Notes under the pieces: model-generated
Seen by the model: only the letters and a program-made list of their open reading frames with translations
Told to the model about the DNA's origin: nothing
The model's database searches: none
Translations under genes and position numbers: made by a program
NCBI RefSeq assembly: GCF_030159955.1
Contig: NZ_BSNK01000001.1
Span: 806,001-870,000 of the forward strand
DNA from: Algimonas ampicilliniresistens
GTDB lineage: Bacteria > Pseudomonadota > Alphaproteobacteria > Caulobacterales > Maricaulaceae
Direction of reading: 5' to 3'
Length of the DNA stretch: 64,000 bases
Part shown: positions 1-64,000 of the stretch, in pieces
How the letters are laid out: every line of letters starts with the position of its first letter
Position numbering within the stretch: the stretch's first letter is position 1

Positions 1-1
1 G

Positions 2-286
2 GTTCACCGGGCCGTTGGGACAGCGGCGGGCTTCGGCCTCGCAATTGCGATCCCTGCAACAATCGGGTTTGTTTTGTCTGGTTTGGAGGTTGTTGGACGA
101 CCCCCAACCTCACTCGGTTACGTCAATCTGGCTGGGTTTGCGCTGATTGCGGCGAGTGCTTGGTTCATCGTGCCGTGGGGGACGGCCTTAGCGCACAAGC
201 TCAAAGCTGTCCCGCTTCGGCGTATATTCGGAATTTGCTTAGCGCTCGTCGCCCTCAATATGGCGCGCAAGACCGGGCTATTCTAG
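2..286 (+). CDS. TauE/SafE family sulfite exporter-like permease (C-terminal part)
   Basis: The reading frame is open from the left edge of the window, so the start lies outside it; 94 residues remain. The visible part has two hydrophobic stretches, a glycine-rich AVGTAAGFGLAIAIP segment and the 'GYVNLAGF' segment typical of the second repeat half of TauE/SafE (TSUP) permeases, which move anions such as sulfite or organosulfonates across the inner membrane. Substrate cannot be told. Its stop overlaps the 3' end of the convergent protease gene by 4 bp. The family call rests on this fragment only. Confidence 0.7.
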   Translation, partial: VHRAVGTAAGFGLAIAIPATIGFVLSGLEVVGRPPTSLGYVNLAGFALIAASAWFIVPWGTALAHKLKAVPLRRIFGICLALVALNMARKTGLF

Positions 287-807
287 CGGCGTAGGATAAG
301 TTGATTGGGGGTGGCTTCGACCTTCTGGAGTTGACCAAGAAAGCTCATACCGAGCAGCGACACATGCAGGCCCTCGGGTAGCACCACGGCAGAGACGTTT
401 TGGACGCGCACGCCCCCAATTTGGACGTGTTTGAGCGTTACGGCTGCTGCCATTGTGCGTCCGTTGGCTGTATCCACGGGACGGTCATAGATGAGGCTAC
501 GGACATTAATGCCTGCGCGGCGCGCATCCTCTAACGTCAGGGCAACGACTGATGCACCTGTATCGATGAGAAATTTGACGGATCCGGAATTGACCCGGGC
601 TTGTGTGTAAAACTGCCCATTCGTCCGTGGGATCGACACGACAGACGCGCTGGTTGGCTGATGAATTTTTGGTGGTTCAACGACCTTGCTCTCGACCTCG
701 CTCTCAACTGGAACAGCGGCGGCATCGGACTTCTCTGCGATGTAATAGGTTCCGCCGACGGAGACAGCGATAACAAGGGCAGCTTGGAAGAGAAGTGACG
801 GTGACAT
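283..807 (-). CDS. clan AA retropepsin-like aspartic protease, TIGR02281 type
   Basis: A 174-residue protein with one N-terminal hydrophobic segment (about residues 4-22), a low-complexity acidic linker to about residue 50, and a single retropepsin-like domain. The catalytic motif is 'FLIDTGAS' with Asp82, followed by the family's C-terminal 'VSLLGMSFL' block. Bacterial members carry one Asp-Thr/Ser-Gly motif and probably act as homodimers; here the N-terminal segment predicts membrane anchoring with the protease domain in the periplasm. The substrate is unknown. It is convergent with the TauE-like gene. Start chosen at the ATG just before the hydrophobic segment. Confidence 0.8.
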   Translation of the reverse strand: MSPSLLFQAALVIAVSVGGTYYIAEKSDAAAVPVESEVESKVVEPPKIHQPTSASVVSIPRTNGQFYTQARVNSGSVKFLIDTGASVVALTLEDARRAGINVRSLIYDRPVDTANGRTMAAAVTLKHVQIGGVRVQNVSAVVLPEGLHVSLLGMSFLGQLQKVEATPNQLILRR

Positions 808-936
808 GGGCGCAATCTAGCCCGACGGGGTTAAATCGACCGAAATGAACAGAATTAAAGAGCCCTTACTAAGCTGCGATGCACTGTCACAGTATTTTGC
901 GGTGACGGTTGGGACGAACAGTTCTATGGCGCTGTT

Positions 937-1899
937 ATGACGGATTCCCGGCCATTCGATGATGTGCGCGCACTCGCTGCGTCTGTCCCTGAACGCGACT
1001 CAAAGCTCTATGAAGGTTTAATGGCGCGGTCGGATGGTTTGGGTCGAAACCTGCGCCCGCTAGGCTCACTGGCAAGCCCATTGGCACGGATCGCATCTGT
1101 GCAGGGTGAGGTGGCCCCTCGTTTAGCCCGCCCGCTCGTTGCGGTTTTCACGGGCAGCCACGGGACGATGACCGACGCGCCAGCGCAAACAGCTATTCGT
1201 GTCGCCAACCTGTCCAGTGGATCTGCTGCCGTTCGCGGCGCGGCGCAAGCTGCGGGGGCGGCCTTCAAGGTCTATGAATTTGGCAACGATCATCCATCTG
1301 CCGACTATCGTGAGGGTCCGTCTCTGTCAGAGCATGATTGTGCGGGTGCGGTGGCGTTCGGCATGGAAGTTGTTGCAGAGGGCGCCGAGGTGATTGTGCT
1401 CGGCAATGCCGGGTTCGGCTCCGCCACTGCCGCCGCCGCTATGGCGCGCAGCCTGTTTGGCGGCGCGGCAGATTATTGGGCGGGCGGATCTGGCGAAAAA
1501 GCGAAGGTCCGGATTGAAACCGTTGCAAAAGGCGCCCGCACAAATTCTGACCTCCTATCAGACCCACTTAACATTCTGCGCGCCTTTGGCGGTCGCGATT
1601 TAGCCGGAACAGTCGGTGCGATCTTGGCCTGTGCACATCAGCGTATTCCGGTCATCCTCGATGGCTATGTGGTTTGCGCGGCCGCAGCGGTTGTCCATGC
1701 TCTCAATCCGGATGCGGTGGCGCATTGTTTAGCGGGTCACGTGACAGCCGAACCTGCACACCAAGCCTTGCTCGACCGGATGGACTTAGAGCCTGTTCTT
1801 GATCTTGGCATTAATATTGGTGACGGCACGGGTGGAACTTTGGCGCTCAGCCTGCTGCAGTCGGCCAGCGCAGGTTTGGGAACCCTCGGCACGACTTAA
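937..1899 (+). CDS. CobT-like nicotinate-nucleotide--dimethylbenzimidazole phosphoribosyltransferase family protein, active site altered
   Basis: 320 residues. The C-terminal half fits CobT: 'LAGHVTAEPAHQALLDRMDL' and then 'PVLDLGINIGDGTGG' before the final helix. CobT transfers phosphoribose from nicotinate mononucleotide to dimethylbenzimidazole for the lower ligand of cobalamin. Two signatures are changed: the usual glycine-glutamate-GTG block, which carries the general-base Glu in characterised CobT, has Asp296, and the 'EMGIGNTT' block reads 'NAGFGSAT' (Asn157, Ser162). No other cobalamin gene is nearby and no cobalamin riboswitch is seen upstream. It may be a divergent but active CobT or a repurposed paralogue, so I give no gene symbol. 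Confidence 0.7.
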   Translation: MTDSRPFDDVRALAASVPERDSKLYEGLMARSDGLGRNLRPLGSLASPLARIASVQGEVAPRLARPLVAVFTGSHGTMTDAPAQTAIRVANLSSGSAAVRGAAQAAGAAFKVYEFGNDHPSADYREGPSLSEHDCAGAVAFGMEVVAEGAEVIVLGNAGFGSATAAAAMARSLFGGAADYWAGGSGEKAKVRIETVAKGARTNSDLLSDPLNILRAFGGRDLAGTVGAILACAHQRIPVILDGYVVCAAAAVVHALNPDAVAHCLAGHVTAEPAHQALLDRMDLEPVLDLGINIGDGTGGTLALSLLQSASAGLGTLGTT

Positions 1900-1964
1900 A
1901 CTAGGCAAGTATTTGCATCTTGATCGATTATGAGGGTCATGATGACCACTTTTCGGCAAAGAAT

Positions 1965-3020
1965 ATGAGCGTTTTCTCCCATCCAGATTTTGACGATCAT
2001 GAGGCGGTTCACGCCTTTTGCGATCCGTCCTCGGGCCTGAAGGCCTTCATCGCTGTTCATAACACGAATCGTGGTCCGGCGAGCGGCGGGACACGATTCT
2101 GGACCTATGCCAATGATACTGATGCCTTGACCGACGTGCTGCGCCTGTCCCGCGCGATGAGCTACAAAAATGCGATGGCGCAACTGGATATTGGAGGCGG
2201 CAAAGCGGTTGTTCTGCGTCCCGAAGGCGAGTTTGACCGAGAAGCTCTATTTGCGGCCTATGGCCGTGCCATTGAGAGCATCGGCGGAACCTACATCACA
2301 GCAGAAGATGTCGGCGTGTCTCCAGCTGACATGGCGGTCATCAAAACCCAGACGGATTATGTCGCAGGTCTAACAGATGGTGAAAATGCGTCGGGCGACC
2401 CATCGCCCATCACAGCGGATGGTGTGTTCCGGGGCATTAAAGTCGCCGCCAGTCGAGCCTATGGATCAACAGATCTCGCGGGACGACACGTCGCGGTTCA
2501 AGGTCTCGGACATGTTGGATATGCGTTGGCTGAGCATTTGGCGGCAGCTGGCGCTATTCTTATGGTGGCCGATATTAATGAGGCTGTGCTGGCGAAGGCA
2601 GAATCCGAATTGGACGCAATTATCGTCTCGCCTGAGAAGATCCATGCGGCTGATGTGGATATATTTGCGCCATGCGCGCTTGGCGGGGCCGTGAATGCGG
2701 ACACGCTTCCGGAGATTAAAGCGAGCATTGTTGCGGGCGCGGCCAATAATCAATTGCGGAGCCCTGACATGGCTGATGCGCTCAAACAGCGCGGGATTCT
2801 CTATGCGCCGGACTTCGTTATCAATGCGGGCGGGATCATCAATGTCGCCGCAGAAGTGTCCGGGCATTATGATCCGGCCTGGGTGACAGGAAAGCTGGAT
2901 CAGTTGGAAGACAGTTTAGCTGAAGTGTTTGATCGGGCTGCCGCTGAAGACCGCACCACAGCTGACGTCGCCGGTGAAATGGCCCGCCAGCGCATGGCCG
3001 CTATTCGCCAGTGGCGTTGA
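1965..3020 (+). CDS. Glu/Leu/Phe/Val dehydrogenase family, leucine-dehydrogenase type
   Basis: 351 residues from the ATG at 1965. This start is preferred over a TTG at 1920 because 'MSVFSHPDFDDHE' matches the normal start of leucine dehydrogenases. The substrate-domain glycine block is 'GPASGGTRFW', the catalytic-lysine segment is 'AMAQLDIGGGKAVV', and the NAD-binding motif is 'VAVQGLGHVGYALAEHLAAAGA'-like in the Rossmann half. The family oxidatively deaminates branched-chain or aromatic amino acids with NAD+ in the cytosol. Leucine or valine is the likely substrate, but specificity is not decided by what is visible. It follows the CobT-like gene by 65 bp and may be cotranscribed. Confidence 0.85.
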   Translation: MSVFSHPDFDDHEAVHAFCDPSSGLKAFIAVHNTNRGPASGGTRFWTYANDTDALTDVLRLSRAMSYKNAMAQLDIGGGKAVVLRPEGEFDREALFAAYGRAIESIGGTYITAEDVGVSPADMAVIKTQTDYVAGLTDGENASGDPSPITADGVFRGIKVAASRAYGSTDLAGRHVAVQGLGHVGYALAEHLAAAGAILMVADINEAVLAKAESELDAIIVSPEKIHAADVDIFAPCALGGAVNADTLPEIKASIVAGAANNQLRSPDMADALKQRGILYAPDFVINAGGIINVAAEVSGHYDPAWVTGKLDQLEDSLAEVFDRAAAEDRTTADVAGEMARQRMAAIRQWR

Positions 3021-3073
3021 CATAGAGCGCCAGACTCGCACTGTCGCCTCTCACTGCTTGGGAGGGCCGCTCA

Positions 3074-3493
3074 ATGGACAGTTCAACATTTCTTTCCCCC
3101 GTCATCGCTCTGATCATCTGGTCATTGCTGATTTGGGCGGTTCTATATTTACGACGAATTCCCGCGATGCAGGCGGCCAAAATTGCGCCCGACACAGCCA
3201 AATCACCGAATGGAGATTGGAAGTCGAAACTGCCGCTCAAGGTCGAAGCTGCGGCACATAATTATAACCACCTAATGGAGCAGCCGACCATCTTCTACGC
3301 GTTCATGTTCTGGGCGGCGATTACGGGCGCAGCCACGGCGATGATTTTATATTTAGCGTGGGCTTATGTCGGTCTGCGTGTCCTGCACAGTTTCATTCAA
3401 GTCTCAACCGGTCCTGTCATGGTGCGGTTCGGTGTTTTCTCAGTTTCGACTTTATGTCTCATCGGCATGGTCATCCTGGCGCTTCTTAACTAG
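3074..3493 (+). CDS. MAPEG family membrane protein
   Basis: 139 residues with four predicted membrane helices, the length and layout of bacterial MAPEG (membrane-associated, eicosanoid and glutathione metabolism) proteins. The conserved 'NYNHLMEQPT' motif is at residues 63-72, between helices 1 and 2. In characterised members this region helps bind glutathione; bacterial homologues are mostly of unknown function, some with glutathione transferase or peroxidase activity. A Shine-Dalgarno-like GGAGGG (3061-3066) precedes the start. The following DUF1330 gene begins 10 bp after the stop, so the two probably share a transcript. Confidence 0.85.
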   Translation: MDSSTFLSPVIALIIWSLLIWAVLYLRRIPAMQAAKIAPDTAKSPNGDWKSKLPLKVEAAAHNYNHLMEQPTIFYAFMFWAAITGAATAMILYLAWAYVGLRVLHSFIQVSTGPVMVRFGVFSVSTLCLIGMVILALLN

Positions 3494-3502
3494 GAATCCC
3501 TC

Positions 3503-3803
3503 ATGTCAGTTGTCATTATTGCTCTTCTCGATTTCATCGATGTGGCTGAGTACAAGAAATATACGGAACTGGCCGGGCCGATCTTCGCCCGTGAGGGTGT
3601 CAAGCTGATCGTCAATGATGATGCGCCGCTGTCTCTCACACCCGGCATGGAAATGGATAAGGTTGTCGTGATGGAGTTTCGCGACGACGCCCATATGGCC
3701 GGTTTTTTTCAGTCTGCCTGATTATCAGGCCGCTCAGCTTCACCGGGATAAAGGCGTTAAGATGCGTACTGTGAAGACCCAGCGTTTCGAAATGCCAAAC
3801 TAG
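3503..3803 (+). pseudogene. DUF1330 family protein interrupted by a frameshift
   Basis: The first frame encodes 72 residues starting 'MSVVIIALLDFIDVAEYKKY', an N-terminal DUF1330 half (small dimeric alpha+beta barrel), and then stops at 3719-3721. The rest of the domain ('SLPDYQAAQLHRDKGVKMR' to 'RFEMPN') is intact in another frame and ends with TAG at 3801-3803. The break falls in a run of seven T (3703-3709). Removing one T restores a 99-codon gene of normal family length. It is either a real homopolymer frameshift or a sequencing error; the intact downstream half argues that any loss is very recent. Confidence 0.75.
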
Positions 3804-3853
3804 CTCACGCGATCGGGATTTCCTGCCAAATCAAACTCATGTTAGTCGAGCTT

Positions 3854-4342
3854 ATGCGTACACTTTTCATCGCCCTATCTATTGCTTTGACGGCCTGCGC
3901 CACGCCCGGCTTTGCCGAGGAGGCGCATTCCGAATCTCATAACGAACCGCGACCTTTTGAAACCGACAGAGACGCTCAGGCAGATGTCGATGCGGCCTTA
4001 GAGCGTGCGACGGAGCGCGGGACCAAGGCGCTGATCGTGATGGGGGCAAATTGGTGTCATGACAGCCGTGGTTTAGCGACCGTGTTTGAGATGCCTGAAA
4101 CGGCCCAGTTGATCGCCGATAATTACGAACTTGTCTGGGTCGATGTGGGGTTCAAGGTTCTGAACCAAGATGTAGCGAAACGTTTTGGTCTTGAGGGCAC
4201 GCCCGGTACGCCGACGGTCATTGTCGCGCGCGCCGATGGAACGATCATGAACCTTGAGGATGCGCCAACGTGGCGGAACGCCTACTCCCGAAAGCCGGAA
4301 GACATTCATCAGTATTTTGTTGAGATGGCCGCCAGAGAATAA
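3854..4342 (+). CDS. exported thioredoxin-fold protein with WCHDS motif
   Basis: 162 residues from 3854, with an alternative ATG at 3839. An N-terminal signal segment, 'MRTLFIALSIALTAC', ends in a lipobox-like LTAC, so it may be a lipoprotein; cleavage after 'GFA' is the alternative. The thioredoxin-like domain (about residues 40-155) carries 'GANWCHDS' with Cys68 at the nucleophile position and no second cysteine, then a cis-Pro region 'GTPGTPTVIV'. A WCHDS-type site cannot form the usual intramolecular disulfide, so classic thioredoxin activity is unlikely. A role in envelope thiol chemistry is inference. Confidence 0.7.
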   Translation: MRTLFIALSIALTACATPGFAEEAHSESHNEPRPFETDRDAQADVDAALERATERGTKALIVMGANWCHDSRGLATVFEMPETAQLIADNYELVWVDVGFKVLNQDVAKRFGLEGTPGTPTVIVARADGTIMNLEDAPTWRNAYSRKPEDIHQYFVEMAARE

Positions 4343-4369
4343 CGCCGCGCATAGCGGGAGGGGACGCCT

Positions 4370-5047
4370 ATGTTTATTGGTCACTACGGACCTGCCGTTT
4401 ATGACGTGCTACGGTCGGGTAAGGTCAAACTCTGGCATGCTTTCCTAGCGGTGCAGGCGATGGATATTGTCTTCTGTATTCTGGCGCTGTTCGGACTTGA
4501 GGGGGCGGCCTCTCTCGTCGACGGTAATCTCGTCTTTGATATCCCTTGGTCGCACTCCCTGATTAGTGCTGTCATCATCGCCTCCGTTACGGCGTCGATC
4601 TTTCATGTGCTGACGGGTCGCGGCAGTATGAAGGGTTATTGGATCATCTGGCTTTTGGCATTTTCGCATTGGCCACTCGACTGGCTGGTTCATCGCCCTG
4701 ACTTACCGCTCTATCCGGGTGGAGACTGGATGATGGGGCTGTCACTCTGGAATTTCGCTTGGCCCACTTACATTCTTGAAGTCGTTATGCTGGGAACGGC
4801 CATTGCGCTTTGGCTGGCCAAAACAAGCGGGCCGCGATGGACCGCGTTTGGGGCTTGGGTTTTCGTCGCGCTTCTGTCGATGCTGCAATTCTTTTCGATC
4901 ACCAAAACGACGCTCGATCTGCAAGCTGGGACTCTCGACCTTGCTGCCATGCCAAGTGGTGTACCGTTTGCCGTGTCAGGGATGTTATTTTACGCGATTG
5001 CCGCCGGATGGATCGGATGGTTGGAAAGCAAGCGACGCTACAGTTGA
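4370..5047 (+). CDS. integral membrane protein, function unknown
   Basis: 225 residues with about seven hydrophobic segments. It starts 'MFIGHYGPAVYDVL', and the motifs 'PWSHSLI' and 'FSHWPLDWLVHRPDLPL' carry conserved histidines and aspartate. This pattern is seen in a widespread family of uncharacterised bacterial membrane proteins, distantly reminiscent of the YdjM-type metal-dependent membrane hydrolases. The H/D motifs suggest metal binding, but no function is assigned. The start is 27 bp after the thioredoxin-like gene. Its last 10 bp overlap the convergent dinB gene. Confidence 0.75.
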   Translation: MFIGHYGPAVYDVLRSGKVKLWHAFLAVQAMDIVFCILALFGLEGAASLVDGNLVFDIPWSHSLISAVIIASVTASIFHVLTGRGSMKGYWIIWLLAFSHWPLDWLVHRPDLPLYPGGDWMMGLSLWNFAWPTYILEVVMLGTAIALWLAKTSGPRWTAFGAWVFVALLSMLQFFSITKTTLDLQAGTLDLAAMPSGVPFAVSGMLFYAIAAGWIGWLESKRRYS

Positions 5048-6354
5048 TCGTCGCGAATTTTACCGGGCAGGGATGTTGCGGACGACTGTTTGCCTTTGGC
5101 CAATCTGAGCCCGCGCCCGGTCTGCACGGCATCCGTACCAAATTTTGCTCGGGCTAGGTCGGACGCACGTTCCGCTGCGCCTCGTTTGGCAGCTTTGAGG
5201 TCCAGTAAGTCGGCGGAGTCACCGACAGGCGCGCTGAGCGCACTTATGCCGGCCCCAATCAGGCGGTAGGCGCCCCCTTTCGCTTCACTTTCGAGCAATG
5301 GCTCTAAGCTCCGAAACAAGGCGTCAGCGAGCTGAATAGGCTGGCTGAGCGTGCGGCGACGCGTGATTGATTTGAACCGAGCCGTTTTGAGCTTCAACGT
5401 CACGACTGAGCCGGCTAAATCCTTTGCTTTGCTGCGATCCGCCGTTTTGAGGCAGACCTGCCAGAGCTTGTCTTTCAATGCTTCCAGGTCGCTAATGTCA
5501 TCGGAAAAAGTTGTCTCAGCACTGATCGATTTGCGCTCATGGCGGGGATTGACGCGGCGATGGTCTTCGCCGCGTGATAAACGGGCAAGCCTAAGGCCGT
5601 GATCGCCAAACTTTTCGGCCAGCCGCTTATCGGACCAATTTCGTACATCGGCGATTGTTCTAAGACCTGAGCGTTCGAGTTTGGCGGCGAAGGCCGGGCC
5701 AATGCCATAAATGAAGCCCACAGATTGTCGCCCCAAGAAGTCCATCGCATCCTCTCGACCAAGCACGGCAAACCCGTTCGGCTTGTCGAGGTCTGACGCC
5801 GTCTTGGCGAGGAACTTGTTATAAGAGAGCCCGACAGACACCGTCACACCGATCTCCTCAGTGATGCGGTTCTGCAGTCTGATCAAGCTTTGCGCGGGAC
5901 TCCGTCCATGTAATCGCGCCGTTCCAGTCAGGTCGAGAAACGCCTCATCAATCGAGAGGGGCTCCACCAGCGGGGTCAATTCGTTCATGAGCGCCCGGAT
6001 GCGTCGTCCTTCTATGGCGTATTTATCCATACTGCCTTTGACGACGACAAGATCAGGGCAGAGGGCAAGCGCCTTGAACATCGGCATAGCGGATCGGATG
6101 CCGTAAATCCGCGCGTGGTAGCAAGCGGCAGAGACAACGCCGCGCCGCCCACCGCCAACGACAACCGGTTTATCGCGTAGGCTGGGATTATCGCGCTTCT
6201 CAACTGAGGCGTAGAAGGCATCACAATCGACATGGGCAATTGAGAGCGTGTTCAGCTCTGGATGGGTGAGCGTTCGTGTGCCGCCGCACACCTCGCAGCG
6301 CCCGTGGCTGGTCTGCTCAGTGCCGCAATCCCGACATAGAATAGGGTCAAGCAT
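5038..6354 (-). CDS. dinB: DNA polymerase IV (Y-family translesion polymerase)
   Basis: 438 residues from the ATG at 6354; a TTG at 6375 would add seven. An N-terminal zinc-ribbon-like segment ('CRDCG' and 'CEVCG') precedes the polymerase domain, a known variant of DinB. Catalytic acidic residues lie in 'AHVDCDAFYASVEKRDNP' and 'LSIDEAFLDL'. The helix-hairpin-helix region is 'GIGPAFAAKLERSG', and the little-finger domain follows. The enzyme performs error-prone bypass synthesis in the SOS response. A GTTC-N7-GTTC LexA box lies 42 bp upstream of this start, so regulation by LexA is expected. Confidence 0.93.
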   Translation of the reverse strand: MLDPILCRDCGTEQTSHGRCEVCGGTRTLTHPELNTLSIAHVDCDAFYASVEKRDNPSLRDKPVVVGGGRRGVVSAACYHARIYGIRSAMPMFKALALCPDLVVVKGSMDKYAIEGRRIRALMNELTPLVEPLSIDEAFLDLTGTARLHGRSPAQSLIRLQNRITEEIGVTVSVGLSYNKFLAKTASDLDKPNGFAVLGREDAMDFLGRQSVGFIYGIGPAFAAKLERSGLRTIADVRNWSDKRLAEKFGDHGLRLARLSRGEDHRRVNPRHERKSISAETTFSDDISDLEALKDKLWQVCLKTADRSKAKDLAGSVVTLKLKTARFKSITRRRTLSQPIQLADALFRSLEPLLESEAKGGAYRLIGAGISALSAPVGDSADLLDLKAAKRGAAERASDLARAKFGTDAVQTGRGLRLAKGKQSSATSLPGKIRDDQL

Positions 6355-6396
6355 ATGAGAGGAGGCGCGAGGCAAGATTTAGGAACTCATTAAAAT

Positions 6397-6411
6397 GTTC
6401 ATGATATGTTC
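6397..6411 (-). promoter_or_regulatory. LexA (SOS) box upstream of dinB
   Basis: The sequence is GTTC, seven bases, GTTC, exactly the alphaproteobacterial LexA consensus (direct repeat, unlike the CTG-N10-CAG box of Enterobacteria). It sits directly upstream of dinB, a standard SOS gene, in the divergent interval with divK. Confidence 0.8.
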
Positions 6412-6582
6412 CAGTTTGGGCAGACCAGCATGGTTAAGTCAAGCTGAAGGCTGGTTCCACGGTTCCTTAAGGATGGTCTGGCAGGAAGTGACAGGTCAAA
6501 CAAGACGCGGGCCCGTTGTGATCCCATAAGGAGAGCAGCGAGAGATCGGCGCCACAGGTGATGGGAAGAAATGCTACAAGTC

Positions 6583-6954
6583 ATGCCAAAGAAGGTCCTA
6601 ATCGTTGAAGACAATGAGCTGAACATGAAACTGTTCAGTGATCTGCTCGACGCACATGGATATGATGTCCGTCAGACCCGCGAAGGTCTTAAGGCGATTT
6701 CTATCGCCAAGGAATTCGAGCCCGATCTGATTCTTATGGACATTCAATTGCCAGAAGTATCCGGCCTTGAAGTCACCAAATGGCTCAAAGACGATACCAC
6801 CTTATCCGGTATCCCCGTCGTCGCTGTGACGGCCTTCGCCATGAAGGGCGACGAGAAACGGATCCGCGATGGTGGTTGCGTTGGCTATATCGCCAAGCCG
6901 ATCACGGTCAGCAGTTTCCTAGCGACTGTTCGCAAATATAGCCAAGCGGCTTAG
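6583..6954 (+). CDS. divK: single-domain response regulator DivK
   Basis: 123 residues from the ATG at 6583, preferred over 6571 because the family starts 'M(P/T)[16 protein letters not shown]'. It is a CheY-like receiver alone, with phosphoacceptor Asp53 in '[10 protein letters not shown]', Lys in 'YIAKPI' and the DivK-specific 'TREGL' and 'AFAMKGDE' blocks. In Caulobacter, DivK carries the PleC/DivJ phosphosignal to CckA through DivL and so controls CtrA and asymmetric division. pleD starts 11 bp after the stop, giving the conserved divK-pleD operon. No convincing CtrA box (TTAA-N7-TTAA) is seen upstream. Confidence 0.95.
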
Positions 6955-6965
6955 GCGACCGATCG

Positions 6966-8336
6966 ATGTCCGCGCGCATCCTTGTTGTCGATGACCTCGC
7001 GCCCAACAGGAACTTGTTGGACGTCAAACTCTCCGCCGAATATTACGATGTCCTGACAGCCGAAAGCGGTGAAGAAGCCCTCGAAATCGCCGCGAAAGAA
7101 CGGCTCGACCTTATCTTGATGGACGCCATGATGCCGGGCGGCATGGACGGGTTTGAGGCCTGTCGTCAGCTTAAGTCCAATCCTGCCCTCTACCACATCC
7201 CTGTCATTATGGTGACCGCGCTTGAAGAGACGAAGGACCGGATTCGCGGTCTGGAGGCGGGCGCAGACGATTTTATCACCAAGCCCATTGATGATTTCAA
7301 TCTGAATGCCCGTGTCCGGTCGCTGTTGCGGCTGAAGATGACTACAGACCAGTTAATGTCCCATACGGGTCATACGGCGGAAAACTGCCGACCCATGTTC
7401 GACAAAATTCAAGGGCGGGCGGGCCGGATTCTGCTGATCGGTGATGAAGGCGGGCAACCTCAAAAGGTTGCTGGCATGATCGGGGATACGCATGAGGCGA
7501 TTATCGAAACCGATCCGGTTGAGGCGCTCCGAAAGGCCAAGTCCGGAATTGATCTGGTTGTTGTCAGTCTTGTGGCCAAATCTTTTGACGGGCTGAGAGT
7601 CTGCGCGTCGATGCGATTCGCGTCAGAGACGCGGGACATACCGATCTTGGCCATTGGTGATCCAGACGATCAATCCTGTTTTGTCCGGGCCTTCGATATT
7701 GGAGTGAATGATTCCGTCATGCGTCCGGTCGAATCACAAGAAGTGCGTGCGCGCGTGAACACGCTTCTGCGCCGAAAATTCTATGCAGATTCGCTGCGAG
7801 AGAATTTCAACGAAGATCTAGAAATGGTGATTTCTGATCCTTTGACAGGATTAGGAAATCGCCGATTCTTTGATCGACAAGTTGATCCGCTCTTTGAAGC
7901 GTTGAACGCTGAGGGGACAAATTTCTCGATTATGGTGTTCGACATCGACCACTTTAAACGGGTTAACGATATTCTCGGTCACGATATGGGCGATCAGATT
8001 CTCAAGGAAGTCGCGGCACGCATCGTAACCAATATGCGGGCTATCGACATCGTGTCGCGATATGGCGGCGAAGAATTCATGATCGCGATGCCGGAAACCA
8101 CTGAATTGGACGCGTTTCAAGCGGCAGAGCGGGTTCGGGCTTTTATGGCGGGAACACCCATCTTCGTCGAAGGGCAGGCTCTGTCGATCACGATGAGCTG
8201 TGGCGTGGCGCAAGTGGTTCGAGGGGAGCAGTTGCGAGACGTGTTCCGCCGCGCCGACTCGGCCCTCTATCAAGCGAAACGAACCGGCCGGAACCGGGTT
8301 GAGGCCGCTTCAGCCAATCAGGCTGCCGCTGCTTAA
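6966..8336 (+). CDS. pleD: diguanylate cyclase response regulator PleD
   Basis: 456 residues: receiver domain 1 (Asp in 'LILMDAMMP'), a degenerate receiver-like domain 2 (about 150-290), and a GGDEF domain (about 295-450). The active motif is 'RYGGEEF' around residue 367, with the inhibitory RxxD site as 'RAID' ten residues before it, so product inhibition by c-di-GMP is probably kept. PleD makes c-di-GMP at the stalked pole during the swarmer-to-stalked transition. There is one extra glycine in 'MMPGGMDGFE' compared with Caulobacter. A hairpin terminator follows the stop. Confidence 0.95.
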   Translation: MSARILVVDDLAPNRNLLDVKLSAEYYDVLTAESGEEALEIAAKERLDLILMDAMMPGGMDGFEACRQLKSNPALYHIPVIMVTALEETKDRIRGLEAGADDFITKPIDDFNLNARVRSLLRLKMTTDQLMSHTGHTAENCRPMFDKIQGRAGRILLIGDEGGQPQKVAGMIGDTHEAIIETDPVEALRKAKSGIDLVVVSLVAKSFDGLRVCASMRFASETRDIPILAIGDPDDQSCFVRAFDIGVNDSVMRPVESQEVRARVNTLLRRKFYADSLRENFNEDLEMVISDPLTGLGNRRFFDRQVDPLFEALNAEGTNFSIMVFDIDHFKRVNDILGHDMGDQILKEVAARIVTNMRAIDIVSRYGGEEFMIAMPETTELDAFQAAERVRAFMAGTPIFVEGQALSITMSCGVAQVVRGEQLRDVFRRADSALYQAKRTGRNRVEAASANQAAAA

Positions 8337-8349
8337 CGGCCAAAAAAAA

Positions 8350-8373
8350 GCCGCCTTGAAAGGCGGCTCTTCA
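8350..8373. terminator. bidirectional intrinsic terminator between pleD and rpmG
   Basis: A perfect 6-bp G+C stem (8350-8355 with 8362-8367) has a TTGAAA loop, an A-run on the left and a T-rich stretch on the right, so it can serve both converging genes. Confidence 0.85.
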
Positions 8374-8394
8374 TTACAGAATCAGTCAGGCGAT

Positions 8395-8562
8395 CTATTT
8401 GATCTTGCCTTCCTTAAACTCGACGTGCTTGCGCGCGACCGGGTCATACTTCCGCTTGACCATTTTCTCGGTCATTGTGCGGGCGTTTTTCTTAGTAACG
8501 TAGAAGAAACCCGTACCAGCAGTGCTGTTCAGGCGGATTTTAACGGTGGTAGGCTTCGCCAT
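8395..8562 (-). CDS. rpmG: 50S ribosomal protein L33
   Basis: 55 residues from the ATG at 8562, starting '[20 protein letters not shown]' and ending 'EFKEGKIK', the normal length and sequence of the cysteine-free L33 type. L33 sits on the large subunit near the E site. It is at the downstream end of the leftward housekeeping block and convergent with pleD. The longer upstream open frame lacks L33 similarity and was not used. Confidence 0.97.
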
Positions 8563-8637
8563 GAGACTCGTCCAAATGAGGGTGTAAATCGAAGCCGCGC
8601 CTCTACGGACGCACTGGGCGCAAGTCAAGCAAGAGCG

Positions 8638-9279
8638 TCAGCAATTCCGATCTGGAAACATTGCGGATGCAAACAGGACGGACCGTCCTTGGCAATCAGG
8701 ATCTTCAGACTTGTAAGTCACGGATTGAAACCCGCAGGCTTTCAAGGTTTGCTCATACTCTGATGGTGATAAACTGGCGTGATAGACCGCCTCACCACCA
8801 ATAGTCCCAGTCACTTCGCCTTCGCGCGGACCTACGGTGAGCAGCAGAGCACCGTCTTGTCTGATCAGTTTCGAAAGTTGAGGTAAGATAGCTCGTTGCT
8901 CAGGAATCGACAGATGAAAAAAGCTGTCCCAACTATAGATGCCATCAAACGTTCCAATTTGGGGAAGCGCCCGGATATCGCCGATTTGCCACTGGGCTTT
9001 AGGGAATTGTGCGCTGGCAATCTCGATCATTGAGGCCGCGTAGTCGATCCCAACAATGTCAAAGCCCTGGTCAAGAAAATACCCTGCGATGGGGTCACCC
9101 GTGCCGCATCCTAAGTCGAGCACGCGCCCGTTCGGCGACAAAACATCAATAAATCGATCTAACCATGGCTTTTCATAGAGAGCGCGTGATCTCTGAGTGT
9201 GCCAAAGCTCTGCGTGGCGTTGATAAACAGCTTTCATTGATGCTTTGGCATTTTGGAGAGTCTGATCTTCAGGGAGCAT
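8638..9279 (-). CDS. class I SAM-dependent methyltransferase
   Basis: 213 residues with a Rossmann methyltransferase core. Motif I is 'VLDLGCGTGD' (about residues 53-62), the acidic end of strand 2 is 'IVGIDYAASMIE', and motif IV is 'FDGIYSWDSFFHL'. The substrate is not recognisable; the fold matches small-molecule methyltransferases of the UbiE/Tam type. It lies between rpmG and the Nudix gene in the leftward block, 16 bp from the Nudix stop. Confidence 0.85.
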   Translation of the reverse strand: MLPEDQTLQNAKASMKAVYQRHAELWHTQRSRALYEKPWLDRFIDVLSPNGRVLDLGCGTGDPIAGYFLDQGFDIVGIDYAASMIEIASAQFPKAQWQIGDIRALPQIGTFDGIYSWDSFFHLSIPEQRAILPQLSKLIRQDGALLLTVGPREGEVTGTIGGEAVYHASLSPSEYEQTLKACGFQSVTYKSEDPDCQGRSVLFASAMFPDRNC

Positions 9280-9295
9280 CGTACCTTATTTCACC

Positions 9296-10048
9296 TTATG
9301 GAAATGCTTCCTGACGGAATGTCCCGCGAACAGCGCGAGAAAAGAATATACCCGGTTCTGGTGTTGGGCGCCGAACATAATCCTTGAAGACGTCCATCAT
9401 CATGACAGTCGCGCGTTGCAGCTTAAGAGTCGTGATTTCGTCCAAATCAAACCAACCAACATTCAGCAATTCGTGACTGTCACTGACTTCTGGAGGAGCT
9501 ACATCGCCCAAATGACGGTGAAAGAACCACGCATCGAAACGTTTGTGCCGGTGCGGCGGCGTGATCGCGCGGCCGAACACTTCGAGATTGGCAATATCCG
9601 GTAGCAGGCCTGCCTTGCGAAACGCATCATAGGTCGGATTTTTCATGTTGCGTATCTGCTTCGGTGCGCTGTCACCGATCATCAGGCCTGTTTCTTCATA
9701 TGTCTCACGAATGCAGGACAGGGCGATCGCACGAGCTTTACGGGGGGACACAGCGGCTTCCAGCACGCGTTCCGTACGTGGCGACAGGTCACCCGCGTAA
9801 GGCGCAAAACTGTCAATCCGGTCGACGCGGCCGCCGGGGAAAACATAGACGCTCGGCATAAAATCATGGCGGGAGCTGCGCTGACCCATCAGAATTTTTG
9901 GATTACGCGGATCACCGATGGTCAGAACCACAGTGGCGGCGATGCGTGGCTTCGGTGCCTTGTCGAGTTGTTTACGCGCCGACCGTTCCGTGTCGGTCAG
10001 ATGCATGCCGGAGACTTTAGACGGCTTCATCGGATCGGCGCGTGTCAT
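9296..10048 (-). CDS. Nudix hydrolase
   Basis: 250 residues. The Nudix helix reads 'CIRETYEETGLMIG' at about residues 112-125, giving the REUXEEXGU core, with the 'VYVFPGGRVD' strand-loop about 40 residues earlier. This longer spacing is seen in the subfamily that lies beside rnr in alphaproteobacteria. Nudix enzymes cleave nucleoside diphosphates linked to another moiety; the substrate here is unknown. Its ATG overlaps the rnr stop by 4 bp, so translation is probably coupled. Confidence 0.88.
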   Translation of the reverse strand: MTRADPMKPSKVSGMHLTDTERSARKQLDKAPKPRIAATVVLTIGDPRNPKILMGQRSSRHDFMPSVYVFPGGRVDRIDSFAPYAGDLSPRTERVLEAAVSPRKARAIALSCIRETYEETGLMIGDSAPKQIRNMKNPTYDAFRKAGLLPDIANLEVFGRAITPPHRHKRFDAWFFHRHLGDVAPPEVSDSHELLNVGWFDLDEITTLKLQRATVMMMDVFKDYVRRPTPEPGIFFSRAVRGTFRQEAFP

Positions 10049-12276
10049 TTGCGCTTACGACGGTGTTTTGCACCGCGTCCGCCTTTAGCGCCGCTACGAT
10101 TCCCCCGTTGGTGGCTGTGTTTAGGCGGTTTTCCGGGTTCGCCCTTACTGACCATCTCAAAAATCAGCCCACCCGTGACCGGGGTCGCCTCAATCAATTT
10201 GACCTCGACCTCGCGCCCGAAACGATAAGTCGAACCCGAATCGACGCCGACGAGACGCTTAGTTGCCTCATCCAGTGCGAAATATTCGCGCCCGAGTGAG
10301 CGCACTGGGATGAGGCCATCGGCTCCGGTCTCCGCCAGGGTGACGAACAGGCCGAATTTCGTGACGCCATTAATGCGCGCCTTGAAGGTCGCGCCGACCC
10401 GGTCTTCCAGATAGGCTGCGATATAGCGGTCATTGGCGTCGCGTTCTGCGACCATGGCGCGCCGTTCGGTGACGCTAATATGCTCTGCCGTCTCGGTCAG
10501 GCGGCTCTCTTCTTCCTTGGTCGTCCCACCGTCACCCAGTTTGAACGCCTTGATGAGCGCGCGGTGCACGACGAGGTCGGCATAGCGCCGGATCGGACTG
10601 GTAAAGTGGCCATAATGGGTCAGGTTGAGGCCGAAATGCCCCATCTTTTCGGCGGAATAGATGGCTTGTGCTTGAGTCCGCAGAACAGCCATGCCGACGG
10701 TTTCGCTCAGGTCTTTCTGTTCAGCCTGTCGCAGCAGCGCATTAAAGCGCTTGGGCGTGATCCGTTCGCCGACAGAGAATTTCAGGTTCAAAGCTGGCAG
10801 GAAGTCGGACAAATCTGAAAGACGTTGCCGTTCTGGCACGTCGTGGAAGCGCATGATGGATCGGACACCCTTATTCGATAGCGCTTCAGCAGCGGCGACA
10901 TTGGCCTGGACCATGAATTCTTCGACCAGCTTATGGGCGTCGAACCGGTCCCTAACACTGATTTCGACGACTTTTCCGGTCTCGTCCACACGCACGCGGC
11001 GCTCTGGCAAATCGATCTCTAGCGGTTCTCTCATCGCGCGCGCTTTGCGCAACGCTTTGTAGCAAGAATAGAGGTTGGACAGTTCCGGCAGAACGTATTG
11101 GCTCTCAGGTCCGTTCTGACCTTCAAATGCATCTTGGGCCTGTCGATAGGTTAGTCGGGCGCGACTGCGGATGATGCCGCGGTGGAATTTGTGGCCCGTC
11201 TTGTGACCGCTACTATCAAAGGTCATACGGACCAACATAGAGGCGCGGTCTTCATCAGGCCGTAGCGAACAGAGATCGGATGAGAGCTCATGCGGCAGCA
11301 TCGGTTCAACCCGGTCTGGCAAATAGACGGAATTGCCTTTTTCCCACGCTGCTTTGTCCAAGGCTGAGCCCGGCGTGACGAAGGCGGAGACGTCAGCAAT
11401 GCCGACCCAGACGACCCAGCCGCCGGGATTTTTCGGGTTTTCATCCGGCGTGGCTAAAATGGCGTCATCAAAGTCTTTGGCGTCAACGGGATCAATCGTC
11501 AGTAGGGGGAGGTGAGTGAGGTCTTCGTGACCCATTTGGCCGACTTTTGGCATAGTGGCGCGCTTGGCTTGCTCAATCGCGGCGTCGGGGAAGCCGAGCG
11601 GGATTTCATTCTCATGCAATGAAATGATTGAGGCGGCGCGTTCGTCGTGAATGCTGCCGATTGTGTCCAGAACTTCCGCCAGACGAAGCTGTCCGCGATT
11701 GCGGCGGGTTGAGCGGAACATGACTAAATCGCCGTCCTTGGCGTCGTTTGGTGCCCGATCTAGGCCGTAATCATGTCTAGCCTTCTTAGAGACAGGCTGG
11801 ATACGCCACCCTTTCTCTTGCTCGTGCAAGACGCCCAAATAGCTCGACGCGCCTTTGCCGAGACGTTTTAGGACATGACCTGTCGCTGTGCCGTCACTGC
11901 GGGTCTTGATCCGTACAAGGGCGCGGTGGCCAATACCCAAAGCGCCGTCTGCAGAGCCAGGCTTGGATTTGTCGTGAATCAGGATGCGCGGTCCGACGGC
12001 GTCGCCGTCTTTGCGTTCGGGCGTCGCCCACAGATCGCCGTCATCATCCACCTCAGTGACATGGACGACCATCACGCCGGGTAGGGCGTCTGCGATGCGG
12101 TATGTCTTCTCCGGCGTGTAGACGAGCGCTCCGTCATCCACGAGGTCGCGTAGCAAACCGCGCAATGTACGGCGGTCATCACCTTTTATGCCAAGCCGCT
12201 TGGCCAGGCGCTTGCGGTCATAATGGTCCGGGCGTTCCCGGACGACCTCTAAAATATCATCACGGGAGAGGGTCAT
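10045..12276 (-). CDS. rnr: ribonuclease R
   Basis: 743 residues. An N-terminal winged-helix RNA-binding region ('RPDHYDRKRLAKRLGIKGDD') is followed by cold-shock domains and the RNB catalytic domain, with 'IDPVDAKDFDDAI' holding the metal-binding aspartates and 'LTHYGHFTSPIRRYADL'. Then come an S1 domain ('VGATFKARINGVTKFG') and a basic tail ending 'KHRRKRK'. RNase R is a 3'-5' exoribonuclease that degrades structured RNA. It lies 22 bp after topA and overlaps the Nudix gene. Confidence 0.96.
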   Translation of the reverse strand: MTLSRDDILEVVRERPDHYDRKRLAKRLGIKGDDRRTLRGLLRDLVDDGALVYTPEKTYRIADALPGVMVVHVTEVDDDGDLWATPERKDGDAVGPRILIHDKSKPGSADGALGIGHRALVRIKTRSDGTATGHVLKRLGKGASSYLGVLHEQEKGWRIQPVSKKARHDYGLDRAPNDAKDGDLVMFRSTRRNRGQLRLAEVLDTIGSIHDERAASIISLHENEIPLGFPDAAIEQAKRATMPKVGQMGHEDLTHLPLLTIDPVDAKDFDDAILATPDENPKNPGGWVVWVGIADVSAFVTPGSALDKAAWEKGNSVYLPDRVEPMLPHELSSDLCSLRPDEDRASMLVRMTFDSSGHKTGHKFHRGIIRSRARLTYRQAQDAFEGQNGPESQYVLPELSNLYSCYKALRKARAMREPLEIDLPERRVRVDETGKVVEISVRDRFDAHKLVEEFMVQANVAAAEALSNKGVRSIMRFHDVPERQRLSDLSDFLPALNLKFSVGERITPKRFNALLRQAEQKDLSETVGMAVLRTQAQAIYSAEKMGHFGLNLTHYGHFTSPIRRYADLVVHRALIKAFKLGDGGTTKEEESRLTETAEHISVTERRAMVAERDANDRYIAAYLEDRVGATFKARINGVTKFGLFVTLAETGADGLIPVRSLGREYFALDEATKRLVGVDSGSTYRFGREVEVKLIEATPVTGGLIFEMVSKGEPGKPPKHSHQRGNRSGAKGGRGAKHRRKRK

Positions 12277-12298
12277 ATCTGTCTAACGCACGGAATCG

Positions 12299-14938
12299 CT
12301 ATTTGGTGGCCTTTTTCTTTGCTGGGGCTTTCTTCGCGGCCAGTTTTTTCTTGGCAGCCGGCTTCTTTTTAGCCGTAGGCTTCTTCTTCGCGGCTGTTTT
12401 CTTGCGCGCTGGCTTTTTCTTGCTGCCCTTAGCTTCTTTGATCGCGATATATTCCAGCGCCATATCGATGTTAATGTCTTGCGGGTCTTGCCCATTCGGG
12501 ATGGTGGCGTTGATCTTGCCCCATTTGACATACGGGCCATAGCGGCCGTCGAGGACCTGCACAGGGGCGTCATCGGTTGGGTGTTTGCCGAGGTCTTTGA
12601 GCACAGTCTGGCCTCGACCTTTACCGCGCGAGGCTTTCTTTTCTTCGATTAGCGTTACGGCACGGTTCAGCCCAACATCCCAGACTTCCTGCACGTCACC
12701 GAGTGAGGCGAATGTGCGTTGATGCACGACGTAAGGACCATAGCGGCCAATGCCAGCGCTGATTGCTTCGCCGTCTTCTGGATGTTTGCCAATCTCACGC
12801 GGCAAGCTTAGCAATTGCAGGGCTTTTTCGAGGTCGATGGACTGCCAATTCCAGCCTTTAGGCAAGCTGGCGCGTTTAGGCTTAGGTTTTGGCTTGGCAT
12901 CGGGATCCGTGTCAGCGGGAAGGGCTAACTCGACATAGGGTCCGAAGCGTCCAGTCTTGAGCCAGATAGCATCGCCCAATTCTGGATGTTTGCCCAGCTC
13001 TGTATCCTCGGCCTCTGTGCCTTCACCCTCCGCTGCGCCGAAGGGCCGCGTAAATTTGCATTCAGGATAGTTGGAACAGCCAACAAAGGCACCGAATTTG
13101 CCAAGTTTAAGCGATAGTTCGCCGTCGTCGCATTTAGTGCATTTACGTGGATCGGTGCCGTCTTCTTTTTCCGGGAAAGCGACCGTTTTCAGCGCGATAT
13201 TCAGCGCATCGAGGACATGCGTGACACGTAATTCCTTGGTGCCGTCAACATGAGTCGAAAACTCATTCCAGAAGTCGGACAGCATCTGCTTCCACTGCAA
13301 ATTCCCGGCACTGATCTTGTCGAGCTGTTCTTCGAGGTCTGCCGTGTAATTATACTCGACATATTTGGAGAAGAATTCTTCCAAGAAGGCTGTCAGCAAG
13401 CGCCCTTTGTCAGACGGTGTGAAGCGGCGCTTATCCAGTGTGACATAGTCACGGTCTTGAAGAACCTTAAGGATAGAGGCGTAAGTCGATGGGCGGCCAA
13501 TACCGAGCTCTTCCATCCGCTTGACCAAGGATGCTTCGGAATAACGAGGTGGCGGTTGAGTAAAGTGCTGCTCGGCCTCTACTTTTTTGGCCTCGGAGTC
13601 CTGACCTTGTTTAAGTGGCGGCAGGACTTTGCTATCTTCTTCCTCATCCGTCTTCGGTTTCGTCGCTTCATAGAGTTTCATAAACCCATCAAAACGCACG
13701 ACTTGTCCGGTTGCGCGAAGCGCGAGAGTGTCGCGTGCGTCCGTAACCGTGACTGTAGTGCGTTCTAGCTTGGCTGAGGCCATCTGGCTGGCTGCAGCGC
13801 GTTTCCAGATTAGCTCATAGAGCCGCTTTTCATCGCCTGACAGGTTGAGACTATCGGGCGTGCGGGAGAACCCCGTTGGGCGGATAGCTTCGTGAGCCTC
13901 CTGTGCGTTCTTGGCCTTAGATTTATAGACCCGTGCAGATCCGGGAAGATAAGGTTCGCCATATTTAGAGGCGATGGTCGCGCGGCAATCACTGATCGCT
14001 TCGCCGACCATAGAGACGCCGTCGGTCCGCATATAGGTGATCAAGCCGACCGTTTCCGAGCCGATATTCACGCCTTCATAGAGTTTTTGCGCGGTCTGCA
14101 TGGTGCGCGTCGCAGAAAAGCCAAGCTTGCGACTGGCTTCCTGTTGTAGCGTTGATGTGGTGAAAGGCGGTTGTGGATTGCGGGTGATCGGCTTGGCTTC
14201 GACCGACTGGATCGACAGGCTCGCCGCCTTCACCTTGGCTTCAGCGTCTTTCGCTTTCGCCTCATCATTGAGGCTAAACTTGTCGAGTTTGTCCCCGTCC
14301 AACCGGACTAGGTTGGCGGAAAACGCTCCTGATGCAGTGCTCATATCGGCTGTGACAGACCAGTATTCGCGTGGATTGAACTGCTCGATTTCAGTTTCGC
14401 GTTCGGTGATCAGTCGTAGAGCGACGGATTGGACGCGACCTGCGGAGCGCGCGCCCGGAAGCTTACGCCACAGGACAGGCGACAGGGTAAAGCCGACCAG
14501 ATAATCCAGCGCGCGGCGTGCTAGATAGGCGTCGACCAATTCCTGATCGAGCTTACGCGGATTATTGATCGCATCCAGAACCGAGCTTTTGGTGATCGCA
14601 TTGAATACGACGCGTTCAACCTGTTTGTCTTTGAGCGCTTTCTTTTTACCGAGCAGTTCCAGCAAGTGCCAGCTGATCGCTTCCCCTTCGCGATCCGGGT
14701 CGGTCGCGAGGATCAGTTTGTCAGCGTTTTTGAGCGCGTCTTCAATATCCTTGATGCGTTTTTTGGAACGCGTGTCGACGCTCCAGGACATGGCGAAATC
14801 CGCGTCCGGGTCGACGGACCCATTCTTACTGGGAAGATCTCGGACATGCCCAAAACTGGCTAAGACGCGATAATCGCTGCCCAGATATTTCTCGATGGTC
14901 TTCGCTTTGGCTGGCGATTCGACGACGACAAGGTTCAT
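12299..14938 (-). CDS. topA: DNA topoisomerase I
   Basis: 878 residues from the ATG at 14938 ('MNLVVVESPAKAKTIEKYLG', the Toprim start). The catalytic tyrosine is in 'GLITYMRTDGV', and a four-Cys zinc finger 'CTKCDDGELSLKLGKFGAFVGC' type is followed by further topoisomerase C-terminal repeats ('GKHPE...GRYGPYV'). The end is a lysine/alanine-rich tail of about 45 residues (KKKPxAKKK repeats), common in alphaproteobacterial TopA. The enzyme relaxes negative supercoils. It stands between dprA and rnr in a conserved gene order. Confidence 0.96.
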   Translation of the reverse strand: MNLVVVESPAKAKTIEKYLGSDYRVLASFGHVRDLPSKNGSVDPDADFAMSWSVDTRSKKRIKDIEDALKNADKLILATDPDREGEAISWHLLELLGKKKALKDKQVERVVFNAITKSSVLDAINNPRKLDQELVDAYLARRALDYLVGFTLSPVLWRKLPGARSAGRVQSVALRLITERETEIEQFNPREYWSVTADMSTASGAFSANLVRLDGDKLDKFSLNDEAKAKDAEAKVKAASLSIQSVEAKPITRNPQPPFTTSTLQQEASRKLGFSATRTMQTAQKLYEGVNIGSETVGLITYMRTDGVSMVGEAISDCRATIASKYGEPYLPGSARVYKSKAKNAQEAHEAIRPTGFSRTPDSLNLSGDEKRLYELIWKRAAASQMASAKLERTTVTVTDARDTLALRATGQVVRFDGFMKLYEATKPKTDEEEDSKVLPPLKQGQDSEAKKVEAEQHFTQPPPRYSEASLVKRMEELGIGRPSTYASILKVLQDRDYVTLDKRRFTPSDKGRLLTAFLEEFFSKYVEYNYTADLEEQLDKISAGNLQWKQMLSDFWNEFSTHVDGTKELRVTHVLDALNIALKTVAFPEKEDGTDPRKCTKCDDGELSLKLGKFGAFVGCSNYPECKFTRPFGAAEGEGTEAEDTELGKHPELGDAIWLKTGRFGPYVELALPADTDPDAKPKPKPKRASLPKGWNWQSIDLEKALQLLSLPREIGKHPEDGEAISAGIGRYGPYVVHQRTFASLGDVQEVWDVGLNRAVTLIEEKKASRGKGRGQTVLKDLGKHPTDDAPVQVLDGRYGPYVKWGKINATIPNGQDPQDINIDMALEYIAIKEAKGSKKKPARKKTAAKKKPTAKKKPAAKKKLAAKKAPAKKKATK

Positions 14939-15168
14939 TGTGATCCAGTTCGATGAGGCGTGATATATAGAGTGTTGATCACACAAGGCATGCGGCGCGC
15001 CATTTGGGGGGGCGCGAAGAGCATGTCAATCCAGCCCACCAGTCTCTTCGACTTGCAGCCCACTTCGCAATTCCGCGAAAAAGTAAATACACTTATCCAA
15101 CGATTGCAACTTATAGTCGTTTGATATTCGTATTCGCCACTTTTACGATAGTGATTAGGGAGAACAAT

Positions 15169-15351
15169 GTGGCATCAAATAAAACAGATACGACACTGGA
15201 TATACTTAATAGCATGGAAGAGCGCGAAATTCTAGCTTACCTCGTCGCCCATGCACTGGAATTGTCTGAAATGGCACTCAATGCAGGGCAACCCCAAGCG
15301 TCGGCACTTCTGACGCTCGCAGCGAGCAACTTGCGCAAGGATGCTGGATAA
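15169..15351 (+). CDS. small protein of unknown function (60 aa)
   Basis: A GTG start at 15169 is preceded by GGGAG; an ATG at 15214 is the alternative. The product would be 60 residues, mostly helical: 'MEEREILAYLVAHALELSEM' followed by 'LTLAASNLRKDAG'. No family is recognised. It sits alone between topA and dprA, divergent from topA, with its stop 2 bp from the convergent dprA stop. The AT-rich upstream stretch (15060-15150) could hold its promoter. Confidence 0.5.
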   Translation: MASNKTDTTLDILNSMEEREILAYLVAHALELSEMALNAGQPQASALLTLAASNLRKDAG

Positions 15352-15353
15352 GT

Positions 15354-16472
15354 TCAGCTCGCTCGGGACATGCGTCCGTCCATTTCGACCAAGATATCGG
15401 CGTTCAATTCCATTTCCAGAAGGGCCGCTGCCGCGATGCCTACTGGGATGCCAGATGCGCGGATCAGATCATCGCGGTGGGTCGGTGTGTAAGACGCCGC
15501 GTTTAACAGCGCTATTTTGGCCCGTTCGATCTCATTGGCCATCAGTGACGCATCAAGGTGGGCGCCATCATAGCTGCTCGCGGGTTCGAATAGTGTAGGT
15601 TGCAGCGCATCCGGCCTCGCATTCTCCAGACAGTCGAGGATGTCCTGAGCCGATTCGATCAGGGCGGCACCTTGGCGGATCAGGCGGTTACAGCCCTTCG
15701 TCCTTGGATCTAGTGGACTGCCCGGTGCCGCCATAACTTCGCGGTTTTGCTCCAATGCATAGCGCGCTGTAATCAATGTGCCGGACTGTTCCGCGGCCTC
15801 AATCACGACGACTCCAAGCGATAGGCCGGAAATCAATCGATTGCGCCGCGGGAAGTCCCGCGCCGTCGCCCGGTAACCCAAAGGGGATTCGGACACGAGC
15901 AGCCCTTGTTCTCGCATGGTGAGGTGGAGCTCACTATTCTGCTTGGGGTAGATGTGATCTACGCCGCCACCCAGAACGCCAATCGTTCCCGTCTTTAGTG
16001 AGGCCGCATGCGCGGCCGCATCGACACCGCGCGCGAGACCCGAGACAATAGTCATCCCGGCTGCGCCGAGTTCAGACGCCATTTGCGCCGCAAACTTCTG
16101 ACCAATCGCTGAGGCATTGCGCGACCCGACGATCGCGACGCATGGCCGCGAGTAGAGGTTAATGTCACCCCAAACGCTGATCAGTGGCGGCACGGGATCC
16201 AAAGCGCGAAGAAGATCGGGATAATCCGGCTCTACGGCACACAGGATACGGACGTCGAGCTGTTCGCTCGCCTCCATTTCGGCTTCGACCTGTTCCACGC
16301 TGGGCGGGCGCACATCTTTTTTGCGAATAAGAGACGGAAGCTGAGATAAGGCAGTTCCCGCGTCGCCAAAGCGCTGTATCAAGCCCCAAAAGGCGACCGG
16401 GCCGACTGTATAGGTCCGGTAAAGGCGCAGCCAATCGCGCCGTTCTGCGAAGGATAGGCCGCGCGATTGCAT
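15354..16472 (-). CDS. dprA: DNA-processing protein DprA
   Basis: 372 residues. An N-terminal SAM/HhH-like region precedes the Rossmann core with 'AIVGSRNASAIGQKFA', 'TIVSGLARGVDAAAHAASL', 'GGGVDHIYPKQN' and 'FPRRNRLISGLS'. A C-terminal winged helix (about 305-365) follows. DprA binds incoming single-stranded DNA and loads RecA in natural transformation. It overlaps the plsY stop by 1 bp, as in many alphaproteobacteria. Confidence 0.95.
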   Translation of the reverse strand: MQSRGLSFAERRDWLRLYRTYTVGPVAFWGLIQRFGDAGTALSQLPSLIRKKDVRPPSVEQVEAEMEASEQLDVRILCAVEPDYPDLLRALDPVPPLISVWGDINLYSRPCVAIVGSRNASAIGQKFAAQMASELGAAGMTIVSGLARGVDAAAHAASLKTGTIGVLGGGVDHIYPKQNSELHLTMREQGLLVSESPLGYRATARDFPRRNRLISGLSLGVVVIEAAEQSGTLITARYALEQNREVMAAPGSPLDPRTKGCNRLIRQGAALIESAQDILDCLENARPDALQPTLFEPASSYDGAHLDASLMANEIERAKIALLNAASYTPTHRDDLIRASGIPVGIAAAALLEMELNADILVEMDGRMSRAS

Positions 16473-17056
16473 CAGTCTTTTTGACCGATCCTCGATTCTG
16501 TTCCTGCTTTTAACCGTGTGATATTTTCACGATGCCGCCAGAATATCAGCACCGCCATAAAGGCGACCATGGCGACAGCGGGCCAAACCGCGAGAAAGAC
16601 GCTGGCGACAATTGCGAATGCTGCGGCGCAGAGGGCCGCAGCCGAGGAATAACGAGTTGTGAAAGCCACCAGCAACCACATTGCCGCTGCGATTAATCCA
16701 ACAGGCCAGAGAAGACTCAGCAAGGCACCAAAAAATGTGGCGACGCCTTTACCGCCCTTGAACCGCAACCAGACAGGATAACAATGTCCAAACAAAGCGG
16801 CGGCGGCAGCAAGAAACTGCATCGGTGCGCCGAACAGGTATAAGGCAATATAGCCAGCGCCGGCAGCCTTGCCCGCGTCGAGTAAGAGCGTAAGCGCTGC
16901 GATTCCTTTATTGCCGGTTCTAAGTACGTTGGTCGCCCCGATATTGCCGGAACCGATTTCGCGAATATCTGGCCCGCCAGAGAGTCGAGTCAGGACTAAG
17001 CCAAACGGGATGCTGCCGAGCAGGTAGCCAAGGAGAATAACAAGGGCAAAGTCCAT
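16472..17056 (-). CDS. plsY: glycerol-3-phosphate acyltransferase PlsY
   Basis: 194 residues with five hydrophobic helices. Motif 1 is 'GYLLGSIPFGLV', motif 2 'GSGNIGATNVLRTG' and motif 3 'GHCYPVWLRFKGGKGVAT', all as in PlsY. The enzyme transfers an acyl group from acyl-phosphate to glycerol 3-phosphate, the first step of phospholipid synthesis, in the inner membrane. It heads the leftward block just downstream of tRNA-Cys. Confidence 0.96.
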   Translation of the reverse strand: MDFALVILLGYLLGSIPFGLVLTRLSGGPDIREIGSGNIGATNVLRTGNKGIAALTLLLDAGKAAGAGYIALYLFGAPMQFLAAAAALFGHCYPVWLRFKGGKGVATFFGALLSLLWPVGLIAAAMWLLVAFTTRYSSAAALCAAAFAIVASVFLAVWPAVAMVAFMAVLIFWRHRENITRLKAGTESRIGQKD

Positions 17057-17198
17057 ACGGTGTGAGTGCCGCAGCGGGCAGGGGGAGTCAAAAGGGTTTG
17101 CGAAGTCTCACCCTCACTCAAGCGCGCTGGGCGCGCTCTGTTGCACGGCAGTTTGCTGATGGCTGTGTCGCAGACCCCATTGGGAAGAAAATGAGGAT

Positions 17199-17272
17199 TG
17201 GAGGTACCACCCGGAATCGAACCGGGGTGGCTGGATTTGCAATCCAGAGCGTAACCACTCCGCCATGGTACC
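17199..17272 (-). tRNA. tRNA-Cys (anticodon GCA)
   Basis: 74 nt on the minus strand. The acceptor stem is GGTACCA pairing with TGGTACC, with an encoded CCA end. The D arm pairs GCG with CGC. The anticodon stem is CTGGA/TCCAG with loop TTGCAAA (anticodon GCA), and the T arm contains GGTTCGATTCC. All four arms fold. Confidence 0.96.
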
Positions 17273-17453
17273 GTCCAAGGGCTGCGCTTTACCAACTCTG
17301 TAGGGCGGGACGCAACGTCTAATGTAACTCCATCGCAGCCGTTTATCTACGCAAGGCCGCCATGCGCGCAACGCCGTTGCGGCTCTGGCGACAGAGGGGT
17401 AGAGGGCGCATAGTTAAGCTTGTCTATGAGTGACGTTTAGAGGATCGCCTTTC

Positions 17454-18113
17454 ATGCCCCAGTTCGATTTCGACGCCGCCCGAGAGACGATGGTTGAGAG
17501 CCAAATTCGTACGGCCGACGTGACCGACCTCAGCTTGCTGGCAAGTTTCCGGCGAACGGCGCGGGAACGGTTCGTCCCTTCGGCCCGTATGGCGCTGGCT
17601 TATGGCGATGCGATTGTTGATTACGATGATGGGCGCGCTCTGTTGCGCCCACGCGATTTTGCAAAGCTGGCTCAGGCTGCGAATATTCAATCCGATGAGG
17701 TCGTTCTCGATATTGCCTGCGCCCGCGGATATTCGACCGCTGTTTTGGCGCAGGTCGCTGAGACCGTGGTCGGGCTGGAAACGGATGATGAAACGGTCGA
17801 TCGTGCCACGGCGTTGCTGACCGATGCGGGCGTTCTCAATGCGGCTGTGGTTAAAGGCGATCTGAAACGCGGTGCGTCGGAACATGGACCGTTTGATGTC
17901 ATCATGGTCGGTGGTGCTGTGGCCGAGGTTCCGCAAGCGTGGTTCGGACAGCTGACCAATGGCGGCCGTCTGGCTGTCATCATCAAAAATGGCCCGATCG
18001 GACACGCAACGATCTTCACTAAATCAGGCGATGCCATCGGTGACCGCGTGGTTTTTGATGCCAATGCGCCCTATCTGCCAGGGTTCGAACCCGCGCGCAG
18101 TTTCGTCTTTTAG
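17454..18113 (+). CDS. protein-L-isoaspartate O-methyltransferase family protein
   Basis: 219 residues from the ATG at 17454, chosen because alphaproteobacterial members begin 'MPQFDF.AAR..MVESQIRT'. The methyltransferase core has motif I 'VVLDIACARGYSTAVLAQ', slightly degenerate (ACARG in place of GTGSG), and 'VVGLETDDE'. Such proteins upstream of TolC are common in alphaproteobacteria and differ from canonical Pcm, so repair of isoaspartyl residues is not certain. It probably forms an operon with the TolC-like gene 22 bp downstream. Confidence 0.82.
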   Translation: MPQFDFDAARETMVESQIRTADVTDLSLLASFRRTARERFVPSARMALAYGDAIVDYDDGRALLRPRDFAKLAQAANIQSDEVVLDIACARGYSTAVLAQVAETVVGLETDDETVDRATALLTDAGVLNAAVVKGDLKRGASEHGPFDVIMVGGAVAEVPQAWFGQLTNGGRLAVIIKNGPIGHATIFTKSGDAIGDRVVFDANAPYLPGFEPARSFVF

Positions 18114-18135
18114 TCAGCCCATTGGCTCGATCCCT

Positions 18136-19971
18136 ATGAGCATCACCCGAACACATTATTTTCTGAGCAGTCTGGCCGGGTCGCTTGTGATCTTGGCATC
18201 TGATCCTGCGTGGGCGCAGGATCAGATGCCTGCGGCGATCTCAGTTTCTGGACCGGTTACGACGTCGGACACGCTGCAAACCGTGCTCGCGAGCGTCTAC
18301 CGCAACAATCCGCAGCTTCTTGGCGAGCGCGCCCGTTTGCGCGAAGTTGATGAGACCTATATTCAGGCGCGCGCCCAAGGTCGGGCCTCGATTAGCGCTG
18401 CGGGTGAAGTTTCGGCTCAGGCCGTCCGAACGCCCGAAACGGCAGGCGGGTTTTTCGCGCCGCCCGGCGGCGGATGGAATGAGGGTACGCCGAGTTCCGC
18501 ACAATTGAGCGTTATTCAGCCGATCTATCAAGGCGGTCGAGTCACCGCGCTTAAGCGTCAAGCGAAAGCCGGCATCATGGCCGCGCGGGCGGGGTTAGAG
18601 ACGGCTGAGAATAATATCTTCTTATCTGCAGCCAATGCCTATGTTGATATTTTACGTGACGAGGAAGCTGCCCGCATTCGGCGTAATAATGTTCGCGTAC
18701 TCAACCGCCAATTGACGGCCGCAAATGACCGGTTTGATGTCGGTGAAGGGACACGGACCGACATTGCCCAATCTGAATCGCGCATGGCGGCCGCAGAGGC
18801 CGGGCTAGCGCAGGCCGACGCTCAGCTGGAAATCAGCCGGGCTCTCTTTGTTCGGATCGTTGGCCGACTGCCCAATCAGTTGGCGCCTGCCCCAGATTTC
18901 GCTCTGCCTGAAACATTGGCTGAAGCGACGCGATTGGCGCGCAGCAATAACCCGCAACTACAGGCGGCCTATTACAATGAACGGGCCGGATCTGCGGCGA
19001 TTGATGTCGCGAAGGCAGCGGGTCGCCCGAGTGTGAGCCTGCAAGGCACATTGGCCGGGTCCCGCGATACAATCTTGGGCGTTTCAGAAACTGATCAAGC
19101 GACCATTGCCGCGCAGCTTAGTATTCCGATCTTCAGTGGCGGGCTGAATGCCTCTCGCGTTCGTCAGGCAAAGAATGCCAAAACACGCCTTGCTTTTGAA
19201 ACGCGTGACACGGAACGCGCGGTTGATCAGACGATCACCCAGGTTTGGGCTCGCATGGATGCAGCACGGCGGATTGTTAAGACGAGCCGACGACAAGTTG
19301 CGGCGGCGGAAGTCGCCTTTGAAGGCGTCACGCTGGAACAGCAAGTCGGCACGCGAACGCAGCTTGATGTGTTGGATGCTGAGCAGGAGACGCTGAATGC
19401 GCGGCTCACGCTGATCAATGCGGAACGCGATTTTGATGCGTCCGTTTTTCAGCTTCTGTCAGCGATTGGGGTATTAGATGCAGACGGTATCGACCTGCCG
19501 ATCGCAACCTATGACCCGGACGTCTATCTCTCCGATATTGTCTATGATGGGTATAAAGAGGCGGGCGACCGTTTGCTGCCTGAAGCGGTTCAGAAAATCG
19601 GACGTCAGGTTCCAGACATTATTTTAGAACCTGCGGGCCTGGTTGTGAGTGGCGTTGAAGCCAGTGAGCTCGACAACGCCGTGGAGGGTCTAGGCGATGC
19701 TTTATTGGATGTTGGTGGGGCGCTGAAAGAAGGCGTCGATACCGTCACATTCCAAGAACCACATTACGACCCACGAATCACTGATCCAGACATTGTGATC
19801 GTTACGGACCCGTACCAAGGGCAGGGAAAAGGAATTCCCGAACCCGATACCGTCCTCATGATCGACCGTGACGACGTGGCGGACGACACTATTGATGAAG
19901 ACGTGAAAGACCCCGAAACCCTAATAGTGCCGATGGTTTCCGATCCTTTAGAGGATGACTCAGAGCCATAA
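18136..19971 (+). CDS. TolC-family outer membrane efflux/secretion protein with acidic C-terminal extension
   Basis: 611 residues from the ATG at 18136. The signal peptide is 'MSITRTHYFLSSLAGSLVIL' and cleavage is likely after 'AWA'. Two outer-membrane-efflux repeats (about 45-250 and 260-465) show the TolC pattern: 'TVLASVYRNNPQL', 'GEGTRTDIAQSESR' and 'VGTRTQLDVLDAEQETLNA'. The protein should trimerise as an outer-membrane channel for type I secretion or RND efflux. About 145 extra C-terminal residues, rich in Asp and Glu, are not part of the usual fold. The region upstream of the chosen start overlaps the preceding gene and was discarded. Confidence 0.9.
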   Translation: MSITRTHYFLSSLAGSLVILASDPAWAQDQMPAAISVSGPVTTSDTLQTVLASVYRNNPQLLGERARLREVDETYIQARAQGRASISAAGEVSAQAVRTPETAGGFFAPPGGGWNEGTPSSAQLSVIQPIYQGGRVTALKRQAKAGIMAARAGLETAENNIFLSAANAYVDILRDEEAARIRRNNVRVLNRQLTAANDRFDVGEGTRTDIAQSESRMAAAEAGLAQADAQLEISRALFVRIVGRLPNQLAPAPDFALPETLAEATRLARSNNPQLQAAYYNERAGSAAIDVAKAAGRPSVSLQGTLAGSRDTILGVSETDQATIAAQLSIPIFSGGLNASRVRQAKNAKTRLAFETRDTERAVDQTITQVWARMDAARRIVKTSRRQVAAAEVAFEGVTLEQQVGTRTQLDVLDAEQETLNARLTLINAERDFDASVFQLLSAIGVLDADGIDLPIATYDPDVYLSDIVYDGYKEAGDRLLPEAVQKIGRQVPDIILEPAGLVVSGVEASELDNAVEGLGDALLDVGGALKEGVDTVTFQEPHYDPRITDPDIVIVTDPYQGQGKGIPEPDTVLMIDRDDVADDTIDEDVKDPETLIVPMVSDPLEDDSEP

Positions 19972-20011
19972 AATTCCTCGGTGGATTGTGGAGCCGTGCG
20001 TCTAGACAAGT

Positions 20012-20033
20012 CTTAACCCTTCCCTTAACCCTT
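20012..20033 (+). promoter_or_regulatory. tandem TTAACCC repeat upstream of popZ
   Basis: CTTAACCCTT occurs twice with a 12-bp period (20012-20021 and 20024-20033), 56 bp before the popZ start. It resembles paired CtrA half-sites (TTAACC) but the TTAA spacing is 8 instead of 7, so regulator identity is uncertain. Confidence 0.45.
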
Positions 20034-20088
20034 TGTTTAGAAGGGCTGGATGCCGATTCCAGTTCGGGTAGGGGGATAGCGAGCGAGT

Positions 20089-21363
20089 ATGTCCGAGCAG
20101 ACACCGGAAACCGCTACAACAGCGCCCAGTGAAGATGGCTTCACCGGGGCTGAAACTGAACCCAGCATGGAAGATATTCTGGCGTCTATCCGCAAGATCA
20201 TTGCAGATGATGCTGATCCTGTTCCGCTCGATGGACCGTCAGATACTGCCCAGCCTGAGCCCTCAATTCAGGGCATTACTGAAACATTTGCGAGCGCTGA
20301 CGTTCGTCCCGCTCCAGTCGCGGCATCGGCCGATGCGACGTCTGATAGTCTCGATATCGACGCGCTGTTGAGCGAATTTGATGAAGAGCTACCCGGGACT
20401 GAGACCTTGCAGGAGAGTTTCGGCCAAGCCTTCGGCTTGAATGATGATGCCGATGTTTTGTCATTGGATGACCAGCTCGCCATTCCAGAAATTGACGCCA
20501 GTGGGTCCGACGCTCCCCCTGTTGAGGCCGCTCTCGATTTGCCTGTGCCAACATCTGACGACACGGACGATATGGACCGGATGATGAGTGAATTACTCGT
20601 TGATCTCGACGAAGCGCCGGCCCCTACCGATGTCTCCGCAGGCGTTGTTAAGGCGTCGCCCCAAGAAGATGTTAAGGCAGATACGATGACTGATGCGGCG
20701 ACGGACGCGGATCTCGATCTAGTCAAATCACTGATGGCGGATCTGACAGATGAAGACGAAGATCCGGCTACGGGCGCTGCAGACGCTGCCCCTGTTGTAA
20801 GGGCAGACGCGACTGTCGATGTCGATCCAATCGACGCGCTAGAAGATGATATCCTTGAGAGTATTCTGGATATGACTCTCGATGATGAAATTGCCGCGAT
20901 GGAAGCGCAGACCCGTGAGGCAGACACGCCGAACTTGATGGACATTGCGGCAGCGGCAGACGCGGCGGCCAGCGCCATACCGTCAACGGACATTGAAATC
21001 ACAGAAGAGCAGCCGGTCGAAACGATTGCTCCGACGCAGGCTAAGCCGACTCCTGTCGAGCCGAAACCTGCTCCCCAACCGACCCAATCCGATACCCCTG
21101 AAATGGAGACTTCCATGCCGAGAGCTATCCGCTCCGATGCCATCTTGGACGATGTGACAGAAGAGGCGACCATGAGCGCGTTTGCGCAGCTCAACCAAGT
21201 CGTCGAAGATAAAGCGATCTTTAATGAGCGCGGCCCGCGAATTGGTGATCTGGTACAGGACGCTCTCCGGCCAATGTTAAAGGAATGGCTCGACGAAAAC
21301 CTGCAAGGGATTGTCGAACGCGCCGTGGCTAAGGAAGTTCAGCGCCTCGCGACTGGGAAATAA
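20089..21363 (+). CDS. popZ: polar organising protein PopZ-like (DUF2497)
   Basis: 424 residues. The N-terminal helix 'SMEDILASIRKIIADD' (26-41) and the C-terminal oligomerisation region (about 360-424, 'LVQDALRPMLKEWLDENL' then 'EVQRLATGK') are those of PopZ/DUF2497. Between them lie about 320 residues of disordered Asp/Glu/Pro/Ala/Thr-rich linker, several times longer than in Caulobacter PopZ (177 residues in all). PopZ forms a polar condensate that anchors ParB-parS and recruits cell-cycle proteins through the N-terminal helix. The gene lies between the TolC-like gene and valS, an order seen in related bacteria. Confidence 0.88.
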   Translation: MSEQTPETATTAPSEDGFTGAETEPSMEDILASIRKIIADDADPVPLDGPSDTAQPEPSIQGITETFASADVRPAPVAASADATSDSLDIDALLSEFDEELPGTETLQESFGQAFGLNDDADVLSLDDQLAIPEIDASGSDAPPVEAALDLPVPTSDDTDDMDRMMSELLVDLDEAPAPTDVSAGVVKASPQEDVKADTMTDAATDADLDLVKSLMADLTDEDEDPATGAADAAPVVRADATVDVDPIDALEDDILESILDMTLDDEIAAMEAQTREADTPNLMDIAAAADAAASAIPSTDIEITEEQPVETIAPTQAKPTPVEPKPAPQPTQSDTPEMETSMPRAIRSDAILDDVTEEATMSAFAQLNQVVEDKAIFNERGPRIGDLVQDALRPMLKEWLDENLQGIVERAVAKEVQRLATGK

Positions 21364-21406
21364 CTGGGCTGACGTCCTAAGGAATAGCTGACTTAACAAG
21401 TCTATG

Positions 21407-21474
21407 GGCCTGCGCTATGCGGGCCTTTATCAAGCCCGCCCCCGGCACCCGCCGATATGGGGGCGGGTCTTTTT
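21407..21474 (+). terminator. tandem hairpins ending in an intrinsic terminator between popZ and valS
   Basis: Hairpin 1 pairs 21407-21413 with 21419-21425 (7 bp, one G-U). Hairpin 2 pairs 21435-21443 with 21459-21467 (9 bp, all G-C) and is followed by TCTTTTT. This should end the popZ transcript 13 bp before valS, so valS probably needs read-through or a promoter inside this interval. Confidence 0.75.
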
Positions 21475-21486
21475 GTTGAGTGAATA

Positions 21487-24390
21487 ATGCCAGATACGAC
21501 TCCAGACCTGCCGAAGCATTTCAACCCCAAAGAGGCGGAGCAACGCCTCTATACCGCGTGGGAGAAAGCAGGCTGCTTTCAGCCTGACATGGACCCATCC
21601 AAGCCGCCCTTTTCTATCGTCATCCCGCCGCCCAATGTGACGGGCAGCCTGCATATGGGGCATGCGGTCAATAACACGATCCAAGACATTCTCGCCCGAT
21701 TCCACCGCATGCGCGGCTTTGATGTGCTGTGGCAGCCGGGAACCGATCATGCCGGTATCGCGACGCAAATGGTGGTCGAACGCAAATTAGCGGACGAGCA
21801 ACGCCCGCGTGCCACCATGCAACGCGACGAGTTCATCTCGGAAGTCTGGGACTGGAAGCGCGAAAGCGGCGGCATCATCACGGAACAACTGCGACGCCTC
21901 GGCGCGTCCTGTGACTGGAGCCGCGAGAAATTTACCCTCGGTAATCCTGACGACGATACGGACAAGATGGCAGAGGCTGTCACCAAAGCCTTTGTCGAAA
22001 TGTATGAGGCCGGGCTGATCTATCGCGACAAGCGCTTGGTCAATTGGGACCCACATTTCCAGACCGCGATTTCTGACCTTGAGGTCGAAAACCGCGACGT
22101 CGACGGTCATTTCTGGCACTTTAAATACCCGCTCGAGGGCGGTGAGACTTACACCTACATCGAGAAGGATGAGGACGGAAACGTCACGCTCTCGGAAGAG
22201 CGCGACTATATTTCCATTGCGACGACGCGCCCTGAAACCATGCTCGGTGACGGTGCGGTGGCTGTTCATCCCGATGATGAACGCTATGCGCCCATCGTTG
22301 GTAAGATGGTGCGCCTGCCGCTCGCCGACCGCCTGATCCCGATCATCACGGACGAATATCCCGATATGGATTTCGGCTCTGGTGCCGTGAAGATCACCGG
22401 TGCGCACGATTTCAACGATTACGAAGTGGCCAAGCGGGGCGGCATTCCGATGTATTCGCTCATGGGGACGAAGGGCGAGATGATCGCCAGCGAGATCATG
22501 CCCGAAAAATATGTCGGCATGGACCGGTTCGACGCGCGCAAAGCGGTGGTAGCTGACATCGACGCTGAAGGCCTGCTCATCGCTGTCGAAGATAAGAAAA
22601 TCATGCAGCCCTTTGGCGACCGCTCCAATGCGGTGATCGAGCCGATGCTGACGGATCAGTGGTTCGTGGACGCCGAGAAGCTTGCGGGCGATGCAATGGC
22701 AGCAGTCAATGACGGCAAGACCAACTTCATCCCGGAAAATTGGAAGAAGACCTATGATCACTGGATGGAGAATATCCAGCCTTGGTGCATCTCGCGGCAA
22801 CTCTGGTGGGGGCACCGGATACCCGCTTGGTATGGCATAGACCCAAGTGATGTAAGCAAAAGAAAGATCTTTGTGGCGTCCACCGAACAGGAGGCGGTAG
22901 AACAAGCTAAAGAATTTTACGGTGACAATGCAATCATTACAATTTCTAATGATGGAGCATTATACTTTGGGCTGACGGGTGAAGGCCAACAGGTCGAGTA
23001 TGAAATTCGAAGGGACGATGATGTCCTAGACACGTGGTTCTCCTCCGGCCTCTGGCCATTCTCCACGCTTGGCTGGCCCGACAACACGGCTGAACTCGAA
23101 AAGTTTTACCCAACCTCCGTCCTCGTCACCGCGTTTGACATTATCTTTTTCTGGGTCGCCCGGATGATGATGCAGGGCTTGCACTTTATGGACGAGGTAC
23201 CGTTCCGCGATATTTATATTCATGCGCTGGTGCTGGATGAGCAGGGCAAGAAAATGTCCAAATCCATCGGCAATACCATCGATCCGCTGGACTTGATTGA
23301 CGGCGTGTCGATTGACGCCTTGGTTGAAAAACGAACGCGCGGTTTGAAAAACCCAGAGAAGGCTCCGCAAGTCGCCAAGGCGACGCGCAAAGCCTATCCG
23401 GACGGGTTTGACGCTTATGGCGCGGATGCGCTGCGTTTTACACTGGCTGCGATGGCCGGGCAGGGGCGCAACATCAAACTCTCGGTCGACCGGGTTGCGG
23501 GCTATCGCAATTTCGGCACGAAGCTTTGGAACGCTGCCCGCTTTGCGCAGATGAATGGCTGCCGTGCGCAAGAGGGTTTCGATCCCAACGCGGTCGAAAG
23601 CGCGCTTAATCGCTGGATTGTCGCCAAGACGGCAGAAGCTGTCAGCACAGCAACGGGCTATATCGAAACCTACCGTTTCAACGATGCGGCGGACACGGTT
23701 TACAGTTTCGTCTGGGGCACGGTTTGCGACTGGTATATCGAACTGGCTAAGCCAGAACTTTTGGGCGAGACACCGGATGAAACCCGTGCGACCTTGTCAT
23801 GGGCGCTCGATCAGTCCTTCAAACTGCTTCACCCGTTCATGCCTTTTATCACGGAAGAGTTGTGGGCGCTGACGGGTGAGCGGGATGAATTCTTGATGCT
23901 ATCGGATTGGCCCGTTGTCGACGCTGAGCCGGCTGGGGATGATATTGATTGGCTAATCCGTCTGATCTCGTCCCTACGATCCGTGCGCGCGGAAATGAAT
24001 GTGCCGCCATCCCGCAAAGCGCCGCTCGTCGTCATTGGGCAGCCGGATGCCCGTCTCTCGACCTTTGCGGATGCGTTGGGCCGGTTGGCGCGGGTCGAAG
24101 CTGTGTCTTTTGCAGATGCCGCCCCGGAAGGCGCGCTGCAAACCGTGGTGGACGGAGTGAGCTTCGCAATCCCGCTCGACGGTCTGATCGATGTGGCGGC
24201 GGAGCAAAAACGTCTAGACGCGGCCATTGCCAAGGTGGAAGCAGAGATTGCTAAGATCGACAAGAAGCTGGGCAATGCCAAATTTACGGATCGGGCCCCG
24301 GCCACCGTCGTGCAGGAGCAAAAAGATCGTCGCACCGCTTATGCGGATGAATGCGCGAAGCTACAGGAGGCGCGCGCCGCGTTAAGCTAA
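21487..24390 (+). CDS. valS: valine--tRNA ligase
   Basis: 967 residues. The class I HIGH motif is 'PPNVTGSLHMGHA' and the KMSKS loop 'GKKMSKSIGN'. The editing domain contains 'IATTRPETMLGDGAVAVHP', and the C-terminal coiled coil ('EQKRLDAAIAKVEAEIAKID') is the tRNA-binding arm. It charges tRNA-Val. An AT-rich patch (22831-23030, 87 of 200 bases G or C) encodes the segment between 'WWGHRIPAWYG' and 'DVLDTWFSS' and looks unlike the rest of the gene. The next gene begins 1 bp after the stop. Confidence 0.97.
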   Translation: MPDTTPDLPKHFNPKEAEQRLYTAWEKAGCFQPDMDPSKPPFSIVIPPPNVTGSLHMGHAVNNTIQDILARFHRMRGFDVLWQPGTDHAGIATQMVVERKLADEQRPRATMQRDEFISEVWDWKRESGGIITEQLRRLGASCDWSREKFTLGNPDDDTDKMAEAVTKAFVEMYEAGLIYRDKRLVNWDPHFQTAISDLEVENRDVDGHFWHFKYPLEGGETYTYIEKDEDGNVTLSEERDYISIATTRPETMLGDGAVAVHPDDERYAPIVGKMVRLPLADRLIPIITDEYPDMDFGSGAVKITGAHDFNDYEVAKRGGIPMYSLMGTKGEMIASEIMPEKYVGMDRFDARKAVVADIDAEGLLIAVEDKKIMQPFGDRSNAVIEPMLTDQWFVDAEKLAGDAMAAVNDGKTNFIPENWKKTYDHWMENIQPWCISRQLWWGHRIPAWYGIDPSDVSKRKIFVASTEQEAVEQAKEFYGDNAIITISNDGALYFGLTGEGQQVEYEIRRDDDVLDTWFSSGLWPFSTLGWPDNTAELEKFYPTSVLVTAFDIIFFWVARMMMQGLHFMDEVPFRDIYIHALVLDEQGKKMSKSIGNTIDPLDLIDGVSIDALVEKRTRGLKNPEKAPQVAKATRKAYPDGFDAYGADALRFTLAAMAGQGRNIKLSVDRVAGYRNFGTKLWNAARFAQMNGCRAQEGFDPNAVESALNRWIVAKTAEAVSTATGYIETYRFNDAADTVYSFVWGTVCDWYIELAKPELLGETPDETRATLSWALDQSFKLLHPFMPFITEELWALTGERDEFLMLSDWPVVDAEPAGDDIDWLIRLISSLRSVRAEMNVPPSRKAPLVVIGQPDARLSTFADALGRLARVEAVSFADAAPEGALQTVVDGVSFAIPLDGLIDVAAEQKRLDAAIAKVEAEIAKIDKKLGNAKFTDRAPATVVQEQKDRRTAYADECAKLQEARAALS

Positions 24391-24391
24391 T

Positions 24392-25348
24392 ATGCATCAG
24401 TTCGATGAGCATCACGCCGAGTTCAAAGGGTTTTCGGAGTATTTCGATGGCATGGTCCGTCCGACTTTGCATGTGCGTGATGCGGCGAGGGCCAAAGCGG
24501 TTCGTAATGGGATCATTGCCGGCGTCCTCTCGGCTACACTGATCAGTATCGCGGCTTTTATCGCCATCATTCGGTTCGATGAAACTGGATTGGGGTTTTT
24601 TCTCTTTTTTGCCGCTGCGGCCAGCACTGTCTTCATGTTCACGCTGATGACCCACGATATCCGCGAAGAAACGAAGAGCCGCATTGTCAACGCGATTATA
24701 GGATATGTCGGCTGGACGTTTGAGCCAGAGGTTGCGACCTTTGATGTCAAAGAGTTTCAGGAGCTGTTTCTCATCCCCAAATCCGTCGACAGACAATCAT
24801 TTGAGGACAGTCTGTCCGGGGAGGCCCACGGCGCAGGATTTCGATCCGTTGAGGCTCATCTCGAAAAGCGCAGCCGTGACAGTAAGGGTAACACGAAATG
24901 GAGAACGGTCTTTAGTGGACAGATCATGACGCTGGATTTCCCAACCAAGACCTTTGGACGAACCGTAGTTCTGCGAGACAAGGGATGGTTTAATTCCAAA
25001 AAGCAGTCAGACATGAAACGTATTGGCCTAGCGGACCCAGTCTTCGAGAAGATATTTGAAGCCTACGGCACAGATCAAGTTGAAGGGCGGGTCATTTTGG
25101 ATCCGGCCTTCATGCAACAAATGGTTGATCTTGAGAAAGCGGTTTCCGGGAAAAACATCCGCTTCGGGTTTGATCGGGACACATTATTCATCGCGGTCGA
25201 AACAAAAGACCAGTTTGAAGCGGGGTCGATGTTTAAATCCCTGATGGACCCAGACCGGACGCAGAAAATCCTTGATGAGGTCGGAGCGGTTTTTGATATT
25301 GTGGACACGCTTCTCAAACGAAAAAAAGCGGCGTCATTACCGTACTGA
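24392..25348 (+). CDS. DUF3137 domain membrane protein
   Basis: 318 residues. A soluble N-terminal stretch is followed by two adjacent membrane helices (about residues 38-58 and 64-85), then a cytoplasmic-type DUF3137 domain with 'VFSGQIMTLDFPTKTFGRTV'. The function of this family is unknown. Its C-terminal half ('GRTVVLRDKG', 'DQVEGRVILDPAFMQQM') aligns with the next gene's product, so the two are diverged paralogues. It starts 1 bp after valS and is probably cotranscribed. Confidence 0.78.
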   Translation: MHQFDEHHAEFKGFSEYFDGMVRPTLHVRDAARAKAVRNGIIAGVLSATLISIAAFIAIIRFDETGLGFFLFFAAAASTVFMFTLMTHDIREETKSRIVNAIIGYVGWTFEPEVATFDVKEFQELFLIPKSVDRQSFEDSLSGEAHGAGFRSVEAHLEKRSRDSKGNTKWRTVFSGQIMTLDFPTKTFGRTVVLRDKGWFNSKKQSDMKRIGLADPVFEKIFEAYGTDQVEGRVILDPAFMQQMVDLEKAVSGKNIRFGFDRDTLFIAVETKDQFEAGSMFKSLMDPDRTQKILDEVGAVFDIVDTLLKRKKAASLPY

Positions 25349-25383
25349 GTTTGACCTAGCCACACCTCGTTAACGACTCCGCG

Positions 25384-25391
25384 TTAACCAT
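25384..25391 (+). promoter_or_regulatory. CtrA-like half-site TTAACCAT before the second DUF3137-type gene
   Basis: TTAACCAT is the Caulobacter CtrA half-site. It lies 6 bp upstream of the ATG, with a second TTAAC 14 bp earlier (25370-25374). The spacing is not the canonical one and the position so close to the start would imply repression. Speculative. Confidence 0.3.
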
Positions 25392-25397
25392 AATCCC

Positions 25398-26273
25398 ATG
25401 TCCGTCATCCTCCCCCAAGGTGCCGTGGATATTCAGGCCTTGAGACTGAACCTCTACGACCTACTCGGCCATAATTATGCCGCTGTATCCCCGTCGCCGG
25501 GGGCGTTGTTGCTGTTGCAGTCGGCAAAGATATTACACTCACCCACTGGACGGTTTCGCTGCCGAGGTCGCGTGCGAGGGTCGGCCTTCGACGGCAAACG
25601 GTTCAGTGTGCAGGAGGTGCGTGCGCATGTGGCGGATGATGAGGATGAGGGCGGCTTTGACGGCCTGATTATTTCACTTTCGCATAAGCTGCGCATTTAC
25701 GGCCGCACAGTCGTGTTGCCGGATCGCGGTGCGCTCAACCCTCGACATGTTGACGGTATGAAACGGGTTGGCTTTCCGTCCCGCACATTTGAAGCGAAAT
25801 TCGAAGTCTATTCCGATGATCAGATTGAAGGGCGGACCCTTGTCCCGCCGGACTTCATGGAACGACTTCTGGCCTTTGATCCGATCTTGAGTGGTGGACA
25901 TGCCTGCGTCGCCTTTGCCGGGCGGCAAATGCATGTTGTCTTGCCGACGGGTGATCAGATCAGGCTCTCTGACGAGCCGCATTTCGATCACCTTGCGTCG
26001 GCGTCGAGCCATATTGCAGGCGAAATGGCCCAAATTTTTGATCTTGTCGCGCAGATCGATGCCTTGCATGCCAGCGCAGACCGCCACTGCCCCATCGAGC
26101 GTGCACGGGCGAGGGATGACTATTATCTGTCGGCGATTGGTTCTGTTGAACCTGCTGTGCAGGCCGCCATTCAAGCGGGACTGATCGCCGATCATCCGCA
26201 GGCGAAATACCTAACCCCTGAGGCCAGCTTGATTGATCCGGCGTTTCGTGGGCTATTACTGCCCAGAGTCTAA
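25398..26273 (+). CDS. DUF3137-like soluble paralogue
   Basis: 291 residues without membrane helices. 'GRTVVLPDRGALN', 'MKRVGFPSRTFEAKFEVYSD' and 'DQIEGRTLVPPDFMERLL' line up with the same blocks of the preceding protein, so it carries the DUF3137 core but has lost the membrane segment and gained a C-terminal helical region of about 80 residues. Function unknown. It lies 49 bp downstream of the first copy, and its stop is 9 bp from the convergent antiporter stop. Confidence 0.65.
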   Translation: MSVILPQGAVDIQALRLNLYDLLGHNYAAVSPSPGALLLLQSAKILHSPTGRFRCRGRVRGSAFDGKRFSVQEVRAHVADDEDEGGFDGLIISLSHKLRIYGRTVVLPDRGALNPRHVDGMKRVGFPSRTFEAKFEVYSDDQIEGRTLVPPDFMERLLAFDPILSGGHACVAFAGRQMHVVLPTGDQIRLSDEPHFDHLASASSHIAGEMAQIFDLVAQIDALHASADRHCPIERARARDDYYLSAIGSVEPAVQAAIQAGLIADHPQAKYLTPEASLIDPAFRGLLLPRV

Positions 26274-26282
26274 GGCGTAGGT

Positions 26283-27227
26283 TTAAAGGGCTCGGCTGAC
26301 GAGCCAGGCCAGATAGGCCAAATAGCCCGCCAACATGACGCCCCCCTCCCACCGAACGACTTTTCGGTGGGTTACAGCAAAGACGAACATTAGGATTGTC
26401 GCGACCAGAAGGACGAGGCCGTCAATCAGACTGAAACCGGCGTTGCTCACATCGAACGATAGAGGGAAGGCCAGCCCGGTAATGCCCAAAATGGCCAGTC
26501 CGTTGAAAATATTCGATCCAATAATATTTGCGAAGGCCAGTTCATTCTCGCCTTTTATTGACGCTAGGATCGAGGCTGTAGCTTCCGGTAGGGATGTCCC
26601 AATCCCGACAATGGTAATGCCAATCAGCGCTTCGGATACGCCAAACCCTCGTGCAATTGCGCTGGAACCTCGGATCAGACCCTCCGCGCCCGCAATCAAC
26701 AAAGCTATGCCAATGGTGACTAGCAACAGATTGAGAGCAACCGGGCTGGGGCGAGGGGCGTCCACGGCAGATACATCGGCAGGAAGCGCCAAGTCGGCGC
26801 GAATGGTCAGCGCCATATAGGTCAGGAATCCGAGGAGCAGGACGATGGCCCCCGCTGTCGGAATGCCGCCCAGCCAGATCCATAGACCACATCCGACCGA
26901 ACTGAGCATCACGAACGCTGCATCACGCCGGACATCGCGCATTTGGGTGGCGATGGGGAGGATCAACGCGGACACGCCCAAAATCATAAGAATGTTGGCG
27001 ATATTGCTGCCCAGAACATTGCCGAAAGCAATATCGTCTGCGCCTTTGGCTGCCGCCCCAAAGGTTGCGATGAATTCCGGCATAGATGTGCCGAATCCCA
27101 GCAGCACGACACCGATCAGGGCTCTGGATAAGCCAAACCGTTCGGCTAGGCCTACGCTGCCACGGATCAGAATGTCTCCGCCCACCATCAGTAGGAAGAG
27201 CCCGCCGATAACGAGCAGCAGATTCAA
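26283..27227 (-). CDS. calcium/sodium antiporter (CaCA family, YrbG type)
   Basis: 314 residues in two inverted five-helix halves. Each has the alpha-repeat signature: 'GFGTSMPEFIATFGAA...GNVLGSNIANI' in the first and 'GIGTSLPEATASILAS...ANIIGSNIFN' in the second. The acidic residues in the GTS-P-E motifs bind the transported cation. It exchanges Ca2+ for Na+ (possibly with K+) across the inner membrane. The ferredoxin gene upstream is 3 bp away and on the same strand. Confidence 0.92.
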   Translation of the reverse strand: MNLLLVIGGLFLLMVGGDILIRGSVGLAERFGLSRALIGVVLLGFGTSMPEFIATFGAAAKGADDIAFGNVLGSNIANILMILGVSALILPIATQMRDVRRDAAFVMLSSVGCGLWIWLGGIPTAGAIVLLLGFLTYMALTIRADLALPADVSAVDAPRPSPVALNLLLVTIGIALLIAGAEGLIRGSSAIARGFGVSEALIGITIVGIGTSLPEATASILASIKGENELAFANIIGSNIFNGLAILGITGLAFPLSFDVSNAGFSLIDGLVLLVATILMFVFAVTHRKVVRWEGGVMLAGYLAYLAWLVSRAL

Positions 27228-27230
27228 GTT

Positions 27231-27548
27231 TTACTGACTTTCGGGCGTTGTCACTTCGATACCGTCAAGATCATCAGACAGCAGAATTTGGCAGCAAAGA
27301 CGCGAATTGTCCTGAACGCCATCCGCGAAATCCAACATACTGTCTTCCATATCGTCCTTCGGCTTCAGTTTGCCGATCCATTCATCGGAGACATAGACAT
27401 GGCAGGTTGCACAGGCACAGGCCCCGCCACAATCCGCATCAATACCGGGAATCATGTTGGAAATGGCCGCTTCCATGACGGACATGCCGTTTTTGGCGTC
27501 CACTTCACGGGTTTTGCCCTCATGATCATGGAAAATAACTTTGGCCAC
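27231..27548 (-). CDS. [2Fe-2S] ferredoxin, adrenodoxin type
   Basis: 105 residues. Cluster ligands follow CX5CX2C...C: Cys40, Cys46 and Cys49 in 'DADCGGACACATCHV', and the last Cys in 'SRLCCQIL'. This is the vertebrate/ISC-type [2Fe-2S] ferredoxin used for cytochrome P450s or iron-sulfur cluster assembly. There is no isc gene beside it. It is divergent from tsaE. Confidence 0.93.
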   Translation of the reverse strand: MAKVIFHDHEGKTREVDAKNGMSVMEAAISNMIPGIDADCGGACACATCHVYVSDEWIGKLKPKDDMEDSMLDFADGVQDNSRLCCQILLSDDLDGIEVTTPESQ

Positions 27549-27631
27549 GTCTGCTCCTTAAGTCGCTGTCTGACTGCGCTGCAGGGTAGTTAAGAGCTTG
27601 CCTGCAAAAGGCAAGGCGGTAGATCGGTGCT

Positions 27632-28072
27632 GTGACTGCCATCCATTTGAAATCTGAAGCGGATACGCTGGCGCTGGGTGCGCGTATTGCAGCGGCACTA
27701 GTGCCGGGAGACACGCTTTTGCTGTCTGGCGATCTTGGCGCTGGCAAGACGACGTTGGCGCGTGGGCTAATTCAATCTCGACTTGGCGATATCGAAGTGC
27801 CGTCACCGACCTACACGCTAGTGCAGACCTATGATTGGCCCTTGGGTGATAATGTTGCAGAGCTCTGGCATTGTGATCTTTATCGATTGGAGCAGCCCAA
27901 CGACGCTTACGAACTTGGGCTGATGGACGCTCTAGGCGATGACATTGTGCTCATCGAATGGGCTGATAAGCTGGGATCACTCTGCCCAAAAGGTGCGCTT
28001 TCAGTAGAGTTGGCGTTCGATGGAGACGGTCGAGTTGCAACATTGACCGGTTGGAAGGGACGCAATGTCTGA
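27632..28072 (+). CDS. tsaE: tRNA threonylcarbamoyladenosine biosynthesis ATPase TsaE
   Basis: 146 residues. The Walker A motif is 'GDLGAGKTTLARGLI' (about 34-48), with 'VPSPTYTLVQTY' and 'LIEWADKL' as in TsaE. TsaE assists TsaB/TsaD in forming t6A37 in ANN-decoding tRNAs. The start codon is GTG at 27632. The next gene overlaps the stop by 8 bp; tsaE-amgK-murU is a conserved operon in Caulobacter-like bacteria. Confidence 0.94.
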   Translation: MTAIHLKSEADTLALGARIAAALVPGDTLLLSGDLGAGKTTLARGLIQSRLGDIEVPSPTYTLVQTYDWPLGDNVAELWHCDLYRLEQPNDAYELGLMDALGDDIVLIEWADKLGSLCPKGALSVELAFDGDGRVATLTGWKGRNV

Positions 28073-29147
28073 ACGTTTGGCATTGATGGATGCCTTTATT
28101 TCGAAAGCCGGTTGGGGCGATGCGGAGCGAGTGCCCGTTAAGGGGGACGCTTCGACTCGGAGCTATGTTCGCTTGGTTCGCAAAGGCCAGCAGGCCGTTT
28201 TGATGAATGCACCTCATGGTGCAGAGCCCGCAGGGGAACCGGACGGCGCGAGCGTCGAAGACCGTCGGCAAATCGGTTATAATGCTTTGGCGCGATTGGC
28301 GGGTCCGAATTTGGAAGCCTTTCTGACAATTGCCGAGCAATTATCGATTCGCGGCTTCTCCGCCCCCCATATTTATGCCGCAGATCTGGACCTTGGATTT
28401 GCCTTGCTCGAAGATTTTGGTGACGTCGACTTCGCCCGCACTTTGGGTGCCGATCCTCGAATGAACGTTCAGCTTTATGAGGCCGCGGTCGACACGCTTG
28501 CGGCGATTTATCGGAGTAGCTTCCCAACGCGACCATCCTATGACGGGACGGATTGGGCCATTCGCGACTATGATGATGCTGCATTGTTGGCCGAAACCGA
28601 CTTGTTTCTCGATTATTTTGCACCGGATGCGGGACATGAGATTAATGCAGCTCAACGTGATGAGTTCTACGGTCTCTGGTGTGAAGCGTTTAAAGCGATG
28701 GACGCCCACGCGCCGGGTTTGGCTTTGCGCGATTTCCATGCTGAGAACCTGTTCTGGCTGCCAGGTCGGGATGGTGAAGCAAAAGTTGGACTGATCGATT
28801 TTCAGGACGCCCTGTTTGTTCACCCCGCCTATGATTTAACGAGCTTGCTAGAAGATATTCGCAGAGACGTCGATCCTGCCCTGTTTGAGCCGCTCAAATC
28901 GCGCTTCTGTGACAAGGCCGGTATTATGCGCGACGATACATTCGACGCGGCTTACTCGGTCCTCTCCGCACAACGTGCGACCAAACTGCTCGGCTTTCCT
29001 GTTCGGGCCGATGTCGATTTCGGCAAGCCCCAATATCGGGCGCTGCTGCCGCGTGTGAAACGGCATCTCGCTAATGATCTGGCGCACCCGGTTTGCGCAG
29101 ATTTACGGGCTTGGTTCCAGACCTATGTCCCGGAGGTATTTTCATGA
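28065..29147 (+). CDS. amgK: N-acetylmuramate/N-acetylglucosamine kinase AmgK (aminoglycoside phosphotransferase fold)
   Basis: 360 residues with a kinase-like APH fold. 'VKGDASTRSYVRL' is the nucleotide-loop region, 'ALRDFHAENLFWL' the catalytic loop and 'GLIDFQDALFVHPAYDL' the metal-binding motif. Overlap with tsaE upstream and murU downstream supports AmgK, which phosphorylates anomeric MurNAc or GlcNAc in peptidoglycan recycling that bypasses de novo UDP-MurNAc synthesis and so confers fosfomycin tolerance. Confidence 0.88.
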   Translation: MSERLALMDAFISKAGWGDAERVPVKGDASTRSYVRLVRKGQQAVLMNAPHGAEPAGEPDGASVEDRRQIGYNALARLAGPNLEAFLTIAEQLSIRGFSAPHIYAADLDLGFALLEDFGDVDFARTLGADPRMNVQLYEAAVDTLAAIYRSSFPTRPSYDGTDWAIRDYDDAALLAETDLFLDYFAPDAGHEINAAQRDEFYGLWCEAFKAMDAHAPGLALRDFHAENLFWLPGRDGEAKVGLIDFQDALFVHPAYDLTSLLEDIRRDVDPALFEPLKSRFCDKAGIMRDDTFDAAYSVLSAQRATKLLGFPVRADVDFGKPQYRALLPRVKRHLANDLAHPVCADLRAWFQTYVPEVFS

Positions 29148-29863
29148 TCAAGACAGCGATGGTAATGGCAGCAGGCCACGGCACACGCATGCGTCCGCTG
29201 ACAGATGACCGGTCAAAAGCGATGGTCGAGGTCGGGGGACGCCCGCTGGTCGACCATATGCTTGATCGTTTAGCGGATGCGGGCGTAGAGCGTGCCATTG
29301 TGAATGTTCATGCTCATGCCGATCATCTCGAAGACCATCTCAAGACCAGGTCGGGCGGACCCGAAATCATTATTTCGGACGAACGTGGTGGATTGCTTGA
29401 AACCGGGGGCGGTGTTGTCAAAGCCTTGCCTCTGCTCGGCGATAATCCGGTTCTCATATGCAATATCGATGCGGTCTGGGTCGAATTTGCACCCGTGATC
29501 AAGGCCCTTTTTGAAGCGTGGGATGCGGATGAAATGGACGAGCTATTGCTGCTGGCTCCCAAACCCCGCACACTTGGCTATCCTGGTGTGGGTGACTTCG
29601 ACATGGACCGCGATGGGCGCTTGTCATGGCGGTCAGGGGATAAAGCGTTCTGGGTCTATGCGGGTGTGCAGATTTTTAAGCCGACTTTGGCGCACGGCTA
29701 TCCAGAGACAAAATTTTCACGCACTAAGATCTGGAAAAAGTCGATTGAACGACGCCGTGTGTTTGGCCTGCCTATTCCCGGTTTTTGGATGCATATCGGT
29801 GATCCTGACACGCTCAAAGCGGCTGAGGCCGTGCTCGCAGATCCGAACACACTGCCTGTATGA
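29144..29863 (+). CDS. murU: N-acetylmuramate-1-phosphate uridylyltransferase MurU
   Basis: 239 residues from the ATG at 29144, which overlaps the amgK stop by 4 bp. The nucleotidyltransferase signature is 'AMVMAAGHGTRMRPLTDDRSKAM', with catalytic Arg and Lys, and 'LICNIDAVW' holds the metal-binding Asp. MurU turns MurNAc-1-phosphate into UDP-MurNAc, completing the recycling shortcut begun by AmgK. The addB start overlaps its stop by 4 bp. Confidence 0.9.
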   Translation: MIKTAMVMAAGHGTRMRPLTDDRSKAMVEVGGRPLVDHMLDRLADAGVERAIVNVHAHADHLEDHLKTRSGGPEIIISDERGGLLETGGGVVKALPLLGDNPVLICNIDAVWVEFAPVIKALFEAWDADEMDELLLLAPKPRTLGYPGVGDFDMDRDGRLSWRSGDKAFWVYAGVQIFKPTLAHGYPETKFSRTKIWKKSIERRRVFGLPIPGFWMHIGDPDTLKAAEAVLADPNTLPV

Positions 29864-32838
29864 GCACAGTCTACAACATGCCGTCGGGCACACCGTTCTT
29901 ACGGTCTCTCGCGCATGGTTTGCAGGCCCATTACGGGGACGCGTTACAGAACGGACTTGTGCTGTTGCCGACACGTCGCGCGGCTCGGGCGCTGGAATTT
30001 GCCTTCGTTCAGCAAGCGGCTGAACGGGGCGTCAATGCGGCCTTGCTGCCACGTTTGCGACCGCTCGCTGACGTCAATCCAGAAGAACCACCCTTTGAAC
30101 CGGGTGAACTTGCGGGACGGGTCGCGCCGGCCATCGATCCGGTGCAGCGGCGGTTCGAGATCGCTCGTCTTGTCGCTCACTACCACAGCCGCACCACAGA
30201 CCTACCGCTCGACCCGGCCGCCGCTCTTCACATGGCTGACCCCCTGATTGAAATCATGGACGACGCCGCGTTGGAAGAGGTGGGGATTACCAATCATGCG
30301 GAATGGAAGCAGGTTACCGAAGAAGCCGCGACACATTTTCAGCATGCCGGAACACTCTATCAGATCATCGAAGCGCACTGGCCGGATCGGCTAAGCGAAC
30401 TTGGGATGATGGAGCCGACTGCGCGCCGGGTCGCATTGCTCGACGCGCTAACAGAGATTTGGGCTGAAACGCCGCCGGACTATCCGGTCATCGTGGCGGG
30501 TTCGACGGGGACGTTGAAAGCGACAGCGCGATTGATGAGCGTGATCGCGGATATGCCGGGCGGTATGGTTGTCTTGCCCGGATTGCAGGAAGAATTTCCA
30601 GATCGTGTCTGGGACACGATTGACGTTCGGCACCCTCAGAGTTCGCTCAAGGGATTGCTGGAGATCATGGATGTCTCTCGGAAATCTGTGCCGATCTGGC
30701 CGTGGATCGTGGACGGAGACAGAGCTGTGGCGCGTAAACGTCGACGCATTCTCGCCGAGGCGCTGGTTCCGGTCGACGCGACGGGTGATTGGTTGAAGCG
30801 GATTGTGACCCTGACGGAAGGTGAGGGCGCTGACGTGTTCGACACCGCTCTGGAAGGCCTGTCTTTGATCGAGGCGCGTAATGATGCCGAAGAAGGCCTC
30901 TCAATCGCGCTGATCCTGCGTGAGGCGTTAGAAGTCAAAGGGCAGACCGCCGCCTTGGTTACACCGGATCAAAACCTCGCGCAGCGTGTGCGGGCTCGTC
31001 TTGCGCGCTGGAACGTTGATGTGGCGATGAGCCAAGGCGTGCCCGTGCAACAAGCACCTATTGGCGTATTTCTATCGGCACTGTTGGAGTTGGCTCGCGA
31101 TCCGCACGGTCCCGTCGAACTCAGCCTCATCCTGAAACATGAGCTGACGGCGCTGGGACAACCGATAGATGCCGCGAAAGCCGAGTGGGCATCGTTGGAG
31201 CGTAAATTTTTCCGCGGGCTGCGACCGACGCAGACCTTTGATCTCGTGCAGCAATTACACACCGCCGTGGCGCCCCTGCTGGAATTGAGTGACAGCGCGA
31301 CACCTGATCATTGGGCGGCAGCACTGGTTGCGTCGGCGGAAGCGGTCGCCCGAACTGCTGACACGGGTGGGATGGTTCGTCTTAGGGGCGACGATGCAGG
31401 ACGGCAGGCTGCGTCCATTCTGGACGGCATGGTGGATCACGGATTTGCGCTCCCGGAGACGGATGCGGACGGGTTTTCCCGGCTACTCAGCTCGCTCTTA
31501 CAGGGCTCCGTTGTCCGTCCATCACAAGGCACTCATCCCCGCCTGTCCATTCTCGGACCGTTGGAGGCGCGCTTACTTGACGCCGACATCATTATCCTCG
31601 GCGGTCTCAACGAAGGCACATGGCCAGGCGGTGTCGATGCAGGGCCTTTCTTGTCGCGCGGGATGCGTCAGCAGATGAAGCTCTCTTTGCCAGAACGTCG
31701 TTACGGGCTCGCTGCGCATGACTTTGCTGAGTTGGCCGCCAATGGCACGGTCTTTCTAACGCGAAGTTTGAAGAATGAGAGCGGTCCGACCGTAGCGTCG
31801 CGCTGGGTTTGGCGGCTAAAAACCTTGCTCGCTGGCGCGATGGGGGAGGCAGAGATAGAGCGATTGCTCGGTACCGGTCAGACTTATCTTGATTGGGCTC
31901 GCGCGCTTGATCAGCCAACAGAGATGACCTTCATCGACAGGCCCAATCCGAAACCGCCAGTCGAAAAACGCTGGGCCCGCAAGGGTCGAGAAATCTCGAT
32001 TACGGGGGCGTCTAAATGGATCCGTGATCCCTACAGCCTGTTTGGGCGCGAAGTGCTGCGCCTCAAACTACTCGACCCGCTGGATGCGCCGCTGGATGCC
32101 CGTCAGTTTGGGACGGCGATGCATAAAGGCATCGAGCTTTATGTCCGGGACGCGCTCAACGGGCAGATCGATAGGCTGCACGACCCGGCTAATGCCGCGT
32201 TGTTACGGGCGCATCTCCGCGATCAGTTGCTTGCGCATGGTTTTGATGAGGACGAGGTTTTTAAGGAGCAGCCGCGAATTGCCGCCGTCACCGACGCGCT
32301 AATGACATGGTTCGCTCTGCGTCACGCTGACGGGTTCGATGTTGTCGGGACAGAAGTGGACGCAAAAGCGACGCTTGATGATCTCAATTTTTCGCTGATC
32401 GGGCAGCTTGATCTCGTTGAGCGCTCACCGACGGGCTATGCTTTCACCGACTTCAAGACGGGCAGCCCTGCCAGTGCCAAGACGGTCGGCGCAGGCTTCG
32501 ATCTACAACTACCGCTGGCTGCGTGGTTGGCCGGTGAGGGCGCGCTGGACGGTCTGCCGAAAGGCGAGACAGATCAGATGGGCTATGTGCGGATCAAAGG
32601 GTCCAATGAAGACTTCTCGCACCGTCATGTCTCGACGCCCGCGCGCGGCGCAAAGTCTCCAGACGAGCTACGTACCCAAGCGATCGATATATTGCGGCGA
32701 CTGATCCAAGCCTATGATGATCCCGACACCGGCTATCCGTCGCAGCCGCGTGCACAATATACGCATGACTACGGCGAATATGACGATCTGGCCCGTCGCG
32801 ATGAATGGTCATCGATTGCCGGCGATGGGGAGGGCTGA
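29860..32838 (+). CDS. addB: double-strand break repair protein AddB
   Basis: 992 residues. The N-terminal inactive helicase-like part includes 'LVLLPTRRAARALEFAF' and 'DADIIILGGLNEGTWPG'. The C-terminal RecB-like nuclease has 'LFGREVLRLK', 'RQFGTAMHKGIELYVRD', 'DVVGTEVDAKATL' and 'YAFTDFKTGSP', the PD-(D/E)XK core. With AddA it forms the alphaproteobacterial counterpart of RecBCD, resecting DNA ends for RecA. It is translationally coupled to murU. Confidence 0.95.
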   Translation: MSTVYNMPSGTPFLRSLAHGLQAHYGDALQNGLVLLPTRRAARALEFAFVQQAAERGVNAALLPRLRPLADVNPEEPPFEPGELAGRVAPAIDPVQRRFEIARLVAHYHSRTTDLPLDPAAALHMADPLIEIMDDAALEEVGITNHAEWKQVTEEAATHFQHAGTLYQIIEAHWPDRLSELGMMEPTARRVALLDALTEIWAETPPDYPVIVAGSTGTLKATARLMSVIADMPGGMVVLPGLQEEFPDRVWDTIDVRHPQSSLKGLLEIMDVSRKSVPIWPWIVDGDRAVARKRRRILAEALVPVDATGDWLKRIVTLTEGEGADVFDTALEGLSLIEARNDAEEGLSIALILREALEVKGQTAALVTPDQNLAQRVRARLARWNVDVAMSQGVPVQQAPIGVFLSALLELARDPHGPVELSLILKHELTALGQPIDAAKAEWASLERKFFRGLRPTQTFDLVQQLHTAVAPLLELSDSATPDHWAAALVASAEAVARTADTGGMVRLRGDDAGRQAASILDGMVDHGFALPETDADGFSRLLSSLLQGSVVRPSQGTHPRLSILGPLEARLLDADIIILGGLNEGTWPGGVDAGPFLSRGMRQQMKLSLPERRYGLAAHDFAELAANGTVFLTRSLKNESGPTVASRWVWRLKTLLAGAMGEAEIERLLGTGQTYLDWARALDQPTEMTFIDRPNPKPPVEKRWARKGREISITGASKWIRDPYSLFGREVLRLKLLDPLDAPLDARQFGTAMHKGIELYVRDALNGQIDRLHDPANAALLRAHLRDQLLAHGFDEDEVFKEQPRIAAVTDALMTWFALRHADGFDVVGTEVDAKATLDDLNFSLIGQLDLVERSPTGYAFTDFKTGSPASAKTVGAGFDLQLPLAAWLAGEGALDGLPKGETDQMGYVRIKGSNEDFSHRHVSTPARGAKSPDELRTQAIDILRRLIQAYDDPDTGYPSQPRAQYTHDYGEYDDLARRDEWSSIAGDGEG

Positions 32839-32840
32839 GC

Positions 32841-35800
32841 ATGGCCCGTCTTTCCATTAATCAGGCGACAGACCGTCAGCGTGAGGCGGCCGACCCGTCC
32901 CATCCCAAAATCGTCAATGCTAATGCGGGGTCGGGCAAAACCAAGGTGCTGGTCGACCGGGTATCGCGCATTTTGCTGCAAGGGACTGACCCGGACCGCA
33001 TTCTCTGCATCACCTATACCCGCGCCGCAGCGTCGGAGATGCAAGAGCGGCTCTATGGCGATCTGTCCAAATGGTCGATCGCTCCCGATGACACGTTAAA
33101 GGCAGAATTGGCCAAACTCTTTGGTATGCCGTTCGATCAGGTACGCCCGGCGCTCAACCTTGACCGCGTCCGTACGCTCTTCGCCCGCGCGCTGGAAACG
33201 CCGGAGGGGTTGAAGGTGATGACCATTCACGCCTTCTGCGAACGTATCATAGGCCGATTTCCCATCGAAGCCGGGATCATGCCCGGTTTTGCGCCGTTGG
33301 AAGAGACGGACTCTAAGGACCTATTGCTTGAGGGCCGGAAGCTATTACTGGCCAGAGCGCGTGAGGACGAAGGGCTACGCCACGCTTTGCACCATATGGT
33401 GGTATCTAAGGCGGACTCGACGTTGGATGCGCTGATCTATTCCGCCGCAACTAATTTCGAACGCACAAAGGATTGGGCACAAGCCGGCGGTGTCCTACCC
33501 TTCCGTCAACTCTCCGGGTTGCACGCAAACGATACGGTGGAATCCATTGCGGCGGAAGCGTGGCAAGACACGGACATGCAACATGTTCGTAGCATCGCCG
33601 TTCTCTGCGAAACCTCGACGACTAAAGCTGCGAAGGATTTTGTCGACTTGGTCAAACGGCTTGATCAAACATCCGATCCTGTCGCGGCGTTTGATCTCTA
33701 CGCTTCGGTATTCTTGAAACAAGATGGCGCACCACGTGCTCGCATTTTGGTCAAAGACGTCACGAGCCAAGACCCGTTTATTAGCGCGGGCAGCCCTGAG
33801 GCTGATCGTATTTACACGGCTGCTGAGCGTATCAAAGCCGTCCGTATTGCAGATATGAGCGAGGCGTTGTTGACGCTCGGCCTGACGCTCGGCGAACTCT
33901 ATGAGCGCGGCAAACATGCGGCGCGCGGCTTGGACTTCAACGACCTCATCCTGAAAACCCGCGACCTGCTAACCCGGGCGGATGTTTCAGACTGGATTGC
34001 CTATAAGCTGGATGGCGGCGTGGAGCATGTGCTGCTCGACGAAGCACAGGATACGTCACCCGTTCAATGGGACATCATCGACGCGATCACACAGCCATTT
34101 GAGCAGGATAGTCCAGACCGGGATGGACCGCGCAGGACCTTCTTTGCTGTGGGCGACCCAAAACAGTCGATTTATCGATTTCAGGGGGCCGCGCCTGAAA
34201 TCTTCATGGAAAGCGTACGGACACGGACAGCACCGGGCGACCGCCCGGTTCAGTTGCGCATGTCCTTCCGCTCAGCCCAGCAGGTGCTTGACGTCGTGGA
34301 TGCTCTGTTTCTTGAGCAGGGCGGACTGCAGGCTATGTTCAATGCAGACTCCCAACCTGAACCGTCTGATCTCGTGCGTCATGACGCAGCGCGTGAGGAT
34401 ATGGGTTTGGTCGAACTTTGGCCGTTGGCGCCTAAAGCTGACGTGGTTGACGATAATGACCCTTGGGACACAACGCCGGTCGATGCACAAGGGGACGGCG
34501 ATCCGCGCGTGCGTTTAGCACGTGAGATTGCTTCGAGTATCGCCCACTGGATCGAGAGCGGTGAAGCGATTTTTGACCGGGATACGAAACGTCATCGTCC
34601 CATCCATGCGGGCGATGTTCTGATCCTTGTGCAGAAACGGATCGGCGGTCTGTTTGATGCCATCATCAAAGCTTTGAAGGATGAGGGTTTGCCTGTTGCG
34701 GGCGCAGACCGGCTAGTTCTGCAGGAGGCATTGATTGTCCGCGACTTGTTGGCGATCACGCGCTTCGTACTGTTGCCGCAAGATTGCCTCAGCCTCGCAG
34801 AAGCCCTCAAATCCCCGCTTTTCGGTCTCGATGACGATCAATTATTCGACCTCTGTGTCGACCGACCGGGTACACTCTGGGAGGCTGTACAGGACCGTGA
34901 CCCGGCTCTGACAGCTCATCTTCAAATGATCCGCAATGATGCGGGTCGCGCGCCTTATGACTTCTATTCGCGGCTTCTCGACCGCACGGGACCTAGCGGA
35001 TTGAGCTATCGCGAGGCTTTGTTTCGGCGACTGGGTTTGGAGGCGCGCGAAGCTCTGGAGGCGTTTCTCGCGATTGCTCTAACCCATCAACAACGTCAGG
35101 CTCCCAGTCTGCAACGGTTCCTGCAAGCCTTCACGTCGGACGCAATTGAAATCAAACGCGATAAGGATCCGGCCGGGCGGGAAGTCCGGGTGATGACCGT
35201 CCACGGTGCCAAAGGTCTTGAAGCCCCGGTTGTGTTCCTGCCCGATACGACGCGCGCGCCGCGATCGAGTTCTGGCGGTCTGATCCGAGCGGGCGAAACC
35301 TATATTCTTGCCCCGCCGAGCAAAGACAGCACGGACTTGGTGGATCAGTACAAGGCCGCGCATGATGCCGAGGATATGCGCGAATATATGCGGCTTCTCT
35401 ATGTCGCCATGACGCGCGCAGAGAGCCGTCTGGTTGTTTGTGGCTATTTTCATGGCGGCAAAGAGCCGGGTTATGCCGATGAGACTTGGTATCATTGGGT
35501 TCGTAAAACGATGTGCGACTTAAACTGCACGACCTCGTTTGAAACGGCGTTCGACATTGGTGATCAAACTGGGCTTCGTTATGGGGCGCGCGTAAATAGT
35601 GTGGACTTCGCTGACGATACGCCAAGCCCTGCGCACACGTCTTTACCTGACTGGATAGATCAGCCCGCGAACATTGAGCGCCAAATCATGCAGACGGCTT
35701 CGCCCAGTGCCTTATTGCCCCGCAAGGAACCCATAACCCGTGCGCCCGGTGGAGGCCGCGTCTTACGCGGGATTATTATCCACCGAATGCTGGAAATGTT

Positions 35801-36284
35801 GCCGGATAACCCGGTAGATCGTCGCCGGGCTTTGGCTGTGCAGATGCTGGACGAATATCCCGATTTTGAGCCTGATGAACGCGCGGCTATCGCAGACGAA
35901 GTACTCACCGTCCTTGACCATGCTGATTTCGCCGCTGTGTTTGCAGAAGGATCGAAAGCGGAAGTGAGCTTAGCCGGTCGTGTGCCAACGATTGGCGCCG
36001 GAGAGGTCTTTATCAGTGCGCAGGTCGACCGCCTCAATGTCACTCCCGAGACGATCTATCTGGTTGATTACAAGTCCAATCGGGTCTCACCGCAACGGGT
36101 AGAGGAGGTGGACGATGTCTATCTGGCGCAGATGGCTGCCTACCGGGAGTTGGCCCGCGCGATCTGGCCCGGTCGGGCTGTGCGTTGCGGCTTGCTCTGG
36201 ACACATGCGCCGCGCCTAATGTGGCTTCACGATAACGCGATGGATGCGGTCTTGAACAAGGTGGACGTCACACCTACTTCGTAA
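32841..36284 (+). CDS. addA: double-strand break repair helicase AddA
   Basis: 1147 residues from the ATG at 32841, 2 bp after the addB stop. It is a UvrD/SF1 helicase with Walker A 'NANAGSGKTKVLVDRV' (GSGKT at 30-34), motif II 'LLDEAQDTSPVQWD', motif III 'FFAVGDPKQSIYRFQGA', motif V 'VMTVHGAKGLEAPVVFLP' and motif VI 'LLYVAMTRAESRLVV'. The C-terminal nuclease has 'EVSLAGRVP' and 'IYLVDYKSNRV'. It unwinds and cuts DNA ends with AddB. Confidence 0.96.
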   Translation: MARLSINQATDRQREAADPSHPKIVNANAGSGKTKVLVDRVSRILLQGTDPDRILCITYTRAAASEMQERLYGDLSKWSIAPDDTLKAELAKLFGMPFDQVRPALNLDRVRTLFARALETPEGLKVMTIHAFCERIIGRFPIEAGIMPGFAPLEETDSKDLLLEGRKLLLARAREDEGLRHALHHMVVSKADSTLDALIYSAATNFERTKDWAQAGGVLPFRQLSGLHANDTVESIAAEAWQDTDMQHVRSIAVLCETSTTKAAKDFVDLVKRLDQTSDPVAAFDLYASVFLKQDGAPRARILVKDVTSQDPFISAGSPEADRIYTAAERIKAVRIADMSEALLTLGLTLGELYERGKHAARGLDFNDLILKTRDLLTRADVSDWIAYKLDGGVEHVLLDEAQDTSPVQWDIIDAITQPFEQDSPDRDGPRRTFFAVGDPKQSIYRFQGAAPEIFMESVRTRTAPGDRPVQLRMSFRSAQQVLDVVDALFLEQGGLQAMFNADSQPEPSDLVRHDAAREDMGLVELWPLAPKADVVDDNDPWDTTPVDAQGDGDPRVRLAREIASSIAHWIESGEAIFDRDTKRHRPIHAGDVLILVQKRIGGLFDAIIKALKDEGLPVAGADRLVLQEALIVRDLLAITRFVLLPQDCLSLAEALKSPLFGLDDDQLFDLCVDRPGTLWEAVQDRDPALTAHLQMIRNDAGRAPYDFYSRLLDRTGPSGLSYREALFRRLGLEAREALEAFLAIALTHQQRQAPSLQRFLQAFTSDAIEIKRDKDPAGREVRVMTVHGAKGLEAPVVFLPDTTRAPRSSSGGLIRAGETYILAPPSKDSTDLVDQYKAAHDAEDMREYMRLLYVAMTRAESRLVVCGYFHGGKEPGYADETWYHWVRKTMCDLNCTTSFETAFDIGDQTGLRYGARVNSVDFADDTPSPAHTSLPDWIDQPANIERQIMQTASPSALLPRKEPITRAPGGGRVLRGIIIHRMLEMLPDNPVDRRRALAVQMLDEYPDFEPDERAAIADEVLTVLDHADFAAVFAEGSKAEVSLAGRVPTIGAGEVFISAQVDRLNVTPETIYLVDYKSNRVSPQRVEEVDDVYLAQMAAYRELARAIWPGRAVRCGLLWTHAPRLMWLHDNAMDAVLNKVDVTPTS

Positions 36285-36313
36285 TCAACACCTTATTCCA
36301 ACCGGGGATTCCC

Positions 36314-36634
36314 ATGAGCACTATTGCCGTCACTGACGAGACCTTCCAATCCGAAGTCTTAAAATCCGATACGCCTGTTTTGGTGGATTTTTGGGCCGAA
36401 TGGTGCGCGCCCTGTAAAGCGATGGGTCCGGCCTTGGAGGCCGTGTCTGAAGAAATGGATGGCCGCGTGAAGATCGCCAAAGTCAACATTGACGACGCGC
36501 CAGACACGCCAATGCGCTATCATATTCGCAATGTGCCGACGATGATGATCTTCAAGAGCGGTGAAGTTGTTTCGACCAAAATGGGCGCGATGACGAAGTC
36601 TAAACTCGCTGAATGGCTGGCCGAACACGCTTAG
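36314..36634 (+). CDS. trxA: thioredoxin
   Basis: 106 residues with 'FWAEWCAPCKAMGPALE' (active Cys31 and Cys34) and the cis-Pro loop 'NVPTMMIF'. It is the general cytosolic dithiol reductant. A GGGG ribosome-binding site (36303-36306) lies before the ATG. It follows addA by 29 bp and may belong to the same transcript. Confidence 0.96.
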   Translation: MSTIAVTDETFQSEVLKSDTPVLVDFWAEWCAPCKAMGPALEAVSEEMDGRVKIAKVNIDDAPDTPMRYHIRNVPTMMIFKSGEVVSTKMGAMTKSKLAEWLAEHA

Positions 36635-36713
36635 TCTATTGTGTAACGACTCTAGTTTTTTGGAACATCAAGCGCGGGCATGAGTTGTTTTTCCTGAATA
36701 TAGGAGAGACACC

Positions 36714-37049
36714 ATGCCCGACCTCGACCCCCAAATAACGACACTGCCCGTCGATACACAAATCGATGGCGACGCCTACATGCCCGGCCTTGCAAACCCG
36801 CTAACGGCCGACGAAATCACTGATATCTACTCTAACCCGCGCGTGCCGACGCAGGAGCGCCTCGACGCCTTACAGACTCTACGTCAGGAAATGGTCGGTC
36901 GCGCCAGCGCTGATCTACGCGATGATACCAAAGCTCTGATTGCCAAAATTGATGAAGGCATGTCCTATTTACGGGAAGCTGGCGACGCTTTTGCAGATCC
37001 CGATGTACTCCGTCTCCGTGATACAGCGGTGGATCCCGACAATCTTTAG
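36714..37049 (+). CDS. hypothetical protein (111 aa)
   Basis: 111 residues, acidic, with a predicted helical middle ('TQERLDALQTLRQEM' and 'DDTKALIAKIDEGMSYL'). No signal peptide, membrane segment or recognised domain. AGGAGAG (36702-36708) is a good ribosome-binding site for the ATG at 36714. It lies between trxA and a redoxin gene in the same direction; its role is unknown. Confidence 0.7.
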   Translation: MPDLDPQITTLPVDTQIDGDAYMPGLANPLTADEITDIYSNPRVPTQERLDALQTLRQEMVGRASADLRDDTKALIAKIDEGMSYLREAGDAFADPDVLRLRDTAVDPDNL

Positions 37050-37111
37050 GTCAGACGAGCTTTAACCTCTCGCAAGACCTCATTTTCATTCCGATTGTCA
37101 GGACACACTTT

Positions 37112-37636
37112 ATGACCACATTGCTTACGCCTAAGTCCAAAGTTCCGAATATTGAAGTTCCGCTCATTGATGGTGGCGCTTTCAATATGGCAGAAGCCAG
37201 TCCCGAGAACTTCCAGATCATTGTTGTCTATCGCGGCGTTCACTGCCCGAAATGCAAAGCACAGTTACAAGCGATCGATCCGATGGTTGCCGACATCCGG
37301 GCCGATGGTCACGACATTGTTGCGATCTCTATGGATAGCGAAAAACGTGCCCATAGAGCAAAGACTGACTGGAACATCGAAGAGCTGCCGATTGGGCACA
37401 GTCTTGAATTGCTAGACGCAAAATCACTGGGTCTGTTTATTTCAGATTCTATCTCAGACGCAGAACCGCATCTGTTCTCAGAACCCGGCGTGTTCGTGGT
37501 GAAAGCTGACGGAACGCTTTACGCGCAAATCATCCAAAATACGCCATTTGGCCGACCTGATATGGAAGACCTCGTAGGCGGGCTGAATTATGCAGTGAAG
37601 AAGGATTATCCGACACGCGGCACCTCAGTCGGCTAA
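37112..37636 (+). CDS. peroxiredoxin-like redoxin (AhpC/TSA superfamily)
   Basis: 174 residues with a thioredoxin-fold redoxin domain. The redox site is 'YRGVHCPKCKAQL' with Cys45 and Cys48, an adjacent pair seen in the 'peroxiredoxin-like' subfamily where canonical peroxiredoxins have PxxxTxxC. Further blocks are 'VAISMDSEKRA' and 'EPGVFVVKADGTLY'. A peroxide-reducing or thiol-exchange role is inferred. It is convergent with folC and overlaps its end by 4 bp. Confidence 0.85.
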   Translation: MTTLLTPKSKVPNIEVPLIDGGAFNMAEASPENFQIIVVYRGVHCPKCKAQLQAIDPMVADIRADGHDIVAISMDSEKRAHRAKTDWNIEELPIGHSLELLDAKSLGLFISDSISDAEPHLFSEPGVFVVKADGTLYAQIIQNTPFGRPDMEDLVGGLNYAVKKDYPTRGTSVG

Positions 37637-38949
37637 ACGGCATTTTCTGACAGGACTTGGCCCGCTAAGTAAAGCGAACCGCAAACTAGAATGCGTGGCG
37701 GCGTGACGGGAACGTCCGCCGCCTGTCGCGATAGGGCTTCGCCCATATTGACCGCTTTTTGCATCGCGTCAGTGAGGTTTTTGCCGATTAAAGTGGCCAT
37801 GCCGCGTGACTGTGCAAGTTCAGACAGAATGTCCGGCGACAGGCTAGCGTGATCTTCGATCTCGACCGCGATGAGACCGGCCGCCAATCCTTCAAAAAAA
37901 TCGAGAAACCCACCAGCGTTCTTGTTGGCAAGTATACCCATAACCAGAATGAGTGGTTTTGGAGACCGAGATTCCAACGTCGCCATATGGGCCGATAGGG
38001 CGCGCGCCGCATGCGGATTATGGCCGCCATCTAGCCAAACTTCTGCCCCTGCATCCGCTGCGATGTCGACTAAGGGTCCATTGGGCATTGGCTGCATTCG
38101 AGCCGGCCAGACTGCGTTCGTCAGGCCAGTACTAATATGCTCTGGTGAGATCCCGAGTTCGCGCGCTAAAGCCACCGCCAGACCCGCATTGATGATCTGA
38201 TGCTCGCCTGCCAGCGCGGGGAGGGGCAAGTCGAGCAATTCGCACTCTGTCTCGAATATCAAACGGCCCTGTTGTCCATAGGCGCGGAAGTCCTGACCCC
38301 ACGATTTGATCGGTGCCTTGGCCTTATGGGCTTCGACTTGGAGGACCGCATTGACCTTATCGTGCTGTGGTCCGGTAAAGACCGGTCGGTTCGACTTAAT
38401 GATTCCAGCCTTTTCCCGCGCAATTCCAGCAATGTCTCGACCGAGGAATTCGGCATGGTCATAATCAATGGGCGTGATGGCGCTGAGCCGCGGCGTGAAG
38501 ACATTCGTCGCGTCAAACCGTCCGCCCAGCCCGACTTCAATAATCGCATAATCAGCGGGCGTTTCAGCGAAAGCGAGAAATGCCGCGGCTGTCGTAGCTT
38601 CGAAGAAAGAGAGAGGGGCATCGCCATTGGCGGCCCGGACACGGCGCAGAACGTCGATCAGAGTTGCGTCATCGACCTCACGCCCTGCTAAGACGATCCG
38701 TTCATTAAACCGTACAAGGTGAGGCGATGTATAAACGTGGACGCGTGCACCTGACGCTTCGAGTATTCCGCGCAGTTGCGCTACAGTCGATCCTTTGCCA
38801 TTCGTGCCAGCAATATGGATGGCAGGTGGTAGGCGGTCCTGCGGACGACCCAAATTTTCCAACACGTTTTCGATCCGGGACAGACCGAGATCTATTTTTC
38901 GAGGATGAAGGCGGCGGAGCTCGTCTAGCGCCTGATCGAGCTCATTCAC
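37633..38949 (-). CDS. folC: bifunctional folylpolyglutamate synthase/dihydrofolate synthase
   Basis: 438 residues. The Mur-ligase-type P-loop is '[20 protein letters not shown]', followed by '[13 protein letters not shown]', '[14 protein letters not shown]' and '[15 protein letters not shown]'. It adds glutamate to dihydropteroate and to folates. The start overlaps the accD stop by 4 bp, the usual accD-folC operon of alphaproteobacteria. Confidence 0.96.
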
Positions 38950-39839
38950 GCGGGGACGGGCTGTATGGCTGGCTGAGCTTCAATCTCTGTATGATTTTTC
39001 TGCATTAAAACGGCAAGGAGGCGGGCGAGGGTCGCGCGCAGCTCTGATCGCGGCACAACCTGATCGACCATGCCTTTTTCTTCGAGATATTCAGCGCGTT
39101 GGAACCCCTCAGGGAGCTTCTCACGGATTGTCTCTTCGATCACGCGAGGCCCTGCAAAGCCAATCATCGCTCCGGGTTCCGCCAGATGGATGTCGCCGAG
39201 CATGGCGTAGGACGCGGTGACGCCGCCGGTGGTCGGGTCACACAGCACAACGATATAAGGCAGGCCTGCTTCGCGGAGACGTTGCACGGCAATGGTCGTG
39301 CGCGGCATTTGCATCAGGGACAAAGCGCCTTCTTGCATGCGGGCACCGCCGGCCGCCGTGAAGGCGATCAGCGGCATCCGCTTTTCAAGCGCAATCTCTG
39401 CAGCGGCAACGAACCCTTCGCCTGCCGCCATGCCGAGCGATCCGCCCATAAAGGCGAAGTTTTGAACTAAGGCCACAGCGTCGACACCGTGGATTTTACC
39501 TACGCCGATGCTCATCGCATCATCATTGCCCGTTTTGGCCCGGGCCTTCTTCAGCCGATCCGTATATTTTTGATCGTCTTTGAACTTCAATGGGTCGGCA
39601 ACGACGGACGGTGTTGGGAAAGTTTCATACGTCTCATCGTCAAATGTGTAGCCGAAGCGAAGTTCAGGGCCGATGCGCATATGATGGCCTGCTGGCGTGA
39701 CATGCATAAGCCCCGCCAAGTCGGCAGCGAAAACCATCTCGCCGCTTTTAGGGCACTTAAGCCAGAGGTTATCTGGCGTGTCGCGCTTGGTGAAGATGGA
39801 CTTGACGCCAGGTGGAGTAAGTTTGTTGAGCCAATTCAT
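38946..39839 (-). CDS. accD: acetyl-CoA carboxylase carboxyltransferase subunit beta
   Basis: 297 residues from the ATG at 39839 ('[16 protein letters not shown]'). The carboxyltransferase core contains '[19 protein letters not shown]', '[13 protein letters not shown]' and '[17 protein letters not shown]'. The N-terminal zinc ribbon found in E. coli AccD is degenerate: only one of four cysteines remains ('[11 protein letters not shown]' and '[12 protein letters not shown]'). This is known in other alphaproteobacteria. With AccA it makes malonyl-CoA. The start upstream at 39896 lacks family similarity. Confidence 0.96.
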
Positions 39840-39943
39840 AGGGTGCTTATGATGCCGTTCGCTGAAATGGGCAAGCCAGACTGGGCACTGAGACATGCGC
39901 CCGGAATGCTTGCGATATGGACAAGATAGCTTAGTTCAGCCTT

Positions 39944-40480
39944 ATGTCTCGTTTGCTCAAAAGCTTGATCCCACTCGCCATATTCGCCGGTTTGGCGATC
40001 TTCTTCGCGATCGGTCTGACGCGTGATCCGACGCAGCTCCCATCAGAGTTGATCGACCGACCTTTGCCCGAGTTCGAAATGATGACTTTGTCGGGTGAGG
40101 CTGTGACGCATGACAAGCTGCTCGGTGAGCCGTCTTTACTCAATGTCTTTGGCTCTTGGTGCGTGGCGTGTCTCATTGAACATCCGCTATTCATGGAACT
40201 AACCGAAGACCCTGACTTCAAACTCGTTGGCGTGAATTGGCGGGATACACGCGAAGATGCGAATCGTTGGCTGACACGGCATGGCGATCCCTACGACTTA
40301 ATCCTGTTTGATCCGGAGTCCCGATTAGCTATCGATTTGGGTGTAACAGGCGCACCAGAGACGTTCGTGCTCGATGCGAAAGGGCAGATTCGCTATAAGC
40401 ATACGGGTCCTGTTTCAGCGGATGATTGGGCAAACACGCTCCGACCCCTGATCCAGAGCTTACGTGCCGAAACCCTCTAG
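39944..40480 (+). CDS. CcmG/DsbE-type thiol:disulfide oxidoreductase
   Basis: 178 residues. One N-terminal membrane anchor (about 7-25) is followed by a periplasmic thioredoxin domain with 'GSWCVACLIEHP' (Cys73, Cys76), 'LVGVNWRDTREDA' and 'GVTGAPETFVLDAKG', the GxxGxPxxF pattern of CcmG. CcmG keeps apocytochrome c heme-site cysteines reduced. The other ccm genes are not next to it, so it may be a detached ccmG. It is divergent from accD and 37 bp upstream of tRNA-Arg. Confidence 0.88.
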   Translation: MSRLLKSLIPLAIFAGLAIFFAIGLTRDPTQLPSELIDRPLPEFEMMTLSGEAVTHDKLLGEPSLLNVFGSWCVACLIEHPLFMELTEDPDFKLVGVNWRDTREDANRWLTRHGDPYDLILFDPESRLAIDLGVTGAPETFVLDAKGQIRYKHTGPVSADDWANTLRPLIQSLRAETL

Positions 40481-40517
40481 CCCTACGCCTCGACCACCGT
40501 TATAGCGCCGCTCACCG

Positions 40518-40594
<77 letters not shown>

Positions 40595-40648
40595 AACACA
40601 CTCCACAACCCGTTGAATTTACTTATGGTTTTGGGCAGCGCCTATAGT

Positions 40649-40669
40649 GTGCCTAGCCTAGTGCCTAGC
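40649..40669 (+). repeat. left pair of GTGCCTAGC direct repeats (candidate integrase arm sites)
   Basis: GTGCCTAGC occurs at 40649-40657 and 40661-40669, a 12-bp period. The same pair with the same period lies at 57632-57652 next to the integrase start. Confidence 0.6.
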
Positions 40670-40691
40670 CGTCTCGATCGCTTGTCGTCTT

Positions 40692-40837
40692 TTACGGTGT
40701 CCGAAAAGTAAAGCCTTGTCGCTTCGCTGTGGCAAGATAATTCCATCAAGCCCGCGTTTCTGGAGTCCACATGGGCTCCCTTTTTACAGTGGCGGAAAAC
40801 CCCTCTCGCTTGCCTTGGCTTACGGTGTCCGAATAGT
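40692..40837 (+). repeat. 18-bp direct repeat near the left end of the element
   Basis: TTACGGTGTCCGAAAAGT at 40692-40709 recurs with one change at 40820-40837. Weaker copies of the core (TGTCCG, inverted) lie at 57691-57697 and 57733-57747 near the right end. These could be a second class of integrase or excisionase sites. Confidence 0.45.
40762..40785 (+). terminator. intrinsic terminator inside the left end of the element
   Basis: GGAGTCC (40762-40768) pairs with GGGCTCC (40773-40779), loop ACAT, followed by CTTTTT. It may stop tRNA-Arg read-through into the element. The interval 40595-41010 otherwise holds only repeats and no convincing gene. Confidence 0.65.
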
Positions 40838-41010
40838 CAGGGTTTGAGACTCTACAGGGCCGCTATTCCGCTATTCCTTTGTGAGCGATATGTGCGGTGT
40901 TAGCATCCCGTATTCTTCCCGTATTTTCGGGAAGATGGATTGCTCTCGACTTTCATAATCTCGACTCTGAAACGCTACTAAGATAGGCCGCTAGAAGGTG
41001 GGAGCCAATC

Positions 41011-41244
41011 ATGGGTCACTTGGAAGATTTGGAATATGAAGCCTATTGCGGGTTTCGGAATAACGTCGAGAAATTCTCAAAAAATCTAAGTGACTTGGAT
41101 CTTCTTGTTGTCCGGTCGATTGAGGTTAGTCGCGACCTTTACGACATGATTCGCAAACATGCCCCTGTCTCGGCATGGACGCCAAATGGTAAGTTTTTCA
41201 TAGACGGAATTGAGATTGTCCCTGTCCCGCATACCTCGAAATAA
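41011..41244 (+). CDS. hypothetical protein (77 aa)
   Basis: 77 residues preceded by a strong AAGGTGGGAG ribosome-binding site. Acidic N-terminal helix ('LEDLEYEAYCGFRNNVEKF'), no membrane segment and no recognised family. It is the first gene inside the left end of the element, transcribed rightward against most of the element's genes. Confidence 0.6.
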   Translation: MGHLEDLEYEAYCGFRNNVEKFSKNLSDLDLLVVRSIEVSRDLYDMIRKHAPVSAWTPNGKFFIDGIEIVPVPHTSK

Positions 41245-41338
41245 TCAGCGCCGTAATGGCTGGCTCGGCTGGATCGTCTTAGCCTTAGTAATTGCCATGT
41301 TGGTTAGTCTTGGACTTGATCTCATTTCATCCCCTTGA
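41210..41338 (+). CDS. possible small single-span membrane protein (42 aa)
   Basis: A TTG-initiated frame (41210, or 41216) overlaps the end of the previous gene and encodes a basic N-terminus ('RIPRNNQRRNG') followed by one hydrophobic helix ('WLGWIVLALVIAMLVSLGL'). The basic-then-hydrophobic pattern looks like a real small membrane protein, but there is no ATG and the ribosome-binding site is weak. Confidence 0.35.
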   Translation: MRLSLSRIPRNNQRRNGWLGWIVLALVIAMLVSLGLDLISSP

Positions 41339-41408
41339 CCGTTCTACTTTCGTTCCGTCATTAAGTGTTCCCGGCGGGCTCCCGGAGCAATGCGATACGG
41401 AGAGCGCT

Positions 41409-41759
41409 ATGACCTACAAAAGCACATTACAGCTATCTGATCTGAACAGTGGTGAGCGGTTGGAATTGACCTGTAATTCGTGCGGTTTCGCCCGGTTCGT
41501 TCGCTATCCACATGAGCTGAAGCATCCCGCTTCAGGGAAAGACATTAGCCACCTCTACCTTGACGAATTTGAGAGCAAAGCGAGGTGCGCAAAGTCGAGA
41601 ACCCGCGCGCTGGCCGGGCGCAAGTGTGGTGGGACAGTGAGGTTACTTGTCATCGATCCGGCGGACAAGCCGGAGCCATTCTCAGCAGGCATGGCGTCCG
41701 AGACTTTCGACCGTAAAGAGGTTTGGCGTCGTGAGCGTATTAGGCGCGCCAAGCGTTAG
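41409..41759 (+). CDS. zinc-ribbon-like hypothetical protein (116 aa)
   Basis: The ATG at 41409 is preceded by GGAGAG; the open frame continues upstream without a better start. Four cysteines form two pairs: 'LTCNSCGFARFV' and 'ARCAKSR...GRKCGG', a probable zinc ribbon in the first two-thirds, followed by a basic tail ending 'RRERIRRAKR'. No function is assigned; it could bind nucleic acid. Its stop overlaps the convergent SRAP gene by 4 bp. Confidence 0.65.
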   Translation: MTYKSTLQLSDLNSGERLELTCNSCGFARFVRYPHELKHPASGKDISHLYLDEFESKARCAKSRTRALAGRKCGGTVRLLVIDPADKPEPFSAGMASETFDRKEVWRRERIRRAKR

Positions 41760-42424
41760 CGCTCCATCAACTCCATCTGGTCGGCTGGATAAGGGCGCTG
41801 CAATCGCAGGCTGTCCGCTCCCCCGCTCAACCATTCAGCGCATTCGTCGGGGTCTGTGAGAATAACAGGCATGGCTTTAGGATGGATCGGCGCGACAACC
41901 TCATTCGGTTCTGTCGTCATGAATGCGTAGAGTCGCCAGTCATCGGGAAGCCACTGGCGGCGCTTTCTGCCTTCCACGGACTTCAACCGCTCGCCCTCCC
42001 ACGGTCGCCATATGCCCGCGAAAAATGAGGGCTCGGCTACGGTTGTGCGGAACCACGCGTTTCCGCCATTCACCTTGTCCGGCTCTGCGAAGCGATGGAA
42101 CGGCACTAAGCAACGAAACTCAGGTTCTCGCAGAAATTCACCGTTCACGTTCTTCCACCAACCGCTATTGAGGTTGCGAATGTTAGTTATCGGCTTCGGG
42201 CGTTTCTTTTCATCTTTAGGCGGAATGCCGGGGAACCCCCATCGCATCGTCTCGACCGAAGCCGTATTGCCGTCTGATAGGATGACAGGGCCGTCACTAT
42301 CCGCGCCCGTATAGTCGGGCTCATAATTGCGCGCTCGGCTCTTGGCGTCGAGTTCAAGGCCGATTTGGCGCAAGGTTTCGCTCGCTTCGGAGATTGAGAC
42401 GCGGTGTTCGTAAAGGTTGCACAT
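41756..42424 (-). CDS. SRAP-domain protein (SOS response-associated peptidase family, YedK/HMCES)
   Basis: 222 residues from the ATG at 42424, which places the catalytic Cys at position 2 ('MCNLYEHRVS') as the family requires. Other blocks are 'MRWGFPGIPP', 'TNIRNLNS' in place of the usual NARSE, 'CLVPFHRFAEPD' in place of EGYYEW, and 'IHPKAMPVIL'. SRAP proteins form a thiazolidine crosslink with abasic sites in single-stranded DNA and so protect them. The changed Asn/Glu neighbourhood suggests a divergent member. No LexA box was found upstream. Confidence 0.85.
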   Translation of the reverse strand: MCNLYEHRVSISEASETLRQIGLELDAKSRARNYEPDYTGADSDGPVILSDGNTASVETMRWGFPGIPPKDEKKRPKPITNIRNLNSGWWKNVNGEFLREPEFRCLVPFHRFAEPDKVNGGNAWFRTTVAEPSFFAGIWRPWEGERLKSVEGRKRRQWLPDDWRLYAFMTTEPNEVVAPIHPKAMPVILTDPDECAEWLSGGADSLRLQRPYPADQMELMER

Positions 42425-42507
42425 GGGAATCACGTGACAGTCTGAAAGTTATGTCGTCAATGCTTGCCTTGGTAAAACCTTAGTCTTCGTGAGGGACGAC
42501 ATAACCG

Positions 42508-42792
42508 TTATTCAACCGTATTTACGGTTATGGGCCGCTCTAGTTCATCACGAACCATCCTTATTGCTGCGGCTCGCAACGCGTCCGGGCGAAGCTCTCT
42601 CGCGGTCCTATAGGCGATGAATAGACGCACGGCATGGGGTCCGCCGATTGTGTCAAACCGAATAGCCAACCGTGCGCCCCCGGTCTTATCAAAGCGGACA
42701 TTCACAACGCCGCCCGCTTCAACAATCTCGGCTAAGACTTCGCTCGCTTCCCGCGCCTGCCTGTCGCTGTGACGTTCCGGCGCGTCTGTCAT
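42508..42792 (-). CDS. hypothetical protein (94 aa)
   Basis: 94 residues with a predicted beta-rich middle ('GGARLAIRFDTIGGPHAVRL') and a C-terminal helix. The family is not recognised. Its ATG overlaps the upstream gene's stop by 4 bp. It is the last gene of a leftward cluster (44015 to 42508) that faces the XRE regulator at 44180. Confidence 0.6.
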   Translation of the reverse strand: MTDAPERHSDRQAREASEVLAEIVEAGGVVNVRFDKTGGARLAIRFDTIGGPHAVRLFIAYRTARELRPDALRAAAIRMVRDELERPITVNTVE

Positions 42793-43337
42793 GCGGCTTT
42801 CTCAATATCGAATTGCCTATCGTAATTCGGGATTTGTCCGGGCCAAATAGCGTCTAAGTCGGATTGTAGCGATTCCATCGCCTCGCTATGTCGCGGGTGG
42901 TCTCCGTCATCTGGATTTGTCGAGTCGAGATAGAGGCGCATCTTGTCCAGCAAATCCGCCACGGTTGCCGCTGGCGTCGCCAATGCATCGAAACGCGCTT
43001 GATCTTCCCTTTCTGCGGCCTTCGTCTGCACCGGGTCAGCGCCTAGGTCTTCTAGCCAATTTGGGTTGGCTTCCCGCGCCTTTTCCATGGCCGCATGATA
43101 GTCGATCCATTCCGCCATTTGATTAGCAAACGGAGTGGCGAGGGGTGCAAGCAAATGTCCGGGTTCACACTCCATTGAAACGGCAATCGCTTCTAACTGT
43201 GTCTGGTTATAAGGCATTGTCCCGTCTTCCAAGCCCTGTAGGGTCTGTTCGATAATCCCGGTCATTACGGAAAGCTCCGCAAGGGATAGGCCGCGCCGTT
43301 CGCGCTTCGCCCTGATTTGGTTTGTTGCTTTGGTCAT
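42789..43337 (-). CDS. helix-turn-helix (XRE-type) protein
   Basis: 182 residues from the ATG at 43337, which overlaps the upstream gene's stop by 1 bp. The N-terminal XRE-like domain (about residues 6-62) has 'IRAKRERRGLSLAELSVMTG' and 'TLQGLEDGTMPYNQTQLEAIA'. The rest is acidic and helical and may mediate partner binding. As part of the leftward early cluster it may act against the divergent XRE regulator, like a Cro or antirepressor. This is inferred from position only. Confidence 0.7.
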   Translation of the reverse strand: MTKATNQIRAKRERRGLSLAELSVMTGIIEQTLQGLEDGTMPYNQTQLEAIAVSMECEPGHLLAPLATPFANQMAEWIDYHAAMEKAREANPNWLEDLGADPVQTKAAEREDQARFDALATPAATVADLLDKMRLYLDSTNPDDGDHPRHSEAMESLQSDLDAIWPGQIPNYDRQFDIEKAA

Positions 43338-43678
43338 TATGCGGCCTTCCCGTCTGGTTTTGACTGCGCAAACCAAGGTCGTGTGTAGGCTTGCAAGGTG
43401 GTGAGTGTGAGTGTTTCGGTGCATTGATCTAAGAGCCAATCAAGGCGCGCATCATCATCGTAGTGCATTGACGCCATCGCCTCGCGCTCTCGCGTTTCGA
43501 TAGCTTCGCGCTCGTCATAGGTGAGCGCGGTTCCGTGCTTTTCGCGTCTGGCGTGGGTTGCCCAATAAGTCGCGATAATACGGCCTGTCGGCGCTGTCAG
43601 GAACGATAGGAACGGCTCGCCTATGGCTCGGATATAGATCGGCCCGGCGTCATGGTTTTGAGGTGTCGGATCGGTCAT
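43337..43678 (-). CDS. hypothetical protein (113 aa)
   Basis: 113 residues; the core 'FLSFLTAPTGRIIATYWATH' may be amphipathic rather than membrane-spanning, followed by a Glu/Arg-rich helix. No family recognised. Tight spacing to both neighbours (4 bp and a 1-bp overlap) puts it in the leftward cluster. Confidence 0.6.
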   Translation of the reverse strand: MTDPTPQNHDAGPIYIRAIGEPFLSFLTAPTGRIIATYWATHARREKHGTALTYDEREAIETREREAMASMHYDDDARLDWLLDQCTETLTLTTLQAYTRPWFAQSKPDGKAA

Positions 43679-43682
43679 GGCC

Positions 43683-44015
43683 TTACGCTCCCATCTGAGT
43701 GTGAAGGTAACGCTCGGAACCCTTGCCCCATGCGAGGTGTGCCGGGCGCGGGTTGCGATCCAAGAGGGACGCGGTGCGGGGCTGGCGATATTTTGCCATC
43801 ATAGCCCGCTGTCTGGCGCGACGGACTTGCGCTTGACGCTCTCGGTCGATTTGCGAGCGGAACGAAGCCCATGCGGCGCGTAGGGCGTCCGCGAAGGTCA
43901 CAATGCCCCTTAACGGGCGTTTCATGAACCCATGCGCGCGCCACATGATTGCCCGGCGTCCGTAACGCGAAACAACTTCGCTATTGCTTGCCGGGGATGG
44001 AGTCGTGTTATTCAT
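43683..44015 (-). CDS. hypothetical basic protein (110 aa), phage-associated type
   Basis: 110 residues, strongly basic in the middle ('RGIVTFADALRAAWASF', 'RQAQVRRARQRAMMAKYR'). Similar 'F.ALR.AW...K' proteins are common in alphaproteobacterial prophages and islands, function unknown. It is the first gene of the leftward cluster, 87 bp from the palindromic operator at 44103. An overlapping frame at 43675-43944 was rejected. Confidence 0.6.
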   Translation of the reverse strand: MNNTTPSPASNSEVVSRYGRRAIMWRAHGFMKRPLRGIVTFADALRAAWASFRSQIDRERQAQVRRARQRAMMAKYRQPRTASLLDRNPRPAHLAWGKGSERYLHTQMGA

Positions 44016-44102
44016 CGGGTCTAGCCTTTCATCGGGTTAGCGGGCCGGGTGGTGTGTTTGGCGACTGTCACCCGGTCCAACTCTGTTAGAGCAACCCCTA
44101 AC

Positions 44103-44119
44103 GTGCATACTATATGCAC
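44103..44119. promoter_or_regulatory. operator O1 of the divergent regulatory region
   Basis: A perfect palindrome, GTGCATA-CTA-TATGCAC (7-3-7), lies in the divergent interval between the leftward cluster and the XRE regulator gene. Confidence 0.65.
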
Positions 44120-44147
44120 TATTAGGCATGTGAAAACAAGACCCCTT

Positions 44148-44164
44148 GTGTAAATAATATGCAC
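44148..44164. promoter_or_regulatory. operator O2, imperfect copy
   Basis: GTGTAAA-TAA-TATGCAC has the same 7-3-7 layout, one perfect half-site and a diverged second half. It lies 15 bp upstream of the preferred regulator start at 44180 and overlaps the alternative ATG at 44159. Confidence 0.5.
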
Positions 44165-44179
44165 GTTCTAAAGACCGCT

Positions 44180-44458
44180 ATGGCTAGACTTTCAGATTCC
44201 GATTTCACTCCATCGCTTTGCAAGGCCGCGCGAGCGCTAGTCGGGTGGACGGCGCAAGAGCTTGCGGATAGCACCGATGAGGTTGCCCCACGGACACTGC
44301 GCAAGTTTGAAAATGGTGGGTCTGTCAGGGACGGCACACGCGATGCAATTCGAGCGGCGTTAGAAGCCGCTGGCGTCGAATTTATCAACGGGGGCAGGCC
44401 CGGTGTTCGCTTGATCGGGAATCTAAGCGATTGCGGCCCGCGTAATGACTTCCGATAA
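44180..44458 (+). CDS. XRE-family transcriptional regulator, probable element repressor
   Basis: 92 residues from the ATG at 44180; the ATG at 44159 would add seven and run over operator O2. 'DFTPSLCKAARALVGWTAQELAD' and 'APRTLRKFENGG' form the helix-turn-helix, followed by 'AIRAALEAAGVEFINGG' and 'GVRL', a pattern of short XRE regulators widespread in alphaproteobacteria. Divergence from the leftward cluster across two matching palindromes fits a phage-type repressor that controls both directions. Confidence 0.75.
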   Translation: MARLSDSDFTPSLCKAARALVGWTAQELADSTDEVAPRTLRKFENGGSVRDGTRDAIRAALEAAGVEFINGGRPGVRLIGNLSDCGPRNDFR

Positions 44459-44483
44459 ACCTTAAGGGGTTTTAGGGTCTGCG

Positions 44484-44697
44484 CCTGTTCCATGCCTGTT
44501 AAAACAGGCATCTTCTTCACTGTTCTGCCACTGTTATATCAGTGAACTGCTACGCTGTTCTTACGCTGTATTAACAGGGTAACGGGCTGTCAGAAAAAGG
44601 CCGGGCGCTGTGCTGTTCTTGTGCTGTTTTATCAGCAGGCGGCTTCGGTGTTTTCTTCGGTGTATTATCACCGCTGTTCTTACGCTGTATTAAGAGC
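44484..44697. repeat. array of six covarying arm-arm-antiarm repeat units
   Basis: Each unit has a short arm, the same arm again 11-12 bp later, and its reverse complement about 11 bp after that. The arm sequence differs between units but is kept within a unit. Arm positions: CCTGTT 44484, 44495, antiarm 44503; CACTG 44518, 44529, 44540; GCTGT 44554, 44565, antiarm ACAG 44574; GCTG 44612, 44623, 44633; CGGTG 44646, 44658, 44669; GCTG 44673, 44684, degenerate antiarm 44694. The array fills the convergent gap after the XRE gene. Unit 1 (9-bp hairpin 44492-44511 then CTTCTTC) could terminate that gene. Confidence 0.75.
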
Positions 44698-45381
44698 TTA
44701 AAGAGCCGGGCGATTTAACCCGTTCGCTGGCGTCGGCTTGTCCTGCCAGTAGCGTTCCAGATAGGCGCTCACATTCGCGCGGCTGCGTTCGTCTTGACGG
44801 TCAAAGTTCGCCCGGTATCGCGCCCCGGCCTCTTTCAGCATTTCATCCGACCATTGCCCCTCGTAAATGGATCTAGCCGGGTTGGTCATACGCTTCCATT
44901 TAGCGCGCTTCGCCTCATAGGTTTTGCGGTGCATTCCTTTGGGTCGATCCGGGAACGGTTCGTCTAACGTAACAAAGCGCCCGGCCAGTTTGTGCGCTAT
45001 TTTCTGCCCTGTGTCGTAAAGGCGAAAAGGACCGCGCGTGGTCTCAGACGCATAAGCTAAATCATAGCATTCACGGCAAGCGAATGGGGCAGACCCATAA
45101 ATAGACACTCTTGGTTTCCGGCAGGATGGGCAGACCAGATAGAGGCGGTGTCCGCCAAAGTGGCAAGGCGACAAGTGAAGCTCGATCCGGTCGCAATGCG
45201 TTTCCCGGTCTTCATTCGACCCCGTCGCATATTGGACTAAGAGGCAATCGGAGCCCGCCTCAAGCCTAACGCTGCTACCATCTTCCCAGCGCATGACCGC
45301 AGATGCACCCTTTGCCGTCAAACCGCCCTCTAAGACGCTCCTAACGGTTATCCTGCGGTGTTCTGTGGTCAAGGCTCTCAT
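44698..45381 (-). CDS. zinc-ribbon protein, phage/island type (227 aa)
   Basis: 227 residues. The zinc ribbon is 'YLVCPSCRKPRVSIYGSAPF' followed by 'ACRECYDLAYASE', preceded by 'CHFGGHRLYL'. A basic helical C-terminus with 'DRPKGMHRKTYEAKRAKW' follows. This layout is common in uncharacterised proteins of alphaproteobacterial prophages; a DNA-binding role is likely but unproven. The repeat array follows immediately after its stop. Confidence 0.65.
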   Translation of the reverse strand: MRALTTEHRRITVRSVLEGGLTAKGASAVMRWEDGSSVRLEAGSDCLLVQYATGSNEDRETHCDRIELHLSPCHFGGHRLYLVCPSCRKPRVSIYGSAPFACRECYDLAYASETTRGPFRLYDTGQKIAHKLAGRFVTLDEPFPDRPKGMHRKTYEAKRAKWKRMTNPARSIYEGQWSDEMLKEAGARYRANFDRQDERSRANVSAYLERYWQDKPTPANGLNRPAL

Positions 45382-45480
45382 AGCGCCCCCATTGTCCTAA
45401 AAGTGGCTCTAAGCCTTCCAAAACGATAGCAAACCTTAGCAGGCTTTTCCGCTCTCAAAACGCAATCCCTTGCACGCCAT

Positions 45481-46020
45481 TTATGCGGCCAACTTTTCAG
45501 ACCATTCCGATAGCTTCGCTTCAAGGCGTTCCGGGTCGTTTCTATATTGCGGCAAACAGGACAACGCTTTGCGCATCCCTTCCACTGTGCGCGGTCCTGT
45601 CGAACGGCCACCGTGGAAGCGGCAACGGTTCCGGCCCGGCTCACTCATAGCCCGGCATTGAGCGCCGTCCTTTTTGCGAGCGCCACAGGGAACCCGGCGT
45701 TTCGTCGCCTTGCTGTGGTCGCGATCCCATACAGCGCAATCGACATAGTAGCGTTTATAGCTCTTAGCCCGCTCCCCAGCTTTGCGCAGGGCGAAGGCGA
45801 GCCCGCGCGTTTCAATTCGAGTGGTCGTTAGGTCGCTGGCGAATATCTCGGCTGCCTTATCGAATGTGAGCCTATTGATCCGATCCCGGTCCTGCAAGGT
45901 GAGTTGCACCATACTAGGCGAGCGGTAGGCTATCAGGTCATCCCAAAAGGACGGCGGGACAGCCACGTTGGGGATTTGCGGGATGGTGAGCGGATCGGAG
46001 TTATAGGGCTCGATAGACAC
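45481..46020 (-). CDS. HGG-type zinc-binding phage/island protein (179 aa)
   Basis: 179 residues. The C-terminal module 'RVPCGARKKDGAQCRAM' followed by 'RCRFHGGRSTGPRTVEGM' is the Cys-Cys-Cys-His element of the 'HGGxSTGPkT' proteins found in many phages and islands, often near packaging genes. The N-terminal part ('VAVPPSFWDDLIAYR' and 'RGLAFALRKA') resembles the protein encoded at 51683-52042. Molecular function is unknown. Confidence 0.65.
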   Translation of the reverse strand: MSIEPYNSDPLTIPQIPNVAVPPSFWDDLIAYRSPSMVQLTLQDRDRINRLTFDKAAEIFASDLTTTRIETRGLAFALRKAGERAKSYKRYYVDCAVWDRDHSKATKRRVPCGARKKDGAQCRAMSEPGRNRCRFHGGRSTGPRTVEGMRKALSCLPQYRNDPERLEAKLSEWSEKLAA

Positions 46021-46386
46021 GCCGATTCATACCATATCGCGGCGCTCAAAGCAAAAATACGGGCTGGGCAAGTCGCACTGGAAACTAAAGTTTTTTCAAC
46101 CTGCTTTCCCGCTCTCAAACCACGCACAAGGCGCGCGTAGTGGTCCCGAAACCCTTACAGCGATGGGCGTGCTGTCATAGGGCAGGGGCGACCGCATTAG
46201 GGCGGTCTTAGGGCTAGGCGCTCGCTGTCATGGCCGGGCGGATTAGGTCCTTCGCGTAAACCAACATTCACCTAGCAATCTTTCCGCAGTCTTACCCCAT
46301 GCGAAGCGGCCCTAGGTTCAACATTATTCAACATTTGATGAAGTCGCTTTGCCTCTCTCGTAATGGGGGCGGTCTATATCCATTCG
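46021..46386. other. intergenic interval with short repeats and a gene remnant
   Basis: No convincing gene. Contents: TTCAACATT twice with a 10-bp period (46317-46325, 46327-46335), a perfect GACCGC/GCGGTC hairpin near 46170-46190, a GCTTT-CCGCTCTCAAA motif (46103-46119) also found at 45443-45459, and a 22-bp stretch (46290-46311) nearly identical to part of the gene at 54326-54676. Confidence 0.5.
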
Positions 46387-46638
46387 CTATAGATCAAAGT
46401 CGGCGTCCATCCACGGGGCAGGGTAAATCCATCCGAAGGGCCGACGCCACAAGGGGGAAGCGAGGATTTTAACCTGCCATATGTTTTTGCGTTGATTAAG
46501 ATATTCGACGGTTTCTGTTAGCTTTTCTGGATCGTCATGCAGCCTTAGAAGGCTATCGATCATTTCAGCCCGCCTTTTGGATGCAAGGCGCACTATAAGC
46601 CACAAGATGAAAAACAGCACGGCAAGAGCATAAGACAT
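46387..46638 (-). CDS. small membrane protein (83 aa)
   Basis: 83 residues with one N-terminal hydrophobic helix ('ALAVLFFILWLIVRLA'), a basic stop-transfer 'SKRRAE', a helical middle, and an aromatic C-terminus ('RRPFGWIYPAPWMDAD'). No family recognised. It lies just downstream of the two large ejection-like genes on the same strand and could belong to their transcript. Confidence 0.55.
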   Translation of the reverse strand: MSYALAVLFFILWLIVRLASKRRAEMIDSLLRLHDDPEKLTETVEYLNQRKNIWQVKILASPLWRRPFGWIYPAPWMDADFDL

Positions 46639-46673
46639 GCTCCTTAATGGCCTGTGCCGCTAATTGGTTCAAG

Positions 46674-48848
46674 TCATGTGCCGTTAGGGGCCATTACCCC
46701 TGCTGCAATACCAGACCGAGACTCTAGCGCTTTGGCAAGCTGGTAGGCACGTTTTTGAGACGCTGGCGATAGGTTCGACATAGCATCTGCTAACTCTTGC
46801 GGTGTTCCTGCAAGACGTAGGGAAAGCGCCTCAATGACTGCCGGATTTTCTCGCCGGGCCATACCGCCAAGGGTTCGGATATAGCGCTTTGCGCTTTCTT
46901 GCGGTGTGGCTAGGTTCTCAGCTGCGAAAGAGACGGCGCGGCCAACGGGGGCGCTTGCCGCCCTGCGAACGTCTTCAACATTTTTTTGCCGAGGCTGCGT
47001 CTGCGAGCCCATTGAGCCTAGAACACGCCTACCGCTCGCGGTCATAGCGCTTTCCTTATCGAGTAGCGAAACAATGCGCGCGGACTGTTCATCGGTTAAA
47101 ACGGTTCTGAATACGTCTCTCAAACCCTCGGCATTAAAGCGGGTCGTCGCATCGTGACTAAGGCTCGCCTTTTTCAGTCTGTCATCAACACCTTGCAAAA
47201 GCCCGGCCAATAGGTGCTGGCGTTCCGACTTGGAATAGTTTGCGGTCGTTTTGGATACGTCTTCTGCACGCAATTTAAGCGCATTGCGGCCATACTCCAA
47301 AGCGGCTTGGTTCGCCTTCGTTCCAGACCAGACGGCGCGTGCTTTTGCATACCCTGGCACTTGCGCGTCTAGCTCGCTCAATAGCTCTTGGCGCAGGCGA
47401 TCAACGGCGCGCGCTTCGCTCCCTTTGCCTTGCCGGAACCTTGCCGAAACAAGGTCATCTAGCGCCTCTTTGGCAACCTGATAACTGGCGAGTGTTTCGT
47501 TCCAAGGGTCATCACCGGAATCAGCGGCCATCCTGCGCGCTTTCTTCATAGCGGCGCGCATGGACGGGCGTTGCAACAGACGCTCAAGGGTCGGGGTTTT
47601 TTGGATCGGCTCACCCAACACGGCCTCATAAAGCTGCGTTCCCTCACGGCGTAGCGTTTCGGCTGCGTCGTTGCTTAGGGACGTGAAATCATCCGCTTCG
47701 ATGATACGCTTGACGCCTTCACTAATGCGGGCTTGTTGCTGGCGTTGCTGCTTAGTCACAGCGTCCAAGAATATGCGAGCGTGGCCAGTTTGTGCGCCCT
47801 CGGCTCCCTGCGCCCAATTCTCTAAGCCAAGCTTCTGAAAGGCCAATTGCGGGTCTGATGGGTCAACATCTCTAATCATTGTCAGCGCGTCGTTATGATC
47901 TACGCCGTTCGCCTTGCGAATTTGTGCAATTATCAATCGATCCGCCTTTGATGCTTTTCCGGTAGACGCGATCCGGGCAATACCTTGACTGAGTGCGCGC
48001 GTCATGGGCTGCAATACTGCGCCGCCAAGGCCACCCGCGACTGTGCCGACAACACCGCTTTGCAATCGGTTCGACATCTCGCCTTCACCCGTGCCAACGC
48101 CATAAGCGCCACCATAGGCCGCGCCTGTTGCTGCGCCTTGTTTCACAGCGCCCCGGAAACCCGTGGCGGCTCCCGCGCGTGTTAGTCCGGTGCCGCCTGT
48201 CGCCATGCCGCCCGCGACTTCGCCAGCAAGCGAGGCGACGGGGTGTTGCGCTGTGTTGCGGCTCTGCGCATCTGAAAAATCGCCCATGCTTTCGCTGTAA
48301 GACGGTGCGCCGGGTAGCATTGCGCTAACACCGCTCTCAATCTCATCGTTAAAGCCTAAGCTCGCGCCGCGCTGTGCGCTCTGTATGGTCGCAGTAGTCC
48401 GCGAATGGCCCGCAAGGTCATCAAGGGCGCTTAAGCCCCTTATGGGGCCGCTCTGGACGCTTCCGACCCGTTCTTGCACCCAATCAGCGACCGGGTTATC
48501 AGATAAGCGCTGAACCATACCCATCAAACCGGGCTGTAGCTCTTGCCCTCGTGCGTCGTTGAACATGCCGGGCTTGCGAGCGTTCGGATCGGTCGCTTCG
48601 TCTAAAGCGCTCTCTTCGCGGGTTTCTTGCTGCATAAGCTCACTAGCTCGCTTCATTTGTCGCAACTCATCAAGCCGTTTCATCTTGCGCAGCGTGTCCA
48701 GACGGGCGCGTTTTTCGGCCATAGGGTCGATAAGACCCATAGGCGACTGGAAAGATTGCCCTGCGTCCATAGGGGTCTGGACCGGGGCCAGTGAGGTTAT
48801 TCCGGCGCTGTCAGCGACTTGGACCGGGGCGGGTAATACCGGGTTCAT
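46674..48848 (-). CDS. large phage-virion-like protein, possible DNA-ejection protein
   Basis: 724 residues. The N-terminal charged coiled-coil region is followed by a Gly/Ala-rich segment (about 150-275, 'AGEVAGGMATGGTGLTRAG', 'GVVGTVAGGLGGAVLQP') with weak hydrophobic character, then a long helical domain containing 'LDDLVSARFRQGKGSEARAV' and 'VPGYAKARAVWSG'. That combination is typical of phage internal/ejection proteins that form a channel for genome delivery. The start overlaps the stop of the upstream gene by 4 bp. No structural phage genes surround it. Confidence 0.5.
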   Translation of the reverse strand: MNPVLPAPVQVADSAGITSLAPVQTPMDAGQSFQSPMGLIDPMAEKRARLDTLRKMKRLDELRQMKRASELMQQETREESALDEATDPNARKPGMFNDARGQELQPGLMGMVQRLSDNPVADWVQERVGSVQSGPIRGLSALDDLAGHSRTTATIQSAQRGASLGFNDEIESGVSAMLPGAPSYSESMGDFSDAQSRNTAQHPVASLAGEVAGGMATGGTGLTRAGAATGFRGAVKQGAATGAAYGGAYGVGTGEGEMSNRLQSGVVGTVAGGLGGAVLQPMTRALSQGIARIASTGKASKADRLIIAQIRKANGVDHNDALTMIRDVDPSDPQLAFQKLGLENWAQGAEGAQTGHARIFLDAVTKQQRQQQARISEGVKRIIEADDFTSLSNDAAETLRREGTQLYEAVLGEPIQKTPTLERLLQRPSMRAAMKKARRMAADSGDDPWNETLASYQVAKEALDDLVSARFRQGKGSEARAVDRLRQELLSELDAQVPGYAKARAVWSGTKANQAALEYGRNALKLRAEDVSKTTANYSKSERQHLLAGLLQGVDDRLKKASLSHDATTRFNAEGLRDVFRTVLTDEQSARIVSLLDKESAMTASGRRVLGSMGSQTQPRQKNVEDVRRAASAPVGRAVSFAAENLATPQESAKRYIRTLGGMARRENPAVIEALSLRLAGTPQELADAMSNLSPASQKRAYQLAKALESRSGIAAGVMAPNGT

Positions 48849-50473
48849 CGTGCGCCCCCTAACTCGGCTTCAAGAGACGCTAGCTCTCTCTCAAGGTCAT
48901 TGTTCCAGCCTTGGCTTTGCATGTAATCGGACGCGCCCGATTGATTGCCGCCGCCATTGTCGAGATAGGATAGCGGGCCGCTGCCACCTTGAGCTCGTTG
49001 CGCGTCTTGCTCATAGGCTTGGCGCAACCGGGCTTCCTGCCCGTCAAGGTGCTGATAAAGGCGCTGCAAATTCGCGTCTAATTGCTGTTGGCTTTGCGAG
49101 CGCTCAAGGCTGCCATATAGGCTTTGCAGGGTCTTAATCTCCCTGTCTGAGACGTTCCCTAATGCGCCGCCTGTCGGGCTATTGTCGCGCATTTCCTGCA
49201 ACCCATCAAAGCCAAGGTTGCCCTTGATGGTTTCGAGTGTTGCCGACAAGTTCGTCGCAAATGGGTTTCGGCCCATTATCGGCCCGGTGTTACCACCGCT
49301 AGACTGCTCGATCGCTCGACTAATCGTGTCCTTTAGGAACCGGCTCTTATCCCTGAATGCGCCAATCTTGCGTTCCATAGCAGCTAATCCGCTTGCCGCG
49401 TCTGCGGAACCTCGGCCCATCGCCCCGCCGCGCGCTTCGTCATACTTGCGAGCGAATGGGTCCATAGGTGCATAGCCGTCTGGCGATTGAACCGGAATTA
49501 GCTGGCCGTCGCTTGTGACTTGTCCCAGCGAGAACCCGTCCGGCCCCTGCAAGGGAACGGCGTTTAGGCTGCGTTTTGGCCCGGCGCTCGCGGCCTGTCT
49601 GGCCTGTTCGACGCGCTGCGCTTCAAGGTCTAACCCTCGGTCCTTTTGGCCTAAGACGCGCGGATCAAGGGCGGCAGGCGTGTTGCCTTCTGCAATCCGG
49701 TTTCCGTTGGTTGGATCAACCATCACACTGCCGGGAGAAAGGCTCATAGGATCGGGCGCGTTTTGTGCGACCATTTCGCCGCTACCCGTAAACCGCTCTT
49801 GTCCGTCTGATAGCGTGAAGTCCCTCGCGTTCTCAGCAAAGGCTTTCATCATCTCATCATTTTGCGCCATCAACGGCTTTAAGAGATAAGGATTTGACGC
49901 ATATTCCTCAATTTGTTCCGGCGGGATATTGAACTGAGGCGCGTAATGGCGGATCAAGGCGGGCTGTTGCTCAATAGGTTGTGCGGCAACGGCGGCGACG
50001 GTGCGGGTCCATTTCTCTGTTACCTCTTTCGCCTTCGCCTTATCGGCTGCGTCCAGTTGACTGATAGCTTGATGGAATTGCTGGGCTGTTTTTACTTCAC
50101 CCCACTCAAGCGCCTTGTTGCGCGCGGCCTCTAAATTACCGCGATCAAAGGGCTGGCTTGAAGGCGCGCCCATGGCCGCTAGTGGGTTATCCCCGCTTTT
50201 GCGGCTCGGCATGGTCGTGACTCCTTGTGCGTCAGGTGCGCCTAATGCGGAAAGGGCGCTCCCACCCTGCGAATTATCGAAACCAAACTGACTAGCAATC
50301 ACTTTGGACCGGGCCGGGTCATTGGCCGTTGAACCGCTTAGAATCTGCGCAAGCTCAATCTGCCTTTGCTTTTCAAGCCTCGCAGCCTCACGCGCCTGTC
50401 GTCGGTCGTGAATTTGCCCGCCTATTTGCGAGCCCGTCATGAATGCGCGCATCGGGTCAATTACTGTGTTCAT
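48845..50473 (-). CDS. phage-virion-like protein, possible DNA-ejection partner
   Basis: 542 residues from the ATG at 50473, preceded by GCAGGG; a GTG at 50500 is the alternative. A Gln/Arg-rich N-terminal coiled coil, a Pro/Asp/Gly-rich middle, and a C-terminal domain with 'NLSATLETIKGNLGFDGLQE' then 'RDNSPTGGALGNVSDREI', a motif I associate with proteins of tailed phages. The end is helical and Gln-rich. It is coupled to the 724-residue protein by a 4-bp overlap, suggesting the two work together. Family assignment is from memory and needs a profile search. Confidence 0.5.
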   Translation of the reverse strand: MNTVIDPMRAFMTGSQIGGQIHDRRQAREAARLEKQRQIELAQILSGSTANDPARSKVIASQFGFDNSQGGSALSALGAPDAQGVTTMPSRKSGDNPLAAMGAPSSQPFDRGNLEAARNKALEWGEVKTAQQFHQAISQLDAADKAKAKEVTEKWTRTVAAVAAQPIEQQPALIRHYAPQFNIPPEQIEEYASNPYLLKPLMAQNDEMMKAFAENARDFTLSDGQERFTGSGEMVAQNAPDPMSLSPGSVMVDPTNGNRIAEGNTPAALDPRVLGQKDRGLDLEAQRVEQARQAASAGPKRSLNAVPLQGPDGFSLGQVTSDGQLIPVQSPDGYAPMDPFARKYDEARGGAMGRGSADAASGLAAMERKIGAFRDKSRFLKDTISRAIEQSSGGNTGPIMGRNPFATNLSATLETIKGNLGFDGLQEMRDNSPTGGALGNVSDREIKTLQSLYGSLERSQSQQQLDANLQRLYQHLDGQEARLRQAYEQDAQRAQGGSGPLSYLDNGGGNQSGASDYMQSQGWNNDLERELASLEAELGGAR

Positions 50474-50525
50474 GGCTAGCCCTGCCTTTTTAGTTTTCAC
50501 CCCCCGCTCACACGGGGCGAGTCGG

Positions 50526-50630
50526 GGCTAATGACGTTACGCGGGGCGGGGGATGAAATCGTATGTTCTGTGTTCCAAGTCGCCGGGGTTTGCCCGTCAT
50601 TAGCCTGAAATAACGGTATACAAATACCGT
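50526..50630. promoter_or_regulatory. nested inverted repeats upstream of the ejection-like operon
   Basis: GGCTAATGACG (50526-50536) is perfectly inverted at 50595-50605 (11 bp, 58-nt gap), and ACGGTAT-ACAA-ATACCGT (50613-50630) forms a second palindrome beside it. These lie between the start of the 542-residue gene and the end of the next upstream gene. They are candidate operators or a terminator pair. Confidence 0.5.
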
Positions 50631-50655
50631 ATGCAATGAAAGTGATTTTACCATT

Positions 50656-51150
50656 TTAATGTTTAGTTTCGTTGTCTGGCGTGCCGTTCGTCAGGGCGTC
50701 CATTGTCGCCGCTATTTCCGCGTCAAGCTCGTCTTGAGACATAAGGCTGTGACGCAAACGAAACGCCCGGCGTTCTGGCGTTTCTGGTTTAATCGCAGCG
50801 GCTAATATCGCCTCTCGAATTCTTCGGTCGAGCTTAAAACAAACGGCGCAACCATAAGGGTGGATGAACATGCGGCGGGCCGGACGCTCGCAACGGGGGC
50901 AATCAAAGGCGGGGCGCGATCCCTTCGCCCATTGCAATCCTGTGAAAATCGAATGCTCCCCATTTTTATCACTCAAAATATATTCGAGAGATACGCCGCC
51001 CGGAACGGGTGTGACGAACATCGCGCCTAATCCGTTGTCGCAATGATACACGAAAGGGGTTTTTATTCTTTCGGGAAGTAATCGCTTGAGACGCGCCGCA
51101 GACAGGTAGGCCAGCCGTGCGTCACGAAAATTGTAGGTTGGGAGTTTCAT
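50656..51150 (-). CDS. zinc-ribbon hypothetical protein (164 aa)
   Basis: 164 residues with 'FDCPRCERPARRMFIHPYGCA' and 'VCFKLDRRIREAIL', a four-Cys zinc ribbon resembling the one in the 227-residue protein at 44698-45381. N-terminal part 'RLKRLLPERIKTPFVYHC' is of unknown role. The C-terminus is acidic. It belongs to the leftward cluster starting at 52042. Confidence 0.6.
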   Translation of the reverse strand: MKLPTYNFRDARLAYLSAARLKRLLPERIKTPFVYHCDNGLGAMFVTPVPGGVSLEYILSDKNGEHSIFTGLQWAKGSRPAFDCPRCERPARRMFIHPYGCAVCFKLDRRIREAILAAAIKPETPERRAFRLRHSLMSQDELDAEIAATMDALTNGTPDNETKH

Positions 51151-51168
51151 GGTCTTTTTCTTTCGTGA

Positions 51169-51681
51169 TTACGTGTCGGAATTGGATTGCTTGCCAGCCG
51201 TGGCGAATAGGTTATTAGCCTGCCTATGAAGCTCGTTCTTATTCGGCTTTGCAGACGCTTTGCGTCCACGGCGGCTACCCATGATAGGTTGACCGCCTGC
51301 GCCCTTCATCTGTTTGACCAGCGCCCTGTCGGCATTCGCCATATTCTCGGCTTTGCGCCGCTTCCCGTTTTTGAGCCACATGCTTTCCAGCTTGACGCCA
51401 ACTGGATCGCCCGGCCCTGAGCTAGACGCGTTGTTCGGGTTTGTGCTGAGAACACGCATGTTCGTCACGTCTGGATGCTCCCAAATTGCGCGATATTTTT
51501 CCATGATGGAATGAGCGGTTCCAGCTTCCTCTTTAACGAAGGTGAGACGCATCGCCCCGTCTTTGCCGTCAAAAGCGCTGCGCAACAGCTTTCGCTTGAT
51601 AAGCGCGATAACGTCCGGGCAATCCTCAAGGTTCGCGCGCAAGTCGATTTGAATAAGAAACGGTGTGTAGACGCGGTTCAT
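51169..51681 (-). CDS. hypothetical protein (170 aa)
   Basis: 170 residues from the ATG at 51681, 1 bp after the upstream stop; an in-frame ATG at 51711 is less likely because it lies inside the previous gene. The first half is a predicted alpha/beta domain ('FLIQIDLRANLEDCPDVIAL', 'AMRLTFVKEEAGTAHSIMEK'), and the second half is basic with 'MGSRRGRKASAKPNKNEL', a likely nucleic-acid-binding tail. Family unknown. Confidence 0.6.
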   Translation of the reverse strand: MNRVYTPFLIQIDLRANLEDCPDVIALIKRKLLRSAFDGKDGAMRLTFVKEEAGTAHSIMEKYRAIWEHPDVTNMRVLSTNPNNASSSGPGDPVGVKLESMWLKNGKRRKAENMANADRALVKQMKGAGGQPIMGSRRGRKASAKPNKNELHRQANNLFATAGKQSNSDT

Positions 51682-51682
51682 A

Positions 51683-52042
51683 TCAGCGCCCCCCGTCTTC
51701 AAGGCCCGCACTGTGCGTCAAAGCCATGATGACCTTAGCCCGGTGTGCCAGCGTGTCGGCTTCAAGTGCTGTGAGCGCCATTCGCAACTCGCCCCGATCC
51801 GAAACAGCGGGCAGGCCACGCGATAGCGCTAAGGCTTCACCGTGGTTCAAGCTCACTCGGTCAATGTGAGCAATCGTGTCCGGGTCCATCGCTTCCAACT
51901 CAGACGGGCGGAACGAAAGCACGTTATCCCATACCAACGGCGGGACGTTCTGGACCGTTGGCGTTCGGGTCTGCGCGGGCGGGGCTAGAAAGCTGTCCAT
52001 CAAGTCGCGTGTCTGCAAATAGCAGTAGGTGAGGCGGTTCAT
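51683..52042 (-). CDS. hypothetical protein sharing a domain with the HGG protein (119 aa)
   Basis: 119 residues. 'VPPLVWDNVLSFRPSELEA', 'IAHIDRV' and 'DRGELRMALTALEA' align with the N-terminal part of the protein at 45481-46020, but the zinc module is absent. Function unknown. It starts about 100 bp downstream of the ATPase gene, with the 24-bp inverted repeat in between. Confidence 0.6.
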   Translation of the reverse strand: MNRLTYCYLQTRDLMDSFLAPPAQTRTPTVQNVPPLVWDNVLSFRPSELEAMDPDTIAHIDRVSLNHGEALALSRGLPAVSDRGELRMALTALEADTLAHRAKVIMALTHSAGLEDGGR

Positions 52043-52081
52043 GATGCACCGCCAATCTTCACGCGCTCTATAGGAACCGAT

Positions 52082-52149
52082 AAGAACGGTAAGATGGGTA
52101 AGAAACTCCCTCTAACCTTATCTACTTTCTTACCGTTCTTACCGTTCTT
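52082..52149. repeat. 24-bp near-perfect inverted repeat with 9-bp iterons
   Basis: 52082-52105 is inverted at 52126-52149 with 22 of 24 positions matching and a 20-nt loop. The right arm is built of TTCTTACCG repeats in 9-bp steps. It ends inside the stop codon of the ATPase gene. No U-run follows on the transcribed strand, so it is not a plain intrinsic terminator; a replication origin or protein-binding site is possible. Confidence 0.65.
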
Positions 52150-53218
52150 ACTGGGTTTCTTTAGGTAAGGCATAAACTCCCCTCCCGATCCGGCGCACTT
52201 CATTGGCTTTGGTCATTTTCGTAAGCAGAACGTCCACGGCATTGCGGCTCTTGCTGAGTTGGTCGGCTATGTCTTGGGCTCCGACGCCTGATTGCGGCCC
52301 AGCTGCGATGACATCGACAACCTGCCGTCGTTCTTCTGACAGGCGGAGCGCATCGGTCCCTGTGATATGGGTCCAGACGCTCCCGCTAAATGTGAGCGGT
52401 TCTTCAAATTCGGGAAGGTCGCGGCCACGCCCATAGAACACACCGTCAAAGTCGCCGCTTGGATCGTGCGATAAAATTACCGTTGTGTCTGCGGACGCGG
52501 TTAAGCCCATTGTGCCGCTCACAGCTTCAAATGGGTCTGAGGTGGTTGAACCGCCTTTCTTCGTGTGATGGATGACGATAACGCTAATGCGATAAAGGGA
52601 AGCCCATCTGTGTAGCTCATGCATCGCCTTGTAAACGGCGTCATATTCGCTTTGCTGCGACCTTGCGGGCGGGCGGATTTTTTGCAGCACGTCAACAATG
52701 ACTAGGCGCGGGTTGTCGGCTGCATGACGCCAAGCCTCAAAAACCTTCATAGCGCCGCTATCAATTCGGTGCATGGAGTTCCAAGAACCTGTGTCATAGA
52801 TTTGAAGATTTTCGCCTATCGAATCCCAATTCTGTTGATCATGGTAAGGCAGGACTTTTTGCATTCGATCTTGAATGCGCCGCCCATTGTCCTCAAGCGC
52901 GAGTAAGAGGACGCTCCCCCTGCGAACATCTTTCCCAAGGCATTCGCCGCCTGTTGCAACCGCTAGCGCTAAATCGAATGTAAGCCACGATTTGCCTATT
53001 TTTGGCGGGCCTGCCAGTAGGGTTAAGCCTTCTGGGATTAAGTCGGGAACAACCCAGCGCAGCGGCGGGAATTTCGTCGCCATAAGCTCGCCGATATTGG
53101 TCGGCTGCTTAAACGCAACACCATCCTCTAATTCCACGCCGGGCATTACTGTGACCGCTCCGTCATAGTCTGGATTTGTTGGAACGCTCTCTAATGGATC
53201 TAGGTTTGTATCTGTCAT
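52148..53218 (-). CDS. RepA-like AAA family ATPase (replicative helicase type)
   Basis: 356 residues from the ATG at 53218, which overlaps the primase-like gene's stop by 4 bp. Walker A 'LLAGPPKIGKSWLTFDLALA' (about 67-86), Walker B 'PRLVIVDVLQKI', and 'ISVIVIHHTKKGGSTTSDPF' with 'VSGTMGLTASADT' place it in the RecA-like AAA_25 family related to plasmid RepA hexameric helicases. A C-terminal winged-helix-like region follows. It probably unwinds element DNA with the Toprim protein. Confidence 0.85.
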   Translation of the reverse strand: MTDTNLDPLESVPTNPDYDGAVTVMPGVELEDGVAFKQPTNIGELMATKFPPLRWVVPDLIPEGLTLLAGPPKIGKSWLTFDLALAVATGGECLGKDVRRGSVLLLALEDNGRRIQDRMQKVLPYHDQQNWDSIGENLQIYDTGSWNSMHRIDSGAMKVFEAWRHAADNPRLVIVDVLQKIRPPARSQQSEYDAVYKAMHELHRWASLYRISVIVIHHTKKGGSTTSDPFEAVSGTMGLTASADTTVILSHDPSGDFDGVFYGRGRDLPEFEEPLTFSGSVWTHITGTDALRLSEERRQVVDVIAAGPQSGVGAQDIADQLSKSRNAVDVLLTKMTKANEVRRIGRGVYALPKETQ

Positions 53219-54336
53219 GTTGCGCCTTTCGTGCGCTGACCCAAAAGGGCATCGTTCCAATCATTGCAGCCGACAAAGGCCGGGTTTGCAGCGGCGGGCG
53301 GATAGGGTCGGGATGATATGCCAAGGGCGCACAAGCGGGCTGTCAGGTCCGCAGCGGCCTTCTGGCCCTGCCCCCCTGCATCGTCGTCATGGGCGATCAA
53401 GACGGCTTTCGTCCCGGTCGGTGGCGTCCAGTTGGCAATGCCGTCAGCTGATAAGGCGGCGTGACAGGGGAAGCCCATCAACTCTTGGAGAGACAGGGCG
53501 CTTTCAATCCCTTCGGCGACCGCAAGCAATCCGTTCCCGTCTGGACCTGCCAGCGCGACCGTTCCGCCCTTAACCTTGCCGCGCATCTTGCGGACCCTAT
53601 CGCCAGCGTTTGGGTTCTTGCGCCCGTCCGGTGTGAGGTAGGTTGTATGGAGCCCGATCGACTTACCCGTTACGCAATCGACCACACGGGCCATCATGGC
53701 AGGTGAGGTGAAGCGTTGGACCCATTTAGGCTTGCCGTCCGACTTCACGCCTTCTTGCTCCCAAAAGGGCAAGGCAGGGTGGAACCGAATGTCATGGCTT
53801 AGTCCGTCCAGTAGACTTGCAGCGGACAAGCCCCGCGCCCCGTGTAGATAAGCTCTAAGCGGCTCACCTGTCGCCAGCGTCTCTCTCCATAAGGATTTGC
53901 ACCGCGCATTGGCTCGCGCCTCCCTGTCGGCCTCGCCTGCAACCTTATGGGCAGGCTTTGGCGTTGAGCGAGGGGCAGGCCGACTTAGGCGCGCCTCTCG
54001 CTGTGGTGAGGCGTTAGACCAGTGCAAACGGGCCGCAATATCCTGCTTGAACGCGAGGGACGCGCCGGGGTCGTTATGGCAGTGAACGCCGATCCCATAT
54101 TGCAAGCCAGGATTCGGCATGATGACCGTTGACCGATTAGCCCGGCTCTTATCTGGCGATGGAACGCGGGCAATAACGCCGTGCATCGTTCCGCCTAACA
54201 GTTGGCAGGCTTCGCGAACGTGCGCCTCGCATTCATGGTCTGGAACCGGATCGAATGTGACCATTCCGATAGTCCCAAACCGGGCATAGGCGGCGGCTGC
54301 ATCTCGGTTAAAGTCTAGGGTTGGATTATGCATCAT
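53215..54336 (-). CDS. Toprim-domain primase-like protein
   Basis: 373 residues from the ATG at 54336 (a second ATG follows at 54333), preceded by GGGGG. The C-terminal half has the Toprim signature: 'LLAVAEGIESALSLQEL' with the catalytic Glu and 'AVLIAHDDDAGGQGQKAA' with the metal-binding acidic cluster. The middle ('ETLATGEPLRAYLHGARGL') is typical of Toprim primase/helicase proteins of plasmids and phages. The N-terminal zinc domain is not obvious. It acts with the neighbouring ATPase in element replication by inference. Confidence 0.85.
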   Translation of the reverse strand: MMHNPTLDFNRDAAAAYARFGTIGMVTFDPVPDHECEAHVREACQLLGGTMHGVIARVPSPDKSRANRSTVIMPNPGLQYGIGVHCHNDPGASLAFKQDIAARLHWSNASPQREARLSRPAPRSTPKPAHKVAGEADREARANARCKSLWRETLATGEPLRAYLHGARGLSAASLLDGLSHDIRFHPALPFWEQEGVKSDGKPKWVQRFTSPAMMARVVDCVTGKSIGLHTTYLTPDGRKNPNAGDRVRKMRGKVKGGTVALAGPDGNGLLAVAEGIESALSLQELMGFPCHAALSADGIANWTPPTGTKAVLIAHDDDAGGQGQKAAADLTARLCALGISSRPYPPAAANPAFVGCNDWNDALLGQRTKGAT

Positions 54337-54676
54337 TGCCCCCTTTCGACCGGGTGGCGCGAGCATGATAAACGTTCTTACCCATGCGAAGCGGCCACAA
54401 GGCGCAATCAAGCGCCGTGCATTTGCGAACTTCGCTAATCACACTGCCGCAACAGTCGAGGCACTTGGCCCGTATGGCTTTGATAGGGCTTGGCGGGTGT
54501 CCTAGGTCCAGAATTTCCCGCTTAGAAAGTGAGGTGGGGTTAACCCCCACTTTTTCGCCTCTATCAGTGTCATATGGTGACACTTCTAGGTAGGCGTTCC
54601 GGTCCAGTGGATTACAGGCAGACGAACCCGGTTCGCTGGTTGATTTTGACGGGCCTTGTTGGTAAGGGCTATTCAT
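54326..54676 (-). CDS. small Cys-rich phage/island protein (116 aa)
   Basis: 116 residues from the ATG at 54676, overlapping the previous gene by 8 bp; the long upstream extension of the frame is antisense-like and rejected. 'IRAKCLDCCGSVISEVRKC', 'ALDCALWPLRMGKN' is a well-known small phage protein pattern with four or five cysteines, probably zinc-binding, function unknown. Its 3' end overlaps the primase-like gene start. Confidence 0.75.
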   Translation of the reverse strand: MNSPYQQGPSKSTSEPGSSACNPLDRNAYLEVSPYDTDRGEKVGVNPTSLSKREILDLGHPPSPIKAIRAKCLDCCGSVISEVRKCTALDCALWPLRMGKNVYHARATRSKGGNDA

Positions 54677-55040
54677 CCGAACCCCCATCGCCTGCCAGCT
54701 TGGTATTTGGATTTGAAGCCGACCCGGTTTGCCCCGTGGTCGGTTTCGTCTTTTCAGTAGGTCGCAGTTTGATCCGCTCTCGAAGCGTGTAACGGCCATA
54801 CCAACCAACACCGCCCGGCTGCGCAACCTTCTCCATATGGATAGGCACACCGTATTTTGTGCGCAGCATGAAAACATAATGAGATAACCGCAAACCGGGA
54901 TGGGTAAGAGATGAAATGCCCAACTCACCATTTGCGATAAGGTGAACCAAGGTTTCATTCTCACGTCTGGCTGTGACTGTGAGTGTTGAACCGTCCGCGC
55001 GCTGGAATGTCTGCAAGCGGGCTTTGACCTGCGCAGCCAT
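54669..55040 (-). CDS. winged-helix domain protein (123 aa)
   Basis: 123 residues from the ATG at 55040. 'LVHLIANGELGISSL' and 'HPGLRLSHYVFMLRTKYGVP' form a helix-turn-helix, followed by 'GWYGRYTLRERIKL', the wing. It resembles winged-helix proteins found between alpA and the primase in alphaproteobacterial islands. Its start is 1 bp from the alpA stop. Confidence 0.7.
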   Translation of the reverse strand: MAAQVKARLQTFQRADGSTLTVTARRENETLVHLIANGELGISSLTHPGLRLSHYVFMLRTKYGVPIHMEKVAQPGGVGWYGRYTLRERIKLRPTEKTKPTTGQTGSASNPNTKLAGDGGSDE

Positions 55041-55041
55041 C

Positions 55042-55251
55042 TTAAGCGGCCTCGGCAGGGGATTCATACAGCGCACGAATATCGGCCACTTTCCAGACGG
55101 TCGTTCTAGGGCCAAGCTTTTGCGGCTTTGGGAAGCGGCCTGATTTAACGCCGTCCCACCATGTCGATTTAGACACAGGGATAGGGCCAGCAGGGGCGAG
55201 TATTTGGGAAAGCCTCACTAGGCCAGTTTCAGGAAAGGACGTGTTGTCCAT
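55042..55251 (-). CDS. AlpA-family transcriptional regulator
   Basis: 69 residues with 'GLVRLSQILAP', 'PVSKSTWWDGVKSGRFPKPQ', 'LGPRTTVWKVADIRAL', the AlpA/MerR-like winged helix. AlpA-type proteins switch on excision and replication genes in satellites and prophages. A palindromic operator lies about 80 bp upstream (55321-55346). It is the first gene of the leftward replication cluster. Confidence 0.9.
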   Translation of the reverse strand: MDNTSFPETGLVRLSQILAPAGPIPVSKSTWWDGVKSGRFPKPQKLGPRTTVWKVADIRALYESPAEAA

Positions 55252-55320
55252 TGTCGTAGCTCCATGACGGTTGTCGATGGATGCTGTTTGATGGAGTTCG
55301 TTTTCCGATTGGGTAGCTTG

Positions 55321-55346
55321 CGAAATTGATTTCGTAGGTTACGAAA
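55321..55346. promoter_or_regulatory. palindromic operator upstream of alpA-like gene
   Basis: TTTCGTA-GGT-TACGAAA (55330-55346) is a perfect 7-3-7 palindrome. It overlaps a second palindrome, CGAAAT-TG-ATTTCG (55321-55334), giving three CGAAAT-type half-sites in a row. Confidence 0.6.
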
Positions 55347-55358
55347 TTAGCTCATGAT

Positions 55359-56408
55359 TTACGCGAGTTGATCGCTAACGCTTTCTTCGGCCTCTACGAG
55401 ATATGTCTGAACCGTGCGGGGATTTATACTGACGCCTAGACGTAAAAGGTCACTCGTAATTGCGTTAGCTACTGAGAGGTCTTCGTTTTTCGCGGTGGGA
55501 TCGACCTTCGTCCTTCGCTCGAATTGATAGTCCCCTTTGCGAGTTAGAATGTAGATAATCTTGAGAAGAGCCGCCTTTGTATTATGGTGAAGTGGATTGG
55601 CTTCGCGGACTTCCCTGTCACCGTCAACCTGAGCGGCTTTACTCTGCTCGGATCGGAGTTGATCAATCTGCTCCAAAAGCTTATTAACTTCCCCCTTCTG
55701 CTCATTTCGTATCTGAGTGACCGCGCAATCATATCTATCTTGAAGGTCTCGATAGAGAGAGTGCCAATCCGCAATCACGTAACCTAGCGACTCAACCGCC
55801 TCTTGCATTTCTAAAGGCAGGCTCCAATTCATCCTGTTAGACCAAGCGATGAATTCTGAAGTCACCGGGACTGCTGTAAGCTGGCCGTTTTGGACCGCCC
55901 GAACGGCTATATCTCGTCGCCTGAAAAATGTTTTCGCGGTGGAAGATTTCGTTCTCTCGTTTTCTAAATCAGTGACTTTTATACGGTCTGGGTCGCGGTT
56001 GATTGAGAGCAAGCAAGCTTCATCTATCCGCCAAGAACCTTTTTGCGCCCAGTGTTCAAAATCGGGCTTATAAATCGTGCGATTGAACCAAAGAGTGGAG
56101 TCATATTCCTCTTGAAGCTTCACGCTCTCAGCGGCGGAAAGCTCCCAAACTTCATCATCAGTAAGTTCCTCTAACCGACGCACTTCCGCCGTATATTGAG
56201 AGGCGGCTTCGTCATCTTGAGGCTTTGCTGTTCTAGATTCCTCCCTTAGACCTTTCGGGAACAATGTTTCTCGTATCTTCGCAATTTTGACTAATTTTGG
56301 AGTAACCGTTTCCGGTAAAGCCCCTTCATACTCATAAGCGGGATAGTGAAAGGGGAATTTCCTTCTAAGCAGAAAGCCAATTCTGTTTTTCCTATTACCA
56401 CCGCTCAT
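55359..56408 (-). CDS. mobile-element-associated hypothetical protein (349 aa)
   Basis: 349 residues with a more AT-rich coding sequence than its neighbours. The region around 'FEHWAQKGSWRIDEACLLS' resembles a motif found in many uncharacterised island proteins. A coiled coil (about 215-265) follows, and the C-terminal domain 'TKAALLKIIYILTRKGDYQF' plus 'SDLLRLGVSINPRTVQTYL' is seen in proteins encoded beside integrases. Function unknown. The start overlaps the integrase stop by 4 bp. Confidence 0.65.
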   Translation of the reverse strand: MSGGNRKNRIGFLLRRKFPFHYPAYEYEGALPETVTPKLVKIAKIRETLFPKGLREESRTAKPQDDEAASQYTAEVRRLEELTDDEVWELSAAESVKLQEEYDSTLWFNRTIYKPDFEHWAQKGSWRIDEACLLSINRDPDRIKVTDLENERTKSSTAKTFFRRRDIAVRAVQNGQLTAVPVTSEFIAWSNRMNWSLPLEMQEAVESLGYVIADWHSLYRDLQDRYDCAVTQIRNEQKGEVNKLLEQIDQLRSEQSKAAQVDGDREVREANPLHHNTKAALLKIIYILTRKGDYQFERRTKVDPTAKNEDLSVANAITSDLLRLGVSINPRTVQTYLVEAEESVSDQLA

Positions 56409-57607
56409 CTGGATTGTGTCCTCGCGGCTAGGTCAATCACATTTGCTGTTTCACCTGAAACAAACCTTGCCCAATCTTCCATGAGCGCCCGGCGCTTCTC
56501 TAGAGCCCTCTTACGCCTATAGGATCGTTCCACAACGGAGCCGACACTGTGAGACAATGCGGCCTCGGCAACCTCTTTTGCGTAGTTTGTCCGGTCGCCA
56601 GCGAAATCTCTAAACGTTGAGCGGAATCCGTGGACGGTAATGCTGGTTTGCCCCATCCGTCTCAACAGTTGCGCCATCGCCATATTGGACAAGGGTTTGC
56701 CGGGCTTATGACCGGGGAATAAAAAACCGTTAGGGCCGCAATCTGCTAACAGCGGCTCGACTATGTCTACGGCCCTGCGTGATAGGGGTATGACATGGTC
56801 TTCGTCCATTTTCATACGAGCGCCGGGAATTGCCCATATCTGGTTAGGCAGGTCAAATTCCGACGCAACGCAAGCGCGGGTTTCTGTCGTCCGGGTGGCT
56901 GTGAGAATTAGAAGTTCCAATGCACGGGCCGAAAGCGCCTCTTGTTCGCGAAGCTCGACCATGAATGCGGGCAGGGCGTCATAGTCCATTGCTGGATGAT
57001 GCTTTACGCTCTTGCGGTCGTGTTTGGGCAGGATTGGTTCAAGCCCGCCCCGCCATTTTGCCGGGTTTGTTCCCTCTCGCCATCCGCGCCCTTCGGCATA
57101 GTCGAATATGATTTCGAGGTGTGACCGGGCAATGCGAGCCGTTTCGGGGGTCTTCGACCATATTGGTTTTAGGACGCGCAAAATGTCTTCACGACCGATA
57201 TTCGACACGTCTCGGCTGTGTAGATGCTTGCAGCGTTTTAGTGCTGTCCGCTCCCATTTTTGTTTGGTTGCGGGGTTCATCGTGTCTAGCTGCCGCGAAG
57301 CCATACACGCTTGCGCAGCTTTCAAAAAAGTGACGCCCTCCGCAGGCTTAAGCGCTTCTCGCGGGTCAAGACCCATTGCGAGCGCGTCTCGCGCTGTCTG
57401 CGCCTTCGTCCGCGCAGCCTTTAGGGACACAAGCTGAAATGAGCCAAGCCCGATTTCACGCTGGCGACCATGACGCTTCCACATAAACAGCCAAGATTTA
57501 CGCCCGCCCTTTTGAATGCGTAGGTATAAGCCGCCACCGTCGCTATGACGCCCGGTCCCTTTAAGCGCCTTCACGCCCTTAGCTGTGAATTTTTCTAGTC
57601 CTGCCAT
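56405..57607 (-). CDS. int: tyrosine-type site-specific integrase with DUF4102 arm-binding domain
   Basis: 400 residues from the ATG at 57607; the frame upstream runs over the repeat region and lacks similarity. The N-terminal DUF4102 domain has 'KFTAKGVKALKGTGRHSDGG' and 'REIGLGSFQLVSLKAAR', followed by a SAM-like core-binding domain. The catalytic residues lie in 'TATRTTETRACV' (Arg), 'ITVHGFRSTFRDFA' (His-x-x-Arg) and 'LSHSVGSVVERSYRR' (His and the nucleophilic Tyr). It should integrate the element at tRNA-Arg. Repeats at 57632-57652 sit 25 bp upstream of its start. Confidence 0.95.
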   Translation of the reverse strand: MAGLEKFTAKGVKALKGTGRHSDGGGLYLRIQKGGRKSWLFMWKRHGRQREIGLGSFQLVSLKAARTKAQTARDALAMGLDPREALKPAEGVTFLKAAQACMASRQLDTMNPATKQKWERTALKRCKHLHSRDVSNIGREDILRVLKPIWSKTPETARIARSHLEIIFDYAEGRGWREGTNPAKWRGGLEPILPKHDRKSVKHHPAMDYDALPAFMVELREQEALSARALELLILTATRTTETRACVASEFDLPNQIWAIPGARMKMDEDHVIPLSRRAVDIVEPLLADCGPNGFLFPGHKPGKPLSNMAMAQLLRRMGQTSITVHGFRSTFRDFAGDRTNYAKEVAEAALSHSVGSVVERSYRRKRALEKRRALMEDWARFVSGETANVIDLAARTQSR

Positions 57608-57631
57608 ATCGTGCCTGCCAGAGCGTGAACC

Positions 57632-57652
57632 GTGCCTAGCGCCGTGCCTAGC
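57632..57652 (+). repeat. right pair of GTGCCTAGC direct repeats (candidate integrase arm sites)
   Basis: GTGCCTAGC at 57632-57640 and 57644-57652, same orientation and same 12-bp period as the left pair at 40649-40669. A near copy (GTGCCTGCC) lies at 57611-57619. The position just before int suggests autoregulation as well. Confidence 0.6.
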
Positions 57653-57772
57653 GCAAGGTCTGGTTACTATAGGACTAGCACGGATAACATCGGACACAAA
57701 GCCCCGTGGTAACTAGAAATGTGGGTGATTAACCGGACAACATAAAACGCCGTTGGACTGTAGTTAGACGCA

Positions 57773-57783
57773 TGTCAGGTGCG
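57773..57783 (+). repeat. candidate attR core
   Basis: TGTCAGGTGCG, identical and co-oriented to the tRNA-Arg 3' end at 40581-40591, 166 bp upstream of the integrase start. Confidence 0.6.
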
Positions 57784-58201
57784 GTTTCTCTTTTTACATA
57801 CTGCCGTTTTGCATTGAATTTTGTCGAGACTACTTCGTTTGCCTAACGCAGTGTCTCTACCCGTCCCGCTTGCTACATGCCTCTTACGGTCCCAAAACGC
57901 TGAGGACCGTCTATAGTCTATTTCAGGTAAGGACTGGAGTCTTCAGACGCGGTTTGTCAAAGGCATTTGTCGGCCTGTGGCCTCAAGACCAGACTAGGGC
58001 AATCGTGCGCAGTTTGAGTAGGCTGGCGGGCCACGAGGGCGAGATGCGAGGTCACAGAACAGGCAAGAAGGCCATGTTTTAGACCGTGACGACAATGATA
58101 CCGAACGTAACAGTCTCGGAGCCTTCATCGATTACGACAACAGTCTTTATGTCGGAAGTGCTGACGGAATCTAGCCGATAGATTTTTGTAAGTAGATTCG
58201 G
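57784..58201. other. intergenic flank right of the element
   Basis: No convincing gene. A 70-codon open frame at 57870-58082 and a startless frame ending near 58172 have no recognisable features, so this may be eroded sequence at an integration hotspot. Confidence 0.4.
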
Positions 58202-58369
58202 GTGAAGACAGTGTCACATATTTCAGTGGCTTTCGGCGATCCTGAATTGGCTTACGCATCAATTAAGGAACTCTCATCTGCATGGATTGCAAGGGTCAAT
58301 AGCCGAGCGAAAAATAGGCTTGCAGAATACATGTTCCTATTGTACCCCTACATCAAAGGGTACATATAA
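58202..58369 (+). CDS. possible small gene or remnant (55 aa)
   Basis: A GTG-initiated frame (58202 or 58211) encodes a helical peptide ('DPELAYASIKELSSAWIARV' then 'AEYMFLLYPYIKGYI'). Its end runs through the palindromic operator of the GntR gene. There is no good ribbosome-binding site, so it could be the degraded C-terminus of a lost gene. Confidence 0.25.
   Translation: MKTVSHISVAFGDPELAYASIKELSSAWIARVNSRAKNRLAEYMFLLYPYIKGYI
58341..58364. promoter_or_regulatory. palindromic operator before the GntR-type regulator
   Basis: TGTACCC (58341-58347), a 10-nt spacer and GGGTACA (58358-58364) form a perfect palindrome 16 bp before the regulator's ATG. It overlaps a possible promoter (TTGTAC at 58340 and TATAAG at 58365, spacing 19). 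Autoregulation is likely. Confidence 0.6.
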
Positions 58370-58380
58370 GTTGCGTAGTC

Positions 58381-58770
58381 ATGGAAATAGAAATCAACAT
58401 TGATGATGACGTGCCATTGTTTACGCAAGTGATGGAGCAGATCAAACAGGCGGTAAGCGCTGGCCACTGTTTGCCCGGCTCTGCGCTGCCCTCAATCCGC
58501 CAGCTTTCCAGCGACCTTGAGATAAACAGTAAAACGGTCGCTAAAGCTTACAGGCTGTTGGAGCGCGACCAAATTATTCAAACTAAAGGACATCGCGGCA
58601 CATTCGTGCATCCGAATGCCAAGGCGAATTGCACAATAAACCTCCAAGAGCGAGCCGTGGCAGACCTCACTCGTGCGATACAAACGCTCAAGAACGTCAA
58701 TTTAACTGATTCCGAAATCCGCAACGCTTTTGCGCTTGTGATGAATGGGCAAGGCCCAAAAGGTCAATAG
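58381..58770 (+). CDS. GntR-family regulator, short YtrA-like type
   Basis: 129 residues. A winged helix (about 12-80) with 'SALPSIRQLSSDLEINSKTV' and 'AYRLLERDQIIQTKGHRGTF' is followed by a short C-terminal helix of about 40 residues, without the FadR or HutC ligand domain. That is the YtrA layout, usually governing small membrane or transport operons. It starts the three-gene cassette and probably binds the palindrome at 58341-58364. Confidence 0.88.
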   Translation: MEIEINIDDDVPLFTQVMEQIKQAVSAGHCLPGSALPSIRQLSSDLEINSKTVAKAYRLLERDQIIQTKGHRGTFVHPNAKANCTINLQERAVADLTRAIQTLKNVNLTDSEIRNAFALVMNGQGPKGQ

Positions 58771-58774
58771 TATA

Positions 58775-59653
58775 ATGATTAACCTAATATTTTTTACCGT
58801 CTTTCTATGCCAGGTCATTTTAATTTCGATGATTTACTCAAAGAAGATGTGTGATCAGTCAATGCATATTCTTGAAACCTGTCCTCCCTCTGACTATCCG
58901 AAACTCTACGAGAACTCGAAATACGCCTATCCGGGAAAAAGGCTCCGCGAGCGGTTCCGTAATCATTATTGGTTGAGTTTGACAATTGGGACATGTGGGC
59001 TCCTTCTTCTCACGGCGATGTTGATAACGGGCTATGCGCCCAGCCGGACGAAGGAGAATGGCCACATTGTCTTTGTAGTGTTATTCTTCGTGTTGCAGTC
59101 TATTCCCTATATTCTTCATGCGGTCACAACACAAAATTGGCATAGAAACATCCGTGGTTCTGGAATCTTGCCAACCCGAAAAGCTGATTTACGTCCCCGT
59201 AAGATCCTCGACTTTATACCGCCCACTTACATAGCGACTGCTGCTCTCGCATTCATCGGTTGGCTTACATATTACCTTTACAACAAGGGGCTTACGACAG
59301 CCTGGGATTGGCAAACTTATGTGACCGTGGTCGGCGTGACGGTAATTAATTTTATCATGATTGCTGTCGGTTTGAATTACTTTCGAGGTAAAAAGTTCGG
59401 CCCGTATCAGGCTTATAAAGATCAAAAAAAATCGATTGAAACGCTCTTTAGAGTATTCGTATTCGCTAGCGTCATGCTGAGCCTTCATTTGGTTGTAGCT
59501 GAAGCAATCAATCAAAATGGCTGGGACGAGTATGAACCGCTTGTTCTCAGTCTTTATTTCCAAGCCGTCATAATTTTTGGGCTAGGTGAAGTGATGCGCC
59601 GGTCTAAAATCGAAAACATGGACTTCAGCGTTTACCAAAAAGGTCAACTATAA
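58775..59653 (+). CDS. seven-helix membrane protein, function unknown
   Basis: 292 residues from the ATG at 58775, 4 bp after the regulator's stop. About seven hydrophobic helices, including 'INLIFFTVFLCQVILISMIY', 'IVFVVLFFVLQSIPYIL' and 'FVFASVMLSLHLVVAEAI'. The loop after the first helix carries two cysteines in 'CDQSMHILETC'. The codon usage is AT-rich. It is coupled to the CPBP protease by a 1-bp overlap, so it may be the protease's partner or substrate, by inference. Confidence 0.7.
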   Translation: MINLIFFTVFLCQVILISMIYSKKMCDQSMHILETCPPSDYPKLYENSKYAYPGKRLRERFRNHYWLSLTIGTCGLLLLTAMLITGYAPSRTKENGHIVFVVLFFVLQSIPYILHAVTTQNWHRNIRGSGILPTRKADLRPRKILDFIPPTYIATAALAFIGWLTYYLYNKGLTTAWDWQTYVTVVGVTVINFIMIAVGLNYFRGKKFGPYQAYKDQKKSIETLFRVFVFASVMLSLHLVVAEAINQNGWDEYEPLVLSLYFQAVIIFGLGEVMRRSKIENMDFSVYQKGQL

Positions 59654-60378
59654 TGACTTCGAATAAAGGCGCTCTGCCAACTATAAGTCCAATGGCGGCG
59701 TTGGTTGACATAATTATTTTTCTCTCGGTGATGTTTTTTATCCGAACTCTATATTTCCCGAGCCTTAATTTTTGGGGAAATGCGATGGTTAATTCTGTCG
59801 CGACGCTGAGCGTTGCGACAGCACTCCTCTATTTTCGCGGGCAATCTTGGAAAAGCATGGGTCTTGTTAAGCCGGACAGTTACAAAAGAGTTCTTATCAT
59901 AGCCGCTGGGGCGTTTGTCGCGACACTCGGTTCGATCATGGTCTATGAGGGTTTCCTGAGCGATCTACTCTTCCCGGTGTCGACGCCTGAGATTGGAGGA
60001 ATCGCGTCAGTCGAAACAGAGATGGATAGCGGTTCCCGGTTTCCAGATGCGGGACCGAGTTTGCTGATGTATTTTGGCGTAATTCTTATAATTTGGCTTG
60101 AGTCATTTTTTGAGGAACTTCAGGATCGTGGGTTTTCGCTGAACCGATTTGAATCACTTCTGTCTAAAATTCCCTTCTCGATCATATTTGCAGTAATCGC
60201 CCAAGCCGCTGTTTTTGGCTACCGGCACTCTCCGAGCCATGGCTTGTCGGGTGCGATGGTGGTTGGTATCATCGGACTCGTTTTTGGTATTATATATGTT
60301 GCCACCGGCCGGAATCTGTGGCCGCTAATCATTGTTCATTGTCTCCTAAATACGATTTCAATGTGGGACAAAATTTAG
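59653..60378 (+). CDS. CPBP-family intramembrane glutamic protease
   Basis: 241 residues with about eight hydrophobic segments. The three CPBP motifs are present: EExxxR as 'FFEELQDRGF' (Glu154, Glu155, Arg159), FxxxH as 'FGYRH' (His192), and HxxxN as 'HCLLN' (His229, Asn233). Family members include CAAX-type proteases and bacteriocin self-immunity proteins. The substrate is not known. It ends the GntR/7TM/CPBP cassette. Confidence 0.88.
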   Translation: MTSNKGALPTISPMAALVDIIIFLSVMFFIRTLYFPSLNFWGNAMVNSVATLSVATALLYFRGQSWKSMGLVKPDSYKRVLIIAAGAFVATLGSIMVYEGFLSDLLFPVSTPEIGGIASVETEMDSGSRFPDAGPSLLMYFGVILIIWLESFFEELQDRGFSLNRFESLLSKIPFSIIFAVIAQAAVFGYRHSPSHGLSGAMVVGIIGLVFGIIYVATGRNLWPLIIVHCLLNTISMWDKI

Positions 60379-60435
60379 GGCTTTGAACAACAGTTCTTTC
60401 CAGCACCGAACAAATTATGGATGGAAATTCGTCCG

Positions 60436-61047
60436 TCAAACCGCCCTCGGACTGTCATGAAACACCTCGCGCATTAGTGGAATGAAACTGTCCAAACTAT
60501 CGACTTCAAAGTCCGGATCAAAGGCAGGGGCGTCCCATTCGTCGACGAGTTTAACGGCCAGCGGATACCAGCTTTCATCTTTCCACTGCTTGCGCAGATC
60601 GGTCGGCGCGCCGAGATAATGATAGTAATGTTCGCCCTGAAACGCTTGGTGATGGTAGATCACATGATAGCTATCGTCGCTGATATAGGGGCGCATCATT
60701 TCAGCCGCGATGGGGCCGTGGTTAGGCACATTGATGACCTTAGCAATGTCGTGGCACAGCGCGATGACGATATGTTCTGGCGAGGCGCCGGAGCGCCGGG
60801 CTAGGGTTGCGCACATCAGCGCATGTTGAAGTTGGTCGCAGGCAAAACCGAGTGTGGCATTTTCGAGTTGGCGCAACATGCCGATAAAGCGGTCGGCCGT
60901 ATTGCCAAAATCCTGTTTGTGCGCGGCTCCGATGATCTTCCAATCATCAAGATTGCCGTCTTGCATTCGCGTGAAACTGGCTTGTTGACCCTCCGTCGTT
61001 GCGTCCAATTTCATTACGTCATCCATGACGTCCATATCGACCTTCAT
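60436..61047 (-). CDS. HD-domain protein, possibly diiron oxygenase-like
   Basis: 203 residues. The HD core is 'DQLQHALMCATLARRSGA' then 'VIALCHDIAKVINVPNHG', followed by 'VIYHHQAFQGEHYYHYLG', giving the H...HD...D ligands plus extra His and Glu. The tyrosine/histidine-rich block resembles the PhnZ/MIOX-like branch of HD oxygenases rather than phosphohydrolases. Substrate unknown. Its start overlaps the thioesterase stop by 4 bp. Confidence 0.8.
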   Translation of the reverse strand: MKVDMDVMDDVMKLDATTEGQQASFTRMQDGNLDDWKIIGAAHKQDFGNTADRFIGMLRQLENATLGFACDQLQHALMCATLARRSGASPEHIVIALCHDIAKVINVPNHGPIAAEMMRPYISDDSYHVIYHHQAFQGEHYYHYLGAPTDLRKQWKDESWYPLAVKLVDEWDAPAFDPDFEVDSLDSFIPLMREVFHDSPRAV

Positions 61048-61487
61048 CGTGTGATCTCCCTGAGTGTCTCTTTCATTCTATCAGAAATCTTGACAGGCCG
61101 CCGGGTTTTCTCGTCGACATAGACATGAACGAAGTGACCGCGTGCGGCGGCTTTGTCGCCTGTGCCGAACAAGCCGATCTCGTAGCGAACTGAGCTACTC
61201 CCAACCTTTGAGGCCCGTAGTCCGGCCGTGATGGGCTCGGGAAAGGTGAGGGGCGCGAAATAGCCGCAGGCCGTTTCCACAACGAGTCCAATGGTTTCAC
61301 TTACACCGATGGTCAGAAGATCATTATCGATGAGCCAGCGATTCACGACCGTGTCGAAATATTCGTAATAGACCGCATTATTGATGTGGCCATAAACATC
61401 ATTGTCATTCCAACGCGTCGGTAGTTCCAAGACGTATGCGTAATCGTCGCGTGTGTCGGGCTGCACCCTTTCAGAAGTGCCGGTCAC
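61044..61487 (-). CDS. acyl-CoA thioesterase, 4HBT hotdog family
   Basis: 147 residues. 'LPTRWNDNDVYGHINNAVYYEYFDTVV' type hotdog signature (about residues 22-48) with the catalytic Asp in 'WNDND', then 'VGSSSVRYEIGLFGTG'. It hydrolyses acyl-CoA thioesters; chain specificity is not readable. It overlaps both neighbours by 4 bp, so it is part of a four-gene operon. Confidence 0.88.
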   Translation of the reverse strand: MTGTSERVQPDTRDDYAYVLELPTRWNDNDVYGHINNAVYYEYFDTVVNRWLIDNDLLTIGVSETIGLVVETACGYFAPLTFPEPITAGLRASKVGSSSVRYEIGLFGTGDKAAARGHFVHVYVDEKTRRPVKISDRMKETLREITR

Positions 61488-62620
61488 GCGATGGTCTCAT
61501 AGATTTTGACAATGTCGGCGCGGGTCATGCTACGTGGATTGTTGCGGAGTACCCGGTCTTTCAGGATCGCGTCGTCGGCCATCATCGGGATGGCATCGGC
61601 GTTGATGTTGACATCGCGAAGGCGGCGCTGAACGCGCGTTTCGTCCTGTAGGCGGAGGATTTCGTCAATCAGGGCGCTCGGACTGTCTCCGACGCCTAGA
61701 TCACGCGCGATTTCGCTGTACCAACGTTTGGCGCGCTCTTCCTGTGCGTTAAACTTCATCACCTCGACCATGACCAGCGAGTTGGAGAGACCGTGCGGGA
61801 CATGGAAAAACCCACCCAGCGGATAGGCCAAACCATGCACGGCACCGACAGGGGCGTTGCTGAACGCTTGTCCGGCGAGCATGGCGCCGATCAGCATGTC
61901 TTCTCGTGCCTCAATATCGGCGGGCGTGTTGACAGCGCGGCTGATGGCATGGGTGAGCTTGCGCAGCGCTGAGAGGCCAAGGGCGTCGCTGATTGGATTT
62001 TTGCGGTGAATGGAGGTGTAGGCCTCAATCGCATGGACCATCGCATCGATGCCGGTGGCCGCCGTAATATGGCCTGGAAGACCGAGCGTCAGATCAGCAT
62101 CCAGTAAGACCCGGTCGGCATAGAGCGGGTCGGAGACCACGGCATTCTTCGACCCTTTACCGGTGGTGATGACAGCGACATTGGTCACTTCGGAGCCGGT
62201 GCCGGATGTGGTCGGGATCAGGAGCAGCGGCAAGCGAGGACCTTGCGCGACATCGACACCGTAAATTTCGGGGAGGGTGGTTTCATTGTCGGCGAGGAAC
62301 GCGATGATTTTGGCCGTATCCATCGGCGATCCACCGCCAAAACCGATTACCAGTCCCGCGCCGAATTGTTGAACTGCTTCCGCGCCTGAGATCACCACAT
62401 CTTCAGGTGGATCGGCGACAACTTCATCAAAGACCATCACTTGATAACCCGCATCCTTCAGGGCGGCGAGCCCAGCATCGAGCAGACCAAGCGAACGCAC
62501 GCCCTTATCTGTAACGATAGCGATGCGCTTATTGCGTGGCAGACCCGCGACATGGGCGTCTAGCCGGGCTGTACCGCCGGGTTCGATGCGAATGTCTGAG
62601 ACGGTTCTGAAACTATGCAT
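61484..62620 (-). CDS. iron-containing alcohol dehydrogenase (group III)
   Basis: 378 residues from the ATG at 62620. The NAD(P)-binding part has 'VIGFGGGSPMDTAKIIAFLA' and 'LIPTTSGTGSEVTNVAVI'; the metal-binding part has 'DAMVHAIEAYTS' and 'GAVHGLAYPLGGFFHVPHG' with the histidine ligands. It oxidises alcohols or reduces aldehydes; the substrate is unknown. It overlaps the TIGR03084-like gene by 8 bp and the thioesterase by 4 bp. Confidence 0.93.
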   Translation of the reverse strand: MHSFRTVSDIRIEPGGTARLDAHVAGLPRNKRIAIVTDKGVRSLGLLDAGLAALKDAGYQVMVFDEVVADPPEDVVISGAEAVQQFGAGLVIGFGGGSPMDTAKIIAFLADNETTLPEIYGVDVAQGPRLPLLLIPTTSGTGSEVTNVAVITTGKGSKNAVVSDPLYADRVLLDADLTLGLPGHITAATGIDAMVHAIEAYTSIHRKNPISDALGLSALRKLTHAISRAVNTPADIEAREDMLIGAMLAGQAFSNAPVGAVHGLAYPLGGFFHVPHGLSNSLVMVEVMKFNAQEERAKRWYSEIARDLGVGDSPSALIDEILRLQDETRVQRRLRDVNINADAIPMMADDAILKDRVLRNNPRSMTRADIVKIYETIA

Positions 62621-63413
62621 CGGCGCGTCTCCTTGTCCCGACATTGGGCGGTGTCTCTGGCGGTCCGGCGAAACATTGCGCGATGCGCATCCACTGTTCA
62701 GCAGTGTCTCCGACGGTTGTGAGGTCAATATCCATATCACCAATATTGCGGCACTGGGTCACGACTTGGCAGAAGCTTTCCGCCGATCCATCGATGCGGT
62801 TGTCGGCTTGCATGTCGTTCCATTCCCAAATCGTGCCGCTTGGCGCTGTGAGACGGATGTAGGGCTTGGGCTTGGGCGGCTCCAACCCATTGACTCGAAA
62901 GCTCCAAGAATAGGTCGTGACGCCAATATGCGCGACATTCTTCAATCGGTCACCAGTGTTTCGGGTTACACCCAGTACGTCATAGATCGCCTGTGCATGG
63001 GCCCAATGTTCCATTTGGCGCGCAATGATGCAGGATCGAACGGACATATCCGGCCCGAACCATCTTACGCGCGCGTCGGGATCAGCGGAGGCAAAATGAT
63101 CTGCCATATCGGGATAAAGGGCTTGCCAAGCTTGGTAGGTTTCCGATGCTGGCGTCTTGCCAAACCAAGCGCGCTGCAATGCCCGATGTCCCTTCGCCAT
63201 GTCAGGGAGGATCCGAGCGCAGAACTCTGTAAAGGCGGTCGTCCCTGCCAAAGACGCGTCAGCCGCGATATTGAACAGGTGTAAATGCTCGATGACCTCG
63301 CCGATGGTCCAGCTTTTGAACCCCGTCTCGCGGTTAAAGTCTGCGTCGGATAGACTGGATAACAGAGCGTTGATTGCGTCGCATTCTTCGCGGAAGTCGT
63401 GGGCGGCTTGCAT
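62613..63413 (-). CDS. TIGR03084-like metal-binding protein (DinB/MDMPI-type fold)
   Basis: 266 residues from the ATG at 63413; a start at 63464 is possible. An N-terminal four-helix DinB-like metal-binding domain has 'TGFKSWTIGEVIEHLHLFN' and 'IIARQMEHWAHAQAIYDVLG' with the histidines, then a C-terminal sterol-carrier-like beta domain ('TAPSGTIWEWND'). The family is uncharacterised and similar to mycothiol/maleylpyruvate isomerase-fold proteins. It heads the four-gene operon. Confidence 0.82.
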   Translation of the reverse strand: MQAAHDFREECDAINALLSSLSDADFNRETGFKSWTIGEVIEHLHLFNIAADASLAGTTAFTEFCARILPDMAKGHRALQRAWFGKTPASETYQAWQALYPDMADHFASADPDARVRWFGPDMSVRSCIIARQMEHWAHAQAIYDVLGVTRNTGDRLKNVAHIGVTTYSWSFRVNGLEPPKPKPYIRLTAPSGTIWEWNDMQADNRIDGSAESFCQVVTQCRNIGDMDIDLTTVGDTAEQWMRIAQCFAGPPETPPNVGTRRRADA

Positions 63414-63629
63414 AAGGTGGGTGTTGCAAGCAGTCCGATGGACGTCAATCACCATGCAGAACACATCCGCTATGTGGATAGGTTCGAACAGAGACAGTTT
63501 TGGTTGTGGCCCGTGCGCACATTCGAGCCAATTCTTGTAAAGATAGCCCGAATCCCCACATCAGCTAACATTCGGTTGGGGCTTGTCCGCCGCATCAATC
63601 GTTTCGAATCTAGCGCTTAAGGATCACTC

Positions 63630-64000
63630 ATGGCTGGCCCATCCGTTTCGCCCGAGATTGATCGGCTGATCACGTTGCTGGCGAAACTGCCGGGACTGGG
63701 TCCACGGTCAGCGCGTCGAGCGGCGCTCCATCTTCTTAAGGCGCCGGATCGCTTGATGACGCCCTTAGCGTCAGCCATGAATATTGCGGCGGAGCGCATT
63801 TCGACTTGTTCGGTCTGCGCCAATGTGGACGCTGCGGACCCCTGTTACATTTGTAGTGCGCCCGGGCGTGACCAATCATCGATCTGTGTGGTGCAGGATG
63901 TATCCGATCTGTGGGCCATGGAAAGGGCTGGCGCGTTTCGCGGCACCTATCATGTGCTGGGCGGAACGCTGTCTGCGTTGGACGGTATCCGGCCAGACGA
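63630..64000 (+). CDS. recR: recombination protein RecR (N-terminal part)
   Basis: The start is preceded by AAGGA and the frame runs off the right edge after about 123 codons. '[20 protein letters not shown]' is the helix-hairpin-helix, '[20 protein letters not shown]' the zinc finger, and '[20 protein letters not shown]' the beginning of the Toprim domain. RecR works with RecF/RecO in gap repair. Confidence 0.96.

Follow-up and report, generated by a model that had tools for sequence, protein, structure and literature searches.

The tRNA-Arg island and its backbone genes

The 64-kb window (the whole stretch of DNA analysed) contains a 17.2-kb island at positions 40592-57783, extending from a tRNA-Arg(ccg) gene (40518-40594, plus strand; ARAGORN), the 3' end of which forms the left attachment site, to the right attachment-site repeat, TGTCAGGTGCG (57773-57783, plus strand), in agreement with the 17-kb tRNA-Arg island proposed in an earlier note on this DNA. 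The shared 11-mer occurs exactly twice in the window (40581-40591, at the tRNA 3' end, and 57773-57783; 0.05 expected from shuffling) and is present as described, but is weak evidence when taken alone because a 12-mer of the tRNA end recurs within a gene at 50231. Stronger border evidence comes from GTGCCTAGCNNNGTGCCTAGC, which has exactly two copies in the window (allowing up to two mismatches; 0.00 expected), just inside both island ends. These two copies, at 40649-40669 (left, plus strand; GTGCCTAGC twice with a 3-bp spacer) and at 57632-57652 (right, plus strand), are putative integrase arm-type sites. In a genome of the same genus, the same tRNA-Arg gene is separated from the right-flank genes by 4.9 kb, compared with 20.5 kb here; this settles the empty-site test of the earlier note only in part, as the interval is filled by other DNA and is not a clean empty site, and the right-flank genes were not found in the other nine relative stretches compared.

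Twenty of the 23 predicted island proteins were searched in Pfam and PHROGs and the remaining three in PHROGs only, and 11 of the 23 have no family match. We describe them together with a sister island carried by the same genome, leftward from the right border and on the minus strand unless indicated. The tyrosine integrase (430 aa; 56408-57697; Pfam and PHROG) is followed by a 349-aa protein (u349; 55362-56408), an AlpA-type regulator (55045-55251; Pfam 1.7e-5, above cut-off), a 148-aa protein (54672-55115; 89% identical in the sister), a Toprim primase-like protein (53218-54411; Pfam/PHROG; 94% amino acid identity in the sister), and a RepA-like AAA_25 ATPase (52151-53260) of which only the first 37 residues are alike in the sister. 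The integrase, AlpA, primase-like and RepA-like assignments made earlier are thus borne out, with integrase, AlpA, Toprim_3/DUF7146 and AAA_25 exceeding the Pfam cut-offs, but that of a winged-helix protein is not: the 212-aa frame, which is split in the sister, matches no family, and the 148-aa frame belongs to the unnamed phrog_25676. Next are u119 (51686-52042) and u180 (51172-51711), 99% and 91 to 93% identical in the sister, and, beyond the ejection cassette, u179 (179 aa; 45484-46020; phrog_6177, 1e-6; 96 to 97%). An iteron-like array of four ~29-bp repeats, 69 to 100% alike (44514-44696, plus strand), is partly retained in the sister and is a candidate origin or operator. It is followed by a divergent HTH protein (44159-44455, plus strand; 96%), by u110, u113, a 216-aa HTH protein and u94 (42511-44015; 96 to 98%), and by a SRAP-family protein (41759-42433), a cargo gene whose place is taken in the sister by a MazF-like gene. 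The SRAP protein and the iteron-like array are additions to the features noted earlier. Of ten proteins searched in NCBIfam none had an above-cut-off match, and of ten window proteins searched in PADLOC one alone had matches, all weak and of HTH type. We also considered an internal duplication flanking the ejection genes (u119/u179 and u164/u227), and set it aside as the similarity is weak (single-comparison E values of 3e-4 and 0.002).

An ejection gene pair and no detected structural genes

The cassette u83-ej724-ej551-u164 (46334-51182, minus strand) is a discrete 4849-bp insertion, as judged by blastn and inspection of the junctions. It encodes ej551, a gp20-like ejection protein of 551 aa (48848-50500, minus strand) with a conserved C-terminal domain at about residues 385-500; ej724, a gp16-like (last) ejection protein of 724 aa (46677-48848, minus strand) whose start codon overlaps the ej551 stop codon by four bases (ATGA); and u83, an 83-aa protein (46390-46638, minus strand) with one N-terminal hydrophobic segment. 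ej551 matches phrog_24864 (3.7e-17) and phrog_2534 (1.1e-6; 'released from the phage upon host infection'), its resemblance to phage proteins being restricted to the C-terminal part, and ej724 matches phrog_5880 (6.7e-42), a family with no named function. The two large proteins previously described as phage-virion-like are therefore homologous to, and colinear with, ejection proteins of short-tailed phages. Relatives of ej724 were found in none of 137 other genomes of the family and weakly in four of 398 other genomes of the order, and relatives of ej551 in two of 384 other genomes of the class. A viral_contigs scan with ej724 alone gave no match, and in a sequence search of solved structures the ej551 profile had no match and the ej724 profile weak unrelated matches only.

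Seven backbone genes common to the island and its sister are 91 to 99% identical in amino acid sequence (dS 0.01 to 0.22). The sister also has an ejection pair, which profiles place in the same families (4.6e-44 and 2.5e-20), but its two proteins are only 31.2% and 27.9% identical to those here, with dS saturated, and the pair is inserted at another place, the site of the 4849-bp cassette being represented by 98 bp in the sister. No direct repeat of at least 12 bp was found as sister attachment sites in the stretches compared.

The earlier report of no capsid or packaging genes stands, in that none of the 23 island proteins matches capsid, portal, large-terminase or tail families; the 179-aa protein has a sub-threshold match to a small-terminase family (E 0.053, covering 44 residues). 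The profile search was also a test for structural genes hidden among the proteins first read as unknown, and it was negative. As a control, the same references yield three to six structural labels in each of eight phage loci, all picked for structural genes already seen and one (L089) being the same prophage as a reference.

Gram-negative PICIs are about 10 to 20 kb long, and the island resembles them in its size, its defined site and direct repeats, in having int beside AlpA (with the 349-aa gene between them) and then primase and replication genes, and in the absence of a capsid, portal, tail and lysis set, the two ejection genes being the exception. The capsid-forming or head genes of capsid-forming PICIs were not found in Pfam/PHROG searches of the island proteins, nor does the island contain the remnant head, portal or terminase block of a defective podophage. 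P4-like satellites have a psu/sid/delta set, and no PHROG of this type was matched at E 0.1 by the island proteins in the general PHROG search. The island does have the arrangement seen in EcCIMP1 of Escherichia coli (see below): integrase, regulator, primase, and then podoviral ejection genes, with no capsid genes. Of the earlier reading as a satellite or defective phage, a helper-dependent satellite with ejection proteins is the better part, and the defective-phage half is unlikely because the sister island carries a different ejection pair. A short-tailed phage is the expected helper; no podophage was seen in the host genome, in which the single large-terminase match (phrog_2) sits in a gene-transfer-agent cluster.

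Related elements and the possible role of the ejection pair

A search for the same gene set in other genomes, as the earlier note had proposed, showed that elements with podoviral ejection genes, and with capsid genes undetected, are also present in Stenotrophomonas, Comamonas, Nitrobacter and Rhizobium, and in Lysobacter, where int was not seen. Among 29 ej551 loci, six are called capsid-less elements (L082, L083, L087, L093, L100, and L080, for which the contig end is reached before any integrase), 11 have structural matches, and 12, several of them phage-like, are in neither class (L078, L081, L084, L085, L088, L090, L092, L094, L095, L098, L102 and L103). An automatic sorting of loci into phages and satellites (66 with structural matches, 83 without, and 33 too short) was not taken as a count, since divergent phages escape the references. 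The int-u349-AlpA trio was likewise rejected as a satellite marker, because in several relatives the module is followed by what read, from the ORFs, as restriction/defence genes, and it thus also heads restriction/defence islands. On a rough tree of 135 domains, the eight satellite rows require seven label changes, at least five of them forced by starred branches, suggesting several origins for ejection-gene satellites.

A precedent is provided by EcCIMP1 of E. coli MP1, a PICI mobilised in the laboratory, though rarely, by the P22-like Lederbergvirus podophage Kapi1; it contributes to superinfection immunity against Kapi1 in Kapi1 lysogens, without restricting Kapi1 induction or lytic growth (PMC11773190, in the part considered). 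We find that EcCIMP1 carries a P22-type ejection operon (phrog_651, 598, 917/2534 and 770 proteins), a similarity on which its authors remarked, suggesting packaging; the part of their report considered describes no test of these genes (PMC11773190). Among 5426 complete E. coli genomes, the contiguous primase and ejection cassette (at least 80% coverage) is present as type B in 245 and as type A in 65, counts that may overlap since overlap was not removed. E. coli relatives of EcCIMP1 with a near-identical backbone, in which the primase, gp7 and phrog_651 proteins are 98.0 to 99.6% identical, have a different gp20/gp16 pair, the proteins being 33% and 23% identical.

These comparisons indicate that the island is not a lone defective prophage, because of the sister island, the recurrence in other bacteria and the EcCIMP1 precedent. 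Probably, in our view, short-tailed phages are the hosts of an integrative satellite here, whose own ejection pair would enter helper procapsids and favour delivery. A short-tailed helper would induce the island, which would excise from tRNA-Arg and then replicate; the satellite pair would go into helper procapsids, either alongside the helper's pair or in its place, and the resulting particles would open the cell envelope using the satellite conduit. The favoured advantage would be delivery, notably past SieA-type exclusion systems that target the helper's ejection proteins. In P22 hybrids, Sf6 gp16 and gp20 are functional together but neither is alone, and SieA escape maps to gp16 and gp20 (PMC10883804); the pair would be carried and swapped together because gp20- and gp16-type proteins function only as a matched set. 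Counting against this reading are the scarcity of relatives of the pair in nearby genomes, the rarity of EcCIMP1 transduction by Kapi1, and dN/dS values of 0.53 in ej551 of one satellite pair (L198/L199) and 0.22 in one rep gene.

The same hybrids lend some plausibility to a different role, in which gp16/gp20-type proteins of the satellite get into helper capsids and pair wrongly there, so that many of the helper's particles fail to inject and competition is reduced. P22 prophages with Sf6 gp16 or gp20 alone yield about as many particles, but these are non-infectious, and hybrid particles were seen to contain Sf6 gp16 (PMC10883804); the superinfection immunity involving EcCIMP1 is also consistent with this. 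However, one mismatched protein would suffice as a poison, yet both are kept, and purifying selection acts on both ejection genes in S. maltophilia (L082/L083; dN/dS 0.087 and 0.083, with 0.035 for int). With Kapi1 growth unrestricted by EcCIMP1, we consider such sabotage unlikely. Far less probable is a podophage remnant in which integrase, the replication genes and a pair of ejection genes survive by chance: the ejection genes are podoviral, and in Ruegeria meonggei no integrase was seen near an ejection cassette, a state that decay would produce, but one genome has two sister islands that have each retained just this pair, with distinct alleles sited at distinct positions, the gene set recurs in unrelated elements, dN/dS is about 0.085 in the one S. 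maltophilia comparison, and a functional E. coli counterpart exists. A role in the resident cell, such as membrane-associated superinfection exclusion, is similarly improbable, for while both proteins are envelope-acting by homology and EcCIMP1 contributes to lysogen immunity, the co-travel of full phage-like pairs, with head-morphogenesis phrog_651 in E. coli, fits virion assembly better.

Most likely, such satellites equip helper particles with a matched pair of their own, whether for delivery past exclusion systems or for spoiling the helper's particles. More tentatively, they may form a widespread and repeatedly evolved class that replaces the helper's ejection conduit with an interchangeable gp20/gp16-type cassette so as to enter helper-excluding cells, with cassettes diversifying by swapping under that pressure. 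If the pair does enter particles, satellites would help to determine which cells are open to entry next, SieA-like exclusion systems would join the satellite-helper conflict, and genes that have received little study, present in hundreds of E. coli genomes, would gain meaning.

Comparison with known systems

Descriptions of known satellites usually centre on the theft or resizing of capsids and on redirected packaging; the virion part carried by these satellites appears to be a DNA-delivery machine. Capsid-forming PICIs and P4-like satellites likewise bring or redirect virion parts, in the form of capsid genes or capsid-size factors, none of which was found in the island. We found no paper in the PMC open-access literature describing a class of ejection-gene satellites, and there is nothing on satellites with ejection genes in the parts considered of PMC6893505, PMC13216270 and a review of ejection proteins (PMC8954989), in the main text of which the word 'satellite' is absent. 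AH14b of Pseudomonas was rejected as a precedent because, in the part of the report considered, no unassigned AH14b protein was detected in capsids and the helper carries genes for a long tail (PMC4936722).

The island pair shares its genes and their order with podophage ejection operons (RHph_I1_23, Mae-JY35 and DB virus 2; P22 gp7-gp20-gp16 type), but these sit among portal, capsid and tail genes, and their gene overlap is one base rather than four. The Stenotrophomonas elements found in this analysis (L082, L083, L194, L198, L199, L202 and L204) resemble the island in having int, an AlpA-type gene and small genes, and then a homologue of ej551 with another ejection protein, but differ in their integrase and other genes; they are mosaic among themselves, with an Ant antirepressor in L083 (the one tested) and an extra phrog_598 protein and an acetyltransferase in L194.

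The closest likeness is to EcCIMP1, and the earlier view that this mix is not a described class needs correcting in that EcCIMP1 is a precedent, though one not described in those terms. Both elements have an integrase, an AlpA-type regulator and a Toprim primase followed by ejection genes, with no capsid, portal or terminase detected; PHROG 2534 is common to ej551 and the EcCIMP1 gp20-like protein, and the att core of EcCIMP1 (10 bp) is short, as is the island repeat. EcCIMP1 differs in having four ejection genes rather than two, a PerC/ANR regulator plus an Ant-type antirepressor (no counterpart of either was found in the island), a Toprim+DUF927 primase, and a known helper, and the EcCIMP1/Kapi1 pair makes the idea of ejection-gene satellites directly testable.

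Island architecture

The island runs from the end of a tRNA-Arg(ccg) gene (40594), its left border, to 57783 of the window (806001-870000 of contig 1 in a 3.26-Mb genome). As the earlier note had proposed, an 11-bp repeat of the 3' end of the tRNA marks the borders; we also find a double GTGCCTAGC motif at both island ends and nowhere else in the window, a pattern expected of integrase arm sites, which these sequences may represent. Close to the left attachment site lies an imperfect 41-bp direct repeat (76%; 40678-40718 and 40806-40846). From right to left, the gene order is integrase, a 349-aa protein, AlpA, two small frames, Toprim primase and RepA-type ATPase, consistent with the single leftward cluster described previously, followed by three small proteins, the 551-aa and 724-aa proteins, an 83-aa protein, and two more small proteins. 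Beyond these lie four iteron-like repeats (44514-44696), a divergent HTH gene, four small genes (one coding for a second HTH protein), and lastly SRAP and two small rightward frames. The 349-aa protein is also found at the head of islands reading as restriction/defence islands, and the int-349-aa-AlpA module heads apparent examples in other genomes of the order (loci L029, L031/L032, L035/L036, L045, and L046), suggesting that it is an integration module common to different island types.

The ejection pair and its exchange

Both large virion-like proteins are related to phage ejection proteins, as anticipated. The 551-aa protein (ej551, gp20-like) matches phrog_2534 ('released from the phage upon host infection'; 1.1e-6), and its C-terminal part resembles proteins of six phage records (two from the same phage) among the tblastn matches listed, most of which conserve the motif MRxxSPTGGALG and one of which is annotated 'ejection protein'. 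For the 724-aa protein (ej724, gp16-like), the matches are phrog_5880 and, in Rhizobium phage RHph_I1_23, gp15. The two homologues lie side by side in Mae-JY35 and DB virus 2 with a one-base overlap, whereas the window pair overlaps by four bases (ATGA). Judged from these sequence matches, the pair is podoviral.

A class-wide search of 385 genomes with ej551 yielded matches in three, including the window's own, where a second homologue lies on contig 2, in a sister island also recovered with the primase as query (94%). The sister (stretches L297 and L299) is approximately 16 kb, its ends being unmapped, and its DNA blocks are 90-97% identical to those of the window, save one 336-bp block at 85%. 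Over whole alignments, amino acid identities are 94.2% for the primase, 97.7% for the 216-aa HTH protein, and 99.2%, 90.6%, 95.5%, 98.2%, and 95.7% for the 119-, 180-, 179-, 110-, and 94-aa proteins, respectively, and dS for these seven backbone genes is 0.01-0.22; a 148-aa protein is 89% identical. The iteron-like array, a candidate replication origin, is partly preserved: a 95% identical block of the sister (contig 2 near 1491195-1491314) has a single complete copy of GCTGTTCTTACGCTGTATTAA and a short match. Where the window has a 212-aa frame (54329-54964), the sister has two overlapping-region ORFs; this implies a broken copy in the sister or a misread frame in the window. The integrases are only 46% identical, AlpA and most of RepA are also unlike, and the 349-, 164-, 227-, and 83-aa proteins and SRAP have no sister counterpart at E 1e-3, with a MazF-like gene at SRAP's position.

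The sister pair (605 and 594 aa) gives profile matches to the two window families (4.6e-44 and 2.5e-20), with identities of 31.2% and 27.9% and saturated synonymous distance; in PHROGs the first protein matches phrog_24864 (1.4e-16) and the second is unnamed. The window cassette (46334-51182; 4,849 bp) is replaced by 98 bp at the same place in the sister, and the 5,354-bp sister cassette corresponds to 82 bp in the window. A diverged pair on a conserved backbone, at different insertion places, shows that the ejection genes form a discrete, exchangeable cassette.

Capsid-less elements in other bacteria

A scan for the ej551 domain in one genome per species (84,980 species) yielded 29 loci. Structural matches are present at 11, and 12 are undecided; in the other six, elements of Stenotrophomonas maltophilia EA1 and D457, Comamonas, Nitrobacter, Rhizobium BK251, and Lysobacter aestuarii, no structural genes were detected. 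An integrase is present in five of the six, the Lysobacter contig ending before any; primase-type genes occur in Comamonas, Nitrobacter, and Lysobacter, and that of Nitrobacter has both domains of the window primase (DUF7146 and Toprim_3). A second virion-type protein comes after the ej551 homologue in all six. Stenotrophomonas and Lysobacter have phrog_26400 'DNA ejection protein' here, Comamonas has a virion protein resembling lysozyme, and Nitrobacter and, weakly, Rhizobium have an ej724 homologue. The Nitrobacter winogradskyi element (L093, 1-12531) carries integrase, Toprim/DUF7146 primase, helicase-primase, its own large terminase, and the ejection pair, with no portal or capsid detected, possibly an intermediate strategy. 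An ejection cassette in Ruegeria meonggei (L092, 7555-12369) consists of a 270-aa frame, a small protein like the 179-aa island protein, ej551, and ej724; its neighbours look bacterial, and neither integrase nor replication genes were detected in the 18-kb stretch analysed.

Five more Stenotrophomonas-type elements from IMG/VR contigs (L194, L198, L199, L202, and L204) share an integrase (96-99%) and an AlpA-type gene, have mosaic ejection proteins, and give no match to structural genes; in the stretches analysed, a tRNA-Met precedes int in five of the seven Stenotrophomonas elements. The first ejection protein of one S. maltophilia element (L083) has relatives at 86% and 74% in contigs with structural genes (L193 and L195), which are candidate helper phages. 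Between EA1 and D457, the two ejection genes have dN/dS values of 0.087 and 0.083, int has 0.035, and a 247-aa gene has 0.22; the value for the ej551 homologues of L198 and L199 is 0.53. In a tree of 135 domains, with few columns, unsettled bootstrap, a long branch for one satellite row, and unlabelled rows that may hide further satellites, the eight satellite rows require seven label changes, at least five forced by well-supported branches (shuffled labels average 7.9); ejection genes were thus acquired from phages several times.

All six E. coli regions read have int, an HTH regulator, and primase, then four phrog_651/598/917-2534/770 genes, with no annotated capsid, portal, or terminase from int to the far border. 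Prophage remains lie outside the element beside the integrase end in L268 and L269, and the gp16-type gene of L269 is annotated as a pseudogene. Between L267 and L268, primase (99.6%), gp7-type (99.6%), and phrog_651 (98.0%) proteins are near-identical, and the gp20-type (33.3%) and gp16-type (23.3%) proteins are not; two pair types thus occupy near-identical backbones. Judged by contiguous sequence matches with coverage of at least 80%, primase plus pair is present for type B in 245 and type A in 65 of 5,426 E. coli genomes, counts that may overlap. An Ant-type antirepressor is encoded in one Stenotrophomonas (L083, 5407-6249) and one E. coli (L267, 19377-20210) ejection satellite, and could induce a helper prophage.

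Family searches matched no island protein to capsid, portal, large-terminase, or tail families. Eleven of the 23 proteins lack a credible family, the longest being 349 aa; portal proteins are longer, so these are too short to be portals. As a control, we used 13 genes of the P22-like phage Kapi1 plus genes of five other phages and one prophage as references against 13 elements (window, sister, five of six E. coli, two of seven Stenotrophomonas, Comamonas, Nitrobacter, Rhizobium, and Lysobacter), and ejection proteins, joined in E. coli by the phrog_651 protein, were the sole virion-gene matches. The same references gave three to six structural labels at each of eight phage loci, although these were picked for structural genes already seen there and one (L089) is the same prophage as a reference; sensitivity is limited, as the Nitrobacter terminase was missed. 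Both searches agree with the initial reading that the island lacks capsid and packaging genes.

A possible role in helper particles

In P22, ejection proteins precede the DNA and form a conduit, and SieA blocks this, with escape mapping to gp16 and gp20 (PMC10883804). P22 hybrids carrying Sf6 gp16 and gp20 together are infectious; those carrying only one of the two make non-infectious particles, and the hybrid particles tested contained Sf6 gp16. With HK620 ejection genes, plating on SieA hosts reaches ~10% (PMC10883804). On that account, foreign pairs assemble, function only if matched, and can alter sensitivity to exclusion, and the need for a matched pair would explain why gp20/gp16-type genes are retained and swapped together in satellites, a pattern expected from neither decay nor packaging. 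By analogy, a satellite pair would be put into helper particles as a matched foreign set, and the satellite may gain through delivery of its DNA or through harm done to the helper.

No podophage is visible in the window's genome as judged by large-terminase family phrog_2, whose single match lies in an RcGTA-type gene transfer agent cluster outside the window (contig 1, ~682334-695008) with terminase, portal, capsid, GTA_TIM, and Rcc01698_C domains. This gene transfer agent might itself move these islands.

The earlier note knew of no described class with this mix of genes, and in the open-access literature searched, within which preprints and most subscription papers do not fall, we found no account of ejection-protein satellites as a class; the mechanism, if true, would be new. 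The class does have an already published member, EcCIMP1 of E. coli MP1, an element that excises on helper induction and that the Lederbergvirus Kapi1 transfers (PMC11773190). Its authors note that three genes resemble those for DNA transfer and DUF2824 proteins and propose a packaging role (PMC11773190). We find at this locus a P22-type operon of phrog_651 (2.4e-66), phrog_598 'DNA ejection' (1.5e-69), phrog_917/2534 (3.3e-44 and 1.7e-42), and phrog_770 'DNA transfer protein' (3.7e-120).
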